Below are positions 1 through 52,749 of a stretch of DNA of 52,749 bases, piece by piece. The notes beneath the pieces were generated by a model. The model worked only from the letters and a program-made list of their open reading frames with translations, was not told the origin of the DNA and did no database searches. Location of the stretch: contig CAMKRZ010000006.1 of the NCBI GenBank assembly GCA_946415315.1, forward strand, positions 68,168-120,916, given 5' to 3'. Positions within the stretch are counted from its first letter, which is position 1, and each line of letters begins with the position of its first letter. The translations under genes were made by a program, and so were the position numbers. This DNA comes from an uncultured Lachnoclostridium sp. GTDB taxonomy: Bacteria > Bacillota > Clostridia > Lachnospirales > Lachnospiraceae.

Positions 1-1098
1 CTCTCCCTCCCGGAAAATCGGATAACCCTTGAACTCATCGTCTTTGTTGCCGAACTGCAGAAAATAGATTTCGCTGGATTCCGGCGTGCCTTTGTATGCC
101 TTGATGATCTCGGCCCGGAAGATCGTATGTCCCTTATCACACCCCAGATTCTCAACAAGCCGCACGGAGGCAAGGATCTCCGCCTCGCTCCAGGTTTCAG
201 CCATCGTTCTCTTTACCAAAGAGCCCTTCCCGTTCTGTCCTTCCCCGTTGTCCTTCTCCCCGAGGATGTATTCGAGGTACACCCCGACGGTTGCCAGTTT
301 TTCGGCAATCAGTACACGGCCGTCGGAGAAATCGGACCGGTCGATCAGGAACAGCAGATTCGCAAGCGGTCTCGCTGTCGGACGATCGTCCGTTTCCTCC
401 ACCTCAACAGAAAACCACTCCCCGTGCTCGTCCAGCAGCTGCAGCACGGCAGCAATCCGGTCCTCCCGTTCGCTCAGCTCCTTCAGCCCGGAAAAATGTG
501 TTTTTGCTGTCTCATATCCGGTATCGTGGTCCTCATAGAGCAACATGCTGTAATCGCTCATCAGCGGGTACCATAACACCGACTGAAGCAGATCGGTTGT
601 CGTCATATCGGCCAGCACATCCTTCGGGATCCTGCATGCTTCGATCCTCTCCTCATGGTTTTTGTTTTGCCACAACGACATGAACGGAAGCACCGGATAC
701 CGGTATCCCGTATAACCTTCCGGATAGTACATCTGCAGGATCTGCTCGTCGGTGTACTTCGATCTTCTGTTGTTGTCCTTCGGATCCGCCGTCGGGATGA
801 CCGTCGCGGTGACCGTAGCCTCCCCCGCCGGTTTCTCCTTAGCGTTTCTTTTATTGTTCGCGATGCTGATCCCGAGGACAACCGTTCCGACGAGCAGCAT
901 CGCAATGCATGCAGCCTTCTGGTACCACTTCATTCCGGTAACAATGGTTGAAGCGTTCGACATCTCATCCAAGTGGTTCTCGTTCCCGCTCGTCACACTC
1001 TCAGCATCAGACTGTACATTTTCCGGACCAATGGCTGCATTTCGAATATATTTTTCGTTGATTTCTCCAATCGCCTTCAGTAAATCGTGCTCCGTCAT
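1..1098 (-). CDS. membrane protein coupled to an ECF sigma factor (putative anti-sigma partner), 3' end cut by window
   Basis: An open frame of 366 codons runs from an ATG at 1098 to the first base of the window without a stop, so the C-terminus is missing. The N-terminus (MTEHDLLKAIGEINEKYI) is a short acidic cytoplasmic segment of a type often found on proteins encoded next to ECF sigma genes. One hydrophobic segment follows at about residues 57-76 (KAACIAMLLVGTVVLGIS), then a long extracytoplasmic region I do not recognise. Its ATG overlaps the sigma stop codon (ATGA), which implies translational coupling. By position it is likely an anti-sigma factor or sigma-controlled sensor, but no known anti-sigma domain such as a zinc-binding HxxxCxxC motif is visible. 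The reading frame is certain; the function is inferred from context only. Confidence 0.7.
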   Translation of the reverse strand, partial: MTEHDLLKAIGEINEKYIRNAAIGPENVQSDAESVTSGNENHLDEMSNASTIVTGMKWYQKAACIAMLLVGTVVLGISIANNKRNAKEKPAGEATVTATVIPTADPKDNNRRSKYTDEQILQMYYPEGYTGYRYPVLPFMSLWQNKNHEERIEACRIPKDVLADMTTTDLLQSVLWYPLMSDYSMLLYEDHDTGYETAKTHFSGLKELSEREDRIAAVLQLLDEHGEWFSVEVEETDDRPTARPLANLLFLIDRSDFSDGRVLIAEKLATVGVYLEYILGEKDNGEGQNGKGSLVKRTMAETWSEAEILASVRLVENLGCDKGHTIFRAEIIKAYKGTPESSEIYFLQFGNKDDEFKGYPIFREGE

Positions 1099-1664
1099 AT
1101 GGTAAACCCTTCCTTCTTCAATTGCTTTCGCAAGGCCGTCCTCATTCGGTGAAGCATGGTTTTCACCTTGCTCTCCGAGAAGCCGTACCTGTCGCTGATC
1201 TGCGGGATCGTGTCAAAATACCAGTACCGTCTCACGAAAACATTCTGCTGCTCTTTCGTACAGGTCTCGAGAAAACGATTGATCACTTCGCTCAGTCCCG
1301 AGTACTCCTGTCCCTCCTCATCCGTCCCCGAAGGGATGCATTCCATCATCTCCTGTGTGAGCTCACAATACACGGCATACCGTTTTTTCGCACGTTCCTT
1401 CCTGCACCGGTTCAGCGCGATGTTCCGGATGATCTTTGCGAGAAATTCGTACAGATACCCTCTCGGCTCATGCGGAGGTATCCGGTTCCACGCTTCCATA
1501 TACGCATCATTCTCGCATTCCTCCGCGCTCTCCCGATCATTGAGGATCGCATAGGCAACATTTCGGAGGCTTGCGCCGTAACGTTCCGCTGTCCTGGCAA
1601 TGGCCTGCTCATCTCTGGCCAGATAGAGCTCCACGATCTCATTGTCGTTCAACCTGTCGTTCAC
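1095..1664 (-). CDS. ECF-type RNA polymerase sigma factor
   Basis: A 189-residue sigma70-family protein of ECF layout. Region 2 lies in the first half (DRESAEECENDAYMEAWNRI, the polymerase-binding and -10 recognition helices) and region 4 helix-turn-helix at the C-terminus (DTIPQISDRYGFSESKVKTM). I chose the GTG at 1664 because GGGAGGTG lies about 9 bases upstream and homologues begin a few residues before the NEIVELYLARDEQAI stretch; the frame stays open upstream to 1766. The stop overlaps the ATG of the next gene by 4 bases, so sigma and membrane partner should be made together. It is divergent from the glutamate synthase operon. Region 3 is absent, as expected for an ECF sigma. Confidence 0.85.
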   Translation of the reverse strand: MNDRLNDNEIVELYLARDEQAIARTAERYGASLRNVAYAILNDRESAEECENDAYMEAWNRIPPHEPRGYLYEFLAKIIRNIALNRCRKERAKKRYAVYCELTQEMMECIPSGTDEEGQEYSGLSEVINRFLETCTKEQQNVFVRRYWYFDTIPQISDRYGFSESKVKTMLHRMRTALRKQLKKEGFTI

Positions 1665-1701
1665 CGAAGCGCCACCTCCCTCTGAAAGAATCCTTTCACC
1701 C

Positions 1702-1732
1702 ATTATAGCAACTTTTTCGGCGCTGAGGTTAC
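1702..1732 (-). promoter_or_regulatory. candidate promoter of the first ECF sigma gene
   Basis: On the minus strand TATAAT (1702-1707) is preceded at 18-19 bases by GTAACC (1727-1732), with GAAAAAGTTG just upstream of the -10. The second sigma gene at 20049 has a similar arrangement (GTAAGA, then GAAAAAAGTTG, then TACTAT), which suggests a shared and perhaps autoregulated promoter type. It lies about 40 bases upstream of the chosen GTG start. This is pattern matching on two examples only. Confidence 0.35.
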
Positions 1733-1750
1733 ATGATTTCGGTAATTCAC

Positions 1751-1816
1751 GTAAAAAATCACTCAAAAATCAAAAACAAAAAAACTCTTGACAGGCAATT
1801 TCAACGGGCGTATAAT
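1751..1816 (+). promoter_or_regulatory. consensus sigmaA promoter with A-tract upstream element for the glutamate synthase operon
   Basis: TTGACA (1788-1793), a 17-base spacer and TATAAT (1811-1816) match the housekeeping consensus exactly. The stretch 1751-1787 is rich in phased A-tracts, like an UP element. Transcription should start near 1823, leaving a leader of about 170 bases before the first gene. A perfect promoter followed by a terminator-like hairpin implies that control is exerted after initiation. Confidence 0.88.
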
Positions 1817-1822
1817 GCGGGC

Positions 1823-1890
1823 AAATGAGCAAAGGCGTTCATTGATGTGCAGACAACTGTCTGTGTATCGATGAGCGCCTTTTCTTTGTT
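1823..1890 (+). promoter_or_regulatory. leader attenuator: long terminator hairpin with a competing hexaloop hairpin
   Basis: Bases 1834-1854 pair with 1859-1879 in a continuous 21-bp helix (5 G-U pairs) closed by an AACT tetraloop; AAA at 1831-1833 can extend it into the following TTTTCTTT. This is a strong intrinsic terminator at the very start of the transcript. The same bases can instead form a 7-bp hairpin, 1824-1830 with 1837-1843, whose six-base loop AAAGGC has A at position 1 and G at position 4, the loop signature described for ANTAR-protein targets. Known ANTAR targets have two such hairpins; I find only one. The nested stem GGCATT/GATGTA...TACATC/AATGCC follows at 1901-1942. Fold by eye. 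Confidence 0.55.
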
Positions 1891-1992
1891 CCGGCAACAG
1901 GCATTGATGTAACTCAGGACCGCAGATACATCGGCAAATGCCCGCCGGCAGTACAGACAACAAGGAACCATACCCCAGAAAGGAACCGAACC

Positions 1993-3087
1993 ATGAAACT
2001 GGAAGGTCAGGTACGCATTCCGTCCGGATGCGCCATCGCTGCTGTAATCTCAAAGGAAGGAACCCGCATGCCGGGCGATAAGATCGCTCAGTGCATGATC
2101 CCGATGCACGACCGCTCGAACGGCCTGGGCGGCGGATTTGCCGGCTACGGCATCTATCCTGAGTACAAGGATTTCTACGCGCTTCACATGTTTTTCAACG
2201 ACCGCACGACGCGTAAGGACTGCGAGGCATTCTTAAAGGAATACTTCGAGATCGTCCGCTCGGAGATCATCCCCACACGGAAGATTCCGGCCATCACCGA
2301 TGAGCCGATCATCTGGCGCTACTTTGTCGCGCCGCTGCAGTCGATGCTTCGCAGCATGCAGCTAGACGAGAAGGAGTTCGTCGCACGCGCGGTCATGCGC
2401 ATCAACACGCAGCTCAAGGGCGCGTACGTATTTTCCAGCGGAAAGAACATGGGAACCTTCAAGGCGGTCGGTTTCCCCGAGGATGTCGGTGAGTTCTATC
2501 GCCTCGAGGAGTACGAGGGCTACTGCTGGACGGCGCACGGACGTTACCCGACGAACACTCCCGGCTGGTGGGGAGGCGCGCATCCGTTCACGCTCCTGGA
2601 CACGTCCATCGTCCATAACGGTGAGATTTCCTCCTACGACGCCAACCGCAGATTTATTGAAATGTTCGGTTACAAATGTACGCTGCAGACCGATACCGAA
2701 GTCATCACCTACATTATGGACTACCTCGTCCGCGTGCAGGGTCTGACGCTCACGGAAGCCGCCAACGTCATCGCTGCCCCGTTCTGGAGCACGATCGACA
2801 AGGAGCCCGACGAGGCGACGAAGAAACGTCTTTCGTTCCTACGCACGGTCTTCCCGAGCCTGCTGGTGACCGGCCCGTTCTCCATCGTAGTCGGTTTCAC
2901 GGGCGGCCTTATGGCACTCAACGACCGGCTGAAGCTGCGTTCCATGGTTGTCGGCGAGAAGGACGACCGCGTATTTATCGCCAGTGAGGAGGCTGCCATC
3001 CGCGCGATGGAGCCCGAGGCGGAAAATATCTGGTCTCCGGCCGGCGGAGAACCGGTGATCGTTCGCGTAAAGGAAGGAGCATACTGA
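1993..3087 (+). CDS. glutamate synthase amidotransferase subunit (class II glutamine amidotransferase)
   Basis: A 364-residue Ntn-type glutaminase corresponding to the first domain of the large glutamate synthase chain. It should hydrolyse glutamine and pass ammonia to the FMN subunit encoded next. The candidate catalytic cysteine is Cys13 in RIPSGCAIAAV, so about 12 residues would be removed as a propeptide, as in full-length GltB. The WTAHGRYPTNTPG stretch (about residue 180) and HNGEISSYDANR are typical glutamine-binding segments. An AAAGGAA ribosome site precedes the ATG. The stop overlaps the next start by one base (TGATG). Splitting GOGAT into separate domain proteins is the archaeal-type arrangement, also common in Clostridia. 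Confidence 0.85.
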   Translation: MKLEGQVRIPSGCAIAAVISKEGTRMPGDKIAQCMIPMHDRSNGLGGGFAGYGIYPEYKDFYALHMFFNDRTTRKDCEAFLKEYFEIVRSEIIPTRKIPAITDEPIIWRYFVAPLQSMLRSMQLDEKEFVARAVMRINTQLKGAYVFSSGKNMGTFKAVGFPEDVGEFYRLEEYEGYCWTAHGRYPTNTPGWWGGAHPFTLLDTSIVHNGEISSYDANRRFIEMFGYKCTLQTDTEVITYIMDYLVRVQGLTLTEAANVIAAPFWSTIDKEPDEATKKRLSFLRTVFPSLLVTGPFSIVVGFTGGLMALNDRLKLRSMVVGEKDDRVFIASEEAAIRAMEPEAENIWSPAGGEPVIVRVKEGAY

Positions 3088-4592
3088 TGGGCATCGATTT
3101 TATCTATCCGGAATTTGAAGTTGTGCGGAATCCGGACCGCTGTATCGCCTGCCGCGTATGTGAGCGACAGTGCGCCAACGAGGTTCATGCATTTGACCCC
3201 GAGACAGGCCGTATGATCAGCGACGAAAGTAAATGTGTGAACTGCCAGCGCTGCGTCTCGCTGTGCCCGACGCGCGCCCTTAAGATTGTGAAAAGCGATT
3301 GCCAGCTTCGGGAAAATGCGAACTGGCAGAACGATACGATCCGCGAGATCTACAAACAGGCGGGAAGCGGCGGCGTGCTGCTCTCCTCCATGGGTAACCC
3401 GAAACCCTTGCCGGTGTACTGGGACCGCATTCTGATCAACGCCTCACAGGTGACCAACCCTCCGATCGACCCGCTGCGCGAGCCGATGGAGACGCAGGTT
3501 ACGCTCGGCAAGCGTCCCGAGAAAATGACGCGCGATGCGGACGGCAACCTCGTCTGCGATCTTCCTCCGCATGTGACGCTCTCGATGCCCGTGATGTTCT
3601 CCGCGATGAGCTACGGCTCCATCAGCTACAATGCCCACGCCTCCCTCGCCCGCGCGGCAACGGAGCTCGGCATTCTCTACAACACCGGTGAGGGCGGTCT
3701 GCACGAGGACTTCTACTGCTACGGACCGAACACCGTCGTTCAGGTGGCCAGCGGCCGTTTCGGTGTGCATGAAGCATACCTCGAGGCCGGCGCGGCGATC
3801 GAGATCAAGATGGGTCAGGGCGCAAAGCCCGGCATCGGCGGACATCTTCCCGGTGCCAAGATCGTCGGCGATGTCTCGAGAACGCGTATGATCCCCGAGG
3901 GTTCGGACGCGATCTCGCCGGCTCCTCATCACGATATCTACTCGATTGAGGACCTGAGACAGCTCGTATTTTCCTTAAAAGAAGCGACCGGCTACCGCAA
4001 GCCCGTCATCGTCAAGGTAGCGGCCGTCCATAATATTGCGGCGATCGCAAGCGGCATCGCCAGGAGCGGTGCGGACATCATCGCGATCGACGGCTTCCGC
4101 GGCGGTACCGGAGCGGCTCCTACGAAGATCCGCGACAACGTCGGTATCCCGATTGAGCTTGCGCTCGCGGCGGTTGACCAGCGTCTGCGCGACGAGGGAA
4201 TCCGCAACAACGTCTCGCTCGTCGTCGGCGGTTCCATCCGGAGCGCCTCCGATGTGATCAAGGCCGTCGCGCTCGGCGCGGACGCCTGCTACATCGCGAC
4301 TGCTGCCCTGCTCGCACTCGGCTGCCATCTGTGCCGCACGTGCCAGAGCGGCAAATGCAACTGGGGTATCGCAACGCAGCGCCCCGACCTCGTGAAGCGC
4401 CTCAACCCCGACATGGGAAGCGAACGGCTCATCAACCTGATGACCGCGTGGAAGCACGAGATCAAAGAACTCCTGGGCGGCATGGGTATCAACTCCATCG
4501 AAGCCCTTCGCGGCAACCGGCTGATGCTTCGCGGCGTCGGTCTCACGGAGAAAGAACTGGAGATCCTCGGAATCTCCCACGCAGGAGAGTGA
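3087..4592 (+). CDS. glutamate synthase FMN-binding catalytic subunit with N-terminal ferredoxin domain
   Basis: 501 residues. The N-terminus carries two 4Fe-4S motifs (CIACRVCERQC, then CVNCQRCVSLCP, residues about 13-55). The remainder is the FMN-containing TIM-barrel synthase domain: RGGTGAAPTKIRDN and GADACYIATAALLALGC are typical FMN/2-oxoglutarate site segments, and CHLCRTCQSGKC supplies the cysteines of the 3Fe-4S cluster. It makes glutamate from 2-oxoglutarate and ammonia released by the preceding subunit, with electrons from the following ferredoxin and flavoprotein. Length and order fit archaeal-type GltB. The identification is firm at domain level. Confidence 0.9.
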   Translation: MGIDFIYPEFEVVRNPDRCIACRVCERQCANEVHAFDPETGRMISDESKCVNCQRCVSLCPTRALKIVKSDCQLRENANWQNDTIREIYKQAGSGGVLLSSMGNPKPLPVYWDRILINASQVTNPPIDPLREPMETQVTLGKRPEKMTRDADGNLVCDLPPHVTLSMPVMFSAMSYGSISYNAHASLARAATELGILYNTGEGGLHEDFYCYGPNTVVQVASGRFGVHEAYLEAGAAIEIKMGQGAKPGIGGHLPGAKIVGDVSRTRMIPEGSDAISPAPHHDIYSIEDLRQLVFSLKEATGYRKPVIVKVAAVHNIAAIASGIARSGADIIAIDGFRGGTGAAPTKIRDNVGIPIELALAAVDQRLRDEGIRNNVSLVVGGSIRSASDVIKAVALGADACYIATAALLALGCHLCRTCQSGKCNWGIATQRPDLVKRLNPDMGSERLINLMTAWKHEIKELLGGMGINSIEALRGNRLMLRGVGLTEKELEILGISHAGE

Positions 4593-4596
4593 ACCT

Positions 4597-5040
4597 ATGA
4601 AACGAGTGTATGTAAACGAACAATGGTGCCTCGGCTGTCATCTATGCGAGTATAACTGCGCATTTGCCAATTCCGGCAAGAAGTTCATGGCATCGGCACT
4701 CGCCGGCAAGCCGATCTACCCCCGCGTCCACGTGGAGGGGCGCGACAACATTTCCTACGCGGTCTCCTGCCGCCACTGCAAGGATCCGCTCTGCGTCAAG
4801 AGCTGCATCGCAGGCGCACTGTACCGCGGTGAGGACGGCGTCATCCGGATCCACCGCGAGCGCTGCGTCTCCTGCTACACCTGCGTGCTGGTGTGCCCGT
4901 ACGGCGCACTCCTCCCGGGAGAGGACGGCGCGATGCAGAAGTGCGAGCTCTGCCTCAGCAACTCAAGCGGCGAGCCCGCCTGCGTCAAGGGCTGCCCGAA
5001 CCGCGCGATCGTCTATGAAGAGCGAGGTGACAGCTTATGA
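4597..5040 (+). CDS. four-cluster ferredoxin-like electron transfer subunit
   Basis: 147 residues with cysteine groups for several 4Fe-4S clusters: CLGCHLCEYNC, CRHCKDPLCVKSC, CVSCYTCVLVCP and CELC...CVKGCP. This is the pattern of HycB/CooF-type iron-sulfur subunits. It lies 4 bases after the synthase gene and overlaps the next start by ATGA, so it is probably the electron carrier between the NAD(P)H flavoprotein and the FMN subunit of the split glutamate synthase. A role with another oxidoreductase cannot be excluded, but the tight operon argues for this one. Confidence 0.85.
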   Translation: MKRVYVNEQWCLGCHLCEYNCAFANSGKKFMASALAGKPIYPRVHVEGRDNISYAVSCRHCKDPLCVKSCIAGALYRGEDGVIRIHRERCVSCYTCVLVCPYGALLPGEDGAMQKCELCLSNSSGEPACVKGCPNRAIVYEERGDSL

Positions 5041-6284
5041 AACGATATGTGATCATCGGTAACGGAGTCGCGGCCGCAGGCTGTATCGAAGGCATCCGCA
5101 GCGTGGATACGGAAGGTGAGATCACCGTCATCTCCGCGGAGAAGCACGAGGTTTACTGCCGTCCGCTCATCTCCTACTATCTGGAGGGCAAGACCGACCT
5201 CACGCGCATGAGCTACCGCGCCGAGGACTTTTATTCGAAAAACGGTGTCCGCGTCATCTACGGTGAGTCCGCGACTGCGATCAATCCCGACGACGCGACC
5301 GTGACCGTCTCGGACGGCACGGTGCTCCCGTACGATGCGGTTTGCGTTGCCGCAGGCTCGTCACCGTTCGTACCGCCGATGGAAGGCCTCGATACGGTGG
5401 AGAAGAAATACTCCTTTCTCACCCTGGATGATGCTCTCGCGCTTGAACAGGCGATCACGCCGGAATCCCGCGTGCTGATCGTCGGCGCCGGTCTGATCGG
5501 TCTGAAGTGCGCCGAAGGTATTCAGGAGCGTGTCGCAAGCATCACGGTATGCGATCTCGCGAACCGCGTGCTCTCGAGCATCCTCGATGACGAGTGCGCG
5601 GCGCTGATGCAAAGAAAACTTGAAGAGCACGGAATTCAGTTCCTGCTCGGTGACAGTGTCTCGAAGTTTGAGCCGGACGGTTCCGGCAGTTATACGGCCC
5701 ATATGAAAAGCGGAGCCGACACGTCGTTCGACGTGCTCGTGCTCGCGGTCGGCGTCCGCGCCAACACAGGTCTTCTGAAGGCGATCGGCGGTAACGTGAA
5801 CCGCGGCATCGTGGTGGACAACCGTCTGGCGACCTCGATCCCGGGCATCTATTCTGCTGGTGACTGCGCGGAAGGCTACGACGTGACGATCGGTGCAAAC
5901 CGCGTCCTCGCGATCTTCCCGAACGCCTACATGCAGGGTCATGCGGCAGGCGTGAACATGGCCGGCGGTGAGGAACTCTTTGACTGCGGCATGCCGATGA
6001 ACTCGATCGGATTCTTCGGTCTGCACGCGATGACGGCAGGCGCCTATGAGGGTGAGTGCTACGAGGAGACAACCCCCGAGTCGATCAAGCGCCTGTATGT
6101 GAAGGATGATCTTCTCAAAGGTTTCCTGCTGATCGGTTGCCACGAGCGCGCCGGAATCTACACATCGCTCATCCGCAACCGCACACCGCTCTCGGAGATC
6201 GATTTCGAGCTGATGAAACAAGGAGCGACAACGGCAGCATTTTCCTCGGAAAATCGTAGAAAAAAGTTTGGAGGTGTGGTATAA
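5037..6284 (+). CDS. FAD/NAD(P)-dependent pyridine nucleotide-disulphide family oxidoreductase of the glutamate synthase
   Basis: 415 residues with two Rossmann folds: an FAD site at the N-terminus (VIIGNGVAAAGCIEGIR) and an NAD(P) site near residue 140 (VLIVGAGLIGLKCAEGI). SIPGIYSAGDCAEGYD is the usual FAD-contacting segment before the C-terminal domain. It resembles rubredoxin/nitrite-reductase type NADH oxidoreductases rather than classical GltD. In this operon it most likely oxidises NAD(P)H and feeds electrons through the adjacent ferredoxin to the synthase. Its start overlaps the ferredoxin stop (ATGA), and the next gene follows directly. Confidence 0.85.
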   Translation: MKRYVIIGNGVAAAGCIEGIRSVDTEGEITVISAEKHEVYCRPLISYYLEGKTDLTRMSYRAEDFYSKNGVRVIYGESATAINPDDATVTVSDGTVLPYDAVCVAAGSSPFVPPMEGLDTVEKKYSFLTLDDALALEQAITPESRVLIVGAGLIGLKCAEGIQERVASITVCDLANRVLSSILDDECAALMQRKLEEHGIQFLLGDSVSKFEPDGSGSYTAHMKSGADTSFDVLVLAVGVRANTGLLKAIGGNVNRGIVVDNRLATSIPGIYSAGDCAEGYDVTIGANRVLAIFPNAYMQGHAAGVNMAGGEELFDCGMPMNSIGFFGLHAMTAGAYEGECYEETTPESIKRLYVKDDLLKGFLLIGCHERAGIYTSLIRNRTPLSEIDFELMKQGATTAAFSSENRRKKFGGVV

Positions 6285-7007
6285 ATGACTAAGATACAAG
6301 CTCAGGGATTGGACCACAAAGCGCTCAATAACGCCATCCGCGACGCAGGCGGCGACTGCATCATCGAAGGGTGTCTCGGACAGCGCTTCATCGCCTCCGG
6401 CATGTCCGGTCTCTCCGTGGATATCCACGGTGTCCCGGGCAACGCGCTCGGCGCCTACTTAAACGGTGCGACCATCTCGGTGGAGGGCAACGCGCAGGAC
6501 GCGGTGGGCGACACGATGAACGAAGGTCTCATCGCGGTGCACGGCAACATCGGTGACGCGGCAGGCTACGCGATGCGCGGCGGCCGCATCTACGTAAAAG
6601 GCAACGCCGGATACCGCGCGGGCATCCACATGAAGGCATTTCACGAGAAGTTCCCGGTGATGATCATCGGCGGGAGAACCGGCAGTTTCTTAGGCGAGTA
6701 CCAGGCGGGCGGCGTCATCGTCGTTCTCAACCTGGAGGAACCTTCGCAGCGGATCGTGGGGAATTTTCCGTGCACAGGAATGCACGGTGGGAAAATGTTC
6801 CTGCGCTCGGACTGCAAGGACATCTCCTTCCCCGCACAGGTCACGGCACGACCGGCTGAGGCGGAGGACATTGAGGAGCTTACTCCCTATCTGAACGATT
6901 ACTGCGAGCACTTCGGGCTCGAGCTTGAGAAGGTACTGGATGCGCCGTTCACGGTGGTCACGCCGGACAGCCGCAATCCGTACCGACAGATGTATGTAGC
7001 TAACTGA
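6285..7007 (+). CDS. glutamate synthase GXGXG-domain subunit (GltB domain 3)
   Basis: 240 residues forming the right-handed beta-helix found at the C-terminus of full-length GltB. Regular repeats end in G-x-x-G turns, for example VSGLSVDIHGVPGNALG, ATISVEGNAQDAVGD and GGRIYVKGNAGYRAG. The domain is structural in glutamate synthase and holds the others together. The ATG comes one base after the preceding stop, behind TTTGGAGGTG. It completes the split enzyme: amidotransferase, FMN synthase, ferredoxin, flavoprotein, beta-helix. Confidence 0.88.
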   Translation: MTKIQAQGLDHKALNNAIRDAGGDCIIEGCLGQRFIASGMSGLSVDIHGVPGNALGAYLNGATISVEGNAQDAVGDTMNEGLIAVHGNIGDAAGYAMRGGRIYVKGNAGYRAGIHMKAFHEKFPVMIIGGRTGSFLGEYQAGGVIVVLNLEEPSQRIVGNFPCTGMHGGKMFLRSDCKDISFPAQVTARPAEAEDIEELTPYLNDYCEHFGLELEKVLDAPFTVVTPDSRNPYRQMYVAN

Positions 7008-7021
7008 GATTTCAATAAACC

Positions 7022-7045
7022 GCCGACAGTTGCCAGACTGTCGGC
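7022..7045 (+). other. stable hairpin between the glutamate synthase operon and glnA
   Basis: GCCGACAGT (7022-7030) pairs perfectly with ACTGTCGGC (7037-7045) around a six-base loop TGCCAG. There is no T-run after it, so it is not a normal intrinsic terminator. A second helix GTTGCG/CGCAAC (7047-7052 with 7090-7095) encloses further small stems up to the glnA ribosome site. It could be a processing or regulatory structure setting glnA apart from the upstream genes. The loop lacks the A1/G4 signature of ANTAR targets. Confidence 0.5.
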
Positions 7046-7111
7046 AGTTGCGTATCACCGCCCGCCGCTTTCGGGTGTGCGGCAGACGTCGCAACAGACA
7101 GGAGGGGAACA

Positions 7112-8326
7112 ATGAATTACACGAAAGAAGAGGTTATCGAGTATGCACGTGAGGAGGATGTCAAATTCATCCGCCTCGCTTTCTGCGGTGTGTTCGGCAG
7201 GCAGAAGAACATTTCGATCATGCCGGACGAGCTCCCGCGCGCTTTCACGCACGGCATCGCCATCGATGCCTCCGCGATCGCCGGTTTCGGTGATGAGTCC
7301 AGAAGCGATCTGTTCCTGCATCCGGATCCCGAGACTCTCTCTCCGCTTCCGTGGCGCCCGGAACACGGCCGCGTGATGCAGATGTTTTCCGCGATCACAT
7401 GGCCGGACGGCACCCCGTTCGCATGTGATACCCGCGCCCTTCTGAAGAAGGCGGTCGCTGACGCAAAGGAGGCCGGCCTCGAGTTTTCGTTCGGCGCCGA
7501 GCAGGAGTTCTACCTCTTCCGCCTGGATGAGAACGGCAACCCCACAAAGATCCCGTACGACAACGCCGGTTACATGGACGTCGCTCCGTACGACCGCGGG
7601 GAAAATATCCGCCGCGAGATCTGCCTCACTCTCGAGCAGATGGGTATCCGCCCGGAGAGCTCTCACCACGAGGTCGGACCCGGCCAGAACGAGATCGACA
7701 TCCGCTACTCCGATCCGCTCACGGCGGCTGACAACGTCATGATGTTCCGACGCGTCGTCAAGACGGTTGCGGAGCGCAACGGACTGTACGCTGATTTCTC
7801 GCCGAAGCCTCTCGAGCAGGAGCCCGGCAACGGCTTCCACATCAACATTTCCCTGAAGAACAAGAGCGGTGAGGAGTACGTCTGCCCGATGCTTGCCGGC
7901 ATTCTGAAGCATGTGAAGGCGATGTCGGTGTTCCTGAATCCGACCGATGATTCGTACCGCCGTCTCGGCAAGAGCAAGGCGCCGTCCTACATCAGCTGGT
8001 CATTCGAAAACCGTTCGCAGCTGATCCGCATCCCTGCGGCGCAGGGCGAATTCCAGCGCGCCGAACTGCGCTCCCCGGACACTGCCGCCAACCCGTATCT
8101 CGCATTTGCTCTTCTGATCTATGCGTGCGTGGAAGGCATCCGGGACAACCTGGAGCTCGCGCCGGCGACCAACATCAACTTCTACACGGCAGACGCAGCT
8201 TCGCTCACGAAGTACGACCGTCTTCCCGACAACCTTGCGGATGCCCGCCGTCTCGCTGAGGAGAGCGACTTCATCCGCGAACATATCCCTGCCGAGATCC
8301 TCGACCTCTACTGCGAGCGAGGCTGA
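7112..8326 (+). CDS. glnA: glutamine synthetase, type I, short form
   Basis: 404 residues, shorter than the usual 440-470 of GSI. Visible signatures are FGAEQEFYLF (metal/glutamate site), NGFHINIS (the conserved His), NRSQLIRIPAA and ELRSPDTAANPYLAFALL. It converts glutamate and ammonia to glutamine, the substrate of the upstream glutamate synthase, so both halves of the GS-GOGAT cycle are adjacent. GGAGGGG lies 4 bases before the ATG. Regulation is probably by the ANTAR protein encoded downstream and/or the structured spacer upstream; no GlnR-type operator is obvious. Confidence 0.92.
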   Translation: MNYTKEEVIEYAREEDVKFIRLAFCGVFGRQKNISIMPDELPRAFTHGIAIDASAIAGFGDESRSDLFLHPDPETLSPLPWRPEHGRVMQMFSAITWPDGTPFACDTRALLKKAVADAKEAGLEFSFGAEQEFYLFRLDENGNPTKIPYDNAGYMDVAPYDRGENIRREICLTLEQMGIRPESSHHEVGPGQNEIDIRYSDPLTAADNVMMFRRVVKTVAERNGLYADFSPKPLEQEPGNGFHINISLKNKSGEEYVCPMLAGILKHVKAMSVFLNPTDDSYRRLGKSKAPSYISWSFENRSQLIRIPAAQGEFQRAELRSPDTAANPYLAFALLIYACVEGIRDNLELAPATNINFYTADAASLTKYDRLPDNLADARRLAEESDFIREHIPAEILDLYCERG

Positions 8327-8433
8327 ACCCGGACGGTCTTCCGCTTCTGCGAATAGGATGAACAAACCCGGTCTGCCGATTGATTCTCCGTAATCCCAAC
8401 GGCCCTGCTTATTCATAATCCTGACAGTCCTGC

Positions 8434-8450
8434 CGGCAGTTTCACTGCCG
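8434..8450 (+). other. short perfect hairpin in the glnA-ANTAR gene spacer
   Basis: The 179-base gap 8327-8505 holds CGGCAGT-TTC-ACTGCCG, a 7-bp stem with a 3-base loop, without a T-run on the plus strand. A second small stem GACGG/CCGTC (8471-8475 with 8482-8486) lies just before the ribosome site. No coding sequence or clear promoter was seen in the rest of this gap. Confidence 0.4.
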
Positions 8451-8505
8451 ATCAAAAACAATAAACCTGCGACGGTCACCGCCGTCCCGGAGAAAGGAGT
8501 GTGCC

Positions 8506-9090
8506 ATGAGCCTGAAGGAACGCGTTTACAGCGTTCTCGTCGTTTCGGCGAAATCGACTGTCCATACAGCCCTGTCACAACTCCTCTCCGATGCCCGCTA
8601 CACTCCTGTCCGCACCGTAACAAGCGTGAGCGAGGCAAGGCGCATCCTCGGTGAGCAGCACTATGATCACGTGATCATCAACGCGCCGCTTCCCGATGAG
8701 GTTGGCACACGGTTTGCCGTGGACATCGCTGCCACCGCAGGAACCGTCGTACTTCTCATGGTCCCGTCGGAGCACCACGCGGAGATCTTCGACCGCGTCG
8801 GTGAGCACGGCGTATTCACATTGCCGAAACCGACCTCCATGCCGCTTCTGACCATCGCTCTCGAGTGGATGGCCGCAGCCAGAGAACGACTGCGAGGTCC
8901 CGAGAAAACATCCCTTTCCTTCGAGTCGAAGATGGAGGAGATCCGCATCATCAACCGCGCAAAATGGCAGCTCATCTCCGCCCTCGGACTCGACGAGCCA
9001 CAGGCGCACCGCTACATTGAAAAACAGGCGATGGACCGCTGTATCTCCAAGCGCGAGGTTGCCGAGGAGATCCTGCGGACATACTCATAA
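8506..9090 (+). CDS. ANTAR-domain antiterminator with degenerate receiver domain
   Basis: 194 residues. Residues about 8-125 have a receiver-like alpha/beta fold, but the phospho-acceptor strand reads HVIINAPLPDE, with Asn where Asp is expected, so it may not be phosphorylated. A linker helix leads to a C-terminal ANTAR domain (about 140-192: INRAKWQLISALGLDEPQAH through CISKREVAEEILRTY). ANTAR proteins bind paired hexaloop RNA hairpins and prevent termination. An ANTAR protein (NitR) next to glnA is, from memory, known in clostridia. The terminator-like leader of the glutamate synthase operon is a natural target. RBS AAAGGAG. Confidence 0.88.
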   Translation: MSLKERVYSVLVVSAKSTVHTALSQLLSDARYTPVRTVTSVSEARRILGEQHYDHVIINAPLPDEVGTRFAVDIAATAGTVVLLMVPSEHHAEIFDRVGEHGVFTLPKPTSMPLLTIALEWMAAARERLRGPEKTSLSFESKMEEIRIINRAKWQLISALGLDEPQAHRYIEKQAMDRCISKREVAEEILRTYS

Positions 9091-9113
9091 GACAACAAAA
9101 CGCCACAAAAACC

Positions 9114-9140
9114 GACGCCCGGGAATCACTCCCGGGCGTC
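9114..9140. terminator. bidirectional intrinsic terminator between convergent genes
   Basis: An 11-bp perfect stem GACGCCCGGGA/TCCCGGGCGTC with loop ATCAC, followed on the plus strand by TTCAGGTTGTTTG and on the minus strand by a T-rich stretch (GGTTTTTGTGGCGTTTTG). It separates the ANTAR gene from the convergent gene ending at 9220. Confidence 0.8.
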
Positions 9141-9219
9141 TTCAGGTTGTTTGAATCTTCTTGTTTGTCAGATAAAGCATGTGTTGAAAGCTACCGGTAA
9201 CCGGCATGCCTCTCACGTC

Positions 9220-10563
9220 TTACTTTCTCTCTTTGCCGTCTTTCCTGCTCTTCTTCACAACAATGAAGACAACCAACAAAATCACAATGATGATCACGAG
9301 CCAGATGAAAATGCACAGTCCCAGCGGCTGCGGGCAGAAGCCGCAGAGCGGGCACTTATCCTTCTTGGCCTCATCCTTCTTCTCCTCCGGCTTCGGCGTA
9401 ACCGTTACTTCCGGCGGTGTCGGCTGCGGGTCGTTTCCGATCTCAGTGGTCTCAAAGGTCAGCACCTTCGAGTATTCCGAGAACACATCATCCTGTTCAA
9501 CCTGACCACAGCGGTAGCGGCAGCGGATCTCAATCGGGGTATCCTTCGCGATCTTCGGATGGTTCTCGCTGATCAGCGTAACAAGCGCGCATTCCATCTC
9601 TCCGGTCTTAATCTCCCAGTCGGCATTGCCCATGCCGACCCACTCCGTGTCACCCTTCACACGGGCTTCCGTTTCAATCACAATGTGGCCGCCATGTGCA
9701 GCAGCATCGGCTGCCATCTTCGAGAGAGCGTCCGGAACCGTGAGGGTGAACGCAACCACCGGATTGTCGTTGAATTCCTTGTCCGTCATATGGAGATCGG
9801 TAATCTCCGGAGCCGCGATATCGCCGGCCTTGATCGGGGTGTACGCCACGGCATCCTTGCCGTAACTTGCAGTTTCGGACCATTCGGAGAATTTGTTAAG
9901 ATACTGCACTCCCTCCTCGGTCTCCTTGACTGCCGTCAATGCGTAACGAACGCGGAAGTACGCCGTATGCTTCGTAAAATCAATGTGCACACTGTCATCG
10001 TAGTACTCATACTGATCCGGGCGAAGCTGATCCTTAACGCCGGGAGTACCGTCCTCGGGTATACCGTTCCAGCCGTCATCCGAAGCGCCGCGCATGATCC
10101 AGTAGTTCTGAACGGTATCCAGACTATTCAGACCCCATTCAACGATATCCCACTCACTACAGCGGTAACGACCGTTTTCATCCTTGCCCAAACCCGTATT
10201 GTTCAGGCCGTCCCAGTACTTGTTGTAATGCCATCCGCTGACCGGATCGTTCACATCGTCGAGTGCCCAGTCAACCTGAATGTTTACATAGACATCTGAA
10301 ACCCCGTACTTCGCGAGCATTGTCTCCAGCAATCCTGCATCTCTCGCCTGGCCGATCGCCGCCAGCGCCTGAGCCATCTGATTATCCATGCTGAACGAAA
10401 ATGACATGGTAGTCGGTGAATCATTGCCCTCCATCCAGTTGACCGAAACGTTCTGCGGCGGCTTCACCTCGATTGGCAAGTCGCCTTCGTCCGCAGCGAA
10501 CGCCGTACTGACACAGCTGATCAAAAGGATCAACACAAGCAACCAAGCACTGATCTTTCTCAT
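9220..10563 (-). CDS. secreted, C-terminally membrane-anchored protein of unknown function
   Basis: 447 residues. A clear signal peptide (MRKISAWLLVLILLISCVST, cleavage after AFA) is followed by a Trp/Tyr/Asp-rich extracellular region with alternating beta-strand-like segments, perhaps fibronectin-like, that I cannot assign. A Pro/Thr/Lys linker (about 380-400) leads to KCPLCGFC, a possible metal-binding knuckle, then a transmembrane helix (about 412-434) and a basic tail KKSRKDGKERK. The protein should sit on the outer face of the membrane. GGAGG precedes the ATG. The terminator of the tRNA-Ala gene ends only about 30 bases upstream, leaving little room for a separate promoter. Confidence 0.75.
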   Translation of the reverse strand: MRKISAWLLVLILLISCVSTAFAADEGDLPIEVKPPQNVSVNWMEGNDSPTTMSFSFSMDNQMAQALAAIGQARDAGLLETMLAKYGVSDVYVNIQVDWALDDVNDPVSGWHYNKYWDGLNNTGLGKDENGRYRCSEWDIVEWGLNSLDTVQNYWIMRGASDDGWNGIPEDGTPGVKDQLRPDQYEYYDDSVHIDFTKHTAYFRVRYALTAVKETEEGVQYLNKFSEWSETASYGKDAVAYTPIKAGDIAAPEITDLHMTDKEFNDNPVVAFTLTVPDALSKMAADAAAHGGHIVIETEARVKGDTEWVGMGNADWEIKTGEMECALVTLISENHPKIAKDTPIEIRCRYRCGQVEQDDVFSEYSKVLTFETTEIGNDPQPTPPEVTVTPKPEEKKDEAKKDKCPLCGFCPQPLGLCIFIWLVIIIVILLVVFIVVKKSRKDGKERK

Positions 10564-10593
10564 TGTATAAATACCTCCTGCATATTCTCTTCC

Positions 10594-10638
10594 CTAAAAC
10601 AAAATCCGAACCCACCCTGCTAAGATAAAGTTCGGATT
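10594..10638 (-). terminator. intrinsic terminator of tRNA-Ala
   Basis: On the minus strand AATCCGAAC (10630-10638 complement) pairs with GTTCGGATT (10603-10611 complement), followed by TTGTTTTAG. It begins one base after the tRNA 3' end. Confidence 0.75.
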
Positions 10639-10639
10639 C

Positions 10640-10712
10640 TGGAGCGTACGGGACTTGAACCCGTGACCCCAACACTGCCAGTGTTGTGCGCTCCCAACTG
10701 CGCTAACGCCCC
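10640..10712 (-). tRNA. tRNA-Ala (anticodon GGC)
   Basis: A 73-base cloverleaf: acceptor GGGGCGT/ACGCTCC with the G3-U70 pair diagnostic of alanine tRNA, D arm, anticodon stem CAACA/TGTTG with loop CTGGCAG (anticodon GGC, reading GCC/GCU), T arm ACGGG-TTCAAGT-CCCGT, discriminator A. The CCA end is not encoded, so it must be added after RNase Z cleavage. Confidence 0.95.
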
Positions 10713-10730
10713 GCTTCATACATACAAGGT

Positions 10731-10760
10731 TATTTAATCGGAAAATGCGTTGTTTGTCAA
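10731..10760 (-). promoter_or_regulatory. promoter of tRNA-Ala
   Basis: On the minus strand TTGACA (10755-10760) is followed after 17 bases by TTAAAT (10732-10737), or after 18 by TAAATA. One copy of the repeated word GGAAAATG (10740-10747) lies in the spacer and an inverted 7-base copy (10773-10779) lies upstream. The start site would be about 12 bases before the mature tRNA. Confidence 0.65.
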
Positions 10761-10888
10761 GGATTTCCCCGTATTTTCCGATCAAATCCGTATTGATTTT
10801 TACTCTGTAAACATATACCGAAAAACCGTAATCGCGCATGCCCGAAAACACGTCCGTCACAGCGGTTTCCCGGTCTGTCTCATCTCTG

Positions 10889-12532
10889 TCAGTTGATGGT
10901 CTCCAGGATCCACAACATGTGACGCGTCTCCTTGTAGTTTTCAAGCGGATAAACGCGAACTGCGATGCCCTGCCCGTCGATGCGGCGGAATCTGACGATC
11001 GGTTCCTCCCCGCGGTCAAGCATCTGCATCAGCTGCTCATAGTTCATAAACTCGTCGATCGCGCGGAAATACGCCTTATCCACCATCGCTTCCACATACG
11101 CGTAGCAGCCCTTGCGGAAGGAACCGTTGCCTTTTACAAGAACATCGTTAAAATAACTCGGGAGGAAGAGACACTGTACCGTATCGTTGATCGGATCGAC
11201 TTCGAACACGCCGCGGAAATGCTGCCATGCGACTTCGGTAAACGTGCGCACCGCCTCCTCGGAAGCCTTGCCTCTGACCATCTCCGCCTCAGGTATCGCA
11301 TCGAGATTACGCTGCTCTTTTCGCTGGTAATAGAGGAACTTGGCCTCGTACATCCGCTCCTCCGCGACATGGATGAGATCCTTCGGATTGATGCTGTCGA
11401 CATCCCAGGCAATACCGTAGGAAATGTAATAGTTTTTCTGACCGAGGATGCGGTCGACAAGCGCCATTCGCGACACGATCTCGTGCTTCTCCATCTTCTC
11501 GGAAATCACGACAAACTCATCACCGCCGATCCGGTACACGGTATCCACGGCAAACTGCGCGAGCAACAGCTTCGCGATCTCAATCAGCATCTCGTCGCCG
11601 GCCTCATGACCGTCGCGGTTGTTGATCGTGTGAAGCTCATTGACGTCGATGTAGACGCAGCCGAAACGGATCATGCCCTCCGCGTTGGCTTCCTCCAGCC
11701 AGCGGTCGAACGCGAGCCGGTTCTGAAGACCCGTGAGCGCATCCGTTGTCCCGGCATTCTTCACAACCGTGAAATACCGATAGTTATGCATCGCCAGCGA
11801 CATCGGGCAGGCAAGATTCTTCAACAGTTCAAGCGCATACCGCGGCCGCGCCGAGTGTGCCATACCGGCCACATCCCGAACCTCACCGTCCGCGTTGAGC
11901 ACCGGCACAAGCACGATGTTGTCCGCATGGTACTTCTCCATAAACTCATATGTCAGCGGAAAATCCTGCTTCATCCGCTTTGATTTCCGCAGGATCGCGC
12001 CCTCCGGATGCGCCGCCGCGCAGGCATACAGATCAAGACGCCTCTCGTGTGCCGCGCTGTAAATGCCGCGCCGCATCTCGGCATCACCGATGATCTTCGT
12101 CTTGTGCGTGTCGTCCTCCTCGTACACGAGCGCCGTCACCGCCGAACTGCAGTAGCGATTCATCTCCTCCATCGCCAGCTGAAAATTCTCCGGTTTGTAC
12201 GCCGCGTCCATCAGAAGATTTTCCACATCGTTGATCAGCGCCGCTGTCTTTCGCTGGTTGTACGCCCAGATCATCTGGATGACATAGTACACGACCAGGC
12301 CGACCACCAGGTAGGTCGCAACAAACGCGACCATGTGCCGCAATTCCAGCGCGCTCGCATCCGCGTACTCGCCGGAAAATTCTTTCGTAATGCGTTCCTT
12401 CATCCGGTTCATCCGAACCATCAGTATACCGAATCCGACCATCAGGAACAGGACGAAGAGCAATAATGCCAGGACTCTTCGGTCAGACAGTCTCTTTCTC
12501 TGATTTTTCAAAAAGGTTTTGATCCGTTCCAC
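10889..12532 (-). CDS. membrane-bound diguanylate cyclase (GGDEF domain)
   Basis: 547 residues from a GTG at 12532 that has GGGGG 8 bases upstream (the frame stays open to 12640). Two transmembrane helices (about 17-40 and 67-90) precede a GAF-like sensory region (about 100-270) and a GGDEF domain (about 275-430) with an intact RIGGDEFVVI signature, so it should make cyclic di-GMP from two GTP. A further C-terminal PAS-like region (about 445-547) is unusual; most such proteins end after GGDEF. No EAL domain is present. A likely promoter with TATATTAT lies near 12680-12700. The signal sensed is unknown. Confidence 0.85.
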   Translation of the reverse strand: MERIKTFLKNQRKRLSDRRVLALLLFVLFLMVGFGILMVRMNRMKERITKEFSGEYADASALELRHMVAFVATYLVVGLVVYYVIQMIWAYNQRKTAALINDVENLLMDAAYKPENFQLAMEEMNRYCSSAVTALVYEEDDTHKTKIIGDAEMRRGIYSAAHERRLDLYACAAAHPEGAILRKSKRMKQDFPLTYEFMEKYHADNIVLVPVLNADGEVRDVAGMAHSARPRYALELLKNLACPMSLAMHNYRYFTVVKNAGTTDALTGLQNRLAFDRWLEEANAEGMIRFGCVYIDVNELHTINNRDGHEAGDEMLIEIAKLLLAQFAVDTVYRIGGDEFVVISEKMEKHEIVSRMALVDRILGQKNYYISYGIAWDVDSINPKDLIHVAEERMYEAKFLYYQRKEQRNLDAIPEAEMVRGKASEEAVRTFTEVAWQHFRGVFEVDPINDTVQCLFLPSYFNDVLVKGNGSFRKGCYAYVEAMVDKAYFRAIDEFMNYEQLMQMLDRGEEPIVRFRRIDGQGIAVRVYPLENYKETRHMLWILETIN

Positions 12533-12766
12533 TTGCACCGCCCCCTGTCCGAAATTTTCGCATGCGTCGCGCTGTCTCGCCCAAGCGGCGATCGCTGTCT
12601 CGCATACCCCTCTCTCACGGACTGCTCCGTTTTCTGCCACCTTTCGCGGTGATGGCTTTTCCTCGCTACTACACTACCCTAATAATATAACAAAAAATCT
12701 TACATTACTACCGTTTTTTCGGCTTTCCGACGCATTCCGCCGCCGGCCCCTGCCCCGTGATGCAGA

Positions 12767-12807
12767 AAAGCGGGAAAATGTCGCTATTTCCGACATTTTC
12801 CCGCTTT
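12767..12807. terminator. 17-bp perfect hairpin terminator built from two inverted GGAAAATG words
   Basis: AAAGCGGGAAAATGTCG (12767-12783) pairs without mismatch with 12791-12807 around the loop CTATTTC. On the minus strand the stem ends in TTT then CTGC, so it can terminate the riboflavin/Sel1 operon; the palindrome also works on the plus strand. Each arm contains one copy of the 8-mer over-represented across the window. The rest of the 390-base gap 12533-12922 holds the GGDEF promoter region and no gene I can support. Confidence 0.8.
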
Positions 12808-12922
12808 ATCAAACTCTTTTCCCTTCAAAAAACCATGACCGCACTGCGCTCTCCCGCTGTTCCGCTCCGCGGACGCGCCCGTCTTACGACGAGCAGCCAA
12901 TCCCGTACCGTTCGCAGACGTT

Positions 12923-13726
12923 TCAGTCGTACTTCCACTCGAGCTCCGGCAGCGTCTTCTCCATCTCCGCGCGCGCTTTGGCCTGGCCCTCGATGGTGCC
13001 CTTTAAGCTCCTGCGATACTCAACCTCGCCGTCCATCACCATGCTGTACAGAAACGCTTCCGCCTTCTGGAAACACACCAGCGCACCGCGAAGGTCTTTC
13101 TCCGTCCCTTCGCCGGAGAGCATCATTTCCCCGAGGCGAAGAAGCACCGGCCCCGCGATATAATTTTCCGCTTCCTCCGTCATCGTGCCCATGCAGTACA
13201 GGTAAATGCGGAAGGCCTCCTGCGGATTCTTCTCCACATAGTACCCGTTACGGTACATGTCGCCGATCTTGTACAGCGAATTCAGGTGTCCGTCGAACGC
13301 ACCCAGCGCAAAATAATGGAACGCCCGCTTGTAGTCCACCTCCACATTGCGGCCGTAATAATAGCAGTAGCCGAGATTCTCCTGCGCCTGACGATTGCCC
13401 TTGTCCGCCGCCATCTCGTAGTAGCGGAGCGCCTCCGCAAAATCCGACTCCCCGTTGCGCCCCATGTAGTACAGCGCGCCGAGATCGCACATCGCCCGGT
13501 CGTCATCGTCCTGAATGCATTCCTTGTACAGGAACACGATAAAGTCAAACAGAAACTGCGGCATTGTCTTCGTCTTGTCACAGTTCACCAGCTCCGACGC
13601 CAGCTCATACAGCCCGCCGAAGTCCTCATCCTGCATGCTGTCGATGCAGGCCACTGTCTCCGGATACTCCTCCGGATTCAGCTGTTCCCGGATCTCCTCG
13701 AGAGTTCCGTCCAGTTGTAAAACCAT
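12923..13726 (-). CDS. Sel1-like repeat (TPR-type) protein
   Basis: 267 residues with about four Sel1-like repeats between residues 78 and 225: AMCDLGALYYMGRNGESDF, AQENLGYCYYYGRNVEVDY, SLYKIGDMYRNGYYVEKNP and VLLRLGEMMLSGEGTEKDL. Such repeats form alpha-solenoid protein-binding scaffolds. There is no signal peptide, so it is cytoplasmic. It starts 13 bases after ribH stops and ends just before the terminator at 12767-12807, so it is the last gene of the riboflavin operon. No role in flavin metabolism is known to me; co-transcription may be incidental. Confidence 0.8.
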   Translation of the reverse strand: MVLQLDGTLEEIREQLNPEEYPETVACIDSMQDEDFGGLYELASELVNCDKTKTMPQFLFDFIVFLYKECIQDDDDRAMCDLGALYYMGRNGESDFAEALRYYEMAADKGNRQAQENLGYCYYYGRNVEVDYKRAFHYFALGAFDGHLNSLYKIGDMYRNGYYVEKNPQEAFRIYLYCMGTMTEEAENYIAGPVLLRLGEMMLSGEGTEKDLRGALVCFQKAEAFLYSMVMDGEVEYRRSLKGTIEGQAKARAEMEKTLPELEWKYD

Positions 13727-13739
13727 ACTTGATTACCTC

Positions 13740-14210
13740 TTATACCTGCTTCATCAGGTTGACCATCTCGATCGCGCTCAGGGCACAGTCATAGCCCTTG
13801 TTGCCCGCCTTGGAGCCCGCGCGCTCGATCGCCTGCTCAATATTTTCCGTGGTGATCACACCGAAGAGTACCGGCACACCGCTCGCAAGACCGGCCTGCG
13901 CGATCCCCTTCGCTGTCTCGTTCACGACAAGCTCGTAGTGGGAAGTCGATCCGCGGATGACCGCACCGACACAGATGACCGCATCGTACTTGCCGCTCTT
14001 CGCCATGGTCTGTGCCACAAGCGGGATCTCAAATGCGCCGGGAACCCACGCCGCGTCAATGTTGGCCTCCTCCACGCCGTGACGAACCAGTCCGTCCACC
14101 GCGCCGTCCAGAAGCTTCTGTACGATAAATGCGTTGAAACGCGATGCCACGATACCTACCTTCATGCCCTGCGGGGCTACTACCTGACCTTCCAGCAAAC
14201 GAATGCTCAT
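13740..14210 (-). CDS. ribH: 6,7-dimethyl-8-ribityllumazine synthase
   Basis: 156 residues. It condenses the pyrimidine intermediate with 3,4-dihydroxy-2-butanone 4-phosphate to give lumazine, the penultimate step of riboflavin synthesis. Signatures include [27 protein letters not shown] and [14 protein letters not shown]. The ATG at 14210 is preferred over an upstream in-frame start because AAGGAGG lies 7 bases before it. It is separated from ribBA by 155 bases containing an operator-like palindrome at 14276-14291, so it might also have its own control. Confidence 0.95.
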
Positions 14211-14275
14211 GATGATGTCCTCCTTGATGATATGTTTTTGTGTTGTCACGGCGACAAGCGCCGTCCGGCATGCTA

Positions 14276-14291
14276 TTCTACTATTGTAGTA
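14276..14291. promoter_or_regulatory. operator-like dyad TTCTAC-N4-GTAGTA
   Basis: A near-perfect inverted repeat in the ribBA-ribH spacer. It matches the exact dyads TTCTAC-N4-GTAGAA at 24086-24101 and 48360-48375 except for one base. It could be the binding site of a dimeric repressor. No regulator is identified. Confidence 0.35.
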
Positions 14292-14365
14292 TCATTTGTT
14301 TATGCCATATTGTGCTGTTTCTTTACGCCTTGCGGTGTCCTGCCTTCAAGCCTCTCTGTCTCAAC

Positions 14366-15580
14366 TCAGTCCAGCTTGATCTCGTTGAAAATGTGCCCCA
14401 TCCGCTCCTGCTTGGTCCGCATGTACCGCAGGTCGTAGCGTCCCGGTTCGATCTCGATCGGCACGCGCTCGCGGATCTCGAAGTTGAAGCCCTCCAGGCC
14501 GTAGATCTTGCTCGGGTTGTTGGTGAGAAGCCGAAGCGACTTGACGCCGAGACTCTGCAAAATCTGCGCGCCGCTCCAGTATTCACGGAGGTCCGCCTCG
14601 AAACCGAGTTTTAAATTCGCGTCCACCGTGTCGTAACCGATCTCCTGCAGCTCGTACGCCTTCAGCTTGTTGATCAGTCCGATGCCCCGGCCCTCCTGCC
14701 GCATGTACAGGATGATGCCCCGGCCTTCCTCCTGCACCATCCGCATCGCGGTGTGCAGCTGCTCGCCGCAGTCGCAGCGCGCCGAGCCGAACACGTCGCC
14801 GGTCAGGCACTCCGAGTGAACGCGGCACAGGATGTTCTCCCCGTCACCGATGTCCCCGCACACAAGCGCCACATGGTGCTCGCCGGTGATGTCGTTGACA
14901 AAGCCGCAGATCTTGAACTCGCCGTACGCCGTCGGCAACTTGGCTTCCGCCGCGCGGTGCATGTGATTCTCATAGCGCCGCAGATAGTTCTGAAGGTCGC
15001 GGATCGTGATGAAGCAGAGTCCGAATTTCTGCGCCATCTCCTGCAGTTCCGGCGTGCGCATCATCGTGCCGTCATCGCGCATCACCTCGCAGCAGAGGCC
15101 GCATTCCTGCAGTCCCGCAAGCCGGCAGAGGTCGACCGTCGCCTCGGTGTGGCCGTTGCGCGCAAGCACACCGCCCTTTCTCGCCGTGAGAGGGAACACG
15201 TGCCCGGGTCTTCGCAGATCCTCCGGCTTTGTATCAGGGTCGGCGCACGCACGGCACGTAAAGCCACGCTCCTCCGCCGAGATGCCCGTCGTCGTCTTCA
15301 CATGGTCGACGGAGACGGTAAATGCGGTACAGTGGTTGTCCGTATTTTCCGAGACCATCTGCGGAAGATTGAGACGCTTCGCGATTCCTGCGGACAACGG
15401 CATGCAGATCAGCCCGCGTCCGTACTGCGCCATAAAATTGACGTTCTCCGTCGTTGCGAACTGTGCAGCGCAGATCAGGTCGCCCTCATTTTCCCGATCC
15501 GGATCGTCCGTGCACAGGATCAGCTTGCCTGCCCTGAGCGCCTCGATCGCCTCGGGAATCGTGTTGTATTGAAACTCCAT
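14366..15580 (-). CDS. ribBA: bifunctional 3,4-dihydroxy-2-butanone-4-phosphate synthase / GTP cyclohydrolase II
   Basis: 404 residues. The N-terminal half (1-200) is DHBP synthase: [16 protein letters not shown] is the acidic substrate/metal loop and GHTEATVDL follows. The C-terminal half (about 205-404) is GTP cyclohydrolase II with the zinc cysteines in [20 protein letters not shown] and RQEGRGIGL. The two activities supply both branches of riboflavin synthesis, from ribulose 5-phosphate and GTP. It lies between ribE and ribH in the FMN-riboswitch operon. Length is normal for the fused form. Confidence 0.95.
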
Positions 15581-15642
15581 CGGTTATATCACCTCGCATT
15601 TCCACGATGGTTCCGCGGATGTGTGATCCGCTGTAATCCGGT

Positions 15643-16329
15643 TTATAAAAATCCGTTGCGCGCCAGGAGGTCCATGGTCACACTTTCATCGGACCCGGAA
15701 AATGACGCTCTTCCGTCGCCGGTTCCGTTTGCTCCCGCAGTTCCGTAACGCAACAGTTTCTGTACGTATTTGCCGACAATGTCGGTCTCCAGGTTGACGG
15801 TGTCGCCTGCGGCCTTGCGCAGCAAAACCGTCTCGTCCGCCGTGTGCGGTATGATGGACACGCTGAACTCCGTGTCGGTCACCGATGCGACCGTCAGGCT
15901 GATGCCGTCGATCGCGATCGAGCCCTTCTCGACCACGAGCGCCAGCAGTTCCCGTGCTGCCGCGATCGTCACGACCACCGCGTTCTCATCCCGCTTCATC
16001 TGCGCGATCCTGCCCGTGCCATCGATGTGCCCGGACACGATGTGTCCGCCGAACCGTCCGTCCGCCGCCATCGCCCGCTCCAGGTCGACCGGGCTGCCCT
16101 TCCGAAGCGTTCCCAGGTTGCTTCTGCGAAGCGTCTCCGGCATAACATCCGCCGTGAAGCCGTCCGATGACAAGCCGGTCACCGTGAGGCACACGCCGTT
16201 CACGGCGATGGAGTCGCCGATCTTCGTTCCGGCAAGCACCTTGCGGGCCTGTATCGCGATCTCGCCGGAACGACTGCCGGTGATCACCTGCCGCACAATT
16301 CCGACCTCTTCCACTATTCCGGTAAACAT
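15643..16329 (-). CDS. ribE: riboflavin synthase alpha chain
   Basis: 228 residues with the two internally repeated lumazine-binding barrels. MFTGIVEEVG begins the first and GGHIVSGHIDGTG the second, and GVCLTVT and GISLTVASV are corresponding repeat segments. It dismutates two lumazine molecules to riboflavin. I chose the ATG at 16329, which has GAGGTG 6 bases upstream, rather than the overlapping GTG at 16338. It follows ribD and precedes ribBA. The C-terminal tail (about 195-228) is Ser/Gly-rich and longer than usual. Confidence 0.95.
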   Translation of the reverse strand: MFTGIVEEVGIVRQVITGSRSGEIAIQARKVLAGTKIGDSIAVNGVCLTVTGLSSDGFTADVMPETLRRSNLGTLRKGSPVDLERAMAADGRFGGHIVSGHIDGTGRIAQMKRDENAVVVTIAAARELLALVVEKGSIAIDGISLTVASVTDTEFSVSIIPHTADETVLLRKAAGDTVNLETDIVGKYVQKLLRYGTAGANGTGDGRASFSGSDESVTMDLLARNGFL

Positions 16330-16377
16330 ATCCGTCACCTCACTGTATCACAATCCGTCCGTACTCTGAGTCCATGA

Positions 16378-17472
16378 TCAAAACTGCTCTGCCACATCAT
16401 ACTCGATCAGCAGATCGTCGCCGAGTTCCGTGATCCGGCGGTTCGTAAGCTTCACCGCCGCGTCCGGGTTTTCCGCGCCGAGTCCTTCGATCGGACTCTT
16501 CGCATCCCTGCCGCCCATCAGCATCGGCGCGACGTACGCCATCACATGGTTGACATATCCCGTGCGCAGAAGCGACTCATGAATCTCCCCGCCGCCCTCC
16601 GCAAGAACGCTGCTGATCTGCTGCTCCCCGAGTTTCGCGAGAAGCGCCTGCAGATCGACACGGCCATCCTCGCCCGGCAATACCCAGACCTGTGCTCCCG
16701 CCTCCTCGAGTTTCCGGATCTTCTCCTCCCACGCGACTGCGCAGGCAACGATCAGCGGATACTCACGGGCCGTCTGCACCAGTTTGCTCGTGAGCGGGAT
16801 CTGAAGCGTCGAATCGACCGCGATCCGCACCGGCTGGTGCGCTCCGGGCACCCGGCAGTTGAGCATCGGATCGTCCGCAAGCACCGTCCCGATCCCGGCC
16901 AGGATCGCCGCGTAGCGACCTCGCATCCGGTGCACATGCTCACGGGCAGTCTCGCCGGTGATCCATTTGGATGCGCCGGTTCTCGAGGCGATCTTTCCGT
17001 CGAGGGTCATCGCGTATTTTACGACTGCATACGGCAGTTTTGAAGTTATGTACCGGAAGAATTCCGGATTCAGCGCGTCGCACTCCTCACGCAAAAAATC
17101 CTCCGTGACCTCCGCGCCGTGTTCGCGAAGGATCGCCGCCCCCTTACCCGCGACAAGCGGGTTGGGATCGCGGGAACCGATGACCACGCGGGCGATTTTA
17201 TTCTCCAGGATTGCATCTGTGCAGGGCGGCTGATGTCCATGATGGCAGCACGGCTCCAGCGTGACGTAGATCGTAGCGCCCTCCGCGGATTCCGTGAGCG
17301 ATGCGATTGCTTCCCTCTCGGCGTGCAACCCGCCGAAACGCCGGTGGTAACCTTCCCCGATGATCCGGCCGTCCTTCACGATCACAGCGCCGACCATCGG
17401 ATTGGGCGCCGTCCAGCCGGCACCGCATGCAGCCAGTTCGATCGCCCTGCGCATGTAATCTGCTTCCGACAT
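16378..17472 (-). CDS. ribD: bifunctional riboflavin biosynthesis deaminase/reductase
   Basis: 364 residues. The N-terminal deaminase (1-145) has the zinc site LHAERE and PCCHHGHQPPC. The C-terminal reductase (about 146-364) has KYAMTLDGKIASRTGASKW and SVLAEGGGEIHESLL. It deaminates and reduces the pyrimidine product of GTP cyclohydrolase II. It is the first gene of the operon, downstream of the FMN riboswitch and attenuator, with AAGGAGGAGA 8-9 bases before the ATG. The Pro/Gly-dense hairpin at 17520-17545 lies in the untranslated leader. Confidence 0.95.
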   Translation of the reverse strand: MSEADYMRRAIELAACGAGWTAPNPMVGAVIVKDGRIIGEGYHRRFGGLHAEREAIASLTESAEGATIYVTLEPCCHHGHQPPCTDAILENKIARVVIGSRDPNPLVAGKGAAILREHGAEVTEDFLREECDALNPEFFRYITSKLPYAVVKYAMTLDGKIASRTGASKWITGETAREHVHRMRGRYAAILAGIGTVLADDPMLNCRVPGAHQPVRIAVDSTLQIPLTSKLVQTAREYPLIVACAVAWEEKIRKLEEAGAQVWVLPGEDGRVDLQALLAKLGEQQISSVLAEGGGEIHESLLRTGYVNHVMAYVAPMLMGGRDAKSPIEGLGAENPDAAVKLTNRRITELGDDLLIEYDVAEQF

Positions 17473-17563
17473 GGTTCCTCATCTCCTCCTTATCGTGCAC
17501 CTCGCGAGCCGACAGTCCAGTCCCGCCGGCCTCCGCCGGCGGAAGAACTCTCGCTTAGCGCGC

Positions 17564-17593
17564 AAAAAGACCCCGCAGAATTCCTGCGGGGCC
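17564..17593 (-). terminator. riboswitch-controlled intrinsic terminator (attenuator) of the rib operon
   Basis: On the minus strand CCCCGCAG and CTGCGGGG pair around a five-base loop, followed by TCTTTTT. It lies between the FMN aptamer and ribD, the usual position of the expression platform. FMN binding should favour this hairpin and stop transcription. Confidence 0.85.
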
Positions 17594-17623
17594 GATCGAA
17601 TTCATAGCAAATAAAGAATCGAC

Positions 17624-17726
17624 TTCTTCCATCCAGACTGTACTGTCGGCACCGGAATCCAACCGGTTCTGCGCTGCGCGCTCGCGGGCTATACCGCCGG
17701 TGGGGAATCTCACCCCGCCCCGAAGT
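17624..17726 (-). promoter_or_regulatory. FMN riboswitch (RFN element)
   Basis: Read on the minus strand, the conserved RFN blocks appear in order: CTTCGGGGCGGGGTGAGATT, CCCCACCGGCGGTATAGCCC, GCGAGC, a variable arm, GGATTCCGGTGCCGACAGTA and CAGTCTGGATGGAAGAAG. All six helices of the aptamer can be drawn. It begins about 3 bases after the predicted transcription start and is followed by an intrinsic terminator, so it acts by transcription attenuation on the ribD-ribE-ribBA-ribH operon. Confidence 0.95.
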
Positions 17727-17735
17727 TCGATTATG

Positions 17736-17764
17736 ATACTAATCCAAAACACCGAAAATGTCAA
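17736..17764 (-). promoter_or_regulatory. promoter of the riboflavin operon
   Basis: Minus-strand TTGACA (17759-17764), a 17-base spacer and TAGTAT (17736-17741) place the start near 17728, immediately before the FMN aptamer. One GGAAAATG word (17771-17778) and a TTCCGTGA/TCACGGAA hairpin lie just upstream, between the serpin stop and this promoter. Confidence 0.8.
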
Positions 17765-17792
17765 GCGCATCATTTTCCGTGAACCGGTAACG

Positions 17793-19421
17793 TCACGGAA
17801 TCTCCACGATCCCCACGAAGAGAGGAGTTCCGTTTGATGCGCAGATCGCGAACATGAACGGTCGATTCAGAACGAAATCCACCTCGTCATCGGAAGGCAT
17901 GTCCGCGCCGACCGCAGGCATTACCGTAAATGCCGCTGCTTCCACGCCCTCCTCGTCAATCTTGACCCGAACGCTGTGATCGACCTTGGAGAGCCAGATT
18001 CCCTGCGAGTTCTCGACAAGAGCTGAAAAATCAGCCTTTCCCATGTCGAATGCATCCGTGATACCGAGTTTCTGTAACTTTTCGCTGAGTTCCATGTTCG
18101 ATGAGATATCAAACTTCGGCACAGCAAAGTTAATAAGCATATTATCCTTACACGTCGGTTTCTCCTGCTCACCTCCGAGCAGCGCGAACACCTGCGGATC
18201 ACTCAGCAGTTCTTCCACACTCACGCCCTCATCCGGCAGAAAATAGACCATGTGATTGTTCTGATAGTCATCATCAAAATACTGGTAAACAGCCGCAAAC
18301 TTGTCGCCGGCAAAGTACGTACCGCTCCCGAATGTCTGATGCATGAAATCGCACGTAACATCCCCGGACTGCGCATGGAAGGTCTGCTCGTACGTATTGT
18401 ACGTTTCAAAGCTATGTCTCCATTTCGCGTTGAAATACAGCGTTGTTGCGATTGTAAGAGCGGTTAACTCGTCAAACTTCTGATCCTTCACGGAATCGCT
18501 CAGGAGGCCGCCTGTCTGCTCGTTGAGCCATGCCCGGAGCGCCTGATCATACTCTGCAGACCCCATCGTTCCGCGGAACGTCGAAGCGTGATACGTCTTT
18601 GCAAGCCGCTCGACCGTATCCGGAATATACCGGCAGGCGTCATCATCGCGAAGCCACAGTGCCCCCGCCAACACGCTCTTCATCAGTCCGTTGTCCCGGT
18701 ACATCAGATTCCATGCCGTGTCTGACATTTCGCGCAAGAGCCCGATGTCATTCACTCCGAGCAACCGCATGACCTGTGTTCTCGTGTCACCGTCCGTCAC
18801 TTCGGCAAGCATCGCAAGCGCCATATACAGATTGGCCGGCGAGTACACGCGGTTCGTGCCGGTTTCGCCCGAGAGCAGCTGCGCCATGCTGGACTGCGCG
18901 AAGCTCGAAACACCGTTCAAAGCCGTCGTTCTCTGTGACGCGGAAAATCCCGACATGTGTGCGTAGCTGGCATTACTCCATTTCCGGTATGCTCTGTCGT
19001 ACGCCTCAAACAGAAATTGCCCGTCTTTGGTCTCGTAATCTTCCATATTCGGGATGACTGCCGCCTTCGGATACTCCGCCTTGGCTAAACGGTACTTCGT
19101 CAGATACTTCTCCCACTCCGATACTTTCTCTTCTTCACGGTTTCCGCCCTGCTTTTCCCCTCCGGGCGTCACCGTCACGGTGACCGTTGTTGTCGCATTC
19201 TTATCCATCTTGTTATTCTCCCGGAAAATGCCCTTCCCGAGCATCCACACAGCTGCTCCCACAACAAGCACGACCGCTGCCGCCGCAGCGATCCGTCTGA
19301 GCCGGGCTACCTTGCGACTGCGTGCCTGCTCGTCACCTCCGGCGCTTGGCGTCTGCTCGCTCCGCTCCAGAACCTCGTCATCGATCGCGCTCATGTTCTC
19401 AAACAAATCTTCCGCCTTCAT
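17793..19421 (-). CDS. transmembrane serpin with short cytoplasmic N-terminus, linked to an ECF sigma gene
   Basis: 542 residues from the ATG at 19421 (AAGGAG 6 bases upstream). Residues 1-42 are a charged cytoplasmic segment (MKAEDLFENMSAIDDEVLER) resembling tails of sigma-linked membrane proteins. A helix at about 43-62 spans the membrane, a TVTVTVTP linker follows, and a full serpin domain occupies about 150-542. The serpin signatures are YSPANLYMALAML, LYFNAKW, the hinge DEEGVEAAAFT and the C-terminal FVLNRPFMFAI. P14 is Val instead of Thr/Ser, but the Ala run expected for loop insertion is present. Predicted P1 is near VGA/DM. It lies 70 bases after an ECF sigma gene, in the position of an anti-sigma factor. 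Confidence 0.88.
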   Translation of the reverse strand: MKAEDLFENMSAIDDEVLERSEQTPSAGGDEQARSRKVARLRRIAAAAAVVLVVGAAVWMLGKGIFRENNKMDKNATTTVTVTVTPGGEKQGGNREEEKVSEWEKYLTKYRLAKAEYPKAAVIPNMEDYETKDGQFLFEAYDRAYRKWSNASYAHMSGFSASQRTTALNGVSSFAQSSMAQLLSGETGTNRVYSPANLYMALAMLAEVTDGDTRTQVMRLLGVNDIGLLREMSDTAWNLMYRDNGLMKSVLAGALWLRDDDACRYIPDTVERLAKTYHASTFRGTMGSAEYDQALRAWLNEQTGGLLSDSVKDQKFDELTALTIATTLYFNAKWRHSFETYNTYEQTFHAQSGDVTCDFMHQTFGSGTYFAGDKFAAVYQYFDDDYQNNHMVYFLPDEGVSVEELLSDPQVFALLGGEQEKPTCKDNMLINFAVPKFDISSNMELSEKLQKLGITDAFDMGKADFSALVENSQGIWLSKVDHSVRVKIDEEGVEAAAFTVMPAVGADMPSDDEVDFVLNRPFMFAICASNGTPLFVGIVEIP

Positions 19422-19491
19422 CACTGTCTCCTTCCCCAAGTCGGGGTCTGCTCGTTGCGGCGGTTTTCATTTTCCGCATCAACACCGCAAT

Positions 19492-20049
19492 TCACAGCAA
19501 CTCGCTCTCCGTCAAATGCTCCCGCAGTTTCTTCCTCGTCCGGTTCAGTATGACGCTCACGTTATTTTCCGTTAGACCGTACCGCGCAGCGATCTCCTTC
19601 ACGCTCTCCGCGAAGAAGTATCGTCTTGCGAAAATGTTGCCTTCCCGCTCGGGCAGTCCGTGCACGAAACTCCGGATTGCCTGCGCCAACTCCTCCGCGA
19701 TCACCGCGGCCTCAGTGTCGGAATTACCCGGAACACATTCCTCCAGCTCCTCGAGCGCCAGCGCAACTTCCCCGCCCCCGCGCCTGCCGGCGAGCGTGGC
19801 CTTTCTTCTGTTGATCGCGTGGTTTCGCGCAAGGCGCGCCAGAAAGATGCGCAATGCAGCCGGACGCTGCGGCGGAATGACATTCCACGCGGAAAGAAGG
19901 GTATCGTTAACACACTCCTCGGAATCCTCGTGGTTCCCGAGTATGTGGTTCGCAACCGTATAGAGATATCGATGATATTTCTGCTCCGTCTCCCGAAGCG
20001 CGGTCTCATCCCGCTGAAACATCAGATTGATGATCTGCCCGTCTTCCAT
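19492..20049 (-). CDS. ECF-type RNA polymerase sigma factor upstream of the transmembrane serpin
   Basis: 185 residues. Region 2 is visible at about 20-75 (YTVANHILGNHEDSEECVND, then LLSAWNVIPP) and region 4 at about 130-180 (SVKEIAARYGLTENNVSVIL). GGGAGG lies 7 bases before the ATG. It is paralogous in layout to the sigma at 1095-1664 and, like it, is followed by a gene for a membrane protein with a short charged cytoplasmic N-terminus. It probably directs transcription of its own operon and of unknown extracellular-stress genes. Confidence 0.88.
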   Translation of the reverse strand: MEDGQIINLMFQRDETALRETEQKYHRYLYTVANHILGNHEDSEECVNDTLLSAWNVIPPQRPAALRIFLARLARNHAINRRKATLAGRRGGGEVALALEELEECVPGNSDTEAAVIAEELAQAIRSFVHGLPEREGNIFARRYFFAESVKEIAARYGLTENNVSVILNRTRKKLREHLTESELL

Positions 20050-20100
20050 CGCGATGCCTCCCTCTGCGGCATTTGACGTAGATCCTATGTCCTACACCCT

Positions 20101-20129
20101 ATAGTACAACTTTTTTCAAAGAATCTTAC
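20101..20129 (-). promoter_or_regulatory. candidate promoter of the second ECF sigma gene
   Basis: Minus-strand GTAAGA (20124-20129), 17 bases, TACTAT (20101-20106), with GAAAAAAGTTG abutting the -10. This matches the layout upstream of the first sigma gene (GTAACC, GAAAAAGTTG, TATAAT). On the plus strand 20087-20107 reads as three tandem heptads CCTATGT-CCTACAC-CCTATAG within the early leader. Confidence 0.35.
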
Positions 20130-20140
20130 GCGGAAAATGG

Positions 20141-20172
20141 AAAAAGCAGTGATCCGGTAGACAAATCACTGC
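20141..20172 (-). terminator. intrinsic terminator of the small-peptide unit
   Basis: On the minus strand GCAGTGAT (20165-20172 complement) pairs with ATCACTGC (20146-20153 complement) around an 11-base loop and is followed by TTTTTCC. It begins 3 bases after the stop of the second small reading frame. Confidence 0.8.
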
Positions 20173-20175
20173 ATA

Positions 20176-20292
20176 TTATTCCTGCGACAGAAGTTTGCAT
20201 ATCCGGAATGCAAACGGTCTTCCGCAGTTACGGCGTATTTCTACATCAAGCCCGCCTGCCACCAGGTCCGATTCATCGTCGCCGAGGAGCAT
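20176..20292 (-). CDS. possible second double-glycine leader peptide with cationic two-cysteine core
   Basis: 38 codons from the ATG at 20292 (a GTG at 20334 in the same frame would give 52). The start of the frame reads MLLGDDESDLVAGG, the ending of typical double-glycine leaders of bacteriocin and RiPP precursors. After GG comes a 24-residue core, LDVEIRRNC then GRPFAFRICKLLSQE, with five basic residues and two cysteines ten apart. A terminator follows 3 bases after its stop, so the transcript is just long enough to carry it. The ribosome site (AAAAGG) is weak and the leader is short, so this could be a remnant. It overlaps no other gene if the ATG is used. Confidence 0.45.
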   Translation of the reverse strand: MLLGDDESDLVAGGLDVEIRRNCGRPFAFRICKLLSQE

Positions 20293-20311
20293 GCCGGCCT
20301 TTTGGTTGGTC

Positions 20312-20545
20312 TTATTCTTGAGAAAGATCGACACAATGCAAGGGCATGCTGCAGGCATTGCAGTACTTAGGATAGGGAGTTTCATAAAGGCATGTATTCC
20401 CGCAATACTCGTGATGTATCCAATAAACACCCGGACCTGAAAAGGGAGCCATGTACTTGTTGTCGTCGTATTTATCGCCTCCACCGGTCACCTTATCCAG
20501 CAGTTCATCATTCAAAGCTACTGTTTTACTTTTGTCATTTTTCAT
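20312..20545 (-). CDS. small double-glycine leader peptide, cysteine-rich (putative bacteriocin/RiPP precursor)
   Basis: 77 residues. The N-terminal 22 (ending ALNDELLDKVTGG) match double-glycine leaders, which are cut after GG by C39-peptidase ABC exporters. The remaining 55 residues contain five cysteines (EYCGNTC, YCNAC, LHC) and many Tyr/Pro, so disulphides, thioether modification or metal binding are possible. It has its own promoter (20587-20615) and the unit ends at the terminator 20141-20172. No exporter or modifying enzyme is encoded nearby. The surrounding 20.1-20.7 kb is more AT-rich than its neighbours, which may mean transfer. RBS GGAGAG. Confidence 0.7.
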   Translation of the reverse strand: MKNDKSKTVALNDELLDKVTGGGDKYDDNKYMAPFSGPGVYWIHHEYCGNTCLYETPYPKYCNACSMPLHCVDLSQE

Positions 20546-20586
20546 GAAGAAACTCTCCGATCAAAGATTATTCCTAATCTGAACAC

Positions 20587-20615
20587 ATTCTATCACAGCT
20601 TTCGTCACGATACAA
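20587..20615 (-). promoter_or_regulatory. promoter of the small-peptide unit
   Basis: Minus-strand TTGTAT (20610-20615), 17-base spacer, TAGAAT (20587-20592). It gives a leader of about 35 bases before the peptide ATG. Confidence 0.65.
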
Positions 20616-20674
20616 TCACACGATTTGAGTCACATTACATGTTAAAGATTTACTAGTGGTCAATGCGTTGAAGA

Positions 20675-20711
20675 CAAAAAAAGATTGCTACTCTTGTTAA
20701 ATAGCAATCTT
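20675..20711 (-). terminator. intrinsic terminator of the tRNA-Ser pair
   Basis: A 10-bp perfect stem AAGATTGCTA/TAGCAATCTT with an 11-base loop, followed on the minus strand by TTTTTTT. It lies 8 bases after the mature end of the second tRNA. Confidence 0.88.
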
Positions 20712-20718
20712 ATTATGA

Positions 20719-20807
20719 CGGAGAAGGAGGGATTTGAACCCTCGCACCGCTATCAACGGCCTGCACCCTTTCCAGGGGTGTCCCTTCAGCCTCTTGGGTA
20801 CTTCTCC
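20719..20807 (-). tRNA. tRNA-Ser (anticodon GGA)
   Basis: An 89-base class II tRNA: acceptor GGAGAAG/CTTCTCC, anticodon stem CACCC/GGGTG with loop CTGGAAA (anticodon GGA), a long variable arm (CAGGCCGTTGATAGCGGTGC), T arm GAGGG-TTCAAAT-CCCTC and discriminator G. CCA is not encoded. Confidence 0.95.
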
Positions 20808-20893
20808 ATATGGTGAAGCTTCGACTGCAGTCTTTTGGACAGCCGAACAACTTACTCGATATTTGGTTTGTGTGTCTTCGAAGGAAAACCGAA

Positions 20894-20979
20894 CGGAGAA
20901 TGTGGGATTCGAACCCACGGTTCCTTTCGGAAACACCGGTTTTCAAGACCGGCGCCTTAAACCACTCGGCCAACTCTCC
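20894..20979 (-). tRNA. tRNA-Ser (anticodon TGA)
   Basis: An 86-base class II tRNA: acceptor GGAGAGT/ATTCTCC, anticodon stem CCGGT/ACCGG with loop CTTGAAA (anticodon TGA), a long variable arm with stem TTCC/GGAA, T arm GTGGG-TTCGAAT-CCCAC and discriminator G. CCA is not encoded. It is first in a two-tRNA transcript with tRNA-Ser(GGA), 86 bases apart. Confidence 0.95.
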
Positions 20980-20995
20980 AAAGAACGCGAATACT

Positions 20996-21024
20996 AAAGT
21001 AACACAAGAACCGGCCCTTGTCAA
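20996..21024 (-). promoter_or_regulatory. promoter of the tRNA-Ser pair
   Basis: Minus-strand TTGACA (21019-21024), 17-base spacer, TACTTT (20996-21001), about 10 bases upstream of the first tRNA. Confidence 0.8.
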
Positions 21025-21081
21025 GTGATTTCCGGCGTTTTCGGAGAAACTTGGTGAAGAATCTTAATCATGCCTCCGGCG

Positions 21082-22230
21082 TTACCTCTCGCCCAGCTTC
21101 AACCCCGGTACCGCGTTGAGCGTCAGATCCGCCACATTGCCGCGCAGGTATTCGTAATACGCCGCCGCACCGATCATCGCCGCGTTGTCGGTGCACAGGA
21201 TCGGCTCCGGATAGAGAACGCGCATACCGTTCGCCTCGCCGACCTCACGCATGCGGTTGCGAAGCGCCGAGTTGGATGCGACACCCCCCGCGATGGCTAC
21301 CGTGCTCACGCCCTCCGCCTTCGCCGCCGCGATCGTGCGCGTCACCAGAACGTCCACCACAGCCGCCTGGAACGAAGCCGCAAGGTCCGCCTTCGTGGTT
21401 CCGTCGGAAAATGTCTCCGGGCACGCCTCGGTTCCTTCCGCATCGCCGCCGGTCGGCACGCCGTGGCGCACAAGTTCCGCCGGATCGATCTTCGCGGATC
21501 CGTCCGTACGCAGAGCATCCTTCGCCGCGTCGCGCAGTCTCATTTTCTCAATGTTGATGTAATTCAACACCGCCGACTTCAGACCGCTGAAGCTGAAATC
21601 GTACGGACAGTCTTCAATGTGTGCCCGCGGGAATGCGATGGCTTCCGAATCGCCCTGCTTCGCCAGAGCATCGACCTTCGGTCCGCCTGGATAGCCTAAG
21701 CCGATCGCGCGCGCGATCTTGTCGTACGCCTCGCCCGCCGCATCGTCGTGCGTGCGCCCGATGATCCGGTACGTTCCGTAGTCCTCGACCATGACGATGT
21801 GCGTGTGCCCTCCCGAGACGACAAGACACAGAAACGGCGGCTCCAGCTCCGGGTGCGAAATGTAGTTGGCCGACACGTGTCCCTCGATGTGATGAACGCC
21901 GATCAGCGGCTTGCCCGCCGCATACGCGATGGCCTTCGCCTCCGCGACGCCGACCAGGAGGGAACCGACCAGGCCTGGCCCGTAGGTGACCGCGATCGCA
22001 TCGATCTCGTCGAGCGTCATGTTCGCCTTCGCGAGCGCCTCCGTGATCACGGGATTGATCTTCTCAATGTGCTTTCTCGAGGCAATCTCCGGCACTACCC
22101 CGCCGTAGAGCGTGTGCAGCGCGATCTGCGACGAGATGATGTTCGACAGCACTTCGCGCCCGTTGCGCACGACTGCCGCCGCGGTCTCATCGCAGGAGGA
22201 TTCGATTGCCAGAATGTATGTGCCCTTCAT
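21082..22230 (-). CDS. tsaD: tRNA N6-threonylcarbamoyladenosine transferase
   Basis: 382 residues of the Kae1/TsaD ASKHA family. It begins [15 protein letters not shown], carries the metal-binding HHIEGH (His114 and His118), and has [10 protein letters not shown] and [14 protein letters not shown]. It transfers the threonylcarbamoyl group to A37 of ANN-decoding tRNAs, working with TsaB and TsaE encoded upstream in the same direction. An insert of about 40 residues around 255-295, rich in Asp/Glu/Thr/Gly, is longer than in most homologues. The ATG follows the rnz stop by 3 bases. Confidence 0.95.
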
Positions 22231-22233
22231 GTG

Positions 22234-23151
22234 TTACGCCTCATTTTCCTCAAACATCAGATCGACAAACTGCCCGTCACGGCTGATCACCGTGTTCGGG
22301 AAGATTGCCCTCGCGCAGTCCGCGAACTGCTCCGGATGGACGAGCGACGGACTGTAGTGGGTGAGCCACATTTGCCGAACGCCGGCCTCCTTCGCGATCG
22401 TCGCCGCCTCGGCAAATGTCATGTGGCGGTGCTCCTTCGCCTTCTTCTCGGAACCGGGCTCGCCGTACATGCCCTCGCAGATGAACAGATCCGCGCCTGT
22501 CGCTGCCTCGGTGATCGATGACACCGGCCGCGAGTCGGTGCAATATGTGAACTTCAGGCCCCTGCGCTCCGGTCCGAGGATCATGTCCGGCGTGTATGTG
22601 ACGCCGTCCTCCTCGATCGTCTGCCCCTTCTGCAGGCGGTTCCACATCGACATCGGCACGTTGTTCTCCGCCGCCTTGTCCGGCTGAAATTTGCCCTGCC
22701 GGCGCACAACGATCGAATAGCCGTAGCAGACAATATTGTGGCTCACGCGGAACGCCTCGATCGTATATTCCCTGCACGGGATTGTCTCAAACGGCTGCGT
22801 CAGCTCCACAAACCGCACCTCGAATGGCAGGTCCTGCGCGATGATGCAGAGAGACCGCACAACCGTCTCGGTTCCCCGCGGCCCGATGATGGTAACCGGC
22901 TCCGTCCGATCCGCGTTGCCCATCGAGAGCAGCAGCCCGGGCAAACCGCTCACATGGTCGCCGTGCGTGTGCGTGATCAGGATCATATCGATGTCATGGC
23001 AACTGAAACCGCGCTTGCGAAGCGCCACCTGTGTGCCCTCGCCGCAGTCGATCAGCAGCCCGAATCCGTTGTATCTCGTCAAACAGGAAGTCAGGAAGCG
23101 CCCCGGCAGGGGCATCATCCCGCTCGTTCCCAGCAGACAAACCTCCAGCAT
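22234..23151 (-). CDS. rnz: ribonuclease Z
   Basis: 305 residues of the metallo-beta-lactamase fold, with the zinc motif THTHGDHVSGLPG at 60-72 and later metal/active-site residues in ICEGMYGE and AKEHRHMTFAEAA. It removes 3' trailers from tRNA precursors lacking an encoded CCA, which fits the three CCA-less tRNA genes in this window. It lies between rimI and tsaD in a tRNA-modification cluster, an association I regard as functionally sensible. RBS AGAGGT precedes the ATG. Confidence 0.93.
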   Translation of the reverse strand: MLEVCLLGTSGMMPLPGRFLTSCLTRYNGFGLLIDCGEGTQVALRKRGFSCHDIDMILITHTHGDHVSGLPGLLLSMGNADRTEPVTIIGPRGTETVVRSLCIIAQDLPFEVRFVELTQPFETIPCREYTIEAFRVSHNIVCYGYSIVVRRQGKFQPDKAAENNVPMSMWNRLQKGQTIEEDGVTYTPDMILGPERRGLKFTYCTDSRPVSSITEAATGADLFICEGMYGEPGSEKKAKEHRHMTFAEAATIAKEAGVRQMWLTHYSPSLVHPEQFADCARAIFPNTVISRDGQFVDLMFEENEA

Positions 23152-23212
23152 AACTACCTCTTTCTGTTCCGTCTTCCGAAAATGTCATCTCACCGGCAGC
23201 ATCCGCACCTCT

Positions 23213-23716
23213 TTATCTCTGCGCGGTCCCCCGATCGGTCTCGCATGCGGTCTCCCGCACGTATATGTATCCGTTCTCCACGGGATTCTCATAGTAATTC
23301 TTCCGCATACCGACGCGGACAAAGCCCTCCTGCTCATACAGGGCGATTGCTCCCGCGTTGTGCTCGCGCACCTCGAGGAACACGACCTCCGCACCGGCCT
23401 GCTCCGCCTCGCTCACAAGTCCTCGAAGCAGAAGCCTGCCGAGTCCCTTCCGCCTCGCGTCCGGTGCGACGGCAATATTTGCGATCTGCGCCTCGGGAAC
23501 CGTGAGGAACATTCCCGCGTAGCCGAGCACGCGCGCCCCGTCTTTCACGGCGACAAAGCGGTACAGCGCATTTTCCAGGGAATCCCGCAACACCTGCTCG
23601 CTCCACGGGTCCGAGAAGCAGATCCGCTCCAGCTCCGCGATCTGCGGGATATCCGCTTCAACCACGGTGCACACGGAAAATGATGGTTTCTCAGTTGTTC
23701 GTTCTCTCTTCTCCAA
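23213..23716 (-). CDS. rimI: ribosomal-protein-alanine N-acetyltransferase, GNAT family
   Basis: 167 residues. The core is a GNAT fold: LERICFSDPWSEQVLRDSL at the N-terminus, APDARRKGLGRLLLRGLV as the acetyl-CoA pyrophosphate loop (R-x-x-G-x-G/A), and EVREHNAGAIALYEQEGF near the C-terminus, all typical of RimI. The likely start is TTG at 23716, with GGGAGA about 6 bases upstream; internal GTG starts are possible. It lies between tsaB and rnz, the classic tsaB-rimI-tsaD association in Firmicutes. RimI acetylates ribosomal protein S18 in enterobacteria; the substrate here is unproven. Confidence 0.9.
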   Translation of the reverse strand: MEKRERTTEKPSFSVCTVVEADIPQIAELERICFSDPWSEQVLRDSLENALYRFVAVKDGARVLGYAGMFLTVPEAQIANIAVAPDARRKGLGRLLLRGLVSEAEQAGAEVVFLEVREHNAGAIALYEQEGFVRVGMRKNYYENPVENGYIYVRETACETDRGTAQR

Positions 23717-23782
23717 ATTCTGTCTCCCGCCGATCCGCGCACTCTGCCTTGGCAGGGAACGGAAACGCCCCGCCGATGGCTC

Positions 23783-24490
23783 TCATTTTCCTTCCAGTCG
23801 TTCCTCGCGCTCTCGCTCCGCCTGCGAGATCCGCAGGTACGTCGGGACAAATTTCTCCGCGCTCACTGTCCGCCCCTCAGCGAGAAGCTGCAGACCGAGC
23901 CAGCCCACGGAAGCCGCGCGCTGCTTTGCCAGGTGGATCGGTGCGAACGAGTACGGCACCGTGACCGACGATTCGATCTTGCTGCGGAATACCGCGAGCG
24001 CGTCCCCGACAAACGTGATCTTCCGACCGAGCGAATTCACCTTCTCGATCAGCGGATCGATCGTGACGCAGGCGTCTTTCATATATTCTACAATAGTAGA
24101 ACCCTCAAAACCATACACTCCCGTGTAAACCTGCCCCCGTCTCGCGTCCATCAGAGGGCACACAAGATCCTCGGTTCCCGCAAGATTGCAGGCAAGCCCG
24201 GCGATCGTTGAAACAGGCACAACCGGCACGTTCCAGACCATCGCGAGTCCCTTCACCGTCGCCGCGCCGATGCGCAGCCCCGTGAATGACCCCGGGCCGG
24301 CAGCCACGGCGATCGCCGCGATCTCCTCCTTCGATGTCTCCGTCATCCGGAGCACTTCATCGATCATCGGAAGTAACGTCTGCGAATGTGTTTTGCGGTA
24401 ATCCACCGAATACTCCGCAAGCACCGCCTCATCCGACAGAATGGCCGCGGAAGCGACCTGCGCTGAACTGTCAATCGCAAGAATTCTCAC
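23783..24490 (-). CDS. tsaB: tRNA t6A biosynthesis protein TsaB
   Basis: 235 residues, ASKHA-like fold with LAIDSSAQVASAAIL at the start and AAGPGSFTGLRIGAATVKGL, a TsaB hallmark. It is the non-catalytic partner that heterodimerises with TsaD. The GTG at 24490 has GGAGG 5 bases upstream and overlaps the end of tsaE by 20 bases. One exact palindrome TTCTAC-N4-GTAGAA (24086-24101) lies inside the coding region. Confidence 0.93.
   Translation of the reverse strand: MRILAIDSSAQVASAAILSDEAVLAEYSVDYRKTHSQTLLPMIDEVLRMTETSKEEIAAIAVAAGPGSFTGLRIGAATVKGLAMVWNVPVVPVSTIAGLACNLAGTEDLVCPLMDARRGQVYTGVYGFEGSTIVEYMKDACVTIDPLIEKVNSLGRKITFVGDALAVFRSKIESSVTVPYSFAPIHLAKQRAASVGWLGLQLLAEGRTVSAEKFVPTYLRISQAEREREERLEGK
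24086..24101. promoter_or_regulatory. operator-like dyad TTCTAC-AATA-GTAGAA inside tsaB
   Basis: Exact inverted repeat, 6-bp arms with a 4-base spacer, matching 48360-48375 in both arms. Its location inside a coding region weakens a regulatory reading, but intragenic sites occur. Confidence 0.25.
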
Positions 24491-24920
24491 TTTTGCCTCC
24501 AAACTCGATCGTGATGCGGCGGTACGAAAGCCCCTGATCCAGATCCTTCTCGATCGTCACCCGCGTCGCCTCCTCCGGGATCAGTTCGCGGATCCGGTCA
24601 GCCCACTCGATCAGGCAGACACCGTCGCCGTAGAAATACTCCTCGTAGCCGATCTCGTACATCTCGTCCGGATCATCGATCCGGTACACGTCAAAATGAA
24701 ACAACGGAACGCGTCCCTCCCGGTACTCCTGAACGATCGTAAATGTCGGGCTGCTGACCGGTTCCGTGATGCCGAGCCCCTTCGCGACGCCCTTCACAAA
24801 CACCGTCTTGCCGACGCCGAGATCGCCGTTCAGGCAGATCACCGACCCCGCCGGCACCTTCTCGCCGAGCAGCTGCCCGTAATGAAACGTCTCTTCCGCA
24901 CTGTAACTGTCCACTACCAT
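24471..24920 (-). CDS. tsaE: tRNA t6A biosynthesis ATPase TsaE
   Basis: 149 residues with a P-loop, GDLGVGKT (about 33-40), and SSPTFTIVQEY followed by FHFDVYRI, typical of the YjeE/TsaE family. It is the ATPase that regenerates the TsaBD complex. The ATG at 24920 itself lies within a CGGAAAATG word. It is the first of the tsaE-tsaB-rimI-rnz-tsaD series, all in one direction with overlaps or short gaps. No tsaC is present here. Confidence 0.93.
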   Translation of the reverse strand: MVVDSYSAEETFHYGQLLGEKVPAGSVICLNGDLGVGKTVFVKGVAKGLGITEPVSSPTFTIVQEYREGRVPLFHFDVYRIDDPDEMYEIGYEEYFYGDGVCLIEWADRIRELIPEEATRVTIEKDLDQGLSYRRITIEFGGKSENSCD

Positions 24921-24998
24921 TTTCCGAACTCCTATATTGCCTCCGGTGCCAGAGCACAGGGCGCGGTCGACTGCAGCCGGCCGCTGTTATACACGGTT

Positions 24999-25703
24999 TT
25001 AATTCTTCCCTGCCTTCGCGCGCAACAACTCAAGCAGCTGCCCGTAGCGCTCGCCGACCAGTTCCTTCGGGAAAATGAACCCGCTGTTGGCGAACACGTA
25101 CGCGTACAAAGTTCCACGCGTCTCCTTGATCCGGCGGATCTTCTTATACTCGAGCACGCCCCGCTGTCCTTCCTGGACGATCACGAAACCGTTCTCGCAG
25201 GCATGGTACTCGGTCGGTTTGCTCTGTTTGCGCAGATTCGCGGCGCTCTTTGCGGCATTGATGACGGCGCGCACCGGCACGTACCAGATCAGGAAGATCA
25301 GAAGGCAGATGATCAGCGCACGCTTCTGCCCGCCGAGTTCCGTCCACGATAACACCAGGTACGCGATACCGATCGCCATCACAAGCCAAAACAGAATGCT
25401 GTTGAAACCCAGCAACGAGTAGCGCAGATTGAATATCGCCAGATCCTTAAACCGAAGCGTGTACGTCAGGCAGAACTTCTCGGATTTGAGCTCCTCGTCG
25501 CAGCGGGCCTCATTTTCCGCTGCAAGCTCCTCCTCGGTCTTCCTGCGCGCAGCAAACCCGTGCTGCCCGGCAGGTCTGTCCGAAGCCGCTTCGACAGCGT
25601 CGTCCTCCGCCGCTTCGCTCTCCACAAGCCCGTCGGTATTCTCGGAGACATCGTCTCCGTCCGCCGGATCCCAATCGTTCTTCATCAGCTCATTTTCGTC
25701 CAT
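24999..25703 (-). CDS. YcxB-like membrane protein
   Basis: 234 residues. An acidic, disordered N-terminus (about 1-75) precedes two transmembrane helices (about 110-130 and 140-160), then a cytoplasmic domain with GFVIVQEGQRGVLEYKKI and FANSGFIFPKELV, the pattern of the YcxB-like family of unknown function. A GGAGG site overlaps the ATG context, and it lies 10 bases after the upstream MBL-fold gene, so the two are probably co-transcribed. Confidence 0.75.
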   Translation of the reverse strand: MDENELMKNDWDPADGDDVSENTDGLVESEAAEDDAVEAASDRPAGQHGFAARRKTEEELAAENEARCDEELKSEKFCLTYTLRFKDLAIFNLRYSLLGFNSILFWLVMAIGIAYLVLSWTELGGQKRALIICLLIFLIWYVPVRAVINAAKSAANLRKQSKPTEYHACENGFVIVQEGQRGVLEYKKIRRIKETRGTLYAYVFANSGFIFPKELVGERYGQLLELLRAKAGKN

Positions 25704-25713
25704 ATATCCTCCA

Positions 25714-27054
25714 TCAATGCTTTCCGAGACAGTTTCCGCACGGCCGGTAGCCGAGCGCTTCCGCCTCCTCCGCAGTTCCGTAGAAGTAGAACCAGTTGCG
25801 CCGCATGACGCCTGCCACGCTCGCGCAGTCCGGCAAATGATACACCATGGAATTGCCGTTCAATATGTACGAGACATCCTCCGGGTGCTCCACCTGCTGC
25901 TCGCTGCCGCCCTTCACGGCCTCGTACGGATCCGCGAGCGCCGCCTTGTCCGGGTGAACCTCACTGCCCTCGACAGACATCGTGATCGTGCCCTGCAGAT
26001 CGGTGCGGAAGATCATCGCCCCGCTCTCCTGCAGCCGGTCGATGCACTCCTTCGCCGGATGGCCGTAGTCGTTGTCGCCCACGCTGATGACCGCATACTT
26101 CGGCTGCGCCGCGTTCAACAGCTCCGATGTGTTGGAGTATCGGCTGCCATGGTGGTTCACAAGGAAAATATCGTACTGCCCGAGCGCCCCCTTCTTCACA
26201 AGCGCGCGCTCTCTCGCCGCGCCGGAGTCGCCCATAACAAGTATACTCACGTTGTCAAGTGTCACGCGGATCGCCAGCGAGGTGTCCTCTCCGGTCTCGG
26301 ATGGATCGACTTCGCCGTCGCTGTCGCCGATCATCCGAACCGGCACCGACGATGCCAGCACGGTCACCGTGCAGCCGTCCGCGGCAAATGTCTGCCCGTC
26401 CTCCGCAAGCACCCAGGAAACTTCCCTCTTGCCGATCATCTCCGCAAAGGAACGGTACGTCTTCGTCGTTCCCTCGTATGCCGGTCCCCAGACCTCGTCC
26501 ACGGAAAATGCGGACAGCGCGCCGACAAGCCCGCTGATGTGATCGCTGTCGTAATGCGTCGCCACAACCAGCTGCAGTCTTTGTATCCCGAGGCTCTTGA
26601 GAAATCCGACCACGTACGCGGAAGTCTTCGCGTCGCCGCCGTCGATCAGCACCGCGGTTGTCCCGGAGCAGAACAGCGTGCTGCTTCCCTCCCCGACATC
26701 CAGGCAATACACAGCTGTGGCCAGCTGAGGATTTTCCGCATTAGATTTCCCTGCAGTTGTCGGGGTCGGTGTTGCCGGATCTGTCGGGGTCGGCTGTTCC
26801 GTCGGCTTCCTCCCCTCATCCGGTGTCGGCGTCGGCTCCTCCGCAGGCGTCGTCCCGCCCGGTGTCGGTGTATCGCCCGTGGGCTCCGATCCGGTCGGCG
26901 TCACATGCTGTGTCTCATTCTGCGTCGGGCCACCCGACGGCCCGCCGGGTTTCTCCCCGTCGAACAATCCGAGCCCGAACATAAGCAACAGTCCTGCCAG
27001 TACCATGCCCGACAAGACCGTCGCAAATAAAGCTACTGTGCGTCTATCTTTCAT
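25714..27054 (-). CDS. secreted metallo-beta-lactamase-fold hydrolase (ComEC/Rec2-like) with C-terminal metal-binding module
   Basis: 446 residues from the ATG at 27054. An N-terminal hydrophobic segment anchors or exports the protein, then comes a Pro/Thr-rich linker (about 35-115). The MBL domain (about 120-360) contains VYCLDVGEGSSTLF, the zinc motif THYDSDHISGL and NHHGSRYSNT, as in the extracellular domain of the competence protein ComEC and its solo relatives. The C-terminal 55 residues (VYHLPDCASV ... YRPCGNCLGKH) look like the small Ada-type zinc module often fused to these proteins. Substrate unknown; a nuclease role in DNA processing is possible. Confidence 0.82.
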   Translation of the reverse strand: MKDRRTVALFATVLSGMVLAGLLLMFGLGLFDGEKPGGPSGGPTQNETQHVTPTGSEPTGDTPTPGGTTPAEEPTPTPDEGRKPTEQPTPTDPATPTPTTAGKSNAENPQLATAVYCLDVGEGSSTLFCSGTTAVLIDGGDAKTSAYVVGFLKSLGIQRLQLVVATHYDSDHISGLVGALSAFSVDEVWGPAYEGTTKTYRSFAEMIGKREVSWVLAEDGQTFAADGCTVTVLASSVPVRMIGDSDGEVDPSETGEDTSLAIRVTLDNVSILVMGDSGAARERALVKKGALGQYDIFLVNHHGSRYSNTSELLNAAQPKYAVISVGDNDYGHPAKECIDRLQESGAMIFRTDLQGTITMSVEGSEVHPDKAALADPYEAVKGGSEQQVEHPEDVSYILNGNSMVYHLPDCASVAGVMRRNWFYFYGTAEEAEALGYRPCGNCLGKH

Positions 27055-27156
27055 AACGATACCCGGTCTCCGGACAATCACCCTGTCCCGAGACGTGAAC
27101 AGTCGGAGGGCTGCCGCTGCCGCAAACAGACCTCCGAATTACGCCGGTCAACGGCG

Positions 27157-27678
27157 TTACTTCAGTATATACCCCACGATCAGGCAATGCTTCTTCACGA
27201 CCTCGCGCATATCCTTGCAAATACGGGCCTCCGAGACATTGCTCCAGCGGTTGTAAACGAGATGCGTGCCGTCGTCCTGCCGAACGCAGAACACAAAATG
27301 TCCCCCGCCGAAGATCGGTCGCTTCGTCCAGTACGCGATCACGCAGCTCTCAGCCGCGACAAGCTTCTTGTACGACAGCGTCATCTTGTTCTTCACGCCG
27401 AAATGCCTCAGGCAGTATCCCATACTGAACGGGAACGTCCCGAACGCGGCACCGAGCGGTGCTGCCGCCAGTTCGCAGTACCGCATGATCTTCGACATAT
27501 CCGGCTCCAGGCCCTTGTACCGCATCGCGTTGTACAGGGCGATCGGACCGCAGCCGACGTCGCCGACCGTCCGGAACCCGTACGGCATATCGCGCAGCAC
27601 ACCAATGTCCTGACCGTTCAGATACGGAGTCGACAGTTCAACAGCCTTATGTTTTTTGAAATGAGATGGAAAATACAT
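27157..27678 (-). CDS. C39-like (papain-fold) cysteine peptidase family protein
   Basis: 173 residues. GDVGCGPIALYNAMRY contains the presumed catalytic Cys, GGHFVFC the His and VYNRWSN the Asn/Asp, in the order of C39-like peptidases. There is no signal peptide or ABC transporter domain, so it is probably a free cytoplasmic or non-classically located protein. Its ATG follows the pfkA stop directly (TAAATG). Given the double-glycine peptides 7 kb away a processing role is tempting, but such solo proteins are common and mostly uncharacterised. Confidence 0.7.
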   Translation of the reverse strand: MYFPSHFKKHKAVELSTPYLNGQDIGVLRDMPYGFRTVGDVGCGPIALYNAMRYKGLEPDMSKIMRYCELAAAPLGAAFGTFPFSMGYCLRHFGVKNKMTLSYKKLVAAESCVIAYWTKRPIFGGGHFVFCVRQDDGTHLVYNRWSNVSEARICKDMREVVKKHCLIVGYILK

Positions 27679-28668
27679 TTATCTACACAACTTTCTTGAA
27701 ATATCCCACAGATAGGTGTCAATGTCCTTCTTCATGGCGATTGCTTCCGCGAGATCCATGTCGGTGAACTCTCCGTTGAGGAAGCACACCGCGCGGTTCG
27801 ATCCGCCGCCAAGCAAAATGTCCACGGCGTGCGCGCCCATCGCCGACGCAAATACACGGTCACGGCACGTAGGACTGCCGCCTCGCTGGATGTAACCGAT
27901 GATCGTCGCGCGGGTCTCGAGACCGGTGGCTGCTTCAATGCGCTTTGCCATACCGTTCGAATCGCCGACGCCCTCAGCGTTGATGATGATATGCAGCTTC
28001 TTGCCGAGTTTCTTACGCATGGCAATGCGGTCGATGATCGCCTGCTCCTCGTAATCGTACCGCTCGGGGATCAGGATCTCCTCAGCGCCGTTCGCGATAC
28101 CGCACCACATCGCAATGTGGCCGGCCTTGCGCCCCATAACCTCGATGATACTGCAGCGCTCATGGGAGGCCGAGGTGTCGCGAACGCGGTCGATCGCGTC
28201 CATGGCCGTATTTAGCGCGGTGTCAAAACCGATGGTATAGTCGGAACTCGCAACGTCGAGGTCGATGGTTCCCGGGATCGCGATCACGTTGATGTCATGC
28301 TTGGAGATCTCCAGCGCGCCGCGGTACGAGCCGTCGCCTCCGATCACCACGAGCGCATCAATGCCGTTTTTCCGACAGATGGCAGCAGCCTTCTCCGGAC
28401 CTTCCGGGCGCATCATCTCCGGGCAGCGCGCCGTGTAGAGGATCGTTCCGCCTCGCTGGATGATGTCCGCCACGCTTCGCGTCGTCATCTCGACGAAATC
28501 CTCCTCGAGAAGACCCGAGTATCCGCGTCGGATGCCCTTCACCTTTGCCCCGGCGTGCACCGCGGTACGAACGACCGCACGCACGGCAGCGTTCATGCCG
28601 GGAGCATCACCGCCGCTGGTCAGAACGCCGATTGTCATAGTTTCCTTTTTCCCTTTGAACAGACCCAT
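27679..28668 (-). CDS. pfkA: ATP-dependent 6-phosphofructokinase
   Basis: 329 residues. GVLTSGGDAPGMNAAVRAVV is the ATP loop, GGDGSYRGALEIS the nucleotide site, GTIDLDVASSDYTIGFDTAL contains the catalytic Asp (TIDxD) and MGRKAGHIAMW the fructose-6-phosphate region. The Gly in GGDGS points to ATP rather than pyrophosphate as donor. The ATG at 28668 has GGAGG 5 bases upstream; another ATG 10 codons in also has a GGA site. It phosphorylates fructose 6-phosphate in glycolysis. The upstream 97-base gap to dnaE shows no terminator. Confidence 0.95.
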   Translation of the reverse strand: MGLFKGKKETMTIGVLTSGGDAPGMNAAVRAVVRTAVHAGAKVKGIRRGYSGLLEEDFVEMTTRSVADIIQRGGTILYTARCPEMMRPEGPEKAAAICRKNGIDALVVIGGDGSYRGALEISKHDINVIAIPGTIDLDVASSDYTIGFDTALNTAMDAIDRVRDTSASHERCSIIEVMGRKAGHIAMWCGIANGAEEILIPERYDYEEQAIIDRIAMRKKLGKKLHIIINAEGVGDSNGMAKRIEAATGLETRATIIGYIQRGGSPTCRDRVFASAMGAHAVDILLGGGSNRAVCFLNGEFTDMDLAEAIAMKKDIDTYLWDISRKLCR

Positions 28669-28765
28669 AGTTTCCTCCGTTTTCATTTTACGAAAAATGC
28701 TGTATAACCATCCGGTTCCCGGCCGCAGCCGTCAGACTCCGGATTGTTCCGCCGTTCCCCTGCCT

Positions 28766-31700
28766 CTACCGAAACCGGTCGAACGCATTCCGGTACGTGA
28801 ACGCGATCCGCTCCGCGCCGTATTCCTTCACCAGACGGTCGTATGTCCCGTCCTCCGGATCGATCATGATGCCTCTCGGCAGGTTCCGCACCTGCTTCTC
28901 CGCAACACACACGGCCGCCACCGGCACGCTGCCGTCGCTTCCGGAGAGAAGTTCCGTCAGATGCGCAAGGTCAGCCTCGCACTCCGCCGTGTCCGCGTAT
29001 CGCACCCAGAGCTTGCGCGGTACTTCGGCAAATGTGCAGATGCGCGAGAAGATCAGTTTTGCCGGCTTGTCCTCCTCCACGCTCGCGCGCCCCATCACCA
29101 GGACCTTGCTGTCCGCAAGGAATTTTGCGCGGCTTCGCTCGTAATCCTTCGGGAACACCAAAACCTCCGCGGTTCCCACCAGATCCTCAATCGTGAGGAA
29201 TGCCATGATCGAATTGTTCTTCGTCGTCTTCGTCGTGATGCCCGTGAGAAGTCCGCCGATGATGTATGTCTCGCCGTCCTTCACGTTCGGCAGCCCGGTG
29301 TCCTCGTCGAGATTGAAATCGATGGTCTGCGCCGTCACCTGCTTCTGCAACAACTCGTAGTCCGCCTCGAGCGGATGGCCGCTCACGTAGATGCCGAGCA
29401 CTTCCTTCTCCGCATTCAGCAGTTCCTCCTTCGTGAACTCACCGCAATCCGGGAACGCCTCCGTCGGCTTCTCGTCGGGGTTCATGAAATCGAAGAGCGA
29501 CATCTGCCCGGTCATCTGCTTCTTGCGGTCGGACGCCGTATCGTCGACGATCGCCGCGTACGCCTGCATCATCTGCTTGCGCGTTCCCGGAAGGCTGTCG
29601 AAAGCCCCCGCCTTGATGAAATTCTCGATGGTGCGCTTGTTTGCCTCACGCCCGTTCATCCTTGTGATGAAATCCGTGAGCGAGATGAACGGTCCGTTGG
29701 ATTCGCGCTCGTACACGATGGAATCGATCACCTGCGTTCCGAGTCCGCGGATCGCGGAAAGGCCGTAGCGGATCGCTTTCCTTCCCTCCGCCGTTCTGCC
29801 CACGCTGAACGCCGCGACACCCTCGTTGATGTCCGGCGGCAACAGCGGAATGCCCATCGGTCGCAGGTTTGCGATGTAGCCGGAAACCTTATCCCCGTTG
29901 TCGATGACGGACGTCATCAGTGCCGCCATAAACTCCGCCGGATAGTACTTCTTCAGGTACGCCGTGCGGTACGCCACAACCGCGTAGCAGGCGGCGTGGG
30001 ATTTGTTGAACGCGTAGCTCGCAAAATCGGTCATCTCGTCGAAAATGCGGTTTGCCACCTCGGCCGTGATGCCGTTGGCAACGCATCCGGGAACACCCGC
30101 CTCGGGATTGCCGAAGACGAAATTCTGGCGCTCCTTCGCCATGACCTCCGCTTTCTTCTTGCTCATCGCACGCCGCACGAGATCGCTTCGTCCGTAGCTG
30201 TAGCCGGCGAGATCCCGCACGATCTGCATGACCTGCTCCTGGTACACGATACAGCCGTACGTCGACTCCAGGATCGGCCGCAGCTGTTCACAGTCGTAGG
30301 TGATATGCTCCTGATCATCCTTGCCCGCAATGTACTTCGGGATGAAATCCATCGGGCCCGGACGGTACAGGCTGATGCCGGCGATGACATCCTCCAGGCA
30401 CTTCGGTTTCAGCTCCTTCATGAACGCTTTCATGCCCGCGCTTTCCAACTGGAAAATGCCTTCGGTCCTGCCGGAAGAGAGAAGCTCATATACAGCGGGA
30501 TCGTCGTACGATACTTTCTCAATCGAAAAATCGGGCACCTCCGCGCGAACCATGTCCTCGGCATTCTTGATCACCGTGAGCGTGCGAAGCCCTAGGAAAT
30601 CCATTTTGAGAAGACCTAACTCCTCAAGCGTTGTCATCGTGTACTGCGTCGTGATCGTGCCGTCCGCGGATCGCGACAGCGGAACCAGTTCATCGGCCGG
30701 CGCCGGCGCGATGACCACGCCCGCCGCATGCATCGACGTGTGTCTGGGAAGTCCCTCCAGACGCCTCGCGTAATCGATCAGCTTCGCGATCTCGGCGTCC
30801 TCCGCGACAAGCGTCGACAGTTCCCGGCTGACGTCAAGCGCCTTCTGGATGCTCATGCCGAGCTCCATCGGCACCATTTTCGCGACAGCGTCCACTCTCG
30901 CGTACGGCAGGTCCATCGCGCGTCCCACATCACGGATGACACCGCGCGCCTGCAGCGTACCAAACGTCACGATCTGCACCACGTGGTCCGCGCCGTAGCG
31001 CCTCACCACGTAGTCGATGACCTCCTGCCTGCGCTCGTAACAGAAATCGACATCGATATCGGGCATCGTCTGTCGCTCCGGGTTGAGGAATCGCTCGAAA
31101 ATGAGCGAGTACCGGATCGGGTCGATGTCCGTAATCTTCAAGGAATAGGCGACAATACTGCCTGCACCGCTGCCTCGTCCCGGTCCGACAGGAATGTCAT
31201 GCTCCTTCGCGTACCGGATGAAGTCCCACACGATCAGGAAGTAGTCGACAAATCCCATCGACTTGATCGTCGTGAGCTCGTACATCAGACGCTCCTCGTG
31301 ATCCTCATAGGTGTCCGGGTAGCGCTCCTTCAGTCCTTCGCGGCACATTTTCTCGAGGTACTCATAGGCGGTATAACCCTCCGGCACCTCGAACACGGGC
31401 AGTTTGTATTTGCCGAACTCGAACTCCACGTTGCAGCGGTCCGAGATCTTCTTCGTGTTGGCGAGCGCCTCCGGCGCGTACGGGAACAGCTCTGCCATCT
31501 CGTCCGCGGACTTCATGTAGTACTGTCCGCCCTCGTAGCGCATGCGGTCCTCGTCCTGCACCTTCGCCTGCGTCTGGATGCACAGCAGAACGTCGTGCGC
31601 CTCCCAGTCCTCGGCTCTCACGTAATGAATGTCGTTCGTGCACACGAGCGGAATGCCCGTCTCCTTGTTCATCCGAAGCAGCGCCTGGTTGACCAGTTTC

Positions 31701-32248
31701 TGGTCCGGAATGCCGTGATCCTGCAGCTCCAGGAAGAAGTTGTCCTCCCCGAAGATCTCCCGCATGTGCTTTGCGCACGCCACTGCGTCCTCGTACAGTC
31801 CCATGCGGATGAACGAGGGAATCTCGCCCGCAAGACACGCCGACAACGCGATCAGGCCCTCGTGGTATGTCTCCAGCAACTCGTAGTCCACGCGGGGCTT
31901 ATAGTAAAATCCTTCCGTAAATCCCTTGGAGACGATCTTCATCAGGTTACGGTAACCGGTGTCATTTTCCGCCAGCAGAACCAGATGGTAGTAGCGCTTG
32001 TCGTTGACCGTTCCGGTCTTGTCGAACCGCGACCCCTGCGCCACGTATACCTCACAGCCGATGATCGGCCGGATTCCTTCTGCCTTACACGCGCGATAGA
32101 AGTCAACAGCCCCATACATCACGCCGTGGTCCGTGATCGCCAGAGCATCCATCCCGAGCTCTTTCGCGCGGTGCACCATCTCCTTGATCTTGCCTGCGCC
32201 GTCCAGCAGACTGTACTCCGTATGCACATGCAGATGCGTAAAATCCAT
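28766..32248 (-). CDS. dnaE: DNA polymerase III alpha subunit
   Basis: 1160 residues, the usual length. The PHP domain is N-terminal (FTHLHVHTEYSLLDGAGKI; AITDHGVMYG), the polymerase active-site aspartates lie in PDIDVDF (396-402), followed by the DNA-binding fingers, tandem HhH and an OB-fold (TYIIGGLLTGITTKTTKNN). The start at 32248 is fixed by GGAGG and the PHP N-terminus. It has its own promoter (32279-32307). It lacks the inserted DnaQ-type exonuclease that defines PolC. Confidence 0.96.
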   Translation of the reverse strand: MDFTHLHVHTEYSLLDGAGKIKEMVHRAKELGMDALAITDHGVMYGAVDFYRACKAEGIRPIIGCEVYVAQGSRFDKTGTVNDKRYYHLVLLAENDTGYRNLMKIVSKGFTEGFYYKPRVDYELLETYHEGLIALSACLAGEIPSFIRMGLYEDAVACAKHMREIFGEDNFFLELQDHGIPDQKLVNQALLRMNKETGIPLVCTNDIHYVRAEDWEAHDVLLCIQTQAKVQDEDRMRYEGGQYYMKSADEMAELFPYAPEALANTKKISDRCNVEFEFGKYKLPVFEVPEGYTAYEYLEKMCREGLKERYPDTYEDHEERLMYELTTIKSMGFVDYFLIVWDFIRYAKEHDIPVGPGRGSGAGSIVAYSLKITDIDPIRYSLIFERFLNPERQTMPDIDVDFCYERRQEVIDYVVRRYGADHVVQIVTFGTLQARGVIRDVGRAMDLPYARVDAVAKMVPMELGMSIQKALDVSRELSTLVAEDAEIAKLIDYARRLEGLPRHTSMHAAGVVIAPAPADELVPLSRSADGTITTQYTMTTLEELGLLKMDFLGLRTLTVIKNAEDMVRAEVPDFSIEKVSYDDPAVYELLSSGRTEGIFQLESAGMKAFMKELKPKCLEDVIAGISLYRPGPMDFIPKYIAGKDDQEHITYDCEQLRPILESTYGCIVYQEQVMQIVRDLAGYSYGRSDLVRRAMSKKKAEVMAKERQNFVFGNPEAGVPGCVANGITAEVANRIFDEMTDFASYAFNKSHAACYAVVAYRTAYLKKYYPAEFMAALMTSVIDNGDKVSGYIANLRPMGIPLLPPDINEGVAAFSVGRTAEGRKAIRYGLSAIRGLGTQVIDSIVYERESNGPFISLTDFITRMNGREANKRTIENFIKAGAFDSLPGTRKQMMQAYAAIVDDTASDRKKQMTGQMSLFDFMNPDEKPTEAFPDCGEFTKEELLNAEKEVLGIYVSGHPLEADYELLQKQVTAQTIDFNLDEDTGLPNVKDGETYIIGGLLTGITTKTTKNNSIMAFLTIEDLVGTAEVLVFPKDYERSRAKFLADSKVLVMGRASVEEDKPAKLIFSRICTFAEVPRKLWVRYADTAECEADLAHLTELLSGSDGSVPVAAVCVAEKQVRNLPRGIMIDPEDGTYDRLVKEYGAERIAFTYRNAFDRFR

Positions 32249-32278
32249 GGGGTCCTCCTTTCGCGTTCGTCGCGTTTT

Positions 32279-32307
32279 ATTATAGCATTTTCCGAGGTTC
32301 AAATCAA
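32279..32307 (-). promoter_or_regulatory. promoter of dnaE
   Basis: Minus-strand TTGATT (32302-32307), a 17-base spacer and a perfect TATAAT (32279-32284). The spacer contains CGGAAAATG, one of the repeated words of this window. The -35 overlaps the tail of the uvrC terminator. Confidence 0.75.
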
Positions 32308-32338
32308 GAATCGGGCAGCGGAAAACTCCCCTGCCCGA
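32302..32338 (-). terminator. likely terminator of uvrC
   Basis: TCGGGCAG/CTGCCCGA stem (32311-32318 with 32331-32338) with a 12-base loop, followed on the minus strand by TTCTTGATTTG. On the plus strand it is followed by CGATACTTTTTT. The T-run is weak on the relevant strand. Confidence 0.55.
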
Positions 32339-32391
32339 CGATACTTTTTTAGCCGTTTTTCTGCGCTTCCGCACATGCCCTCGCGGGCTGT

Positions 32392-34281
32392 TCATTCCCC
32401 GGACGGTTCCTTCTCCTGCGCGTCACCGTGCAGAAATCCGTACACCGAAGCCGCTGCCGCTTTGTTCATGCCGGGAACCCCGGAGATCTCCTCCTCCGTG
32501 GCGTCCCGCAGTTCCGCCATGCTTTTGAAGTACGACATGAGCGCTCTGCGCCTCGCCGGCCCGATGCCGGGTATCTCATCGAGCACGGATTTCGTCTGCT
32601 CCTTCGACCGCAGTTTGCGGTGGTACTCGATGGCGAACCGGTGCGTCTCATCCTGGATGCGCGTCACCAGTGCCGCAACCTCCGCGTTGGCCCCGCTCAC
32701 GCCGTGGCTCGCGCCGGACAGCGCGATCTCGCTTCCCCGATAGTACAGCCCTCTCGTGCGATGCCGGTCATCCTTCACCATGCCGCACACCGGGATGGCG
32801 AGCCCGAGCGATGCCAGTACCTCCTCCGCGACCTCGATCTGCCCCTTTCCGCCGTCCATGAGGATCAGATCGGGAAACACGGAAAATGATCCCCCTTCCC
32901 GTTCCTCCAGCCCGTGCGTAAACCGCCTCGTCAGCACCTCGCGCATGGAGGCGTAATCGTCGGGGCCGTCGACACTCCGTATGCGGAATTTGCGGTAGTC
33001 GGATTTGCGGGCGCGCCCGTCCCGGAACACGACCATCGATCCGACACTGTGGAACCCGCTGATGTTGGAGATATCGAACGACTCCACGCGGTGCAGCTCC
33101 TCGATTTCGAGCATGGCCGCCAGATCGCGCATCGCGCCGAGCGTGCGCGCCTCCTCGCGGGTGATCTTCTCCAGATCCTTCGCGATGACCATGCGCGCGT
33201 TGTCCTTCGCAAGCCGCACCAGCCGCTCCTTGACTCCGATCTTCGGCGAACGGATGTGCACGGGCTGCTCGCGCTTCATGGAAAGCCACTGCTCAAGAAG
33301 CTCTGCCTCCTCCGGCAGTATCTCCGTCATGACCTCGCGCGGAATGTACGGGGTTCCCTCGTAGAACTGACGCAGGAATGCCGACAGCACCTCCGCGTCC
33401 CCGCGCTCGTCCGTCTCCATCATATGAAAATGCTCCCGCCCGATCAGCCGGCCGTTTCTCTCGAAGAAGACCTGCACCACGCAGTGCTCGCCCTCTCGCG
33501 CAAGCGCGATGATGTCGCGCTCGTCAAGATGCGTGTCGCTCGCGTGCTGTACCTGCGCAAGTGCCTTCACACGCCCGATCAGATCGCGGAACTCCGCCGC
33601 CTTCTCAAACTCAAGCTCCGCGCTCGCCTCCTCCATGCGCTTCGTGAGATAGGCGATCCCGTCGGAGTAATCTCCGCCCAGGAAACGCAGCACCTTCGTC
33701 ACCATCTCCGCGTACGCCTCACCGGTCACCAGCCCGACACACGGCGCATCGCACTGGCCGATCTGTGCGTACAGGCACGGGCGCAGATTCGGGTCCGTCG
33801 AGGGCAGCGCACGGTTGCAGGTGCGGATGCGGTAGATTTTCCGAAGAAGTTCGATGGTATCGTTGATCGCGACACCGTTGGCGAAAGGTCCGAAATATCG
33901 CGCTTTGTCCTTCTCGCGGATCCGCGTCAGGAAGACGCGTGGGAACGGTTCATCGACCGTCACCTTGATGAACGGATAGGTCTTGTCGTCCTTGAGGAGC
34001 GTATTGTACGGAGGACGATGCTCCTTGATGAGATTGTTCTCCAGAACAAGCGACTCAAGCTCCGAGGCAACCACGATGTACTCAAACCAGTTCACCTGCG
34101 AAACCATGCGGCGGATCTTCGGCGAAAGCTTGCTTCCCTCCCGAAAATACTGGCTCACGCGGCGCTTCAGGATCTTTGCTTTGCCGACGTAAAGTATGCG
34201 GTCGCGAGCGTCGTGCATGATATACACGCCGGGGCACGACGGCAGTTTCGCCAGTTCCGCATGAAGATCAAATTCGCGCAT
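32392..34281 (-). CDS. uvrC: excinuclease ABC subunit C
   Basis: 629 residues. The N-terminal GIY-YIG nuclease (CPGVYIMHD, then LYVGKA) makes the 3' incision; a UVR/UvrB-binding motif lies at about 205-240 (YLTKRMEEASAELEFEKAAEFRD). The RNase H-like 5' nuclease follows (VESFDISNISGFHSVGSMVVF and LILMDGGKGQIEVA), then C-terminal helix-hairpin-helix (LDEIPGIGPARRRALMSY). It acts with UvrAB in nucleotide-excision repair. It starts 24 bases after a cotH-family gene and is probably co-transcribed with it. Confidence 0.96.
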   Translation of the reverse strand: MREFDLHAELAKLPSCPGVYIMHDARDRILYVGKAKILKRRVSQYFREGSKLSPKIRRMVSQVNWFEYIVVASELESLVLENNLIKEHRPPYNTLLKDDKTYPFIKVTVDEPFPRVFLTRIREKDKARYFGPFANGVAINDTIELLRKIYRIRTCNRALPSTDPNLRPCLYAQIGQCDAPCVGLVTGEAYAEMVTKVLRFLGGDYSDGIAYLTKRMEEASAELEFEKAAEFRDLIGRVKALAQVQHASDTHLDERDIIALAREGEHCVVQVFFERNGRLIGREHFHMMETDERGDAEVLSAFLRQFYEGTPYIPREVMTEILPEEAELLEQWLSMKREQPVHIRSPKIGVKERLVRLAKDNARMVIAKDLEKITREEARTLGAMRDLAAMLEIEELHRVESFDISNISGFHSVGSMVVFRDGRARKSDYRKFRIRSVDGPDDYASMREVLTRRFTHGLEEREGGSFSVFPDLILMDGGKGQIEVAEEVLASLGLAIPVCGMVKDDRHRTRGLYYRGSEIALSGASHGVSGANAEVAALVTRIQDETHRFAIEYHRKLRSKEQTKSVLDEIPGIGPARRRALMSYFKSMAELRDATEEEISGVPGMNKAAAASVYGFLHGDAQEKEPSGE

Positions 34282-34305
34282 AGTTAAGCCTCCGCTCCCA
34301 CGCTG

Positions 34306-36585
34306 TCAGTACAGCATCGGGAAATATTTCTTTGCAAGCTCCATCGGGATATTTTTCGTTTTTACAAAATCCCGAATGATCTTCCAGTCTCGTCCGTTCA
34401 CCTGCCTGCGCAACGCCTCAACACTACCCTTCCACCCCTTATAACTGCGGTATCCTACCTTTCCTTGCGGATCCTTCACCTTCCTCCAACGCTCGCAGTT
34501 GTATACCATGTCGTGATCAAGCATGGCTTCCATTTTATCGAGGTGCGTTAACGCAGCGTCGGTCGAGAAGACAGTAGAGATGAGCAATGACATGCGCTCA
34601 AGGAATAGTTCACGGAATTCCTCATTTTCCAATAACCGGTAAATCAAAGCGTTGAAGGTGTAATTTCCCGGATTAAACTTCCCCAGCTGATTTGCTGTTG
34701 TTCCCCCCGGTACGCGACACAGCGCCAGATCAAGGTCGTAGAGGATGTAGATCCATTTGCCGCCTGCCTTGCACACGCGGACATTGTCCATATCGATGTT
34801 ACCGTTCCAGAGCTGGATGATATAGTAATCTGCAACGCTTTGAATATCCACAACCGACTTCACATACTCGTAGGCTTCCGCATCCTTCACCTGGTTGGAG
34901 CTGATGAATTTCCAAAGGTCCAGCCACTCCTTGCTATCCTTCCCGCAAACCACCTTTCGCATTTGCTTGATGATCGTGACTTCCTCCGGATCACAGCAGT
35001 AATGCGACGCGACCATGTCCGCGTCGATATGCTCGCGAATGTAATAAATGCCCCAGTACTGACCGTTGACGTATAGATTCACCGGTTTGTACGCCTGCAC
35101 CAGCACGTCGTCAACGATGTCACCGCTCACGGCCAGGGAAGAAACGTATTCATCGCGAATCATCGCGTTCGAGGCGTCCTGCGAACCGCAGCGCAGCACG
35201 AGCGAGTTGAACTCGTCGATGTCCAGATCATCGAACACCCGGTACTGCAGCTTGGAGACTCCGAATTCCGTGGAAAATGTGATCTGATAGCTCTTCTTCG
35301 GGTATGCGCGGCTCGTCGCTCCGAACATGCTGATCGCGCAGTCCTCCGAAAACTCCTCGCGCCCGTTTGAAAACAGCGTGATGTTGGCAGCATACTTCCG
35401 GTCGGAGGAATAGTGATTGTTCATCGTGTCGAAGTCCGACTGCTTCATGGAGAGCATCAGCACATCGAGCTCGTAGTCCGGCGCATCGATCACGTAGTAA
35501 AATGCCGCGTCAAAACTCGCCAGACAGTTTTCCTCCGTCGCGTATGCCCGGATCGTGGTGGTGGAAGAAATCTCGATCGGCTGTCCATCCCATTTTTTTG
35601 AGGAGGAATCCGGCTTGCTTCCGTTCAGCGTGTACCGGATCGTGCCCGCCGTCGTGAACATCACCATCTGCGTCCCCTCGTAAAAGCCGGGATCAAGATC
35701 CACCTCGGGCGTCGTCGCGATCCGCTCATATCCTCCCTCGTTGGCGGTACCGACAGTCGGCTTGTCACAGACGCGCCACGTCTCGCCGTCGCGGGCAAAA
35801 CTGACATTTCGCGGCATCTCGGGGTATTTCACCTGATCGAGGATATTCCCCTCGCCGTCGGCAAGAAACACTTTCTCTCCGAAATACGACAGCTTAAACC
35901 GAAGGTCATACTCGTTAGCGGCCTCATATTCACCGGTGCAGTAGAAAACCGCATATCCGCCGGCCGGCAACTCAACCTCGGGAAGAGGATACTCCGTGAG
36001 GCGCTTCTTCGAGTCAGACAGACAATACCCGGAGAGCATGACCGCCTCCTCCGATACGTTATGAATCTCGATGGCATCGTAATAACCGCCGTTATGCTTG
36101 CTGTACTTCGTGTTGGTCGGCAGGATCTCGCTGATGCACAGCTGCGGCTTCTCCTCCACCGGTTCTTCAATGACCGTACCGCCTTCCGGAGTCGGTGTAG
36201 GCTCCGTCTTGCCCGTTCCTCTGTCATCCCCTGCCGGCGTTGTCGGTTCCGCGCCTCCGGTCGGCTGCTCCGTCTTGTTTTCCGCTTTCCCGGCGCCGGT
36301 CGGCTCCGGTGCCTCGCCCGGTGTCACCGCGCTCGTCGGTTCCGTCCCGCCGGACGGTTCTTCCGATCCGGTCGGTTTCACGGAAACGGTCGGATTCTCT
36401 TCCGCTGTCGGTTTCGCTGTGCCGGACTCTTCCTCGGTCTTCAGTTCTTCCGCTCCCGTCGTCTCCGCATTTCCGCGAGAAGACACGCCGTCGGAAACCG
36501 TCGTCGCAGGGGTCCGGAACTTCGCCCAGACAAGCATCGACAGCACGATAACAAGGGAGATCAAACCGACAAGAAACCGCTTCAT
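34306..36585 (-). CDS. surface CotH-kinase family protein with lamin-tail domain (paralogue 1)
   Basis: 759 residues from the ATG at 36585 (AGAGG just upstream). A signal anchor (residues 1-22) is followed by a Glu/Pro/Thr-rich linker (about 30-150), a lamin-tail domain (about 155-265: ISEILPTNTKYSKHNGGYYD), a chitobiase-like beta domain (IRYTLNGSKPDSSSKKW) and a CotH kinase domain (about 370-690) with KKSYQITFS as the likely ATP-contacting Lys and YILYDLDLALC as the metal-binding D-x-D. CotH proteins are atypical kinases that phosphorylate spore-coat proteins; this form is exported, so its targets are probably outside the membrane. It is a clear tandem paralogue of 36764-38875. Confidence 0.88.
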   Translation of the reverse strand: MKRFLVGLISLVIVLSMLVWAKFRTPATTVSDGVSSRGNAETTGAEELKTEEESGTAKPTAEENPTVSVKPTGSEEPSGGTEPTSAVTPGEAPEPTGAGKAENKTEQPTGGAEPTTPAGDDRGTGKTEPTPTPEGGTVIEEPVEEKPQLCISEILPTNTKYSKHNGGYYDAIEIHNVSEEAVMLSGYCLSDSKKRLTEYPLPEVELPAGGYAVFYCTGEYEAANEYDLRFKLSYFGEKVFLADGEGNILDQVKYPEMPRNVSFARDGETWRVCDKPTVGTANEGGYERIATTPEVDLDPGFYEGTQMVMFTTAGTIRYTLNGSKPDSSSKKWDGQPIEISSTTTIRAYATEENCLASFDAAFYYVIDAPDYELDVLMLSMKQSDFDTMNNHYSSDRKYAANITLFSNGREEFSEDCAISMFGATSRAYPKKSYQITFSTEFGVSKLQYRVFDDLDIDEFNSLVLRCGSQDASNAMIRDEYVSSLAVSGDIVDDVLVQAYKPVNLYVNGQYWGIYYIREHIDADMVASHYCCDPEEVTIIKQMRKVVCGKDSKEWLDLWKFISSNQVKDAEAYEYVKSVVDIQSVADYYIIQLWNGNIDMDNVRVCKAGGKWIYILYDLDLALCRVPGGTTANQLGKFNPGNYTFNALIYRLLENEEFRELFLERMSLLISTVFSTDAALTHLDKMEAMLDHDMVYNCERWRKVKDPQGKVGYRSYKGWKGSVEALRRQVNGRDWKIIRDFVKTKNIPMELAKKYFPMLY

Positions 36586-36637
36586 AATCCTCTCCGCAAG
36601 AACCTTCGGAAACCGATCCTGTTCCGAAATCATAAAC

Positions 36638-36659
36638 GCCCCGCGGCAAGCCGCGGGGC
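36638..36659 (-). terminator. GC-rich hairpin between the two cotH genes
   Basis: GCCCCGCGGC (36638-36647) pairs perfectly with GCCGCGGGGC (36650-36659). On the minus strand it is followed by GTTTATGATTTC, a weak T-rich tail. It may partly terminate the ftsH-cotH transcript before the second cotH gene. The rest of 36586-36763 shows nothing else. Confidence 0.5.
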
Positions 36660-36763
36660 AAATCCATATTGAACCCGCGTGTACGCGGCGTAAACACAGT
36701 TCCGCTGCGCATTCGTGTGAACCGCCGGATGTATAGGAGCAACGCCGGTGAAAACGGCATTTC

Positions 36764-38875
36764 TCAATCAAGTATGTCTTTGAAATACTTCTCCACAAGC
36801 TCGTCGGAGATCCCCTTCGCCTTCACGAAATCCCGGATCACCTTCGGCCCGCGGCCGGTCACCGTCTTCCTCAGTGAATTCACACTGCTCTGCCAGCCGG
36901 AGTAACTGCGGTAGTTGGTCTTCTTCACCGGATCCTTGACCGGATGCCAGCGCGCGCAGTTGTAAACCATATCATGGTCGATGCGCTCGACGAAACTGTC
37001 AATGTAGGCGTTGCAGCGCTCTTCCGTGAACACCGTGCTTACGATATAGGCCATCCGCTCGCAGAACAGTTCGCGGAACTCATCATTTTCCAGTAGACGA
37101 TAGACAAGCGCGTTGAACGTGTAGTAACCCGCGTTAAATGTTCCGATCAGCTGATTGGTCATCCCCTCGGGTTCGCGGCACAGCGTGAGGTCGAGGTCGT
37201 ACAGGAAGAAAAGCCATTTTCCGTTTTGCGTGTCTCCGGGCTTAAAGACGCAGACGTTGTCCGGATCGATGTTGCCGACCCACAGCTGCACGCAGTAGTA
37301 ATCGGCGACGCTCTGCAGATCAACAACCGACTTGACGTACTCGTAGGCCTCCGCATCCTTCAGGCTGTTATTCGTGATGAATTTCCAGAGGTCCTTCCAC
37401 TCCCTGCCTTCCGTACCGCTCTTGACAATATTCATCTGCTTGACGAGCGTGACTTCCTCGGGATCGCAGCCGTAGTGCGACGCGATCATATCCTCATCCT
37501 TGTGCTCGCGGATGTAATAGATGCCGAAGTACTCGTCGTTGATATAGAGATTCACGGGATGGTACGCCTGGACCAGGAGATCGTCGATCATCCCGTCGTC
37601 CGTGACGAGCGAAGTGACGAGCTCATCCTTCATCAGCGTCGCTTCGTTGTCCTGGCTTCCCGACCGCAGCACGATCGAGTTGAACTCATCGATGTCGAGG
37701 TTGTCAAACATCCTGTACTGCAGTTTGGACGGTCCGTACGCTGTCGAAAAATGGATCTGGTAGCTCTTCTTGATGTACGCCCGGCTCGAGCCGCCGAACG
37801 TGCTCGCGGCGCAGTCGACGGAAAATGCGAGTTCGCCGCCGACGAACATCGAAATGTTGGCCGCGTACTTTGCGCTGGACATATAGTTCTCGTTCATCGT
37901 GTCGAGATCGGCCTGTTTGATCGACATCCGCACCACATCGAGCTCGTACTCCGGCGCATCGATAAAATAATCAAACGTTGCCGGAAAACTCGCAAGACAG
38001 CCGTCCTCCTCCGCATAAGCGCGAAGCGAACAATTTTGAGTGATTTCGATCGGCTGACCGTCCCACACCTTCAAGGCGGATGTCGGAGCGCTGCCATCCA
38101 GCGTGTACCGGATCGTGCCGCCGGTAGTGAAACGGACCGTCTGTCCGCCTGTGAAAAATCCCGGCGCGAGATCAACAGCCGGCTGCGTCGCCATCCTCGC
38201 ATAGCCGCCCTCATTGGCTTCGCCGAGTGTCGGTTTGTCGTAGATCCGGTAGTCTTCCCCGTCGCGCCCGTAGCTCACATTTTGCGGAAGCTCCGGATAC
38301 TCCACCATATCGAGGATGTTGCCGTTCCGGTCTGCCAGATAGACCTTCTCGCCGAAGTAGGAAAGTTTGAATTTCAGGTCGTACTCGTCCTTCGCATAGT
38401 ACTCCCCTGTGCAGTAAAACACTGCGTATCCGCCCGCAGGAAGTTCAACTTCCGGGAGCGGATACTGCGTGAGTTTCTTCTTGGAATCGGACAGACAGTA
38501 ATCGGAAAGCATGACGGGCTCATCCGAGATGTTGCGGATTTCGATCGCATCATAATAGTCACCGTTACGCTTGTTGTACTGATTGTTCGTGGGCAGGATC
38601 TCATTGATGCGTAACAGCGAAGGCGTCGGGGTCGGGGTCGGGGTTGCGACCGCCACGGTTGCCGACGGTTTCGGTGTCAGTTCCGACTGCCCCGGATCTT
38701 CTCCCTGCGTGATAACCGCTTTCGGTGTTGTCTCCCCGGGCGTCGTATTCAGTTTGGTTTTGTCAGGGGATACGCTTGTCACGGAAACCGCGGGACCGAT
38801 GCTCTGCGAGTTCCCGTAGGTGACCAGCGCGAAAACGACCGCGAAGGAAAGCAGTATCAGCAAAGCTTTTTTCAT
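36764..38875 (-). CDS. surface CotH-kinase family protein with lamin-tail domain (paralogue 2)
   Basis: 703 residues. The domain order matches the neighbouring paralogue: signal peptide ([20 protein letters not shown]), a shorter Pro/Thr linker (ATPTPTPTPS), lamin-tail domain (INEILPTNNQYNKRNGDYYD), chitobiase-like domain and CotH kinase with KKSYQIHFS, YIREHKDEDMIASHYG and FFLYDLDLTLCREPEG. The two proteins differ mainly in linker length. Its ATG overlaps the ftsH stop (ATGA), so it is translated with the membrane protease FtsH, an unusual pairing. Confidence 0.88.
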   Translation of the reverse strand: MKKALLILLSFAVVFALVTYGNSQSIGPAVSVTSVSPDKTKLNTTPGETTPKAVITQGEDPGQSELTPKPSATVAVATPTPTPTPSLLRINEILPTNNQYNKRNGDYYDAIEIRNISDEPVMLSDYCLSDSKKKLTQYPLPEVELPAGGYAVFYCTGEYYAKDEYDLKFKLSYFGEKVYLADRNGNILDMVEYPELPQNVSYGRDGEDYRIYDKPTLGEANEGGYARMATQPAVDLAPGFFTGGQTVRFTTGGTIRYTLDGSAPTSALKVWDGQPIEITQNCSLRAYAEEDGCLASFPATFDYFIDAPEYELDVVRMSIKQADLDTMNENYMSSAKYAANISMFVGGELAFSVDCAASTFGGSSRAYIKKSYQIHFSTAYGPSKLQYRMFDNLDIDEFNSIVLRSGSQDNEATLMKDELVTSLVTDDGMIDDLLVQAYHPVNLYINDEYFGIYYIREHKDEDMIASHYGCDPEEVTLVKQMNIVKSGTEGREWKDLWKFITNNSLKDAEAYEYVKSVVDLQSVADYYCVQLWVGNIDPDNVCVFKPGDTQNGKWLFFLYDLDLTLCREPEGMTNQLIGTFNAGYYTFNALVYRLLENDEFRELFCERMAYIVSTVFTEERCNAYIDSFVERIDHDMVYNCARWHPVKDPVKKTNYRSYSGWQSSVNSLRKTVTGRGPKVIRDFVKAKGISDELVEKYFKDILD

Positions 38876-40917
38876 AGGACAGTTCCGTCAGGCCTCCTGT
38901 CCAGCGACGCTTCGGACTCCGCAGCCTCTCCGGCAGGCTCTTCCCCGTCCAGCGTGATGGACTCCACCGCCGCGGGTTCCGTCGGCTCCTCGCCGCGCAC
39001 GCGCCGGAAAATCTCCATGAACTGCGCGCCGGTGATGGTTTCCTTCTCGATCAGGAACTCTGCCGCCTCCTGCAGCACCTGCAGGTTGTCCCGGAGCATC
39101 TGCTCCGCATCTGCGTAGCAAGCGCCGATCGTATTCTTCACTTCCGTGTCAATCTTCGTCGCGGTCTGGTCACTGCACTGCGTGACGGCACGCCCGTCAA
39201 GGTAACGGCTCTCGATCGTCTCGAGCGCCACCATGCCGAACTCATCCGACATACCGTACATCGTGATCATCTGGCGCGCCAATGAAGTTGCGCGCTCGAT
39301 ATCGTTGCTCGCTCCGGTCGTGATGGAATCGAAGATCACCTTCTCCGCCGCACGGCCACCGCACAGCGTGCGGATCTCGCGTAAAATGTCGTCCTTCGAG
39401 CTTAAGTACTTCTCCTCCTCGGGCACCTGCATCGTGTATCCGAGGGCTCCCATCGTGCGGGGCACGATCGTGATCTTCTGCACCGGCTCCGCGCCCTTCT
39501 GGAGCGCTGCCACGAGCGCGTGTCCGACTTCGTGGAACGCAACGATCCTCTTCTCCTCCGGTCCGAGGATGCGGTCCTTCTTCTCCTTGCCGGCGAAGAC
39601 AACCTCCACCGACTCCATCAGGTCGGACTGCTGTACGACCGTACGGCCTTCCTTGACCGCGAGGATGGCTGCCTCATTGATAATGTTCGCAAGATCCGAA
39701 CCGACGGCGCCGCTCGTCGCGAGCGCGATTGCCTCGAGGTCTACCGAATCGTGCATCAACACATTTTTCGCATGAACTTTGAGCGTTGCAAGACGCCCCT
39801 TCAGATCAGGCTTGTCAACGATGATCCGACGGTCGAAACGACCCGGACGAAGCAGAGCCTTGTCGAGGATCTCCGGGCGGTTCGTCGCCGCAAGGATCAC
39901 GACACCCTTCGATGTGTCAAAACCGTCCATCTCCGCAAGCAGCTGGTTCAGCGTCTGCTCACGCTCGTCATTGCCTCCGCCGTAACGGCTGTCACGGCTC
40001 TTGCCGATCGCATCGATCTCATCGATAAACACGATACACGGTGCCATCTGCTGCGCCTGGCGGAACAGGTCACGCACACGGGACGCGCCGACACCGACGT
40101 ACATCTCCACAAAATCCGAGCCGGAGAGCGAGAAGAACGGAACCTTCGCCTCGCCGGCTACCGCCTTCGCGAGAAGCGTCTTACCGGTTCCGGGAGGTCC
40201 TACCAGAAGAGCACCCTTCGGCAGCTTCGCGCCGATGCGGGTGTACTTGGCCGGGTCATGCAGGAAATCCACAAGTTCCAGCACGGATTCCTTGGCTTCC
40301 TCCTGCCCCGCGACATCCTTGAACGTGACGCCGGTCTCCTTCTCGACGTACATCTTCGCGGTCGATTTGCCTGCGCCGAAACCGCCGACGCCGCCGTTTT
40401 TGGAGAGCATGCGATAGGCGCCCCACAGCATCAGGTAGATGAACACAAACGGCAGAATGTATGCGAAGAACACATCGAGGATCGTCGTGCTCTTGTCGAC
40501 GATCAGACGCTTGTACTGAAACTTCTCCTCCTCGGTCAGCGTGTTGTCATTTTCGCTCACCTTCCGGGCTTTCTCCAGCCGCTCCGTCAGTTCCGAGTCC
40601 GTCTCGATGATACCCGTATAGTACGTCTCGACGCGGGTGTCCTCCTTGGCGCTCTCGCGCGGATAGATCACGATCTTGTCGTAATCATCCTGGATCTCAA
40701 CCTTGAGGATCTGATTCTCCTCCAGCATCGTGAGAAACTCCCCGTAGGTAATTTCCCGGTTGCGGATCTTGTTGATCTCCGACGAGATGAACATGTAGCA
40801 GAGTATGAAAATGAAGAACAGAATGACCGTCAGAATGATCCGCGAGACCAGACCGTTCTTCCGGTTGTCGTTCTTCTTGTTTCCTCCGCCTTTGTTGTCG
40901 TTGTTTGGTGTACTCAC
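38872..40917 (-). CDS. ftsH: ATP-dependent zinc metalloprotease FtsH
   Basis: 681 residues from the GTG at 40917 (GGAGGGAG upstream). Two transmembrane helices (about 27-45 and 145-165) flank an extracytoplasmic region. The AAA+ module has GPPGTGKT (240-247), FIDEIDAIG and the second region of homology ([10 protein letters not shown]). The protease site is HEVGH (462-466) with Ala replaced by Val in the common HEAGH, which keeps HExxH intact. The C-terminal tail is acidic. It degrades membrane and cytosolic proteins and is linked to stress and sporulation in Firmicutes. A cotH gene is coupled downstream. Confidence 0.96.
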
Positions 40918-41039
40918 AGTACTTCTCCCTCCTGCGCTGTCCGTCCTCCGGGCAGCGCCGCCCGCGTCGGCTCCCGGCATTGCCGGCCGTTGCCGCACAG
41001 GCTTCCTTCATTCATTTTCCGGCAAAAGCCGTCATATCC

Positions 41040-41777
41040 TCAACCTAAAGCGTCCACTGCTTCCTTCATCACCGACGCGATGTCATCGTGGATCACAAGC
41101 TGCGCATAGGAATCCGCCTGCGTCACGCTCTTGTTGATCAGCACGAGTTTGCGTCCGCGATAGTACCGGATCAGTCCCGCCGCCGGGTAGACGATCAGCG
41201 ACGTTCCGCCGATGATCAGCGTGTCCGCTTTTGCGATCGCTGTCACCGCCTTGTTGATCACCGAGTCATCAAGACTCTCCTCGTAGAGCACGACATCCGG
41301 CTTGATCACGCCGCCGCACTCGCAGCGCGGCACGCCGTCCGCCTCCAGGATCGCGTCCACTCCGTAGAACTTATGGCAATGCGTGCAGAAGTTCCGCAGC
41401 ACCGAGCCGTGCAGTTCGTACACAACCTTCGAGCCGGCCTTCTGGTGCAGCCCGTCGATATTCTGCGTCACGACCGCCTTCAGTTTCCCCATCTGTTCAA
41501 GCTTCGCGAGCGCCAGGTGGCAGTCGTTCGGCTTGGCCTCGGGGTACACCAGATGTTTCCGGTAGAAGTCGAAGAAATCCTCCGGATATCTCTCGTAAAA
41601 TGTTCTCGACACCATCTCCTCCGGTGACAGCGTCCGGTGCAGTTTCTGATGGAACAGCCCGTTCGCGCTCCGGAAATCCGGGATGTTGCTCGCGGTCGAT
41701 ACGCCCGCGCCTCCGAAAAATACGACATTGTCGCTCCCCCGCAACAACTCCGCCAGTTTCTTTCTCTGCTCGTCCAT
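41040..41777 (-). CDS. NAD-dependent protein deacylase of the Sir2 family
   Basis: 245 residues. FFGGAGVSTASNIPDFRSANG is the NAD-binding loop, TQNIDGLHQKAG and ELHGSVL carry the catalytic Asn/Asp/His, and the zinc ribbon is CTHC ... CECGG. The C-terminal IIGGTSLIVYPAAGLI is typical of CobB-type sirtuins. It removes acyl groups from lysines while consuming NAD. It lies 122 bases upstream of ftsH, with one GGAAAATG word in the gap. No acetyltransferase partner lies next to it. Confidence 0.92.
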   Translation of the reverse strand: MDEQRKKLAELLRGSDNVVFFGGAGVSTASNIPDFRSANGLFHQKLHRTLSPEEMVSRTFYERYPEDFFDFYRKHLVYPEAKPNDCHLALAKLEQMGKLKAVVTQNIDGLHQKAGSKVVYELHGSVLRNFCTHCHKFYGVDAILEADGVPRCECGGVIKPDVVLYEESLDDSVINKAVTAIAKADTLIIGGTSLIVYPAAGLIRYYRGRKLVLINKSVTQADSYAQLVIHDDIASVMKEAVDALG

Positions 41778-41840
41778 GCCCTCTCCTTTCCCGGGAAATC
41801 CCGGTTTCCGTCACCTTGCGATGCCTCATCATCCCGGCGA

Positions 41841-42707
41841 TCACTCGGTATCGATTGCCGCCTTCCGGTAATACAGCGGCGAAACCCCGTAATACTTCTT
41901 GAACAGTTTGCTGAAATGGTACACGTCGTCATAGCCGACCTGCGCGGCGATCGCGCGGATGCTGCCGCGATTTTCCTCGAGCATCTCCTTCGCCTTCGCG
42001 AGCCGGATCTGGATCAGGTAGTTGATCGGCGAGTCCCCGGTCTTCTCCTTGAAGATCTTGGAGATGTACACCGGGCTTAAGTACATGTTCTGTGCGATCC
42101 CGTCGAGCGAGATGTGCTGCGAATAGTTCGCCTTCAGGTACTGGATGATCTTCTGCACCACGTAGCTCTTCGAGTAGCTCTCGAATGTCACACCGACGAC
42201 CTCTTCCTTCGGCTTGTCCACCACCGAGCGGTACAGAAGGATGAGAATTTTCATCATCTGCGCCTGTACAAGGTAGTAGCGGCCGGACTGCGGCGCCATG
42301 TTTTCATCGATGATCTCGTAGCAACAGCGGCTGATCTCCCGCTTCACCTCGTTGCTCAGGGAGAGCACGGGGCATCCGTCCGGCAGACGGAGCGAGTTCG
42401 GCTCCATGTTCAGAAAATGGAGATCCGATATTCCCGCTACGAACTCGAGCGTCGGATCCGTCGGGTTTGTGATAATACTCTGGTGCATCACGCCGGGATT
42501 GCACACCAGCAGATCGCCCTGCTTGACATCGTATGTGACGCCGTCGATCAGGTACTGTCCCTTGCCGGAGAGAATGTATGCGATCTCCAGGATCGAGTGG
42601 GAGTGATAGTACGTAAGACGCGCATCCCTGACCCGGCTGCAGTACAGCACGGAAGGATGAAAATCCTCATACGAAATGTCCGATTGGTTGCCTGAAAAAC
42701 CCGCCAT
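41841..42707 (-). CDS. AraC-family transcriptional regulator with cupin sensor
   Basis: 288 residues. The N-terminal cupin (about 15-130) has HSHSILEIAYILSGKGQYLI and LLVCNPGVMHQ. The C-terminal double helix-turn-helix (about 185-285) reads ISLDGIAQNMYLSPVYISKIF and IRAIAAQVGYDDVYHFSKLF. It should bind a small ligand, probably a sugar or related compound, and regulate transcription. It is 63 bases from sir2 and no sugar-uptake genes adjoin it, so the regulon is unknown. GGGGG lies 6-7 bases before the ATG. Confidence 0.9.
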   Translation of the reverse strand: MAGFSGNQSDISYEDFHPSVLYCSRVRDARLTYYHSHSILEIAYILSGKGQYLIDGVTYDVKQGDLLVCNPGVMHQSIITNPTDPTLEFVAGISDLHFLNMEPNSLRLPDGCPVLSLSNEVKREISRCCYEIIDENMAPQSGRYYLVQAQMMKILILLYRSVVDKPKEEVVGVTFESYSKSYVVQKIIQYLKANYSQHISLDGIAQNMYLSPVYISKIFKEKTGDSPINYLIQIRLAKAKEMLEENRGSIRAIAAQVGYDDVYHFSKLFKKYYGVSPLYYRKAAIDTE

Positions 42708-42833
42708 ATGGTACCCCCTTGCAGCAGTATTTTACGCGCTGTGCGATAAATGACGCTCATTGCGGCGTCTGCGCTCCGCGCGGTCTTCCCTCTCTTGTTT
42801 TTTGCGTCCGCAGTCTCGGGCTGCCCGCCGCGG

Positions 42834-43508
42834 TCAGATGTTCTCGATCTGCCAGTCGATCGGACGCGCTCCGTGCGCCGCCAGAAACTCGTTCGCCTTG
42901 CTGAAATGCTTACACCCGAAGAACCCTCGGTACGCCGACAGAGGACTCGGGTGCGGCGCTGTCAATATCAGATGATTCGGGTTCGTCAGCATCGGTCTCT
43001 TGCTCTGCGCCGGTCTTCCCCATAACATAAACACGATCGGACGGTTCTCCCCGTTCAGCGCCTCGATCACAGCGTCGGTAAACTTCTCCCAGCCGCGGTT
43101 CTGATGGGAATTCGCCTGGTGAGCCCGAACCGTGAGCACGGTGTTGAGCAGGAGCACACCCTGTTTCGCCCATTTGACGAGATAGCCGTTGTTCGGGATA
43201 TAGCACCCGAGGTCATTTTTCAGTTCCTCGTAGATATTGACAAGCGACGGCGGCACCTCGGTTCCCGGACACACGGAAAAGCACAGCCCGTGCGCCTGTC
43301 GCACCTCGTGGTACGGATCCTGCCCCAGGATCACCACCTTGACGTCCTCGCGCTTCGTATAGCGGAAAGCCTCAAAGATCTGGTCCTTCGGCGGGAACAC
43401 CGTCCCCCGCGCGTACTCCTCGCGCACGAAATCGCTGAGTTCGCGGTAGTACGGCTTGGCAAATTCCGTCCGCACCAGACCGATCCAATCCTCCGCGATC
43501 ACTGCCAT
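42834..43508 (-). CDS. ung: uracil-DNA glycosylase
   Basis: 224 residues. [11 protein letters not shown] holds the catalytic Asp, [17 protein letters not shown] the Asn/uracil pocket and [16 protein letters not shown] the HPSPLS loop with the active-site His. It excises uracil from DNA. Its start overlaps the end of hisF by 10 bases, so it is the last gene of an apparent RR-HK-hisH-hisF-ung operon. No clear terminator was found in 42708-42833. Confidence 0.96.
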
Positions 43509-44272
43509 TTCGGAACCTCCCGGACGCTCACGCCCCGCTCTTTCAGATAACTCTTAACCTCGCTGATCTCCAGCTCCTTGTAGTGGAACAACGTGGCCGC
43601 CAGAGCCGCATCCGCGCCGCCCTCGGTCAGCGCCTCATAGAAATGCTCGCAGTTGCCTGCGCCGCCCGAGGCGATCACCGGAATGGACACTCGGTCCGCC
43701 ACCGCTCTCGTGAGAGCAAGGTCATAGCCGTCCTTTGTACCGTCGCAGTCCATGCTCGTGAGGAGGATTTCCCCCGCGCCGAGTTGCTGCGCGCGGCCCG
43801 CCCACTCGATCGCGTCGATGCCCATATCGATGCGGCCGCCGTTTTTGAAAATGTGCCATGTGCCGTCCGGCATGCGCTTCGCGTCGATCGCCACGACCAC
43901 GCACTGGCTTCCGAACTTGTCCGCAGCCTCGCTGATCAGCGTCGGGTTCATGATGGCCGCTGAGTTGACCGCCACCTTGTCCGCGCCCTCGCGCAGGATC
44001 ATGCGGAAATCGTCCACGGAGCGGATCCCGCCGCCGACCGTGAACGGGATGAACACCTGCTCCGCCACGCGGCGCACCATCTCCTTTTTGATGGTCCGCG
44101 CGTCCGACGACGCCGTGATGTCGAGAAACACCAGCTCATCCGCGCCGGCCTTGCCGTACGCTTTTCCGACCTCGACCGGGTCTCCCGCATCCCGCAGGTT
44201 GACAAAATTGATACCCTTGACCACACGTCCGTTGTGGACATCCAGACAGGGAATGATTCTCTTAGTAAACAT
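43499..44272 (-). CDS. hisF: imidazole glycerol phosphate synthase cyclase subunit
   Basis: 257 residues, a TIM barrel. Catalytic Asp11 lies in [15 protein letters not shown] and the second Asp in VVAIDAKRM; phosphate sites are FTVGGGIRS and IASGGAGN. It forms imidazole glycerol phosphate and AICAR with ammonia from HisH, encoded 9 bases upstream. Other histidine genes are absent nearby, so the hisHF pair is separated from the main pathway. Confidence 0.95.
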
Positions 44273-44281
44273 CGCACTCTC

Positions 44282-44884
44282 CTACATTGACGCAAAATTC
44301 CTAAGGATCTGCATGCCGACATCCCCGCTCTTCTCGGGGTGGAATTGGCATGCGCACAGGTTGTCGTGCTCGACCGCCGCGTGGATCGTCACGCCGTACT
44401 CCGTCGTCGCCGCGACATCCGCGACATTGCCCGCCTGCAGGTAGTACGAATGCACGAAGTAAACGTAACTCTCCTCCGGGATTTCCTTAAACAACTTTGA
44501 CTCCTTCGGAAAATGCAGGTCGTTCCAGCCGATGTGCGGGATCTTCCGTCCGCCTCCCTCGGGGATCCGGACGATCCGACCCGGCAGGATTGAAAGGCCC
44601 TTCACGCCGGGCGCTTCCTCGCTCGAGTCGAACAGTAGCTGCAGCCCGAGGCATATCCCGAGAAAGGGCTTCTCAGTCGCAACCTCGCGGATCACACCGA
44701 TCAGGTCACGCTCTGCCAGTTTGTTCATCGCGTCGCCGAATGCCCCGACGCCCGGAAGGATCACCCTGTCCGCCGCGCGGACCACCGCGGGATCGGATGT
44801 CACCCTGTTGTCAATGCCGAGCGAAAGCAGCGCATTTTCCACGCTCTTGATATTGCCGGCATCGTAATCAATGATTGCTATCAT
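44282..44884 (-). CDS. hisH: imidazole glycerol phosphate synthase glutaminase subunit
   Basis: 200 residues, class I glutamine amidotransferase. The nucleophile is in [12 protein letters not shown] and the catalytic His/Glu in CQFHPEKSG. It supplies ammonia to HisF. The ATG at 44884, with GGAGA about 9 bases upstream and overlapping the histidine-kinase gene by 17 bases, begins the conserved [18 protein letters not shown]. The overlap suggests that histidine synthesis genes here are translated with a two-component system. Confidence 0.95.
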
Positions 44885-46370
44885 GTGTCTCGTATCTCCG
44901 TTCCTCGCCTGCAGGTTCCAGTTCAAACCAGAACTCCACACCGTTCTCGTGGTTCTCCACACCGAACCGGCGATGATGTCGATCCATCACGGCCTTCACG
45001 ATGGAGAGGCCGAGACCGCTGCCGCCGTACTCGCGGCTGCGGGCTTTATCCACCTTGTAAAACTTCGTCCAGATCTTGTCGATATCCTCAGCAGGGATCG
45101 GCACGCCCGTGTTGTACACGGATACGCGGACCGACTCCTCGGTCGTCTCCAGCGAGACCGCGATCTCCTTCGACTTCGACGCGTGGTTGATCGCGTTGCT
45201 GATGTAGTTCGTCACGACCTCCTCGATCATGTACTCGTCCGCCCACACGTACACGGGTTCCGTCTCGTGCCAGTGCAGCTTGATCTCCTTCTGCGTGCGA
45301 AGTACTTCCGTCGATGCGAGAACGCCGCTGATGAGCCCGACAATATCAAAACGCGAGTACTCCACCTGGTTGCCGCCGAACTCCAGCTGGTTTAACGTCA
45401 GGAGCTTCCGCACCATCCGGTTCATCTTCGCCGCCTCGTCGGAAATGACATTGCAGTAGTATTCACGGCTCTCCGCGTCGTCGGTGACATTTTCCGCAAG
45501 ACCTTCCGCATAGCCCTGGATCAGAGCGATCGGCGTCTTCAGTTCATGGGAAACGTTGGCGATGAAATCTGATCTCATCTCGTCGAGCTCCGTGCGGTAA
45601 TCAAGATCCCGCTGCAGCTCGCTGTTGGCATTCTTCAACTCGCCGATCGTCTCCTGCAACCGCTCGGACAGGCGGTTCAGCGACCCGGCCAGAAGTCCGA
45701 TCTCGTCGCTCCTGTGCTCCTCGCAGCGCGCTTCAAAATCGAGACCTGCCATGCGCTCCGCGACTTCCGACATCTGCCGGATTGGCTTCGTAACCGTTCG
45801 GCTGATCAGCATCGCGAACAGGATGGACACGACCAACACGACCAATCCGACGATCAGGAGCCGGTCCGTGATATACCGGTTATCGCTCTCCATCTCCATG
45901 TAGCTCGTGCGGATCAGCACGGTAAAGCCGTTGCTGAGCGTGCCGTACAGATCGATGTTCTGCAGCTTCGTCGTATCATCGATGTTCTGGTACACCGTGT
46001 AATTTTCCGTCGCCGCCAGCTCCTTGATCTCGTTCTTCTTGCTGTATCCGGTGTAGCGAAGGATCGGATCCATGTACCAGGTGTCTGCGTTTGTGCTGTA
46101 GCTGACCTTCTGTTTGGCGTTGTACAGAAAGAGCTTGTACTGCTGCCCGACGCGCACGGCGATCTGTTCCCGCTCCGTGCGCTCGACTTTCTGCGCGTCT
46201 GCCAGGATCTCATCCAGCGTGGAGTAGCACTTCTCGATCTCCTGCACTTTCCGCTTGAACGAAAAGTCATCGATCAGGATGCGAAACAACAGCCACATGC
46301 CGCCGACGCTGACGATGATCAGCACCGCGCAGGCAATCATCATTTTGAAACGAAAGGATATCTTCTTCAT
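44868..46370 (-). CDS. membrane sensor histidine kinase with HAMP domain
   Basis: 500 residues. Two transmembrane helices (about 10-32 and 172-194) flank an extracytoplasmic sensor of about 140 residues. A HAMP domain (about 195-247), HisKA with SHELKTPIALIQGYAEGL (the phosphorylated His) and HATPase_c with a KAPS-like loop DKARSREYGGSGLGLSIV follow. It is a complete, presumably active, kinase pairing with the OmpR-type regulator upstream (87-base gap). Its 3' end overlaps hisH. The signal is unknown. Confidence 0.93.
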   Translation of the reverse strand: MKKISFRFKMMIACAVLIIVSVGGMWLLFRILIDDFSFKRKVQEIEKCYSTLDEILADAQKVERTEREQIAVRVGQQYKLFLYNAKQKVSYSTNADTWYMDPILRYTGYSKKNEIKELAATENYTVYQNIDDTTKLQNIDLYGTLSNGFTVLIRTSYMEMESDNRYITDRLLIVGLVVLVVSILFAMLISRTVTKPIRQMSEVAERMAGLDFEARCEEHRSDEIGLLAGSLNRLSERLQETIGELKNANSELQRDLDYRTELDEMRSDFIANVSHELKTPIALIQGYAEGLAENVTDDAESREYYCNVISDEAAKMNRMVRKLLTLNQLEFGGNQVEYSRFDIVGLISGVLASTEVLRTQKEIKLHWHETEPVYVWADEYMIEEVVTNYISNAINHASKSKEIAVSLETTEESVRVSVYNTGVPIPAEDIDKIWTKFYKVDKARSREYGGSGLGLSIVKAVMDRHHRRFGVENHENGVEFWFELEPAGEERRYETHDSNH

Positions 46371-46457
46371 GCTCTAACCCGATCACCCGCAGGCTGTCCG
46401 AAGTGCCCACGGAAATTCCCCGGTCCGGGCAGATTCCCGCCTCCGGACCGACTGTGC

Positions 46458-47126
46458 CTACGGCTCAAACTTGTAGCCCATTCCCCAGATGGTCTTGATA
46501 TACTCGCCCTTGGTGCCCATCTTGCTGCGCAGTTTCTTGACGTGCGTATCGATGGTCCGGGCATCGCCGTAATAATCGTAATTCCATACATTGTTGAGGA
46601 TCTTCTCCCTCGAGAGCGCCACGCCGCGGTTATCCATAAAATAACTCAGCAGCTCAAACTCCTTGACGCTCAGATCCACCGGCGTTCCGTCGATCGTGAC
46701 CAGATGCGCCTTCTTGTCGATCACAATGCCGCCGAGTGAAACGGCTTCCTCATCCTGTCCCGTGCGTCGTAAAATGGCATCGATCCGCGCCATCAGGATC
46801 TTCGGGCTGAACGGTTTGCTGATATACTCATCGACGCCCAGCTTAAATCCGAGCAGCTCGTCTCTCTCCTCGGAACGCGCCGTCAGCATGATGATGGGAA
46901 CGTTCGAGTACTGGCGGATCTCCTTGCAGACGGCCCAACCGTCCATTTTCGGCATCATCACATCCAGGATCACCAGATCGATGTCCTTGCGCTCAAAGAA
47001 CCGGTCGATCGCCTGTTCCCCGTCCTCCGCCTCCACGAAGCGGTACCCCTTCTTCTGCAGAAAATCACACACCAGTTTGCGCATGCGCGCTTCGTCGTCA
47101 ACGACCAGAACCGTGATATCTTCCAT
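46458..47126 (-). CDS. OmpR/PhoB-type response regulator
   Basis: 222 residues. The receiver has VVDDEARM and the phospho-acceptor in LVILDVMMPKMDGW; the C-terminal winged helix (about 130-222) shows VDLSVKEFELLSYFMDN and ARTIDTHVKKLRSKMG. The ATG at 47126 follows AGAGGTG by about 6 bases. A GCGGCC/GGCCGC hairpin lies immediately upstream of the ribosome site (about 47142-47162). It is first in the RR-HK-hisH-hisF-ung series. Confidence 0.94.
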   Translation of the reverse strand: MEDITVLVVDDEARMRKLVCDFLQKKGYRFVEAEDGEQAIDRFFERKDIDLVILDVMMPKMDGWAVCKEIRQYSNVPIIMLTARSEERDELLGFKLGVDEYISKPFSPKILMARIDAILRRTGQDEEAVSLGGIVIDKKAHLVTIDGTPVDLSVKEFELLSYFMDNRGVALSREKILNNVWNYDYYGDARTIDTHVKKLRSKMGTKGEYIKTIWGMGYKFEP

Positions 47127-47253
47127 ATGCTTCACCTCTTTCTGCGGCCTTCACGAGGCCGCTCCTTCCCGGCTTTCACGATATCGTACCACAGTTCCAT
47201 GTTCGTTCTGTGAATACTCCGTGAGAAACCGTTGTCCTACCCTTCTCAGTCTG

Positions 47254-48129
47254 TCATTTTTCCCCGTAATGAAACACTCGAACCTTCGAGATTACGATCG
47301 AAGGATTCGGGCGCAGTTTGGACGTCACCTTCGTCGGCATGATGGCATCCATCACTTCATATCCCTCGTAGATCTGACCGAACACGGTGTTGTGTCCGTA
47401 CAGCCACGGTGCGCCGCCGTACGTCTCGTACAGCGCTAACTGTTCCGCCGTCAGCTCCGTGCCGTACGCTTCCTTCAGGTAATCCTCAACCGTCAGATGA
47501 TACCGGTTGTCAAGCGGATCCTTCAGGCTGCGAACCACGGATGCCTTCGTCTGCACGAAGAAGAACTGGTTCGTGTTCGTCGAATCCTCGCCCAGATTGG
47601 CCATGCACAGCGCCCCGCGGATCGGCTGGAGCCGCTCGGAGATCTCGTTGGCAAATCCTCCTCCGTAGATGCTGTTGCCGCTCACCCCGAGTCCTTCCTT
47701 GTCCCCGGCCTGAAACATGTAATCCGCCACGACGCGGTTGATCCGGATCCCGTCATACATGCCGCTTTCTGCCAGTGTTTTGAAATTCTCCACTGCCTTT
47801 CTGGCATCTTCGGTAAAGAGTCTCACGAAGATCGATCCGTAACCGTCGATCACCAGCTCTGCGCACAATTCCCCCTGTGACGGCAGCTGAAGCTGGTAAA
47901 TCTCCTGCGCCTCCGGGCGAAGCGCAGGTTCCGTCTCGTCCTCATCCTCCCCGGGCGTCGCGGAAACTGCCGGGTCCGGTGTCACGGATGTCGTCGCGTT
48001 GGTCTTGTTCTTCTTGCCGCACGCAGTCATCGCGAGCAGAAGAACGGCGAGCAATGCAAGGCAGGCCGCCCGCAGCAGCCATGCCGAACCGTCCTGCCGG
48101 TATTCCGTTGTCCGACGCAATCCGCTCAT
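47254..48129 (-). CDS. peptidyl-prolyl cis-trans isomerase (cyclophilin-type) lipoprotein
   Basis: 291 residues from the ATG at 48129; a GTG at 48153 with a better-placed GGAGGGG is an alternative start. The signal peptide ends LLLAMTAC, a lipobox, so it should be an extracellular lipoprotein. After a Thr/Asp/Glu linker a cyclophilin domain follows: VRLFTEDARKAVENFKTL, GIRINRVVADYMFQAGD, FANEISERL and LCMANLGEDSTNTNQFFFVQ. It catalyses proline isomerisation in proteins folding outside the membrane. An insert (about 230-265) between the core strands is longer than in small cyclophilins. Confidence 0.88.
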   Translation of the reverse strand: MSGLRRTTEYRQDGSAWLLRAACLALLAVLLLAMTACGKKNKTNATTSVTPDPAVSATPGEDEDETEPALRPEAQEIYQLQLPSQGELCAELVIDGYGSIFVRLFTEDARKAVENFKTLAESGMYDGIRINRVVADYMFQAGDKEGLGVSGNSIYGGGFANEISERLQPIRGALCMANLGEDSTNTNQFFFVQTKASVVRSLKDPLDNRYHLTVEDYLKEAYGTELTAEQLALYETYGGAPWLYGHNTVFGQIYEGYEVMDAIMPTKVTSKLRPNPSIVISKVRVFHYGEK

Positions 48130-48221
48130 CCTCTCAGCATCCTCCCCGGACACGCGCACCCCTCCCGCAAACATCGAGAAACATTCGCTCCTCTCTCGCC
48201 TGCGCGTGCGCATGCCAACAC

Positions 48222-48249
48222 ATAATAATACAAGGATATAGTAATACAA
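48222..48249 (-). promoter_or_regulatory. candidate promoter of the isomerase gene
   Basis: Minus-strand TTGTAT (48244-48249), 16-base spacer, TATTAT (48222-48227), within an AT-rich patch between the serpin terminator and the isomerase gene. The leader would be about 85 bases. Confidence 0.55.
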
Positions 48250-48297
48250 AACCCGCGATTTTGCAAGAAACTCCGTGTGAAAAAGCGGAAAGCGCGC

Positions 48298-48328
48298 AAA
48301 AAGCGCACCGCCGTTTCGGGCGGTGCGC
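48298..48328 (-). terminator. intrinsic terminator of the serpin operon
   Basis: GCGCACCGCC (48303-48312) pairs perfectly with GGCGGTGCGC (48319-48328) around a 6-base loop; the minus strand continues with TTTTT. It lies 50 bases after the last serpin stop. Confidence 0.88.
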
Positions 48329-48359
48329 CGGTCTGTTATTCTGGCTTTTTTGCCTGACA

Positions 48360-48375
48360 TTCTACCGCAGTAGAA
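48360..48375. promoter_or_regulatory. operator-like dyad TTCTAC-CGCA-GTAGAA after the last serpin
   Basis: Exact inverted repeat with 6-bp arms and 4-base spacer, 2 bases beyond the serpin stop and upstream of its terminator. Both arms are identical to those at 24086-24101. Confidence 0.35.
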
Positions 48376-48377
48376 CC

Positions 48378-49784
48378 TTATCCTTCATACGTTCCCATGA
48401 AGATTGGCAAACCTTCGGAATCCACGATCACATAGACGAACGGACGATCCAGAACCACGCGGTAAGGAGTTCCGGGCATCACTGCCGTTACCTCATCGAC
48501 GAAGATACCGGTCACGGCGGCAGCCTTTGTCCCCTTGTCATCAACGCTGATGTACGTCTTGTGGACCACTTTGCTCACATAAGTGGGAATCCCCTCAAAC
48601 AGACGGCTGAGATTCGCAAGATCATCGTCAAATGCATCCGTCATCCCGAGGCTCATCAAAGCATCTGTGAGGGTAACCGCATACTCAGTCTTATACTTCG
48701 GAAGACCGATCGTGATGTCGCCCGATTCCGCGTGCATGCACAGATTGCGAAGTACGCCCGGCTGAAGCGAATCGATCAGCGCCTCAATGCTCACGCCCTC
48801 CTTCGGGAGCAACGCCACATAGGAGAACGCATTTCCCTCGTAGGACTTGATAAACCCGGTCGCGGACTCATTTTCCAGATAACCGTACGTCATATCGTCG
48901 AACATCATCTCGACTTTCTGCTTCGTTCCGTCCGCCTTCGTAAAATCATAGTCCTCCACGATACGCGCCTCGGCAAATGGAGATGCCCATTTTGCGTCGA
49001 GCGCGATGGCGTTCAGAAGGATCATCACGTTGTCAGGGGAAAGTTCCTTGACAAGCTCCTTGATCATCCCCATCGTGTTCTGATCCACCCAGTTGTTGAC
49101 ATCCTGAACGGTTTCGTCGTTCATCAGGGCAGAGAACACCGCTGCCTTGTAATACTGCGCGCACGTATTGAGAAATGTCGTCGGCACATACTGCTCTCTG
49201 TCATTCCGGATCCAGATGGAATCCGCGTTGGTGAACTTGACGGCCTCGGTCTGCCTGCTCGTGAGTGCGGCGATCCATGCTGCCAGGTATGCGTTGCGCT
49301 CCTCGTCCGTCAGGCCGAGCAGCTGATCGATCTGCGCGAGCGTGTTGCCATCCGCGCCGTTTGCGAGCATGGCGAGCGCCGTGTAGATGGAGAACGGAGA
49401 GATCATGCGCGTCTCACCACTCGCAGTAGTTCGGAACATCTGATAGGCAAATGTCTCGTACGCCTTCCGCATGACTTCGTCCATTTCCTTCGTCTTCGCG
49501 GGTGTTCCGGAAGAACCGGCTGTCAGTTCGCGGGAGCCGCTCGGATCCTTTCCCTGCTCCGGAGTCGGCGTCGGTGTCGCAGGCGGTTCCGTAGGCATAG
49601 GCTCGTTTTTTGTAGGCGTAGGCTCTGCTTTCGTAGGCGTAGGCTCTGCTTTCGTAGGTGTTGCGGTTGCGGTCTTTCCCTCCTTGCCGCTCTTCTCCGT
49701 AGTACCGGAGCCACACCCGACGCATGCTGTCATGACGGCGATCACGCAGAGCAGCGCGATCATTTTACGAATTGTTTTTTTCAT
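48378..49784 (-). CDS. serpin lipoprotein (third in operon)
   Basis: 468 residues. The signal peptide has lipobox cysteines at 21 and 24 (VMTACVGC). A Pro/Thr linker with a tandem KAEPTPT repeat spans about 40-80. The serpin domain (about 100-468) shows ISPFSIYTALAMLANGADG, LLNAIALDAKW, PKYKTEYAVTL, the hinge DDKGTKAAAVT and the C-terminal VVLDRPFVYVIV. P14 Thr and the Ala run indicate an inhibitory serpin. By counting from the hinge, P1-P1' falls near V-T in VDEVTAV, which would suit an elastase-like protease, within one or two residues. It follows the upstream serpin by 16 bases. Confidence 0.92.
   Translation of the reverse strand: MKKTIRKMIALLCVIAVMTACVGCGSGTTEKSGKEGKTATATPTKAEPTPTKAEPTPTKNEPMPTEPPATPTPTPEQGKDPSGSRELTAGSSGTPAKTKEMDEVMRKAYETFAYQMFRTTASGETRMISPFSIYTALAMLANGADGNTLAQIDQLLGLTDEERNAYLAAWIAALTSRQTEAVKFTNADSIWIRNDREQYVPTTFLNTCAQYYKAAVFSALMNDETVQDVNNWVDQNTMGMIKELVKELSPDNVMILLNAIALDAKWASPFAEARIVEDYDFTKADGTKQKVEMMFDDMTYGYLENESATGFIKSYEGNAFSYVALLPKEGVSIEALIDSLQPGVLRNLCMHAESGDITIGLPKYKTEYAVTLTDALMSLGMTDAFDDDLANLSRLFEGIPTYVSKVVHKTYISVDDKGTKAAAVTGIFVDEVTAVMPGTPYRVVLDRPFVYVIVDSEGLPIFMGTYEG
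49608..49662. repeat. short tandem repeat in the serpin linker
   Basis: Two and a half copies of a 21-base unit (core GTAGGCGTAGGCTCTGCTTT) encode the repeated KAEPTPT linker. Such an array could change copy number and so linker length. Confidence 0.7.
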
Positions 49785-49800
49785 GGTAATTCTCCCTCTC

Positions 49801-51195
49801 TTAGCGATATGTTCCGATAAAAATCGGCAGATTGTTTCCGTCCGTGATCATGTACACGAACGGTCGGTCGAGCGTCACCCGATACGTTTTGGAGATGCTC
49901 ATATTTCTTGTCGTGATGGCGGTCACTGCCGCAGCCCGGGTGCCCTCGTTGTCCAGTGCGAGATACGTCTTGTGGATCACCCGGTCCACAACGGTGTTGC
50001 CGGTGCTGATCATGCGCGTGAGATCGGCGGCTGGCGTAAACGCGTCACCCATGCCGAGCGCCGCCAGAACATCCTGCAGCTCCTGCCGGTATTCCACAGT
50101 GTACTTCGGGATCTGAAGGCTTACATTTTCCCTGATTGCGTTTGCGAACAGCGCGTCAACCGACTCCGCGGTCAGCTTGGCGATCACCTCATCGACGCTC
50201 ACGCCCTCCTTCGGAAGCAGCGCAACGTAGCGGAATTCTCCGCCTTTGTAACTCTTCGCGCAGCCGGTGACAAACTCGTTCTCCAGATAGCACCGGTCGG
50301 CCTCGCCGCGCAGCATCTCGACGTTCTCCGTTGTACCGTCCTCATGCGTAAACACCGCGTCGCTGAGCGTGTTTTCGTTGTCAAACGGAATCATCCATTT
50401 GGCTTCGAGCGTGATCGCATTCAGAAGAACCGTCACGGTTTCCGGCGTCAGATCGCCGTGTTCGAGTATCTTTTGGATCATCGACTTCGTGTTTCGGTCC
50501 GTCCAGGCGTTGATGTCATCAACCGTTCCGTCGTTCATGTCTGCCGCGTACACTTCCGCGTGATACGAATCCGCACATCTTCCGAGGAACGAATCCAACA
50601 CGACATTTCGGAACAGGTTGGAAACCCAGACCGAATCGGCGCAGGTAAACGAGATATCCTCCTGCCCCGTCAGGCTCGCGATCCACGCCGCCATGTAAGC
50701 GTTGCGGGATGCCTCATCCAGTCCCAGCACCTGATCGATCTGCGCTGCCGTGTTGCCGTTCGCGCCGTTCGCTAACATCGCCAGCGCGGTATATACGGAA
50801 AATGGAGACAGCAGGCAGTTTTTCGCCTCTCCTCCGCTGCTCTTCGCACAGGCCGCAAACAACCGGTAGGCAAAGGTCGCGTACGCTGCCCTCATCGTCT
50901 CGTCCATCGGCTTTGTCCCCGCCGCGGTTCCCGAGCTCCCGGTCAGCTCCGTCGTCCCCTGCGCGGGCGCCGTTGTCGGTTTCGCAGATTCACCGGTCGG
51001 CTCCGCCACGCCGTCTGTCGGTTTCTGCGTTCCGTCAGTCGGTTTCGCGGGAGTCTCCGTCGGAGTTTTCTCTTTTTTGGTAACAACCTCCACCTCACCC
51101 GAGGTCGGTTCTGCGGCGCAAGCGATGCAGAAAAAAGCCGTCATTGCCGCCAGAACAAGTGCCAGGATCCGTCTTTGTAAATGATGTTTTCTCAT
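49801..51195 (-). CDS. serpin lipoprotein (second in operon)
   Basis: 464 residues from the ATG at 51195 (GAGGGG upstream). Signal peptide with a candidate lipid cysteine at 26 (FFCIACAAEP), Lys/Thr/Pro linker with four KPTDG/EPTG-like repeats (about 40-85), then a serpin domain: LSPFSVYTALAMLANGANG, LLNAITLEAKW, PKYTVEYRQEL, hinge DNEGTRAAAVT, VTLDRPFVYMIT. P14 is Thr. The loop between hinge and LDRPF is about 3 residues shorter than in the neighbouring serpins, with P1 near N-M-S, so its target protease should differ. It starts 4 bases after the first serpin stops. Confidence 0.92.
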   Translation of the reverse strand: MRKHHLQRRILALVLAAMTAFFCIACAAEPTSGEVEVVTKKEKTPTETPAKPTDGTQKPTDGVAEPTGESAKPTTAPAQGTTELTGSSGTAAGTKPMDETMRAAYATFAYRLFAACAKSSGGEAKNCLLSPFSVYTALAMLANGANGNTAAQIDQVLGLDEASRNAYMAAWIASLTGQEDISFTCADSVWVSNLFRNVVLDSFLGRCADSYHAEVYAADMNDGTVDDINAWTDRNTKSMIQKILEHGDLTPETVTVLLNAITLEAKWMIPFDNENTLSDAVFTHEDGTTENVEMLRGEADRCYLENEFVTGCAKSYKGGEFRYVALLPKEGVSVDEVIAKLTAESVDALFANAIRENVSLQIPKYTVEYRQELQDVLAALGMGDAFTPAADLTRMISTGNTVVDRVIHKTYLALDNEGTRAAAVTAITTRNMSISKTYRVTLDRPFVYMITDGNNLPIFIGTYR

Positions 51196-51199
51196 GCTT

Positions 51200-52462
51200 C
51201 TACCCCTCATACGTACCGATGAACAGCGGAACACCGATCTCGTCGTCCATGATCATATACACGAACGGTCGGTCCAGGCGGACCGTGATTTCCTCGGGGA
51301 TCGGCGCTGCCGCCGCCTCCTTGAGCCCGACCGCTGTCGCCGCTGCCGCGCGCGTTCCCTCCTCATCGACCTCCACGCGAACCTGATGGATCACGAAATC
51401 GATTGCCAACTCCCGATCGTCCAGGATCTCCGTCAGTCCGCCGGAAAATGCAGCTGTCATTCCCATTTTCCGAAGGATCGTCTCCATCGCGTCGTTGCGA
51501 TAGTCCGTCGTAAAACGCGGCATCTCCAGCGTGACCTGCGCGGATTTGCGGTTGTCATAATTATACACCTTGTCCAGATACTCGGGAGTGAGCGCTTCGA
51601 TCAGCGTCTCAAGACTCACGCCCTCCCTCGGCTGGAAGACGACAAATGAGTTGTTGTACTCCTCGTAATACTTGTGAACCGAGGTGCACAGGTCATCGCG
51701 GTAGTAAGAGCCGGTCAACGTCTCGCACATGAGATCCACGGTTCCGGTCTTCTCTCCGTTCTCCCCGTAAAAATCGGCGTTCTTCTCAGTCTTCGCCTTG
51801 TCGAACGGTTTTGCCCAGTTGCGGTCGAACAAAACCGTATTGACCAGCAGCATGCGAAGTCCCGGTGTCATTTCCTTCAAAATTTCGGGGATCATGTCAT
51901 CGGTGTTATTGCTGACCCAGGTGTTGATATCCTTGACCGTCGATCCGTCAAGCGGTGCTTTGAAGACGGACGCCCGGTAACACTTCGAGCAGACATCCAG
52001 GAAGGACCGTTTTGCCGAATCCGCGATCTCGTCCTGGATCCAGATCGAATTCGCGACCTTCACCCCGCCGTCTTTCGACCATTTGTCGATCAGCGTCGAT
52101 AAGTACCGGTTCATGGTATCCTTCGGCAGACCGAACATCTCTTCCATCTGGCTGAGCGTCTCCCCGGAAGCCCCGTTTTCCACCATGGCGAGCGCGAGCA
52201 TCACGGAGATCGGCGACACGGTGAAGGAGTTGTCCACCCCCTCATGCGCCATCCGGAACATCGTAAGCGCATACGACCGGTATGCTTCGGAAAATGTTTC
52301 GTCCGCCTCGAGTTTCTCCCCTCCGGAGCCGGACCCCGAGGATGCGGGTTCCGCCAGCGCGACCGCTTTCTCATATTTTTTTGCGCATCCGCACATCGAC
52401 ATCAGAAACACTGCCGTCAAACCGATCGCGATAATGCGTCGCAACAATCGATTGTTTCTCAT
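51200..52462 (-). CDS. serpin lipoprotein (first in operon)
   Basis: 420 residues. Signal peptide ending MSMCGC gives a lipid anchor at Cys26; the linker is short (Ser/Gly). Serpin features: VSPISVMLALAMVENGASG, LLVNTVLFDRNW, PRFTTDYRNDAM, and a near-consensus inhibitory hinge DEEGTRAAAAT followed by a loop with P1-P1' near A-A (KEAAAAP), then VRLDRPFVYMIM. It is the first gene of three in a row, and the closest of the four serpins here to the canonical inhibitory hinge. An intragenic inverted pair of GGAAAATG words lies at 51443-51471. Confidence 0.93.
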   Translation of the reverse strand: MRNNRLLRRIIAIGLTAVFLMSMCGCAKKYEKAVALAEPASSGSGSGGEKLEADETFSEAYRSYALTMFRMAHEGVDNSFTVSPISVMLALAMVENGASGETLSQMEEMFGLPKDTMNRYLSTLIDKWSKDGGVKVANSIWIQDEIADSAKRSFLDVCSKCYRASVFKAPLDGSTVKDINTWVSNNTDDMIPEILKEMTPGLRMLLVNTVLFDRNWAKPFDKAKTEKNADFYGENGEKTGTVDLMCETLTGSYYRDDLCTSVHKYYEEYNNSFVVFQPREGVSLETLIEALTPEYLDKVYNYDNRKSAQVTLEMPRFTTDYRNDAMETILRKMGMTAAFSGGLTEILDDRELAIDFVIHQVRVEVDEEGTRAAAATAVGLKEAAAAPIPEEITVRLDRPFVYMIMDDEIGVPLFIGTYEG

Positions 52463-52618
52463 AATTCTGCCTCCTTTTTTTCCGGGAGGAGCCGGTGCCT
52501 TCCTCGCGGAAGCGCGGCCCGGGCTCCCCGGACTTCCGTGTTATTCACTTCCCCACACAACCGCACACGATTGCACACGGTCTCATCGTATATCCTAGTT
52601 ACGGCACAGGAGAGGAAA

Positions 52619-52646
52619 ATTATGGAACAAATATGCGCAAATTCAA
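52619..52646 (-). promoter_or_regulatory. candidate promoter of the serpin operon
   Basis: Minus-strand TTGAAT (52641-52646), 16-base spacer, CATAAT (52619-52624), giving a leader of about 150 bases. Two direct repeats of ACTAACTTCYGGT (52664-52676 and 52704-52716, 40 bases apart) lie immediately upstream of the -35. No gene was found in 52463-52749. Confidence 0.4.
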
Positions 52647-52749
52647 AAAAAGTTGAATGCCAAACTAACTTCTGGTCTCAACTTTGTCCTTCGCTTTTGC
52701 CTGACTAACTTCCGGTTTGCCTCGTTTCTGGCGTTTTCGCGGTTGTCTT

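Follow-up and report, generated by a model that had tools for sequence, protein, structure and literature searches.

A dispersed, non-palindromic word in the genome of a Lachnospiraceae bacterium as a probable DNA uptake sequence

Results

Copies of the word in the analysed window

The window, that is the whole stretch of 52,749 nt that was analysed, contains 41 exact copies of the octamer GGAAAATG, 19 on the plus strand and 22 on the minus strand; the first-pass annotation had counted forty (19/21), which was nearly right. According to the gene calls, 31 copies lie inside genes, one covers the start codon of TsaE and nine lie outside. Copies in genes were found on the plus strand at 3311..3318 and 6790..6797, and on the minus strand at 1017..1024 (in the minus-strand gene 1..1098), 15487..15494, 22242..22249, 23569..23576, 25511..25518, 34623..34630, 37084..37091, 37215..37222, 45488..45495, 48869..48876 and 50124..50131, as well as at 31963..31970 and 32286..32293 in a dnaE-type gene. 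Antisense copies in genes are located on the minus strand at 6238..6245 and on the plus strand at 15697..15704, 21406..21413, 23675..23682, 25070..25077, 26503..26510, 32881..32888, 35272..35279, 37820..37827 and 50797..50804, at 30451..30458 in a dnaE-type gene, and at 19223..19230 and 52289..52296 in serpin genes. Translation of the TsaE gene starts at the ATG of the minus-strand copy 24918..24925, as had been annotated. The copy described earlier as a tsaB stop (23784..23791, minus) does overlap a stop codon, but the gene whose 3' end it occupies matches Pfam TsaD.

Single intergenic copies are present at 10740..10747 and 20132..20139 (plus), and at 17771..17778, upstream of an FMN riboswitch, 19468..19475 and 41013..41020 (minus). 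Two of the nine copies outside called genes, 44508..44515 (plus) and 44833..44840 (minus), fall in the uncalled minus-strand ORF 44282..44962, and the number of intergenic copies is therefore 7 to 9, in agreement with the earlier estimate of at least seven. The window also holds two close inverted pairs. In the first, copies 12773-12780 (plus) and 12794-12801 (minus) form an intergenic dyad at 12767..12807, with perfect 17-base arms and a 7-base loop, which is a possible terminator, lacking a long T-run on its 3' side on the plus strand. The second pair, 51443-51450 (plus) and 51464-51471 (minus), spans 51443..51471 inside a serpin gene.

Abundance of the word in the window and in the genome

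In 100 dinucleotide shuffles of the window, GGAAAATG occurred 1.88 times on average and six times at most, and a third-order Markov model predicted 4.2 copies. Against 41 observed copies, these expectations correspond to an excess of about 10- to 22-fold. The strong enrichment reported in the first-pass annotation was thus confirmed, but its 35-fold figure was too high. No other octamer of the window is as strongly over-represented as GGAAAATG (z 18, third-order Markov), whose extended form CGGAAAATG has 24 window copies versus 1.8 expected. The genome-wide count, proposed earlier as a check, was far above expectation. The genome (2,933,571 bases; 2.93 Mb) carries 1,763 copies (890 + 873), about 600 per Mb, while the reversed word has 35 (18 + 17). 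In a 421-kb sample of this genome, 273 copies were found versus 34.7 expected from the Markov model, and the extended form TTCGGAAAATG was present 39 times versus 0.8 expected; the best form of the word is TTCGGAAAATG with A, C or T as the next base. The spacing of the copies is near-Poisson (CV 0.95).

Position relative to genes, frames and strands

The relation of GGAAAATG to genes and strands was determined in 814 kb of the window's genome. Within genes, 399 copies were counted, and 51.3 (sd 6.0) remained after synonymous-codon shuffling (20 shuffles). All six reading positions are used, with 22, 56 and 143 copies in the three sense phases and 13, 95 and 70 in the antisense ones, and these results bear out the view that codon-pair preference does not explain the word. 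Sense copies slightly outnumber antisense ones (221 vs 178, p 0.035), and the density is 2.3-fold higher between genes (1.23/kb) than in genes (0.54/kb). Among 502 copies, no more than 6 provide the start codon of a called gene. With 265 copies on the leading and 232 on the lagging strand (p 0.15), no significant replication-strand bias, and hence no Chi-type replication polarity, was found. Both orientations were present in each of 20 stretches, with 65/52 copies in the ten of positive and 79/77 in the ten of negative GC skew; counts in single stretches vary (13/5, for example), and the strong replichore skew of KOPS/SRS-type polar words was not found in these 20 stretches. The strand test and the stretch counts thus uphold the earlier rejection of a polar Chi or KOPS word.

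Adjacent copies of GGAAAATG alternate in orientation more than expected by chance, and 22 of the 23 pairs less than 100 bp apart are inverted. Inverted DUS pairs are commonly used as terminators in Neisseriaceae, and such a use had been proposed for the present word. The intergenic dyad at 12773/12794 agrees with this proposal, and the proportion of close opposite pairs (up to 45 bp) lying between genes or at gene edges, 7 of 18 in 834 kb, exceeds that of single copies. The pair at 51443/51464 is, however, inside a gene, as are 11 of the 18 close pairs in the 834 kb. The proposal thus gains partial support. Terminator function was rejected as the main role of the word, and the terminator use of inverted pairs looks minor here.

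Foreign DNA and genes of low GC3

Two prophage regions of a relative (G005), the only host used for this comparison, contain 3 copies in 40 kb, where 18 would be expected from the genome average (P 1.8e-5) and 15 from the other sampled stretches of that genome (P 3e-4). In the 5% of genes with the lowest GC3, the word is at chance level (3 copies vs 2.4 expected); 21 of these 31 genes are located within the initial 60 kb of a single contig. Across six GC3 bins the ratio of observed to expected copies rises from 3.5 to 15.3.

Dialects and turnover among relatives

The word-bearing genomes belong to a group of rumen bacteria, and the word differs slightly between related species. Within the genus these dialects follow the DnaE tree, with CGGAAAATG in one clade and GG[A/C]AAATG[C/T]GA in another, as indicated by the genome-wide GGCAAATG/GGAAAATG ratio of each clade, the k-mers of sampled stretches and the consensus letters of motifs. 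The EM motif search, run on 21 genomes with a limited site number (the input for G000 being 7 of 41 loci), requires care. In 13 of the 21 genomes the best letter-shuffled seed outscored the real seeds, and the winning shuffled seeds converged on codon-periodic or low-complexity patterns. The EM likelihoods are therefore no proof of motifs, and motif support comes from k-mer counts, whole-genome counts and the agreement of consensus letters. Without a site limit, the freest motifs collapsed on codon periodicity.

One sister pair in the genus showed no enriched word in the k-mer counts of its samples. In G006 and G017, GGAAAATG was near expectation (12 vs 10.1 and 17 vs 9.3), and when another dominant word was sought in 120 kb of G006 and 103 kb of G017, the top words resembled pieces of longer repeats. 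Of 87 word sites that could be aligned in ten clade-A relatives, 29 were intact, compared with 126 of 589 octamers of the same composition, a small excess (p 0.02, from non-independent pairs), and nine of these ten genomes keep about 450-650 copies per Mb. Word sites thus turn over while their density persists.

For the family as a whole, the median ratio of observed to expected counts of GG[A/C]AAATG was 1.1 in 80 loci, nearly all of other genera, and in whole-genome counts most family genomes have the word in excess over the reversed word. Other genera were followed up from the two best of the 80 loci after L020, which were thus selected for a high count. G139 has 791 + 825 copies genome-wide (27 vs 6.3 expected in a 50-kb sample) and G061 has 231 + 282 (13 vs 2.5 in 20 kb); G063 was taken as G139 because their word counts are identical. 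The flanks of the octamer in G139 and G061 differ from the genus form. The octamer is thus common in two or more lineages besides the genus, to which it is not strictly bound. The whole-genome excess was not confirmed in the samples of G123 (4 vs 2.3) and G258 (1 vs 0.4, in only 5 kb).

Genes for DNA uptake

The genome encodes ComEC, PilB/PilT, PilC, prepilin peptidase, PilM, pilins, ComEA and DprA. The pilus operon lies on contig 5 of G000, at about 66.7-80 kb. No ComP orthologue exceeded the cut-off among six pilin-like proteins, of which a single one matched PF16732, with an E-value of 0.0058 and 17.9 bits at a cut-off of 27.3. The minor pilins diverge among relatives, in loci that are cut at their edges, with approximate gene starts and some uncalled genes. 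G006 and G017 retain the pilus ATPases, ComEA, ComEC and DprA despite having no enriched word.

Discussion

Part of the present word looks like a ribosome-binding site together with an ATG, the reading frames are used unequally with a slight sense excess, and most genomes of the family have more of it than of its reverse, all of which could suggest an artefact of codon pairs, start sites or base composition. This explanation is already refuted by the synonymous shuffle, the higher density between genes and the small number of copies supplying start codons; the median ratio of 1.1 in other genera also speaks against it, and it can be regarded as extremely improbable. A word tied to modification, restriction or another defence, kept as a mark of self, would fit the dialects and the scarcity in prophages. 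Restriction targets are, however, usually avoided or neutral in their host rather than enriched. The dense intergenic and all-frame enrichment needs a process that adds copies, and this alternative seems highly improbable.

Another alternative is a Chi-type recombination hot-spot word recognised by AddAB/RecBCD, whose enrichment would stem from the protection it gives to broken chromosome ends. Chi words have the length of an octamer, occur about a thousand times per genome and show enrichment in core relative to phage DNA; the present word is likewise an octamer with copies of that order, and it is poorly represented in the prophage regions and the lowest-GC3 genes. In known cases, however, Chi acts in a single orientation and has a leading-strand bias, whereas here strand polarity is not significant and neighbouring copies alternate in orientation. 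Dialects inside one genus, along with two species having no enrichment, would also be unusual for Chi, and such a role is considered very improbable. The binding site of a chromosome-organising or nucleoid-associated protein would account for an orientation-neutral, genome-wide word that is scarce in the foreign DNA examined. Known sites of this kind (matS, Noc sites, parS and SlmA sites) number tens to hundreds, cluster in regions and are often palindromic; the present word is, by contrast, non-palindromic with near-Poisson spacing, and a conserved architectural protein would not be expected to have sites that turn over or dialects that differ between species. This role appears very unlikely.

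The signature of the genome suggests that GGAAAATG quite probably serves as uptake sequence in a Lachnospiraceae lineage capable of natural transformation. Several features of the DUS/USS class were found here: one short word over-represented genome-wide, occurring in all frames and more densely between genes, in both orientations (890/873) without significant replication-strand bias (265/232), scarce in DNA that is mobile or was gained recently (the G005 prophages and the lowest-GC3 genes), with variant dialects along the phylogeny of related species and with uptake machinery encoded. The DUS-like character proposed in the first-pass annotation thus gains support from the dialects on the tree, the scarcity in prophages and lowest-GC3 genes, and the uptake gene set. 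In the proposed mechanism, a surface DNA receptor, for which the most likely candidate would be a minor pilin from the fast-evolving set in the pilus operon, would prefer word-bearing DNA. Retraction of the pilus would pass the DNA to ComEA and ComEC, and the incoming strand would recombine. New copies of the word, born by mutation, may then spread, since alleles that carry it would be favoured in uptake; the genome would fill with the word, and drift of the receptor preference would give rise to dialects.

Some observations fit the uptake explanation less well. The same gene set is present in the two genomes without an enriched word, the octamer is also frequent, with other flanks, in G139 and G061, terminator use of inverted pairs is weak, and the site-conservation excess is small. 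Moreover, the uptake model does not predict that neighbouring copies should so often have opposite orientations.

The broader proposal, to which we give somewhat better than even credence, is that monoderm Clostridia of the rumen and gut may possess a third, independently evolved and dialect-bearing uptake code, which would gate transformation via the type IV pilus, with copies alternating so that both strands of an incoming fragment obtain a usable flanking site. If so, the strategy of self-specific uptake would have arisen at least three times, without the need of an outer membrane, and would operate in the gut, in communities for which the exchange of genes is important. These rumen species would then be transformable with word-bearing DNA, which would offer a handle for genetic tools. 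With its several dialects and its two members in which no word is enriched, the genus provides a natural series for studying the origin, change and loss of uptake codes.

Self-specific DNA uptake has been described for two Gram-negative families (PMC5031613, PMC12616744). A literature search, with most subscription papers outside its reach, found no earlier report of an uptake word in Gram-positives or Bacillota. The best explanation of the present genomes would be an uptake system that has no sequence relationship to either of those already known. In Pasteurellaceae, the USS has a 9-base core and two dialects, and its density across 150 genomes ranges from about 31 to 913 per Mb (PMC12616744); the density of about 600 per Mb found here lies within that range, for a different word. 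The DUS of Neisseriaceae has no sequence similarity to the present putative uptake word, whose host is Gram-positive. Type IV pilus genes are common to both, but no ComP match exceeded the cut-off among the six pilin-like proteins compared here. Inverted pairs, frequent in DUS genomes (PMC3630211), are minor here. The DUS (PMC3630211, PMC5031613) and the present word share several other properties: both are short, non-palindromic, dispersed words of hundreds to thousands of copies, intragenic as well as intergenic, and their dialects follow phylogeny, that of the core genome in Neisseriaceae and the DnaE tree here.

Abundance, gene context and orientation of the word

The octamer GGAAAATG (the word) occurs 41 times in the window by exact count, 19 times on the forward and 22 times on the reverse strand, versus a mean of 1.88 (maximum 6) in dinucleotide shuffles and 4.2 under a third-order Markov model. 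It is the most over-represented octamer of the window, and the leading nonamer is CGGAAAATG (24 versus 1.8 expected). The over-representation reported by the first-pass annotation is thus confirmed, also in the whole assembly holding the window (own genome; 2,933,571 bases), where the word was counted 890 + 873 times versus 18 + 17 for the reversed word. In 421 kb of this genome, GGAAAATG reached 273 copies versus 34.7 expected, and TTCGGAAAATG 39 versus 0.8. Among single-base variants from the same 421 kb, the G-AAAAT core is rigid, the second G tolerates change, and the outer C and G do so in part. At the 273 sites, the 5' neighbouring base is C in 56%, G is avoided on the 3' side (9%), and pyrimidines are weakly preferred at -3, -4 and -6; since the flanks are otherwise unrelated, the word is not a dispersed repeat. 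Other elements were also noted: the palindrome CGCTGATCAGCG at five places in the 421 kb (10 counts over both strands versus 0.26 expected), GTCGGGGT in the window (9 versus 0.9 expected), and, on a related contig (L078, 20 kb), a repeat with eight copies of ACGTGAAACA, four on each strand, and four sites of the palindrome TTCACGTGAA.

Gene context was assessed in 814 kb of the own genome, in which a simple Markov caller gave 671 genes (91% coding). The 497 copies comprised 399 genic, 92 intergenic and 6 boundary sites, with densities of 0.54/kb within and 1.23/kb between genes. All six reading positions are used (sense 22/56/143, antisense 13/95/70), sense copies slightly exceeding antisense ones (221 versus 178, p 0.035), and a called start codon is supplied by 6 of 502 copies. 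Twenty synonymous-codon shuffles within genes retained, on average, only 51.3 genic copies (sd 6.0, maximum 60). The shuffles, the use of all six positions and the higher intergenic density lead to the rejection of a coding effect as the source of the word, and the earlier view that codon-pair preference does not explain it stands. A polar word was likewise rejected: leading and lagging strands, set by local GC skew, carry 265 and 232 copies (p 0.15), as the claimed lack of strand bias implied, and each of 20 stretches (421 kb) contains both orientations (144 and 129 in total), with variation in single stretches (13/5, 8/2). In the window, an FMN riboswitch aptamer (17617-17732, minus strand) lies upstream of the minus-strand gene 16378..17472, with one word copy just upstream. 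The window, which comes from a Lachnospiraceae member of the rumen, also holds two serpin genes (17793-19439 and 51200-52462, both minus strand).

Gaps between copies are nearly exponential (CV 0.95). In 834 kb of the own genome, adjacent copies are more often in opposite than in the same orientation (267 versus 194, p 0.0008), also when less than 800 bp apart (113 versus 58, p 3e-5). This alternation was repeated in relatives from the first clade (A) of the DnaE tree (142 versus 100, p 0.008; 30 loci, 558 kb, nine genomes, G007 being omitted for its other dialect, i.e. species variant of the word). Of 23 own pairs closer than 100 bp, 22 are inverted. Such pairs are not in excess in the 421-kb subset (14 versus about 17 from Poisson); therefore, same-direction pairs are what is missing. 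The opposite-orientation tendency holds to about 1.6 kb, and its sign is reversed beyond 3.2 kb in both the own and the relatives' sets. A guess at the cause of the alternation is that each strand requires one usable site.

Dialects and distribution in the family

Word totals range from 221 to 1,763 per genome among the 22 genus members (G000-G021). In a DnaE tree of 27 proteins, from which G021 is absent (no DnaE match), clade A contains 11 members including the own genome, with about 450-650 copies/Mb except in G007 (269). The second clade (6 members) has 204-392/Mb of GGAAAATG and 193-279/Mb of GGCAAATG, and a further group of four consists of G011 (349/Mb), G015 (178/Mb) and two sisters, G006 and G017 (116 and 99/Mb), whose density falls within the range of other genera. 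The clearest dialect mark is the share of the C form, GGCAAATG, whose frequency relative to GGAAAATG is 93% in G007 but 13-33% in the rest of clade A; the second clade has 49-125%. The k-mers of sampled stretches agree with these clade dialects: CGGAAAATG leads in G014, G005 and G019; G007 has GGCAAATGC (24 versus 1.7 expected) and AAAATGCA (38 versus 5.6); G001 has AAATGTGA (37 versus 3.8); G016 has GGCAAATG (33 versus 5.2) and CAAATGTG (20 versus 2.3). GGAAAATG is still first in G008 (44 versus 8.2), and in G006 and G017 it reaches 12 versus 10.1 and 17 versus 9.3. The motif search gave CGGAAAATG(C) as the clade-A consensus, CGG[A/C]AAATGCA in G007, a GGCAAATGCGA-like form in G001, G008, G012, G016 and G018, and GGAAAATGCGG in G011. 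The dialect claim rests on counts, because in this search the best letter-shuffled seed outscored the real seeds in 13 of 21 genomes, via codon periodicity or poly-A.

Among the best 80 matches of the DnaE-type protein of the window, most titles name Lachnospiraceae or its genera; the top match (88% identity) is JAFZMO010000010.1, assembled as Lachnospiraceae from a metagenome of the water buffalo reticulum, and the second reaches 64%. Over the 80 loci of these matches, of which L020 is genus material, the median observed/expected ratio of GG[A/C]AAATG is 1.1. The word exceeds its reversed form in most of 299 family genomes (298 genera), by a far smaller margin than in the own genome. Outside the genus, G139 stands out (791 + 825 copies, about 557/Mb), and the next densities among those read off are about 313, 291, 286, 275 and 256/Mb. 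Enrichment was found in samples of G139 (27 versus 6.3 expected) and G061 (13 versus 2.5), both first picked for a high word count; therefore, either the word predates the genus or it has had more than one origin. Samples of G123 (4 versus 2.3) and G258 (1 versus 0.4, 5 kb) showed no enrichment.

Site turnover and foreign DNA

The window was aligned with the DnaE region of each relative. Of 87 word sites aligned in ten relatives from clade A, 29 are intact, versus 126 of 589 octamers of the same composition (odds ratio 1.8, p 0.02, the sites not being independent); for ten genus members outside that clade, the figures are 1 of 43 versus 63 of 422. Density is thus maintained while single positions are gained and lost, a pattern that suits a genome-wide gain process, unlike fixed regulatory sites.

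By composition alone, an AT-rich word would be favoured in low-GC genes; the observed/shuffled ratio climbs across six GC3 bins (genes of at least 300 bp), starting at 3.5 in the lowest bin and reaching 15.3 in the highest. The 31 genes that make up the lowest 5% by GC3 carry 3 copies versus 2.4 expected; the first 60 kb of contig 1 contributes 21 of these genes. Two 20-kb prophage regions of G005, recognised via portal, terminase, head, tail and tape-measure matches, contain 2 and 1 copies; this total of 3, in 40 kb that may include some host DNA, compares with 18 from the genome average (P 1.8e-5) or 15 from other sampled stretches (P 3e-4). The test covers one host, because portal genes of the searched Pfam family were present in 1 of the 22 genus genomes.

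Uptake machinery

Among the 22 genus members, 20 gave a ComEC match, the exceptions being the incomplete genomes G020 and G021, and 20 gave a DprA match, all but G009 and G015. ComEA matches occur in all 22 (above cut-off in 21), as do matches to PF00437 ATPases, with a strong full PilB-type match (E < 1e-130) in 17. ComEC appears as two separate matches in G015:C63 and G016:C57, with internal stops in G016, possibly a pseudogene or an assembly error. In the own genome, the pilus operon lies on contig 5 at about 66.7-80 kb. Its products are ATPases of the PilB and PilT types, a T2SSF protein of the PilC type, PilM, a prepilin peptidase and six pilin-like proteins; in five of the six, the N-methylation motif scores above cut-off. 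PilT is 99-100% identical in four of seven clade-A loci, those with full-length PilT in the gene calls. The last four pilin-like proteins share only 30-58% in aligning stretches, some of them short, and for this reason are candidates, but no more, for a fast-evolving receptor. The ComP_DUS receptor model matched the pilin at L181:10856-11422 below threshold (E 0.0058, 17.9 bits, cut-off 27.3). The same gear is also present in G006, G017 and other genera, so the machinery is necessary but not specific.

Comparison with known uptake systems

In the cited papers, uptake sequences are described as dispersed words with hundreds to thousands of copies and dialects following phylogeny, located in and between genes, often as inverted pairs serving as terminators (PMC3630211, PMC12616744), and the two families named for sequence-specific uptake are Neisseriaceae and Pasteurellaceae (PMC5031613, PMC12616744). 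The literature search found no uptake-sequence report for Bacillota. In the proposed mechanism, a receptor would bind the word, uptake would prefer DNA bearing it, and its copies would spread in a biased manner. The likeness to DUS (Neisseriaceae) and USS (Pasteurellaceae) suggested by the first-pass annotation holds for the genomic features tested, except for common terminator use, which is weak here. Because the word displays these features, an uptake-sequence system is, on genomic grounds, quite probably the right reading; it would resemble DUS and USS in working and, judging by the word and the receptor model, be homologous to neither.
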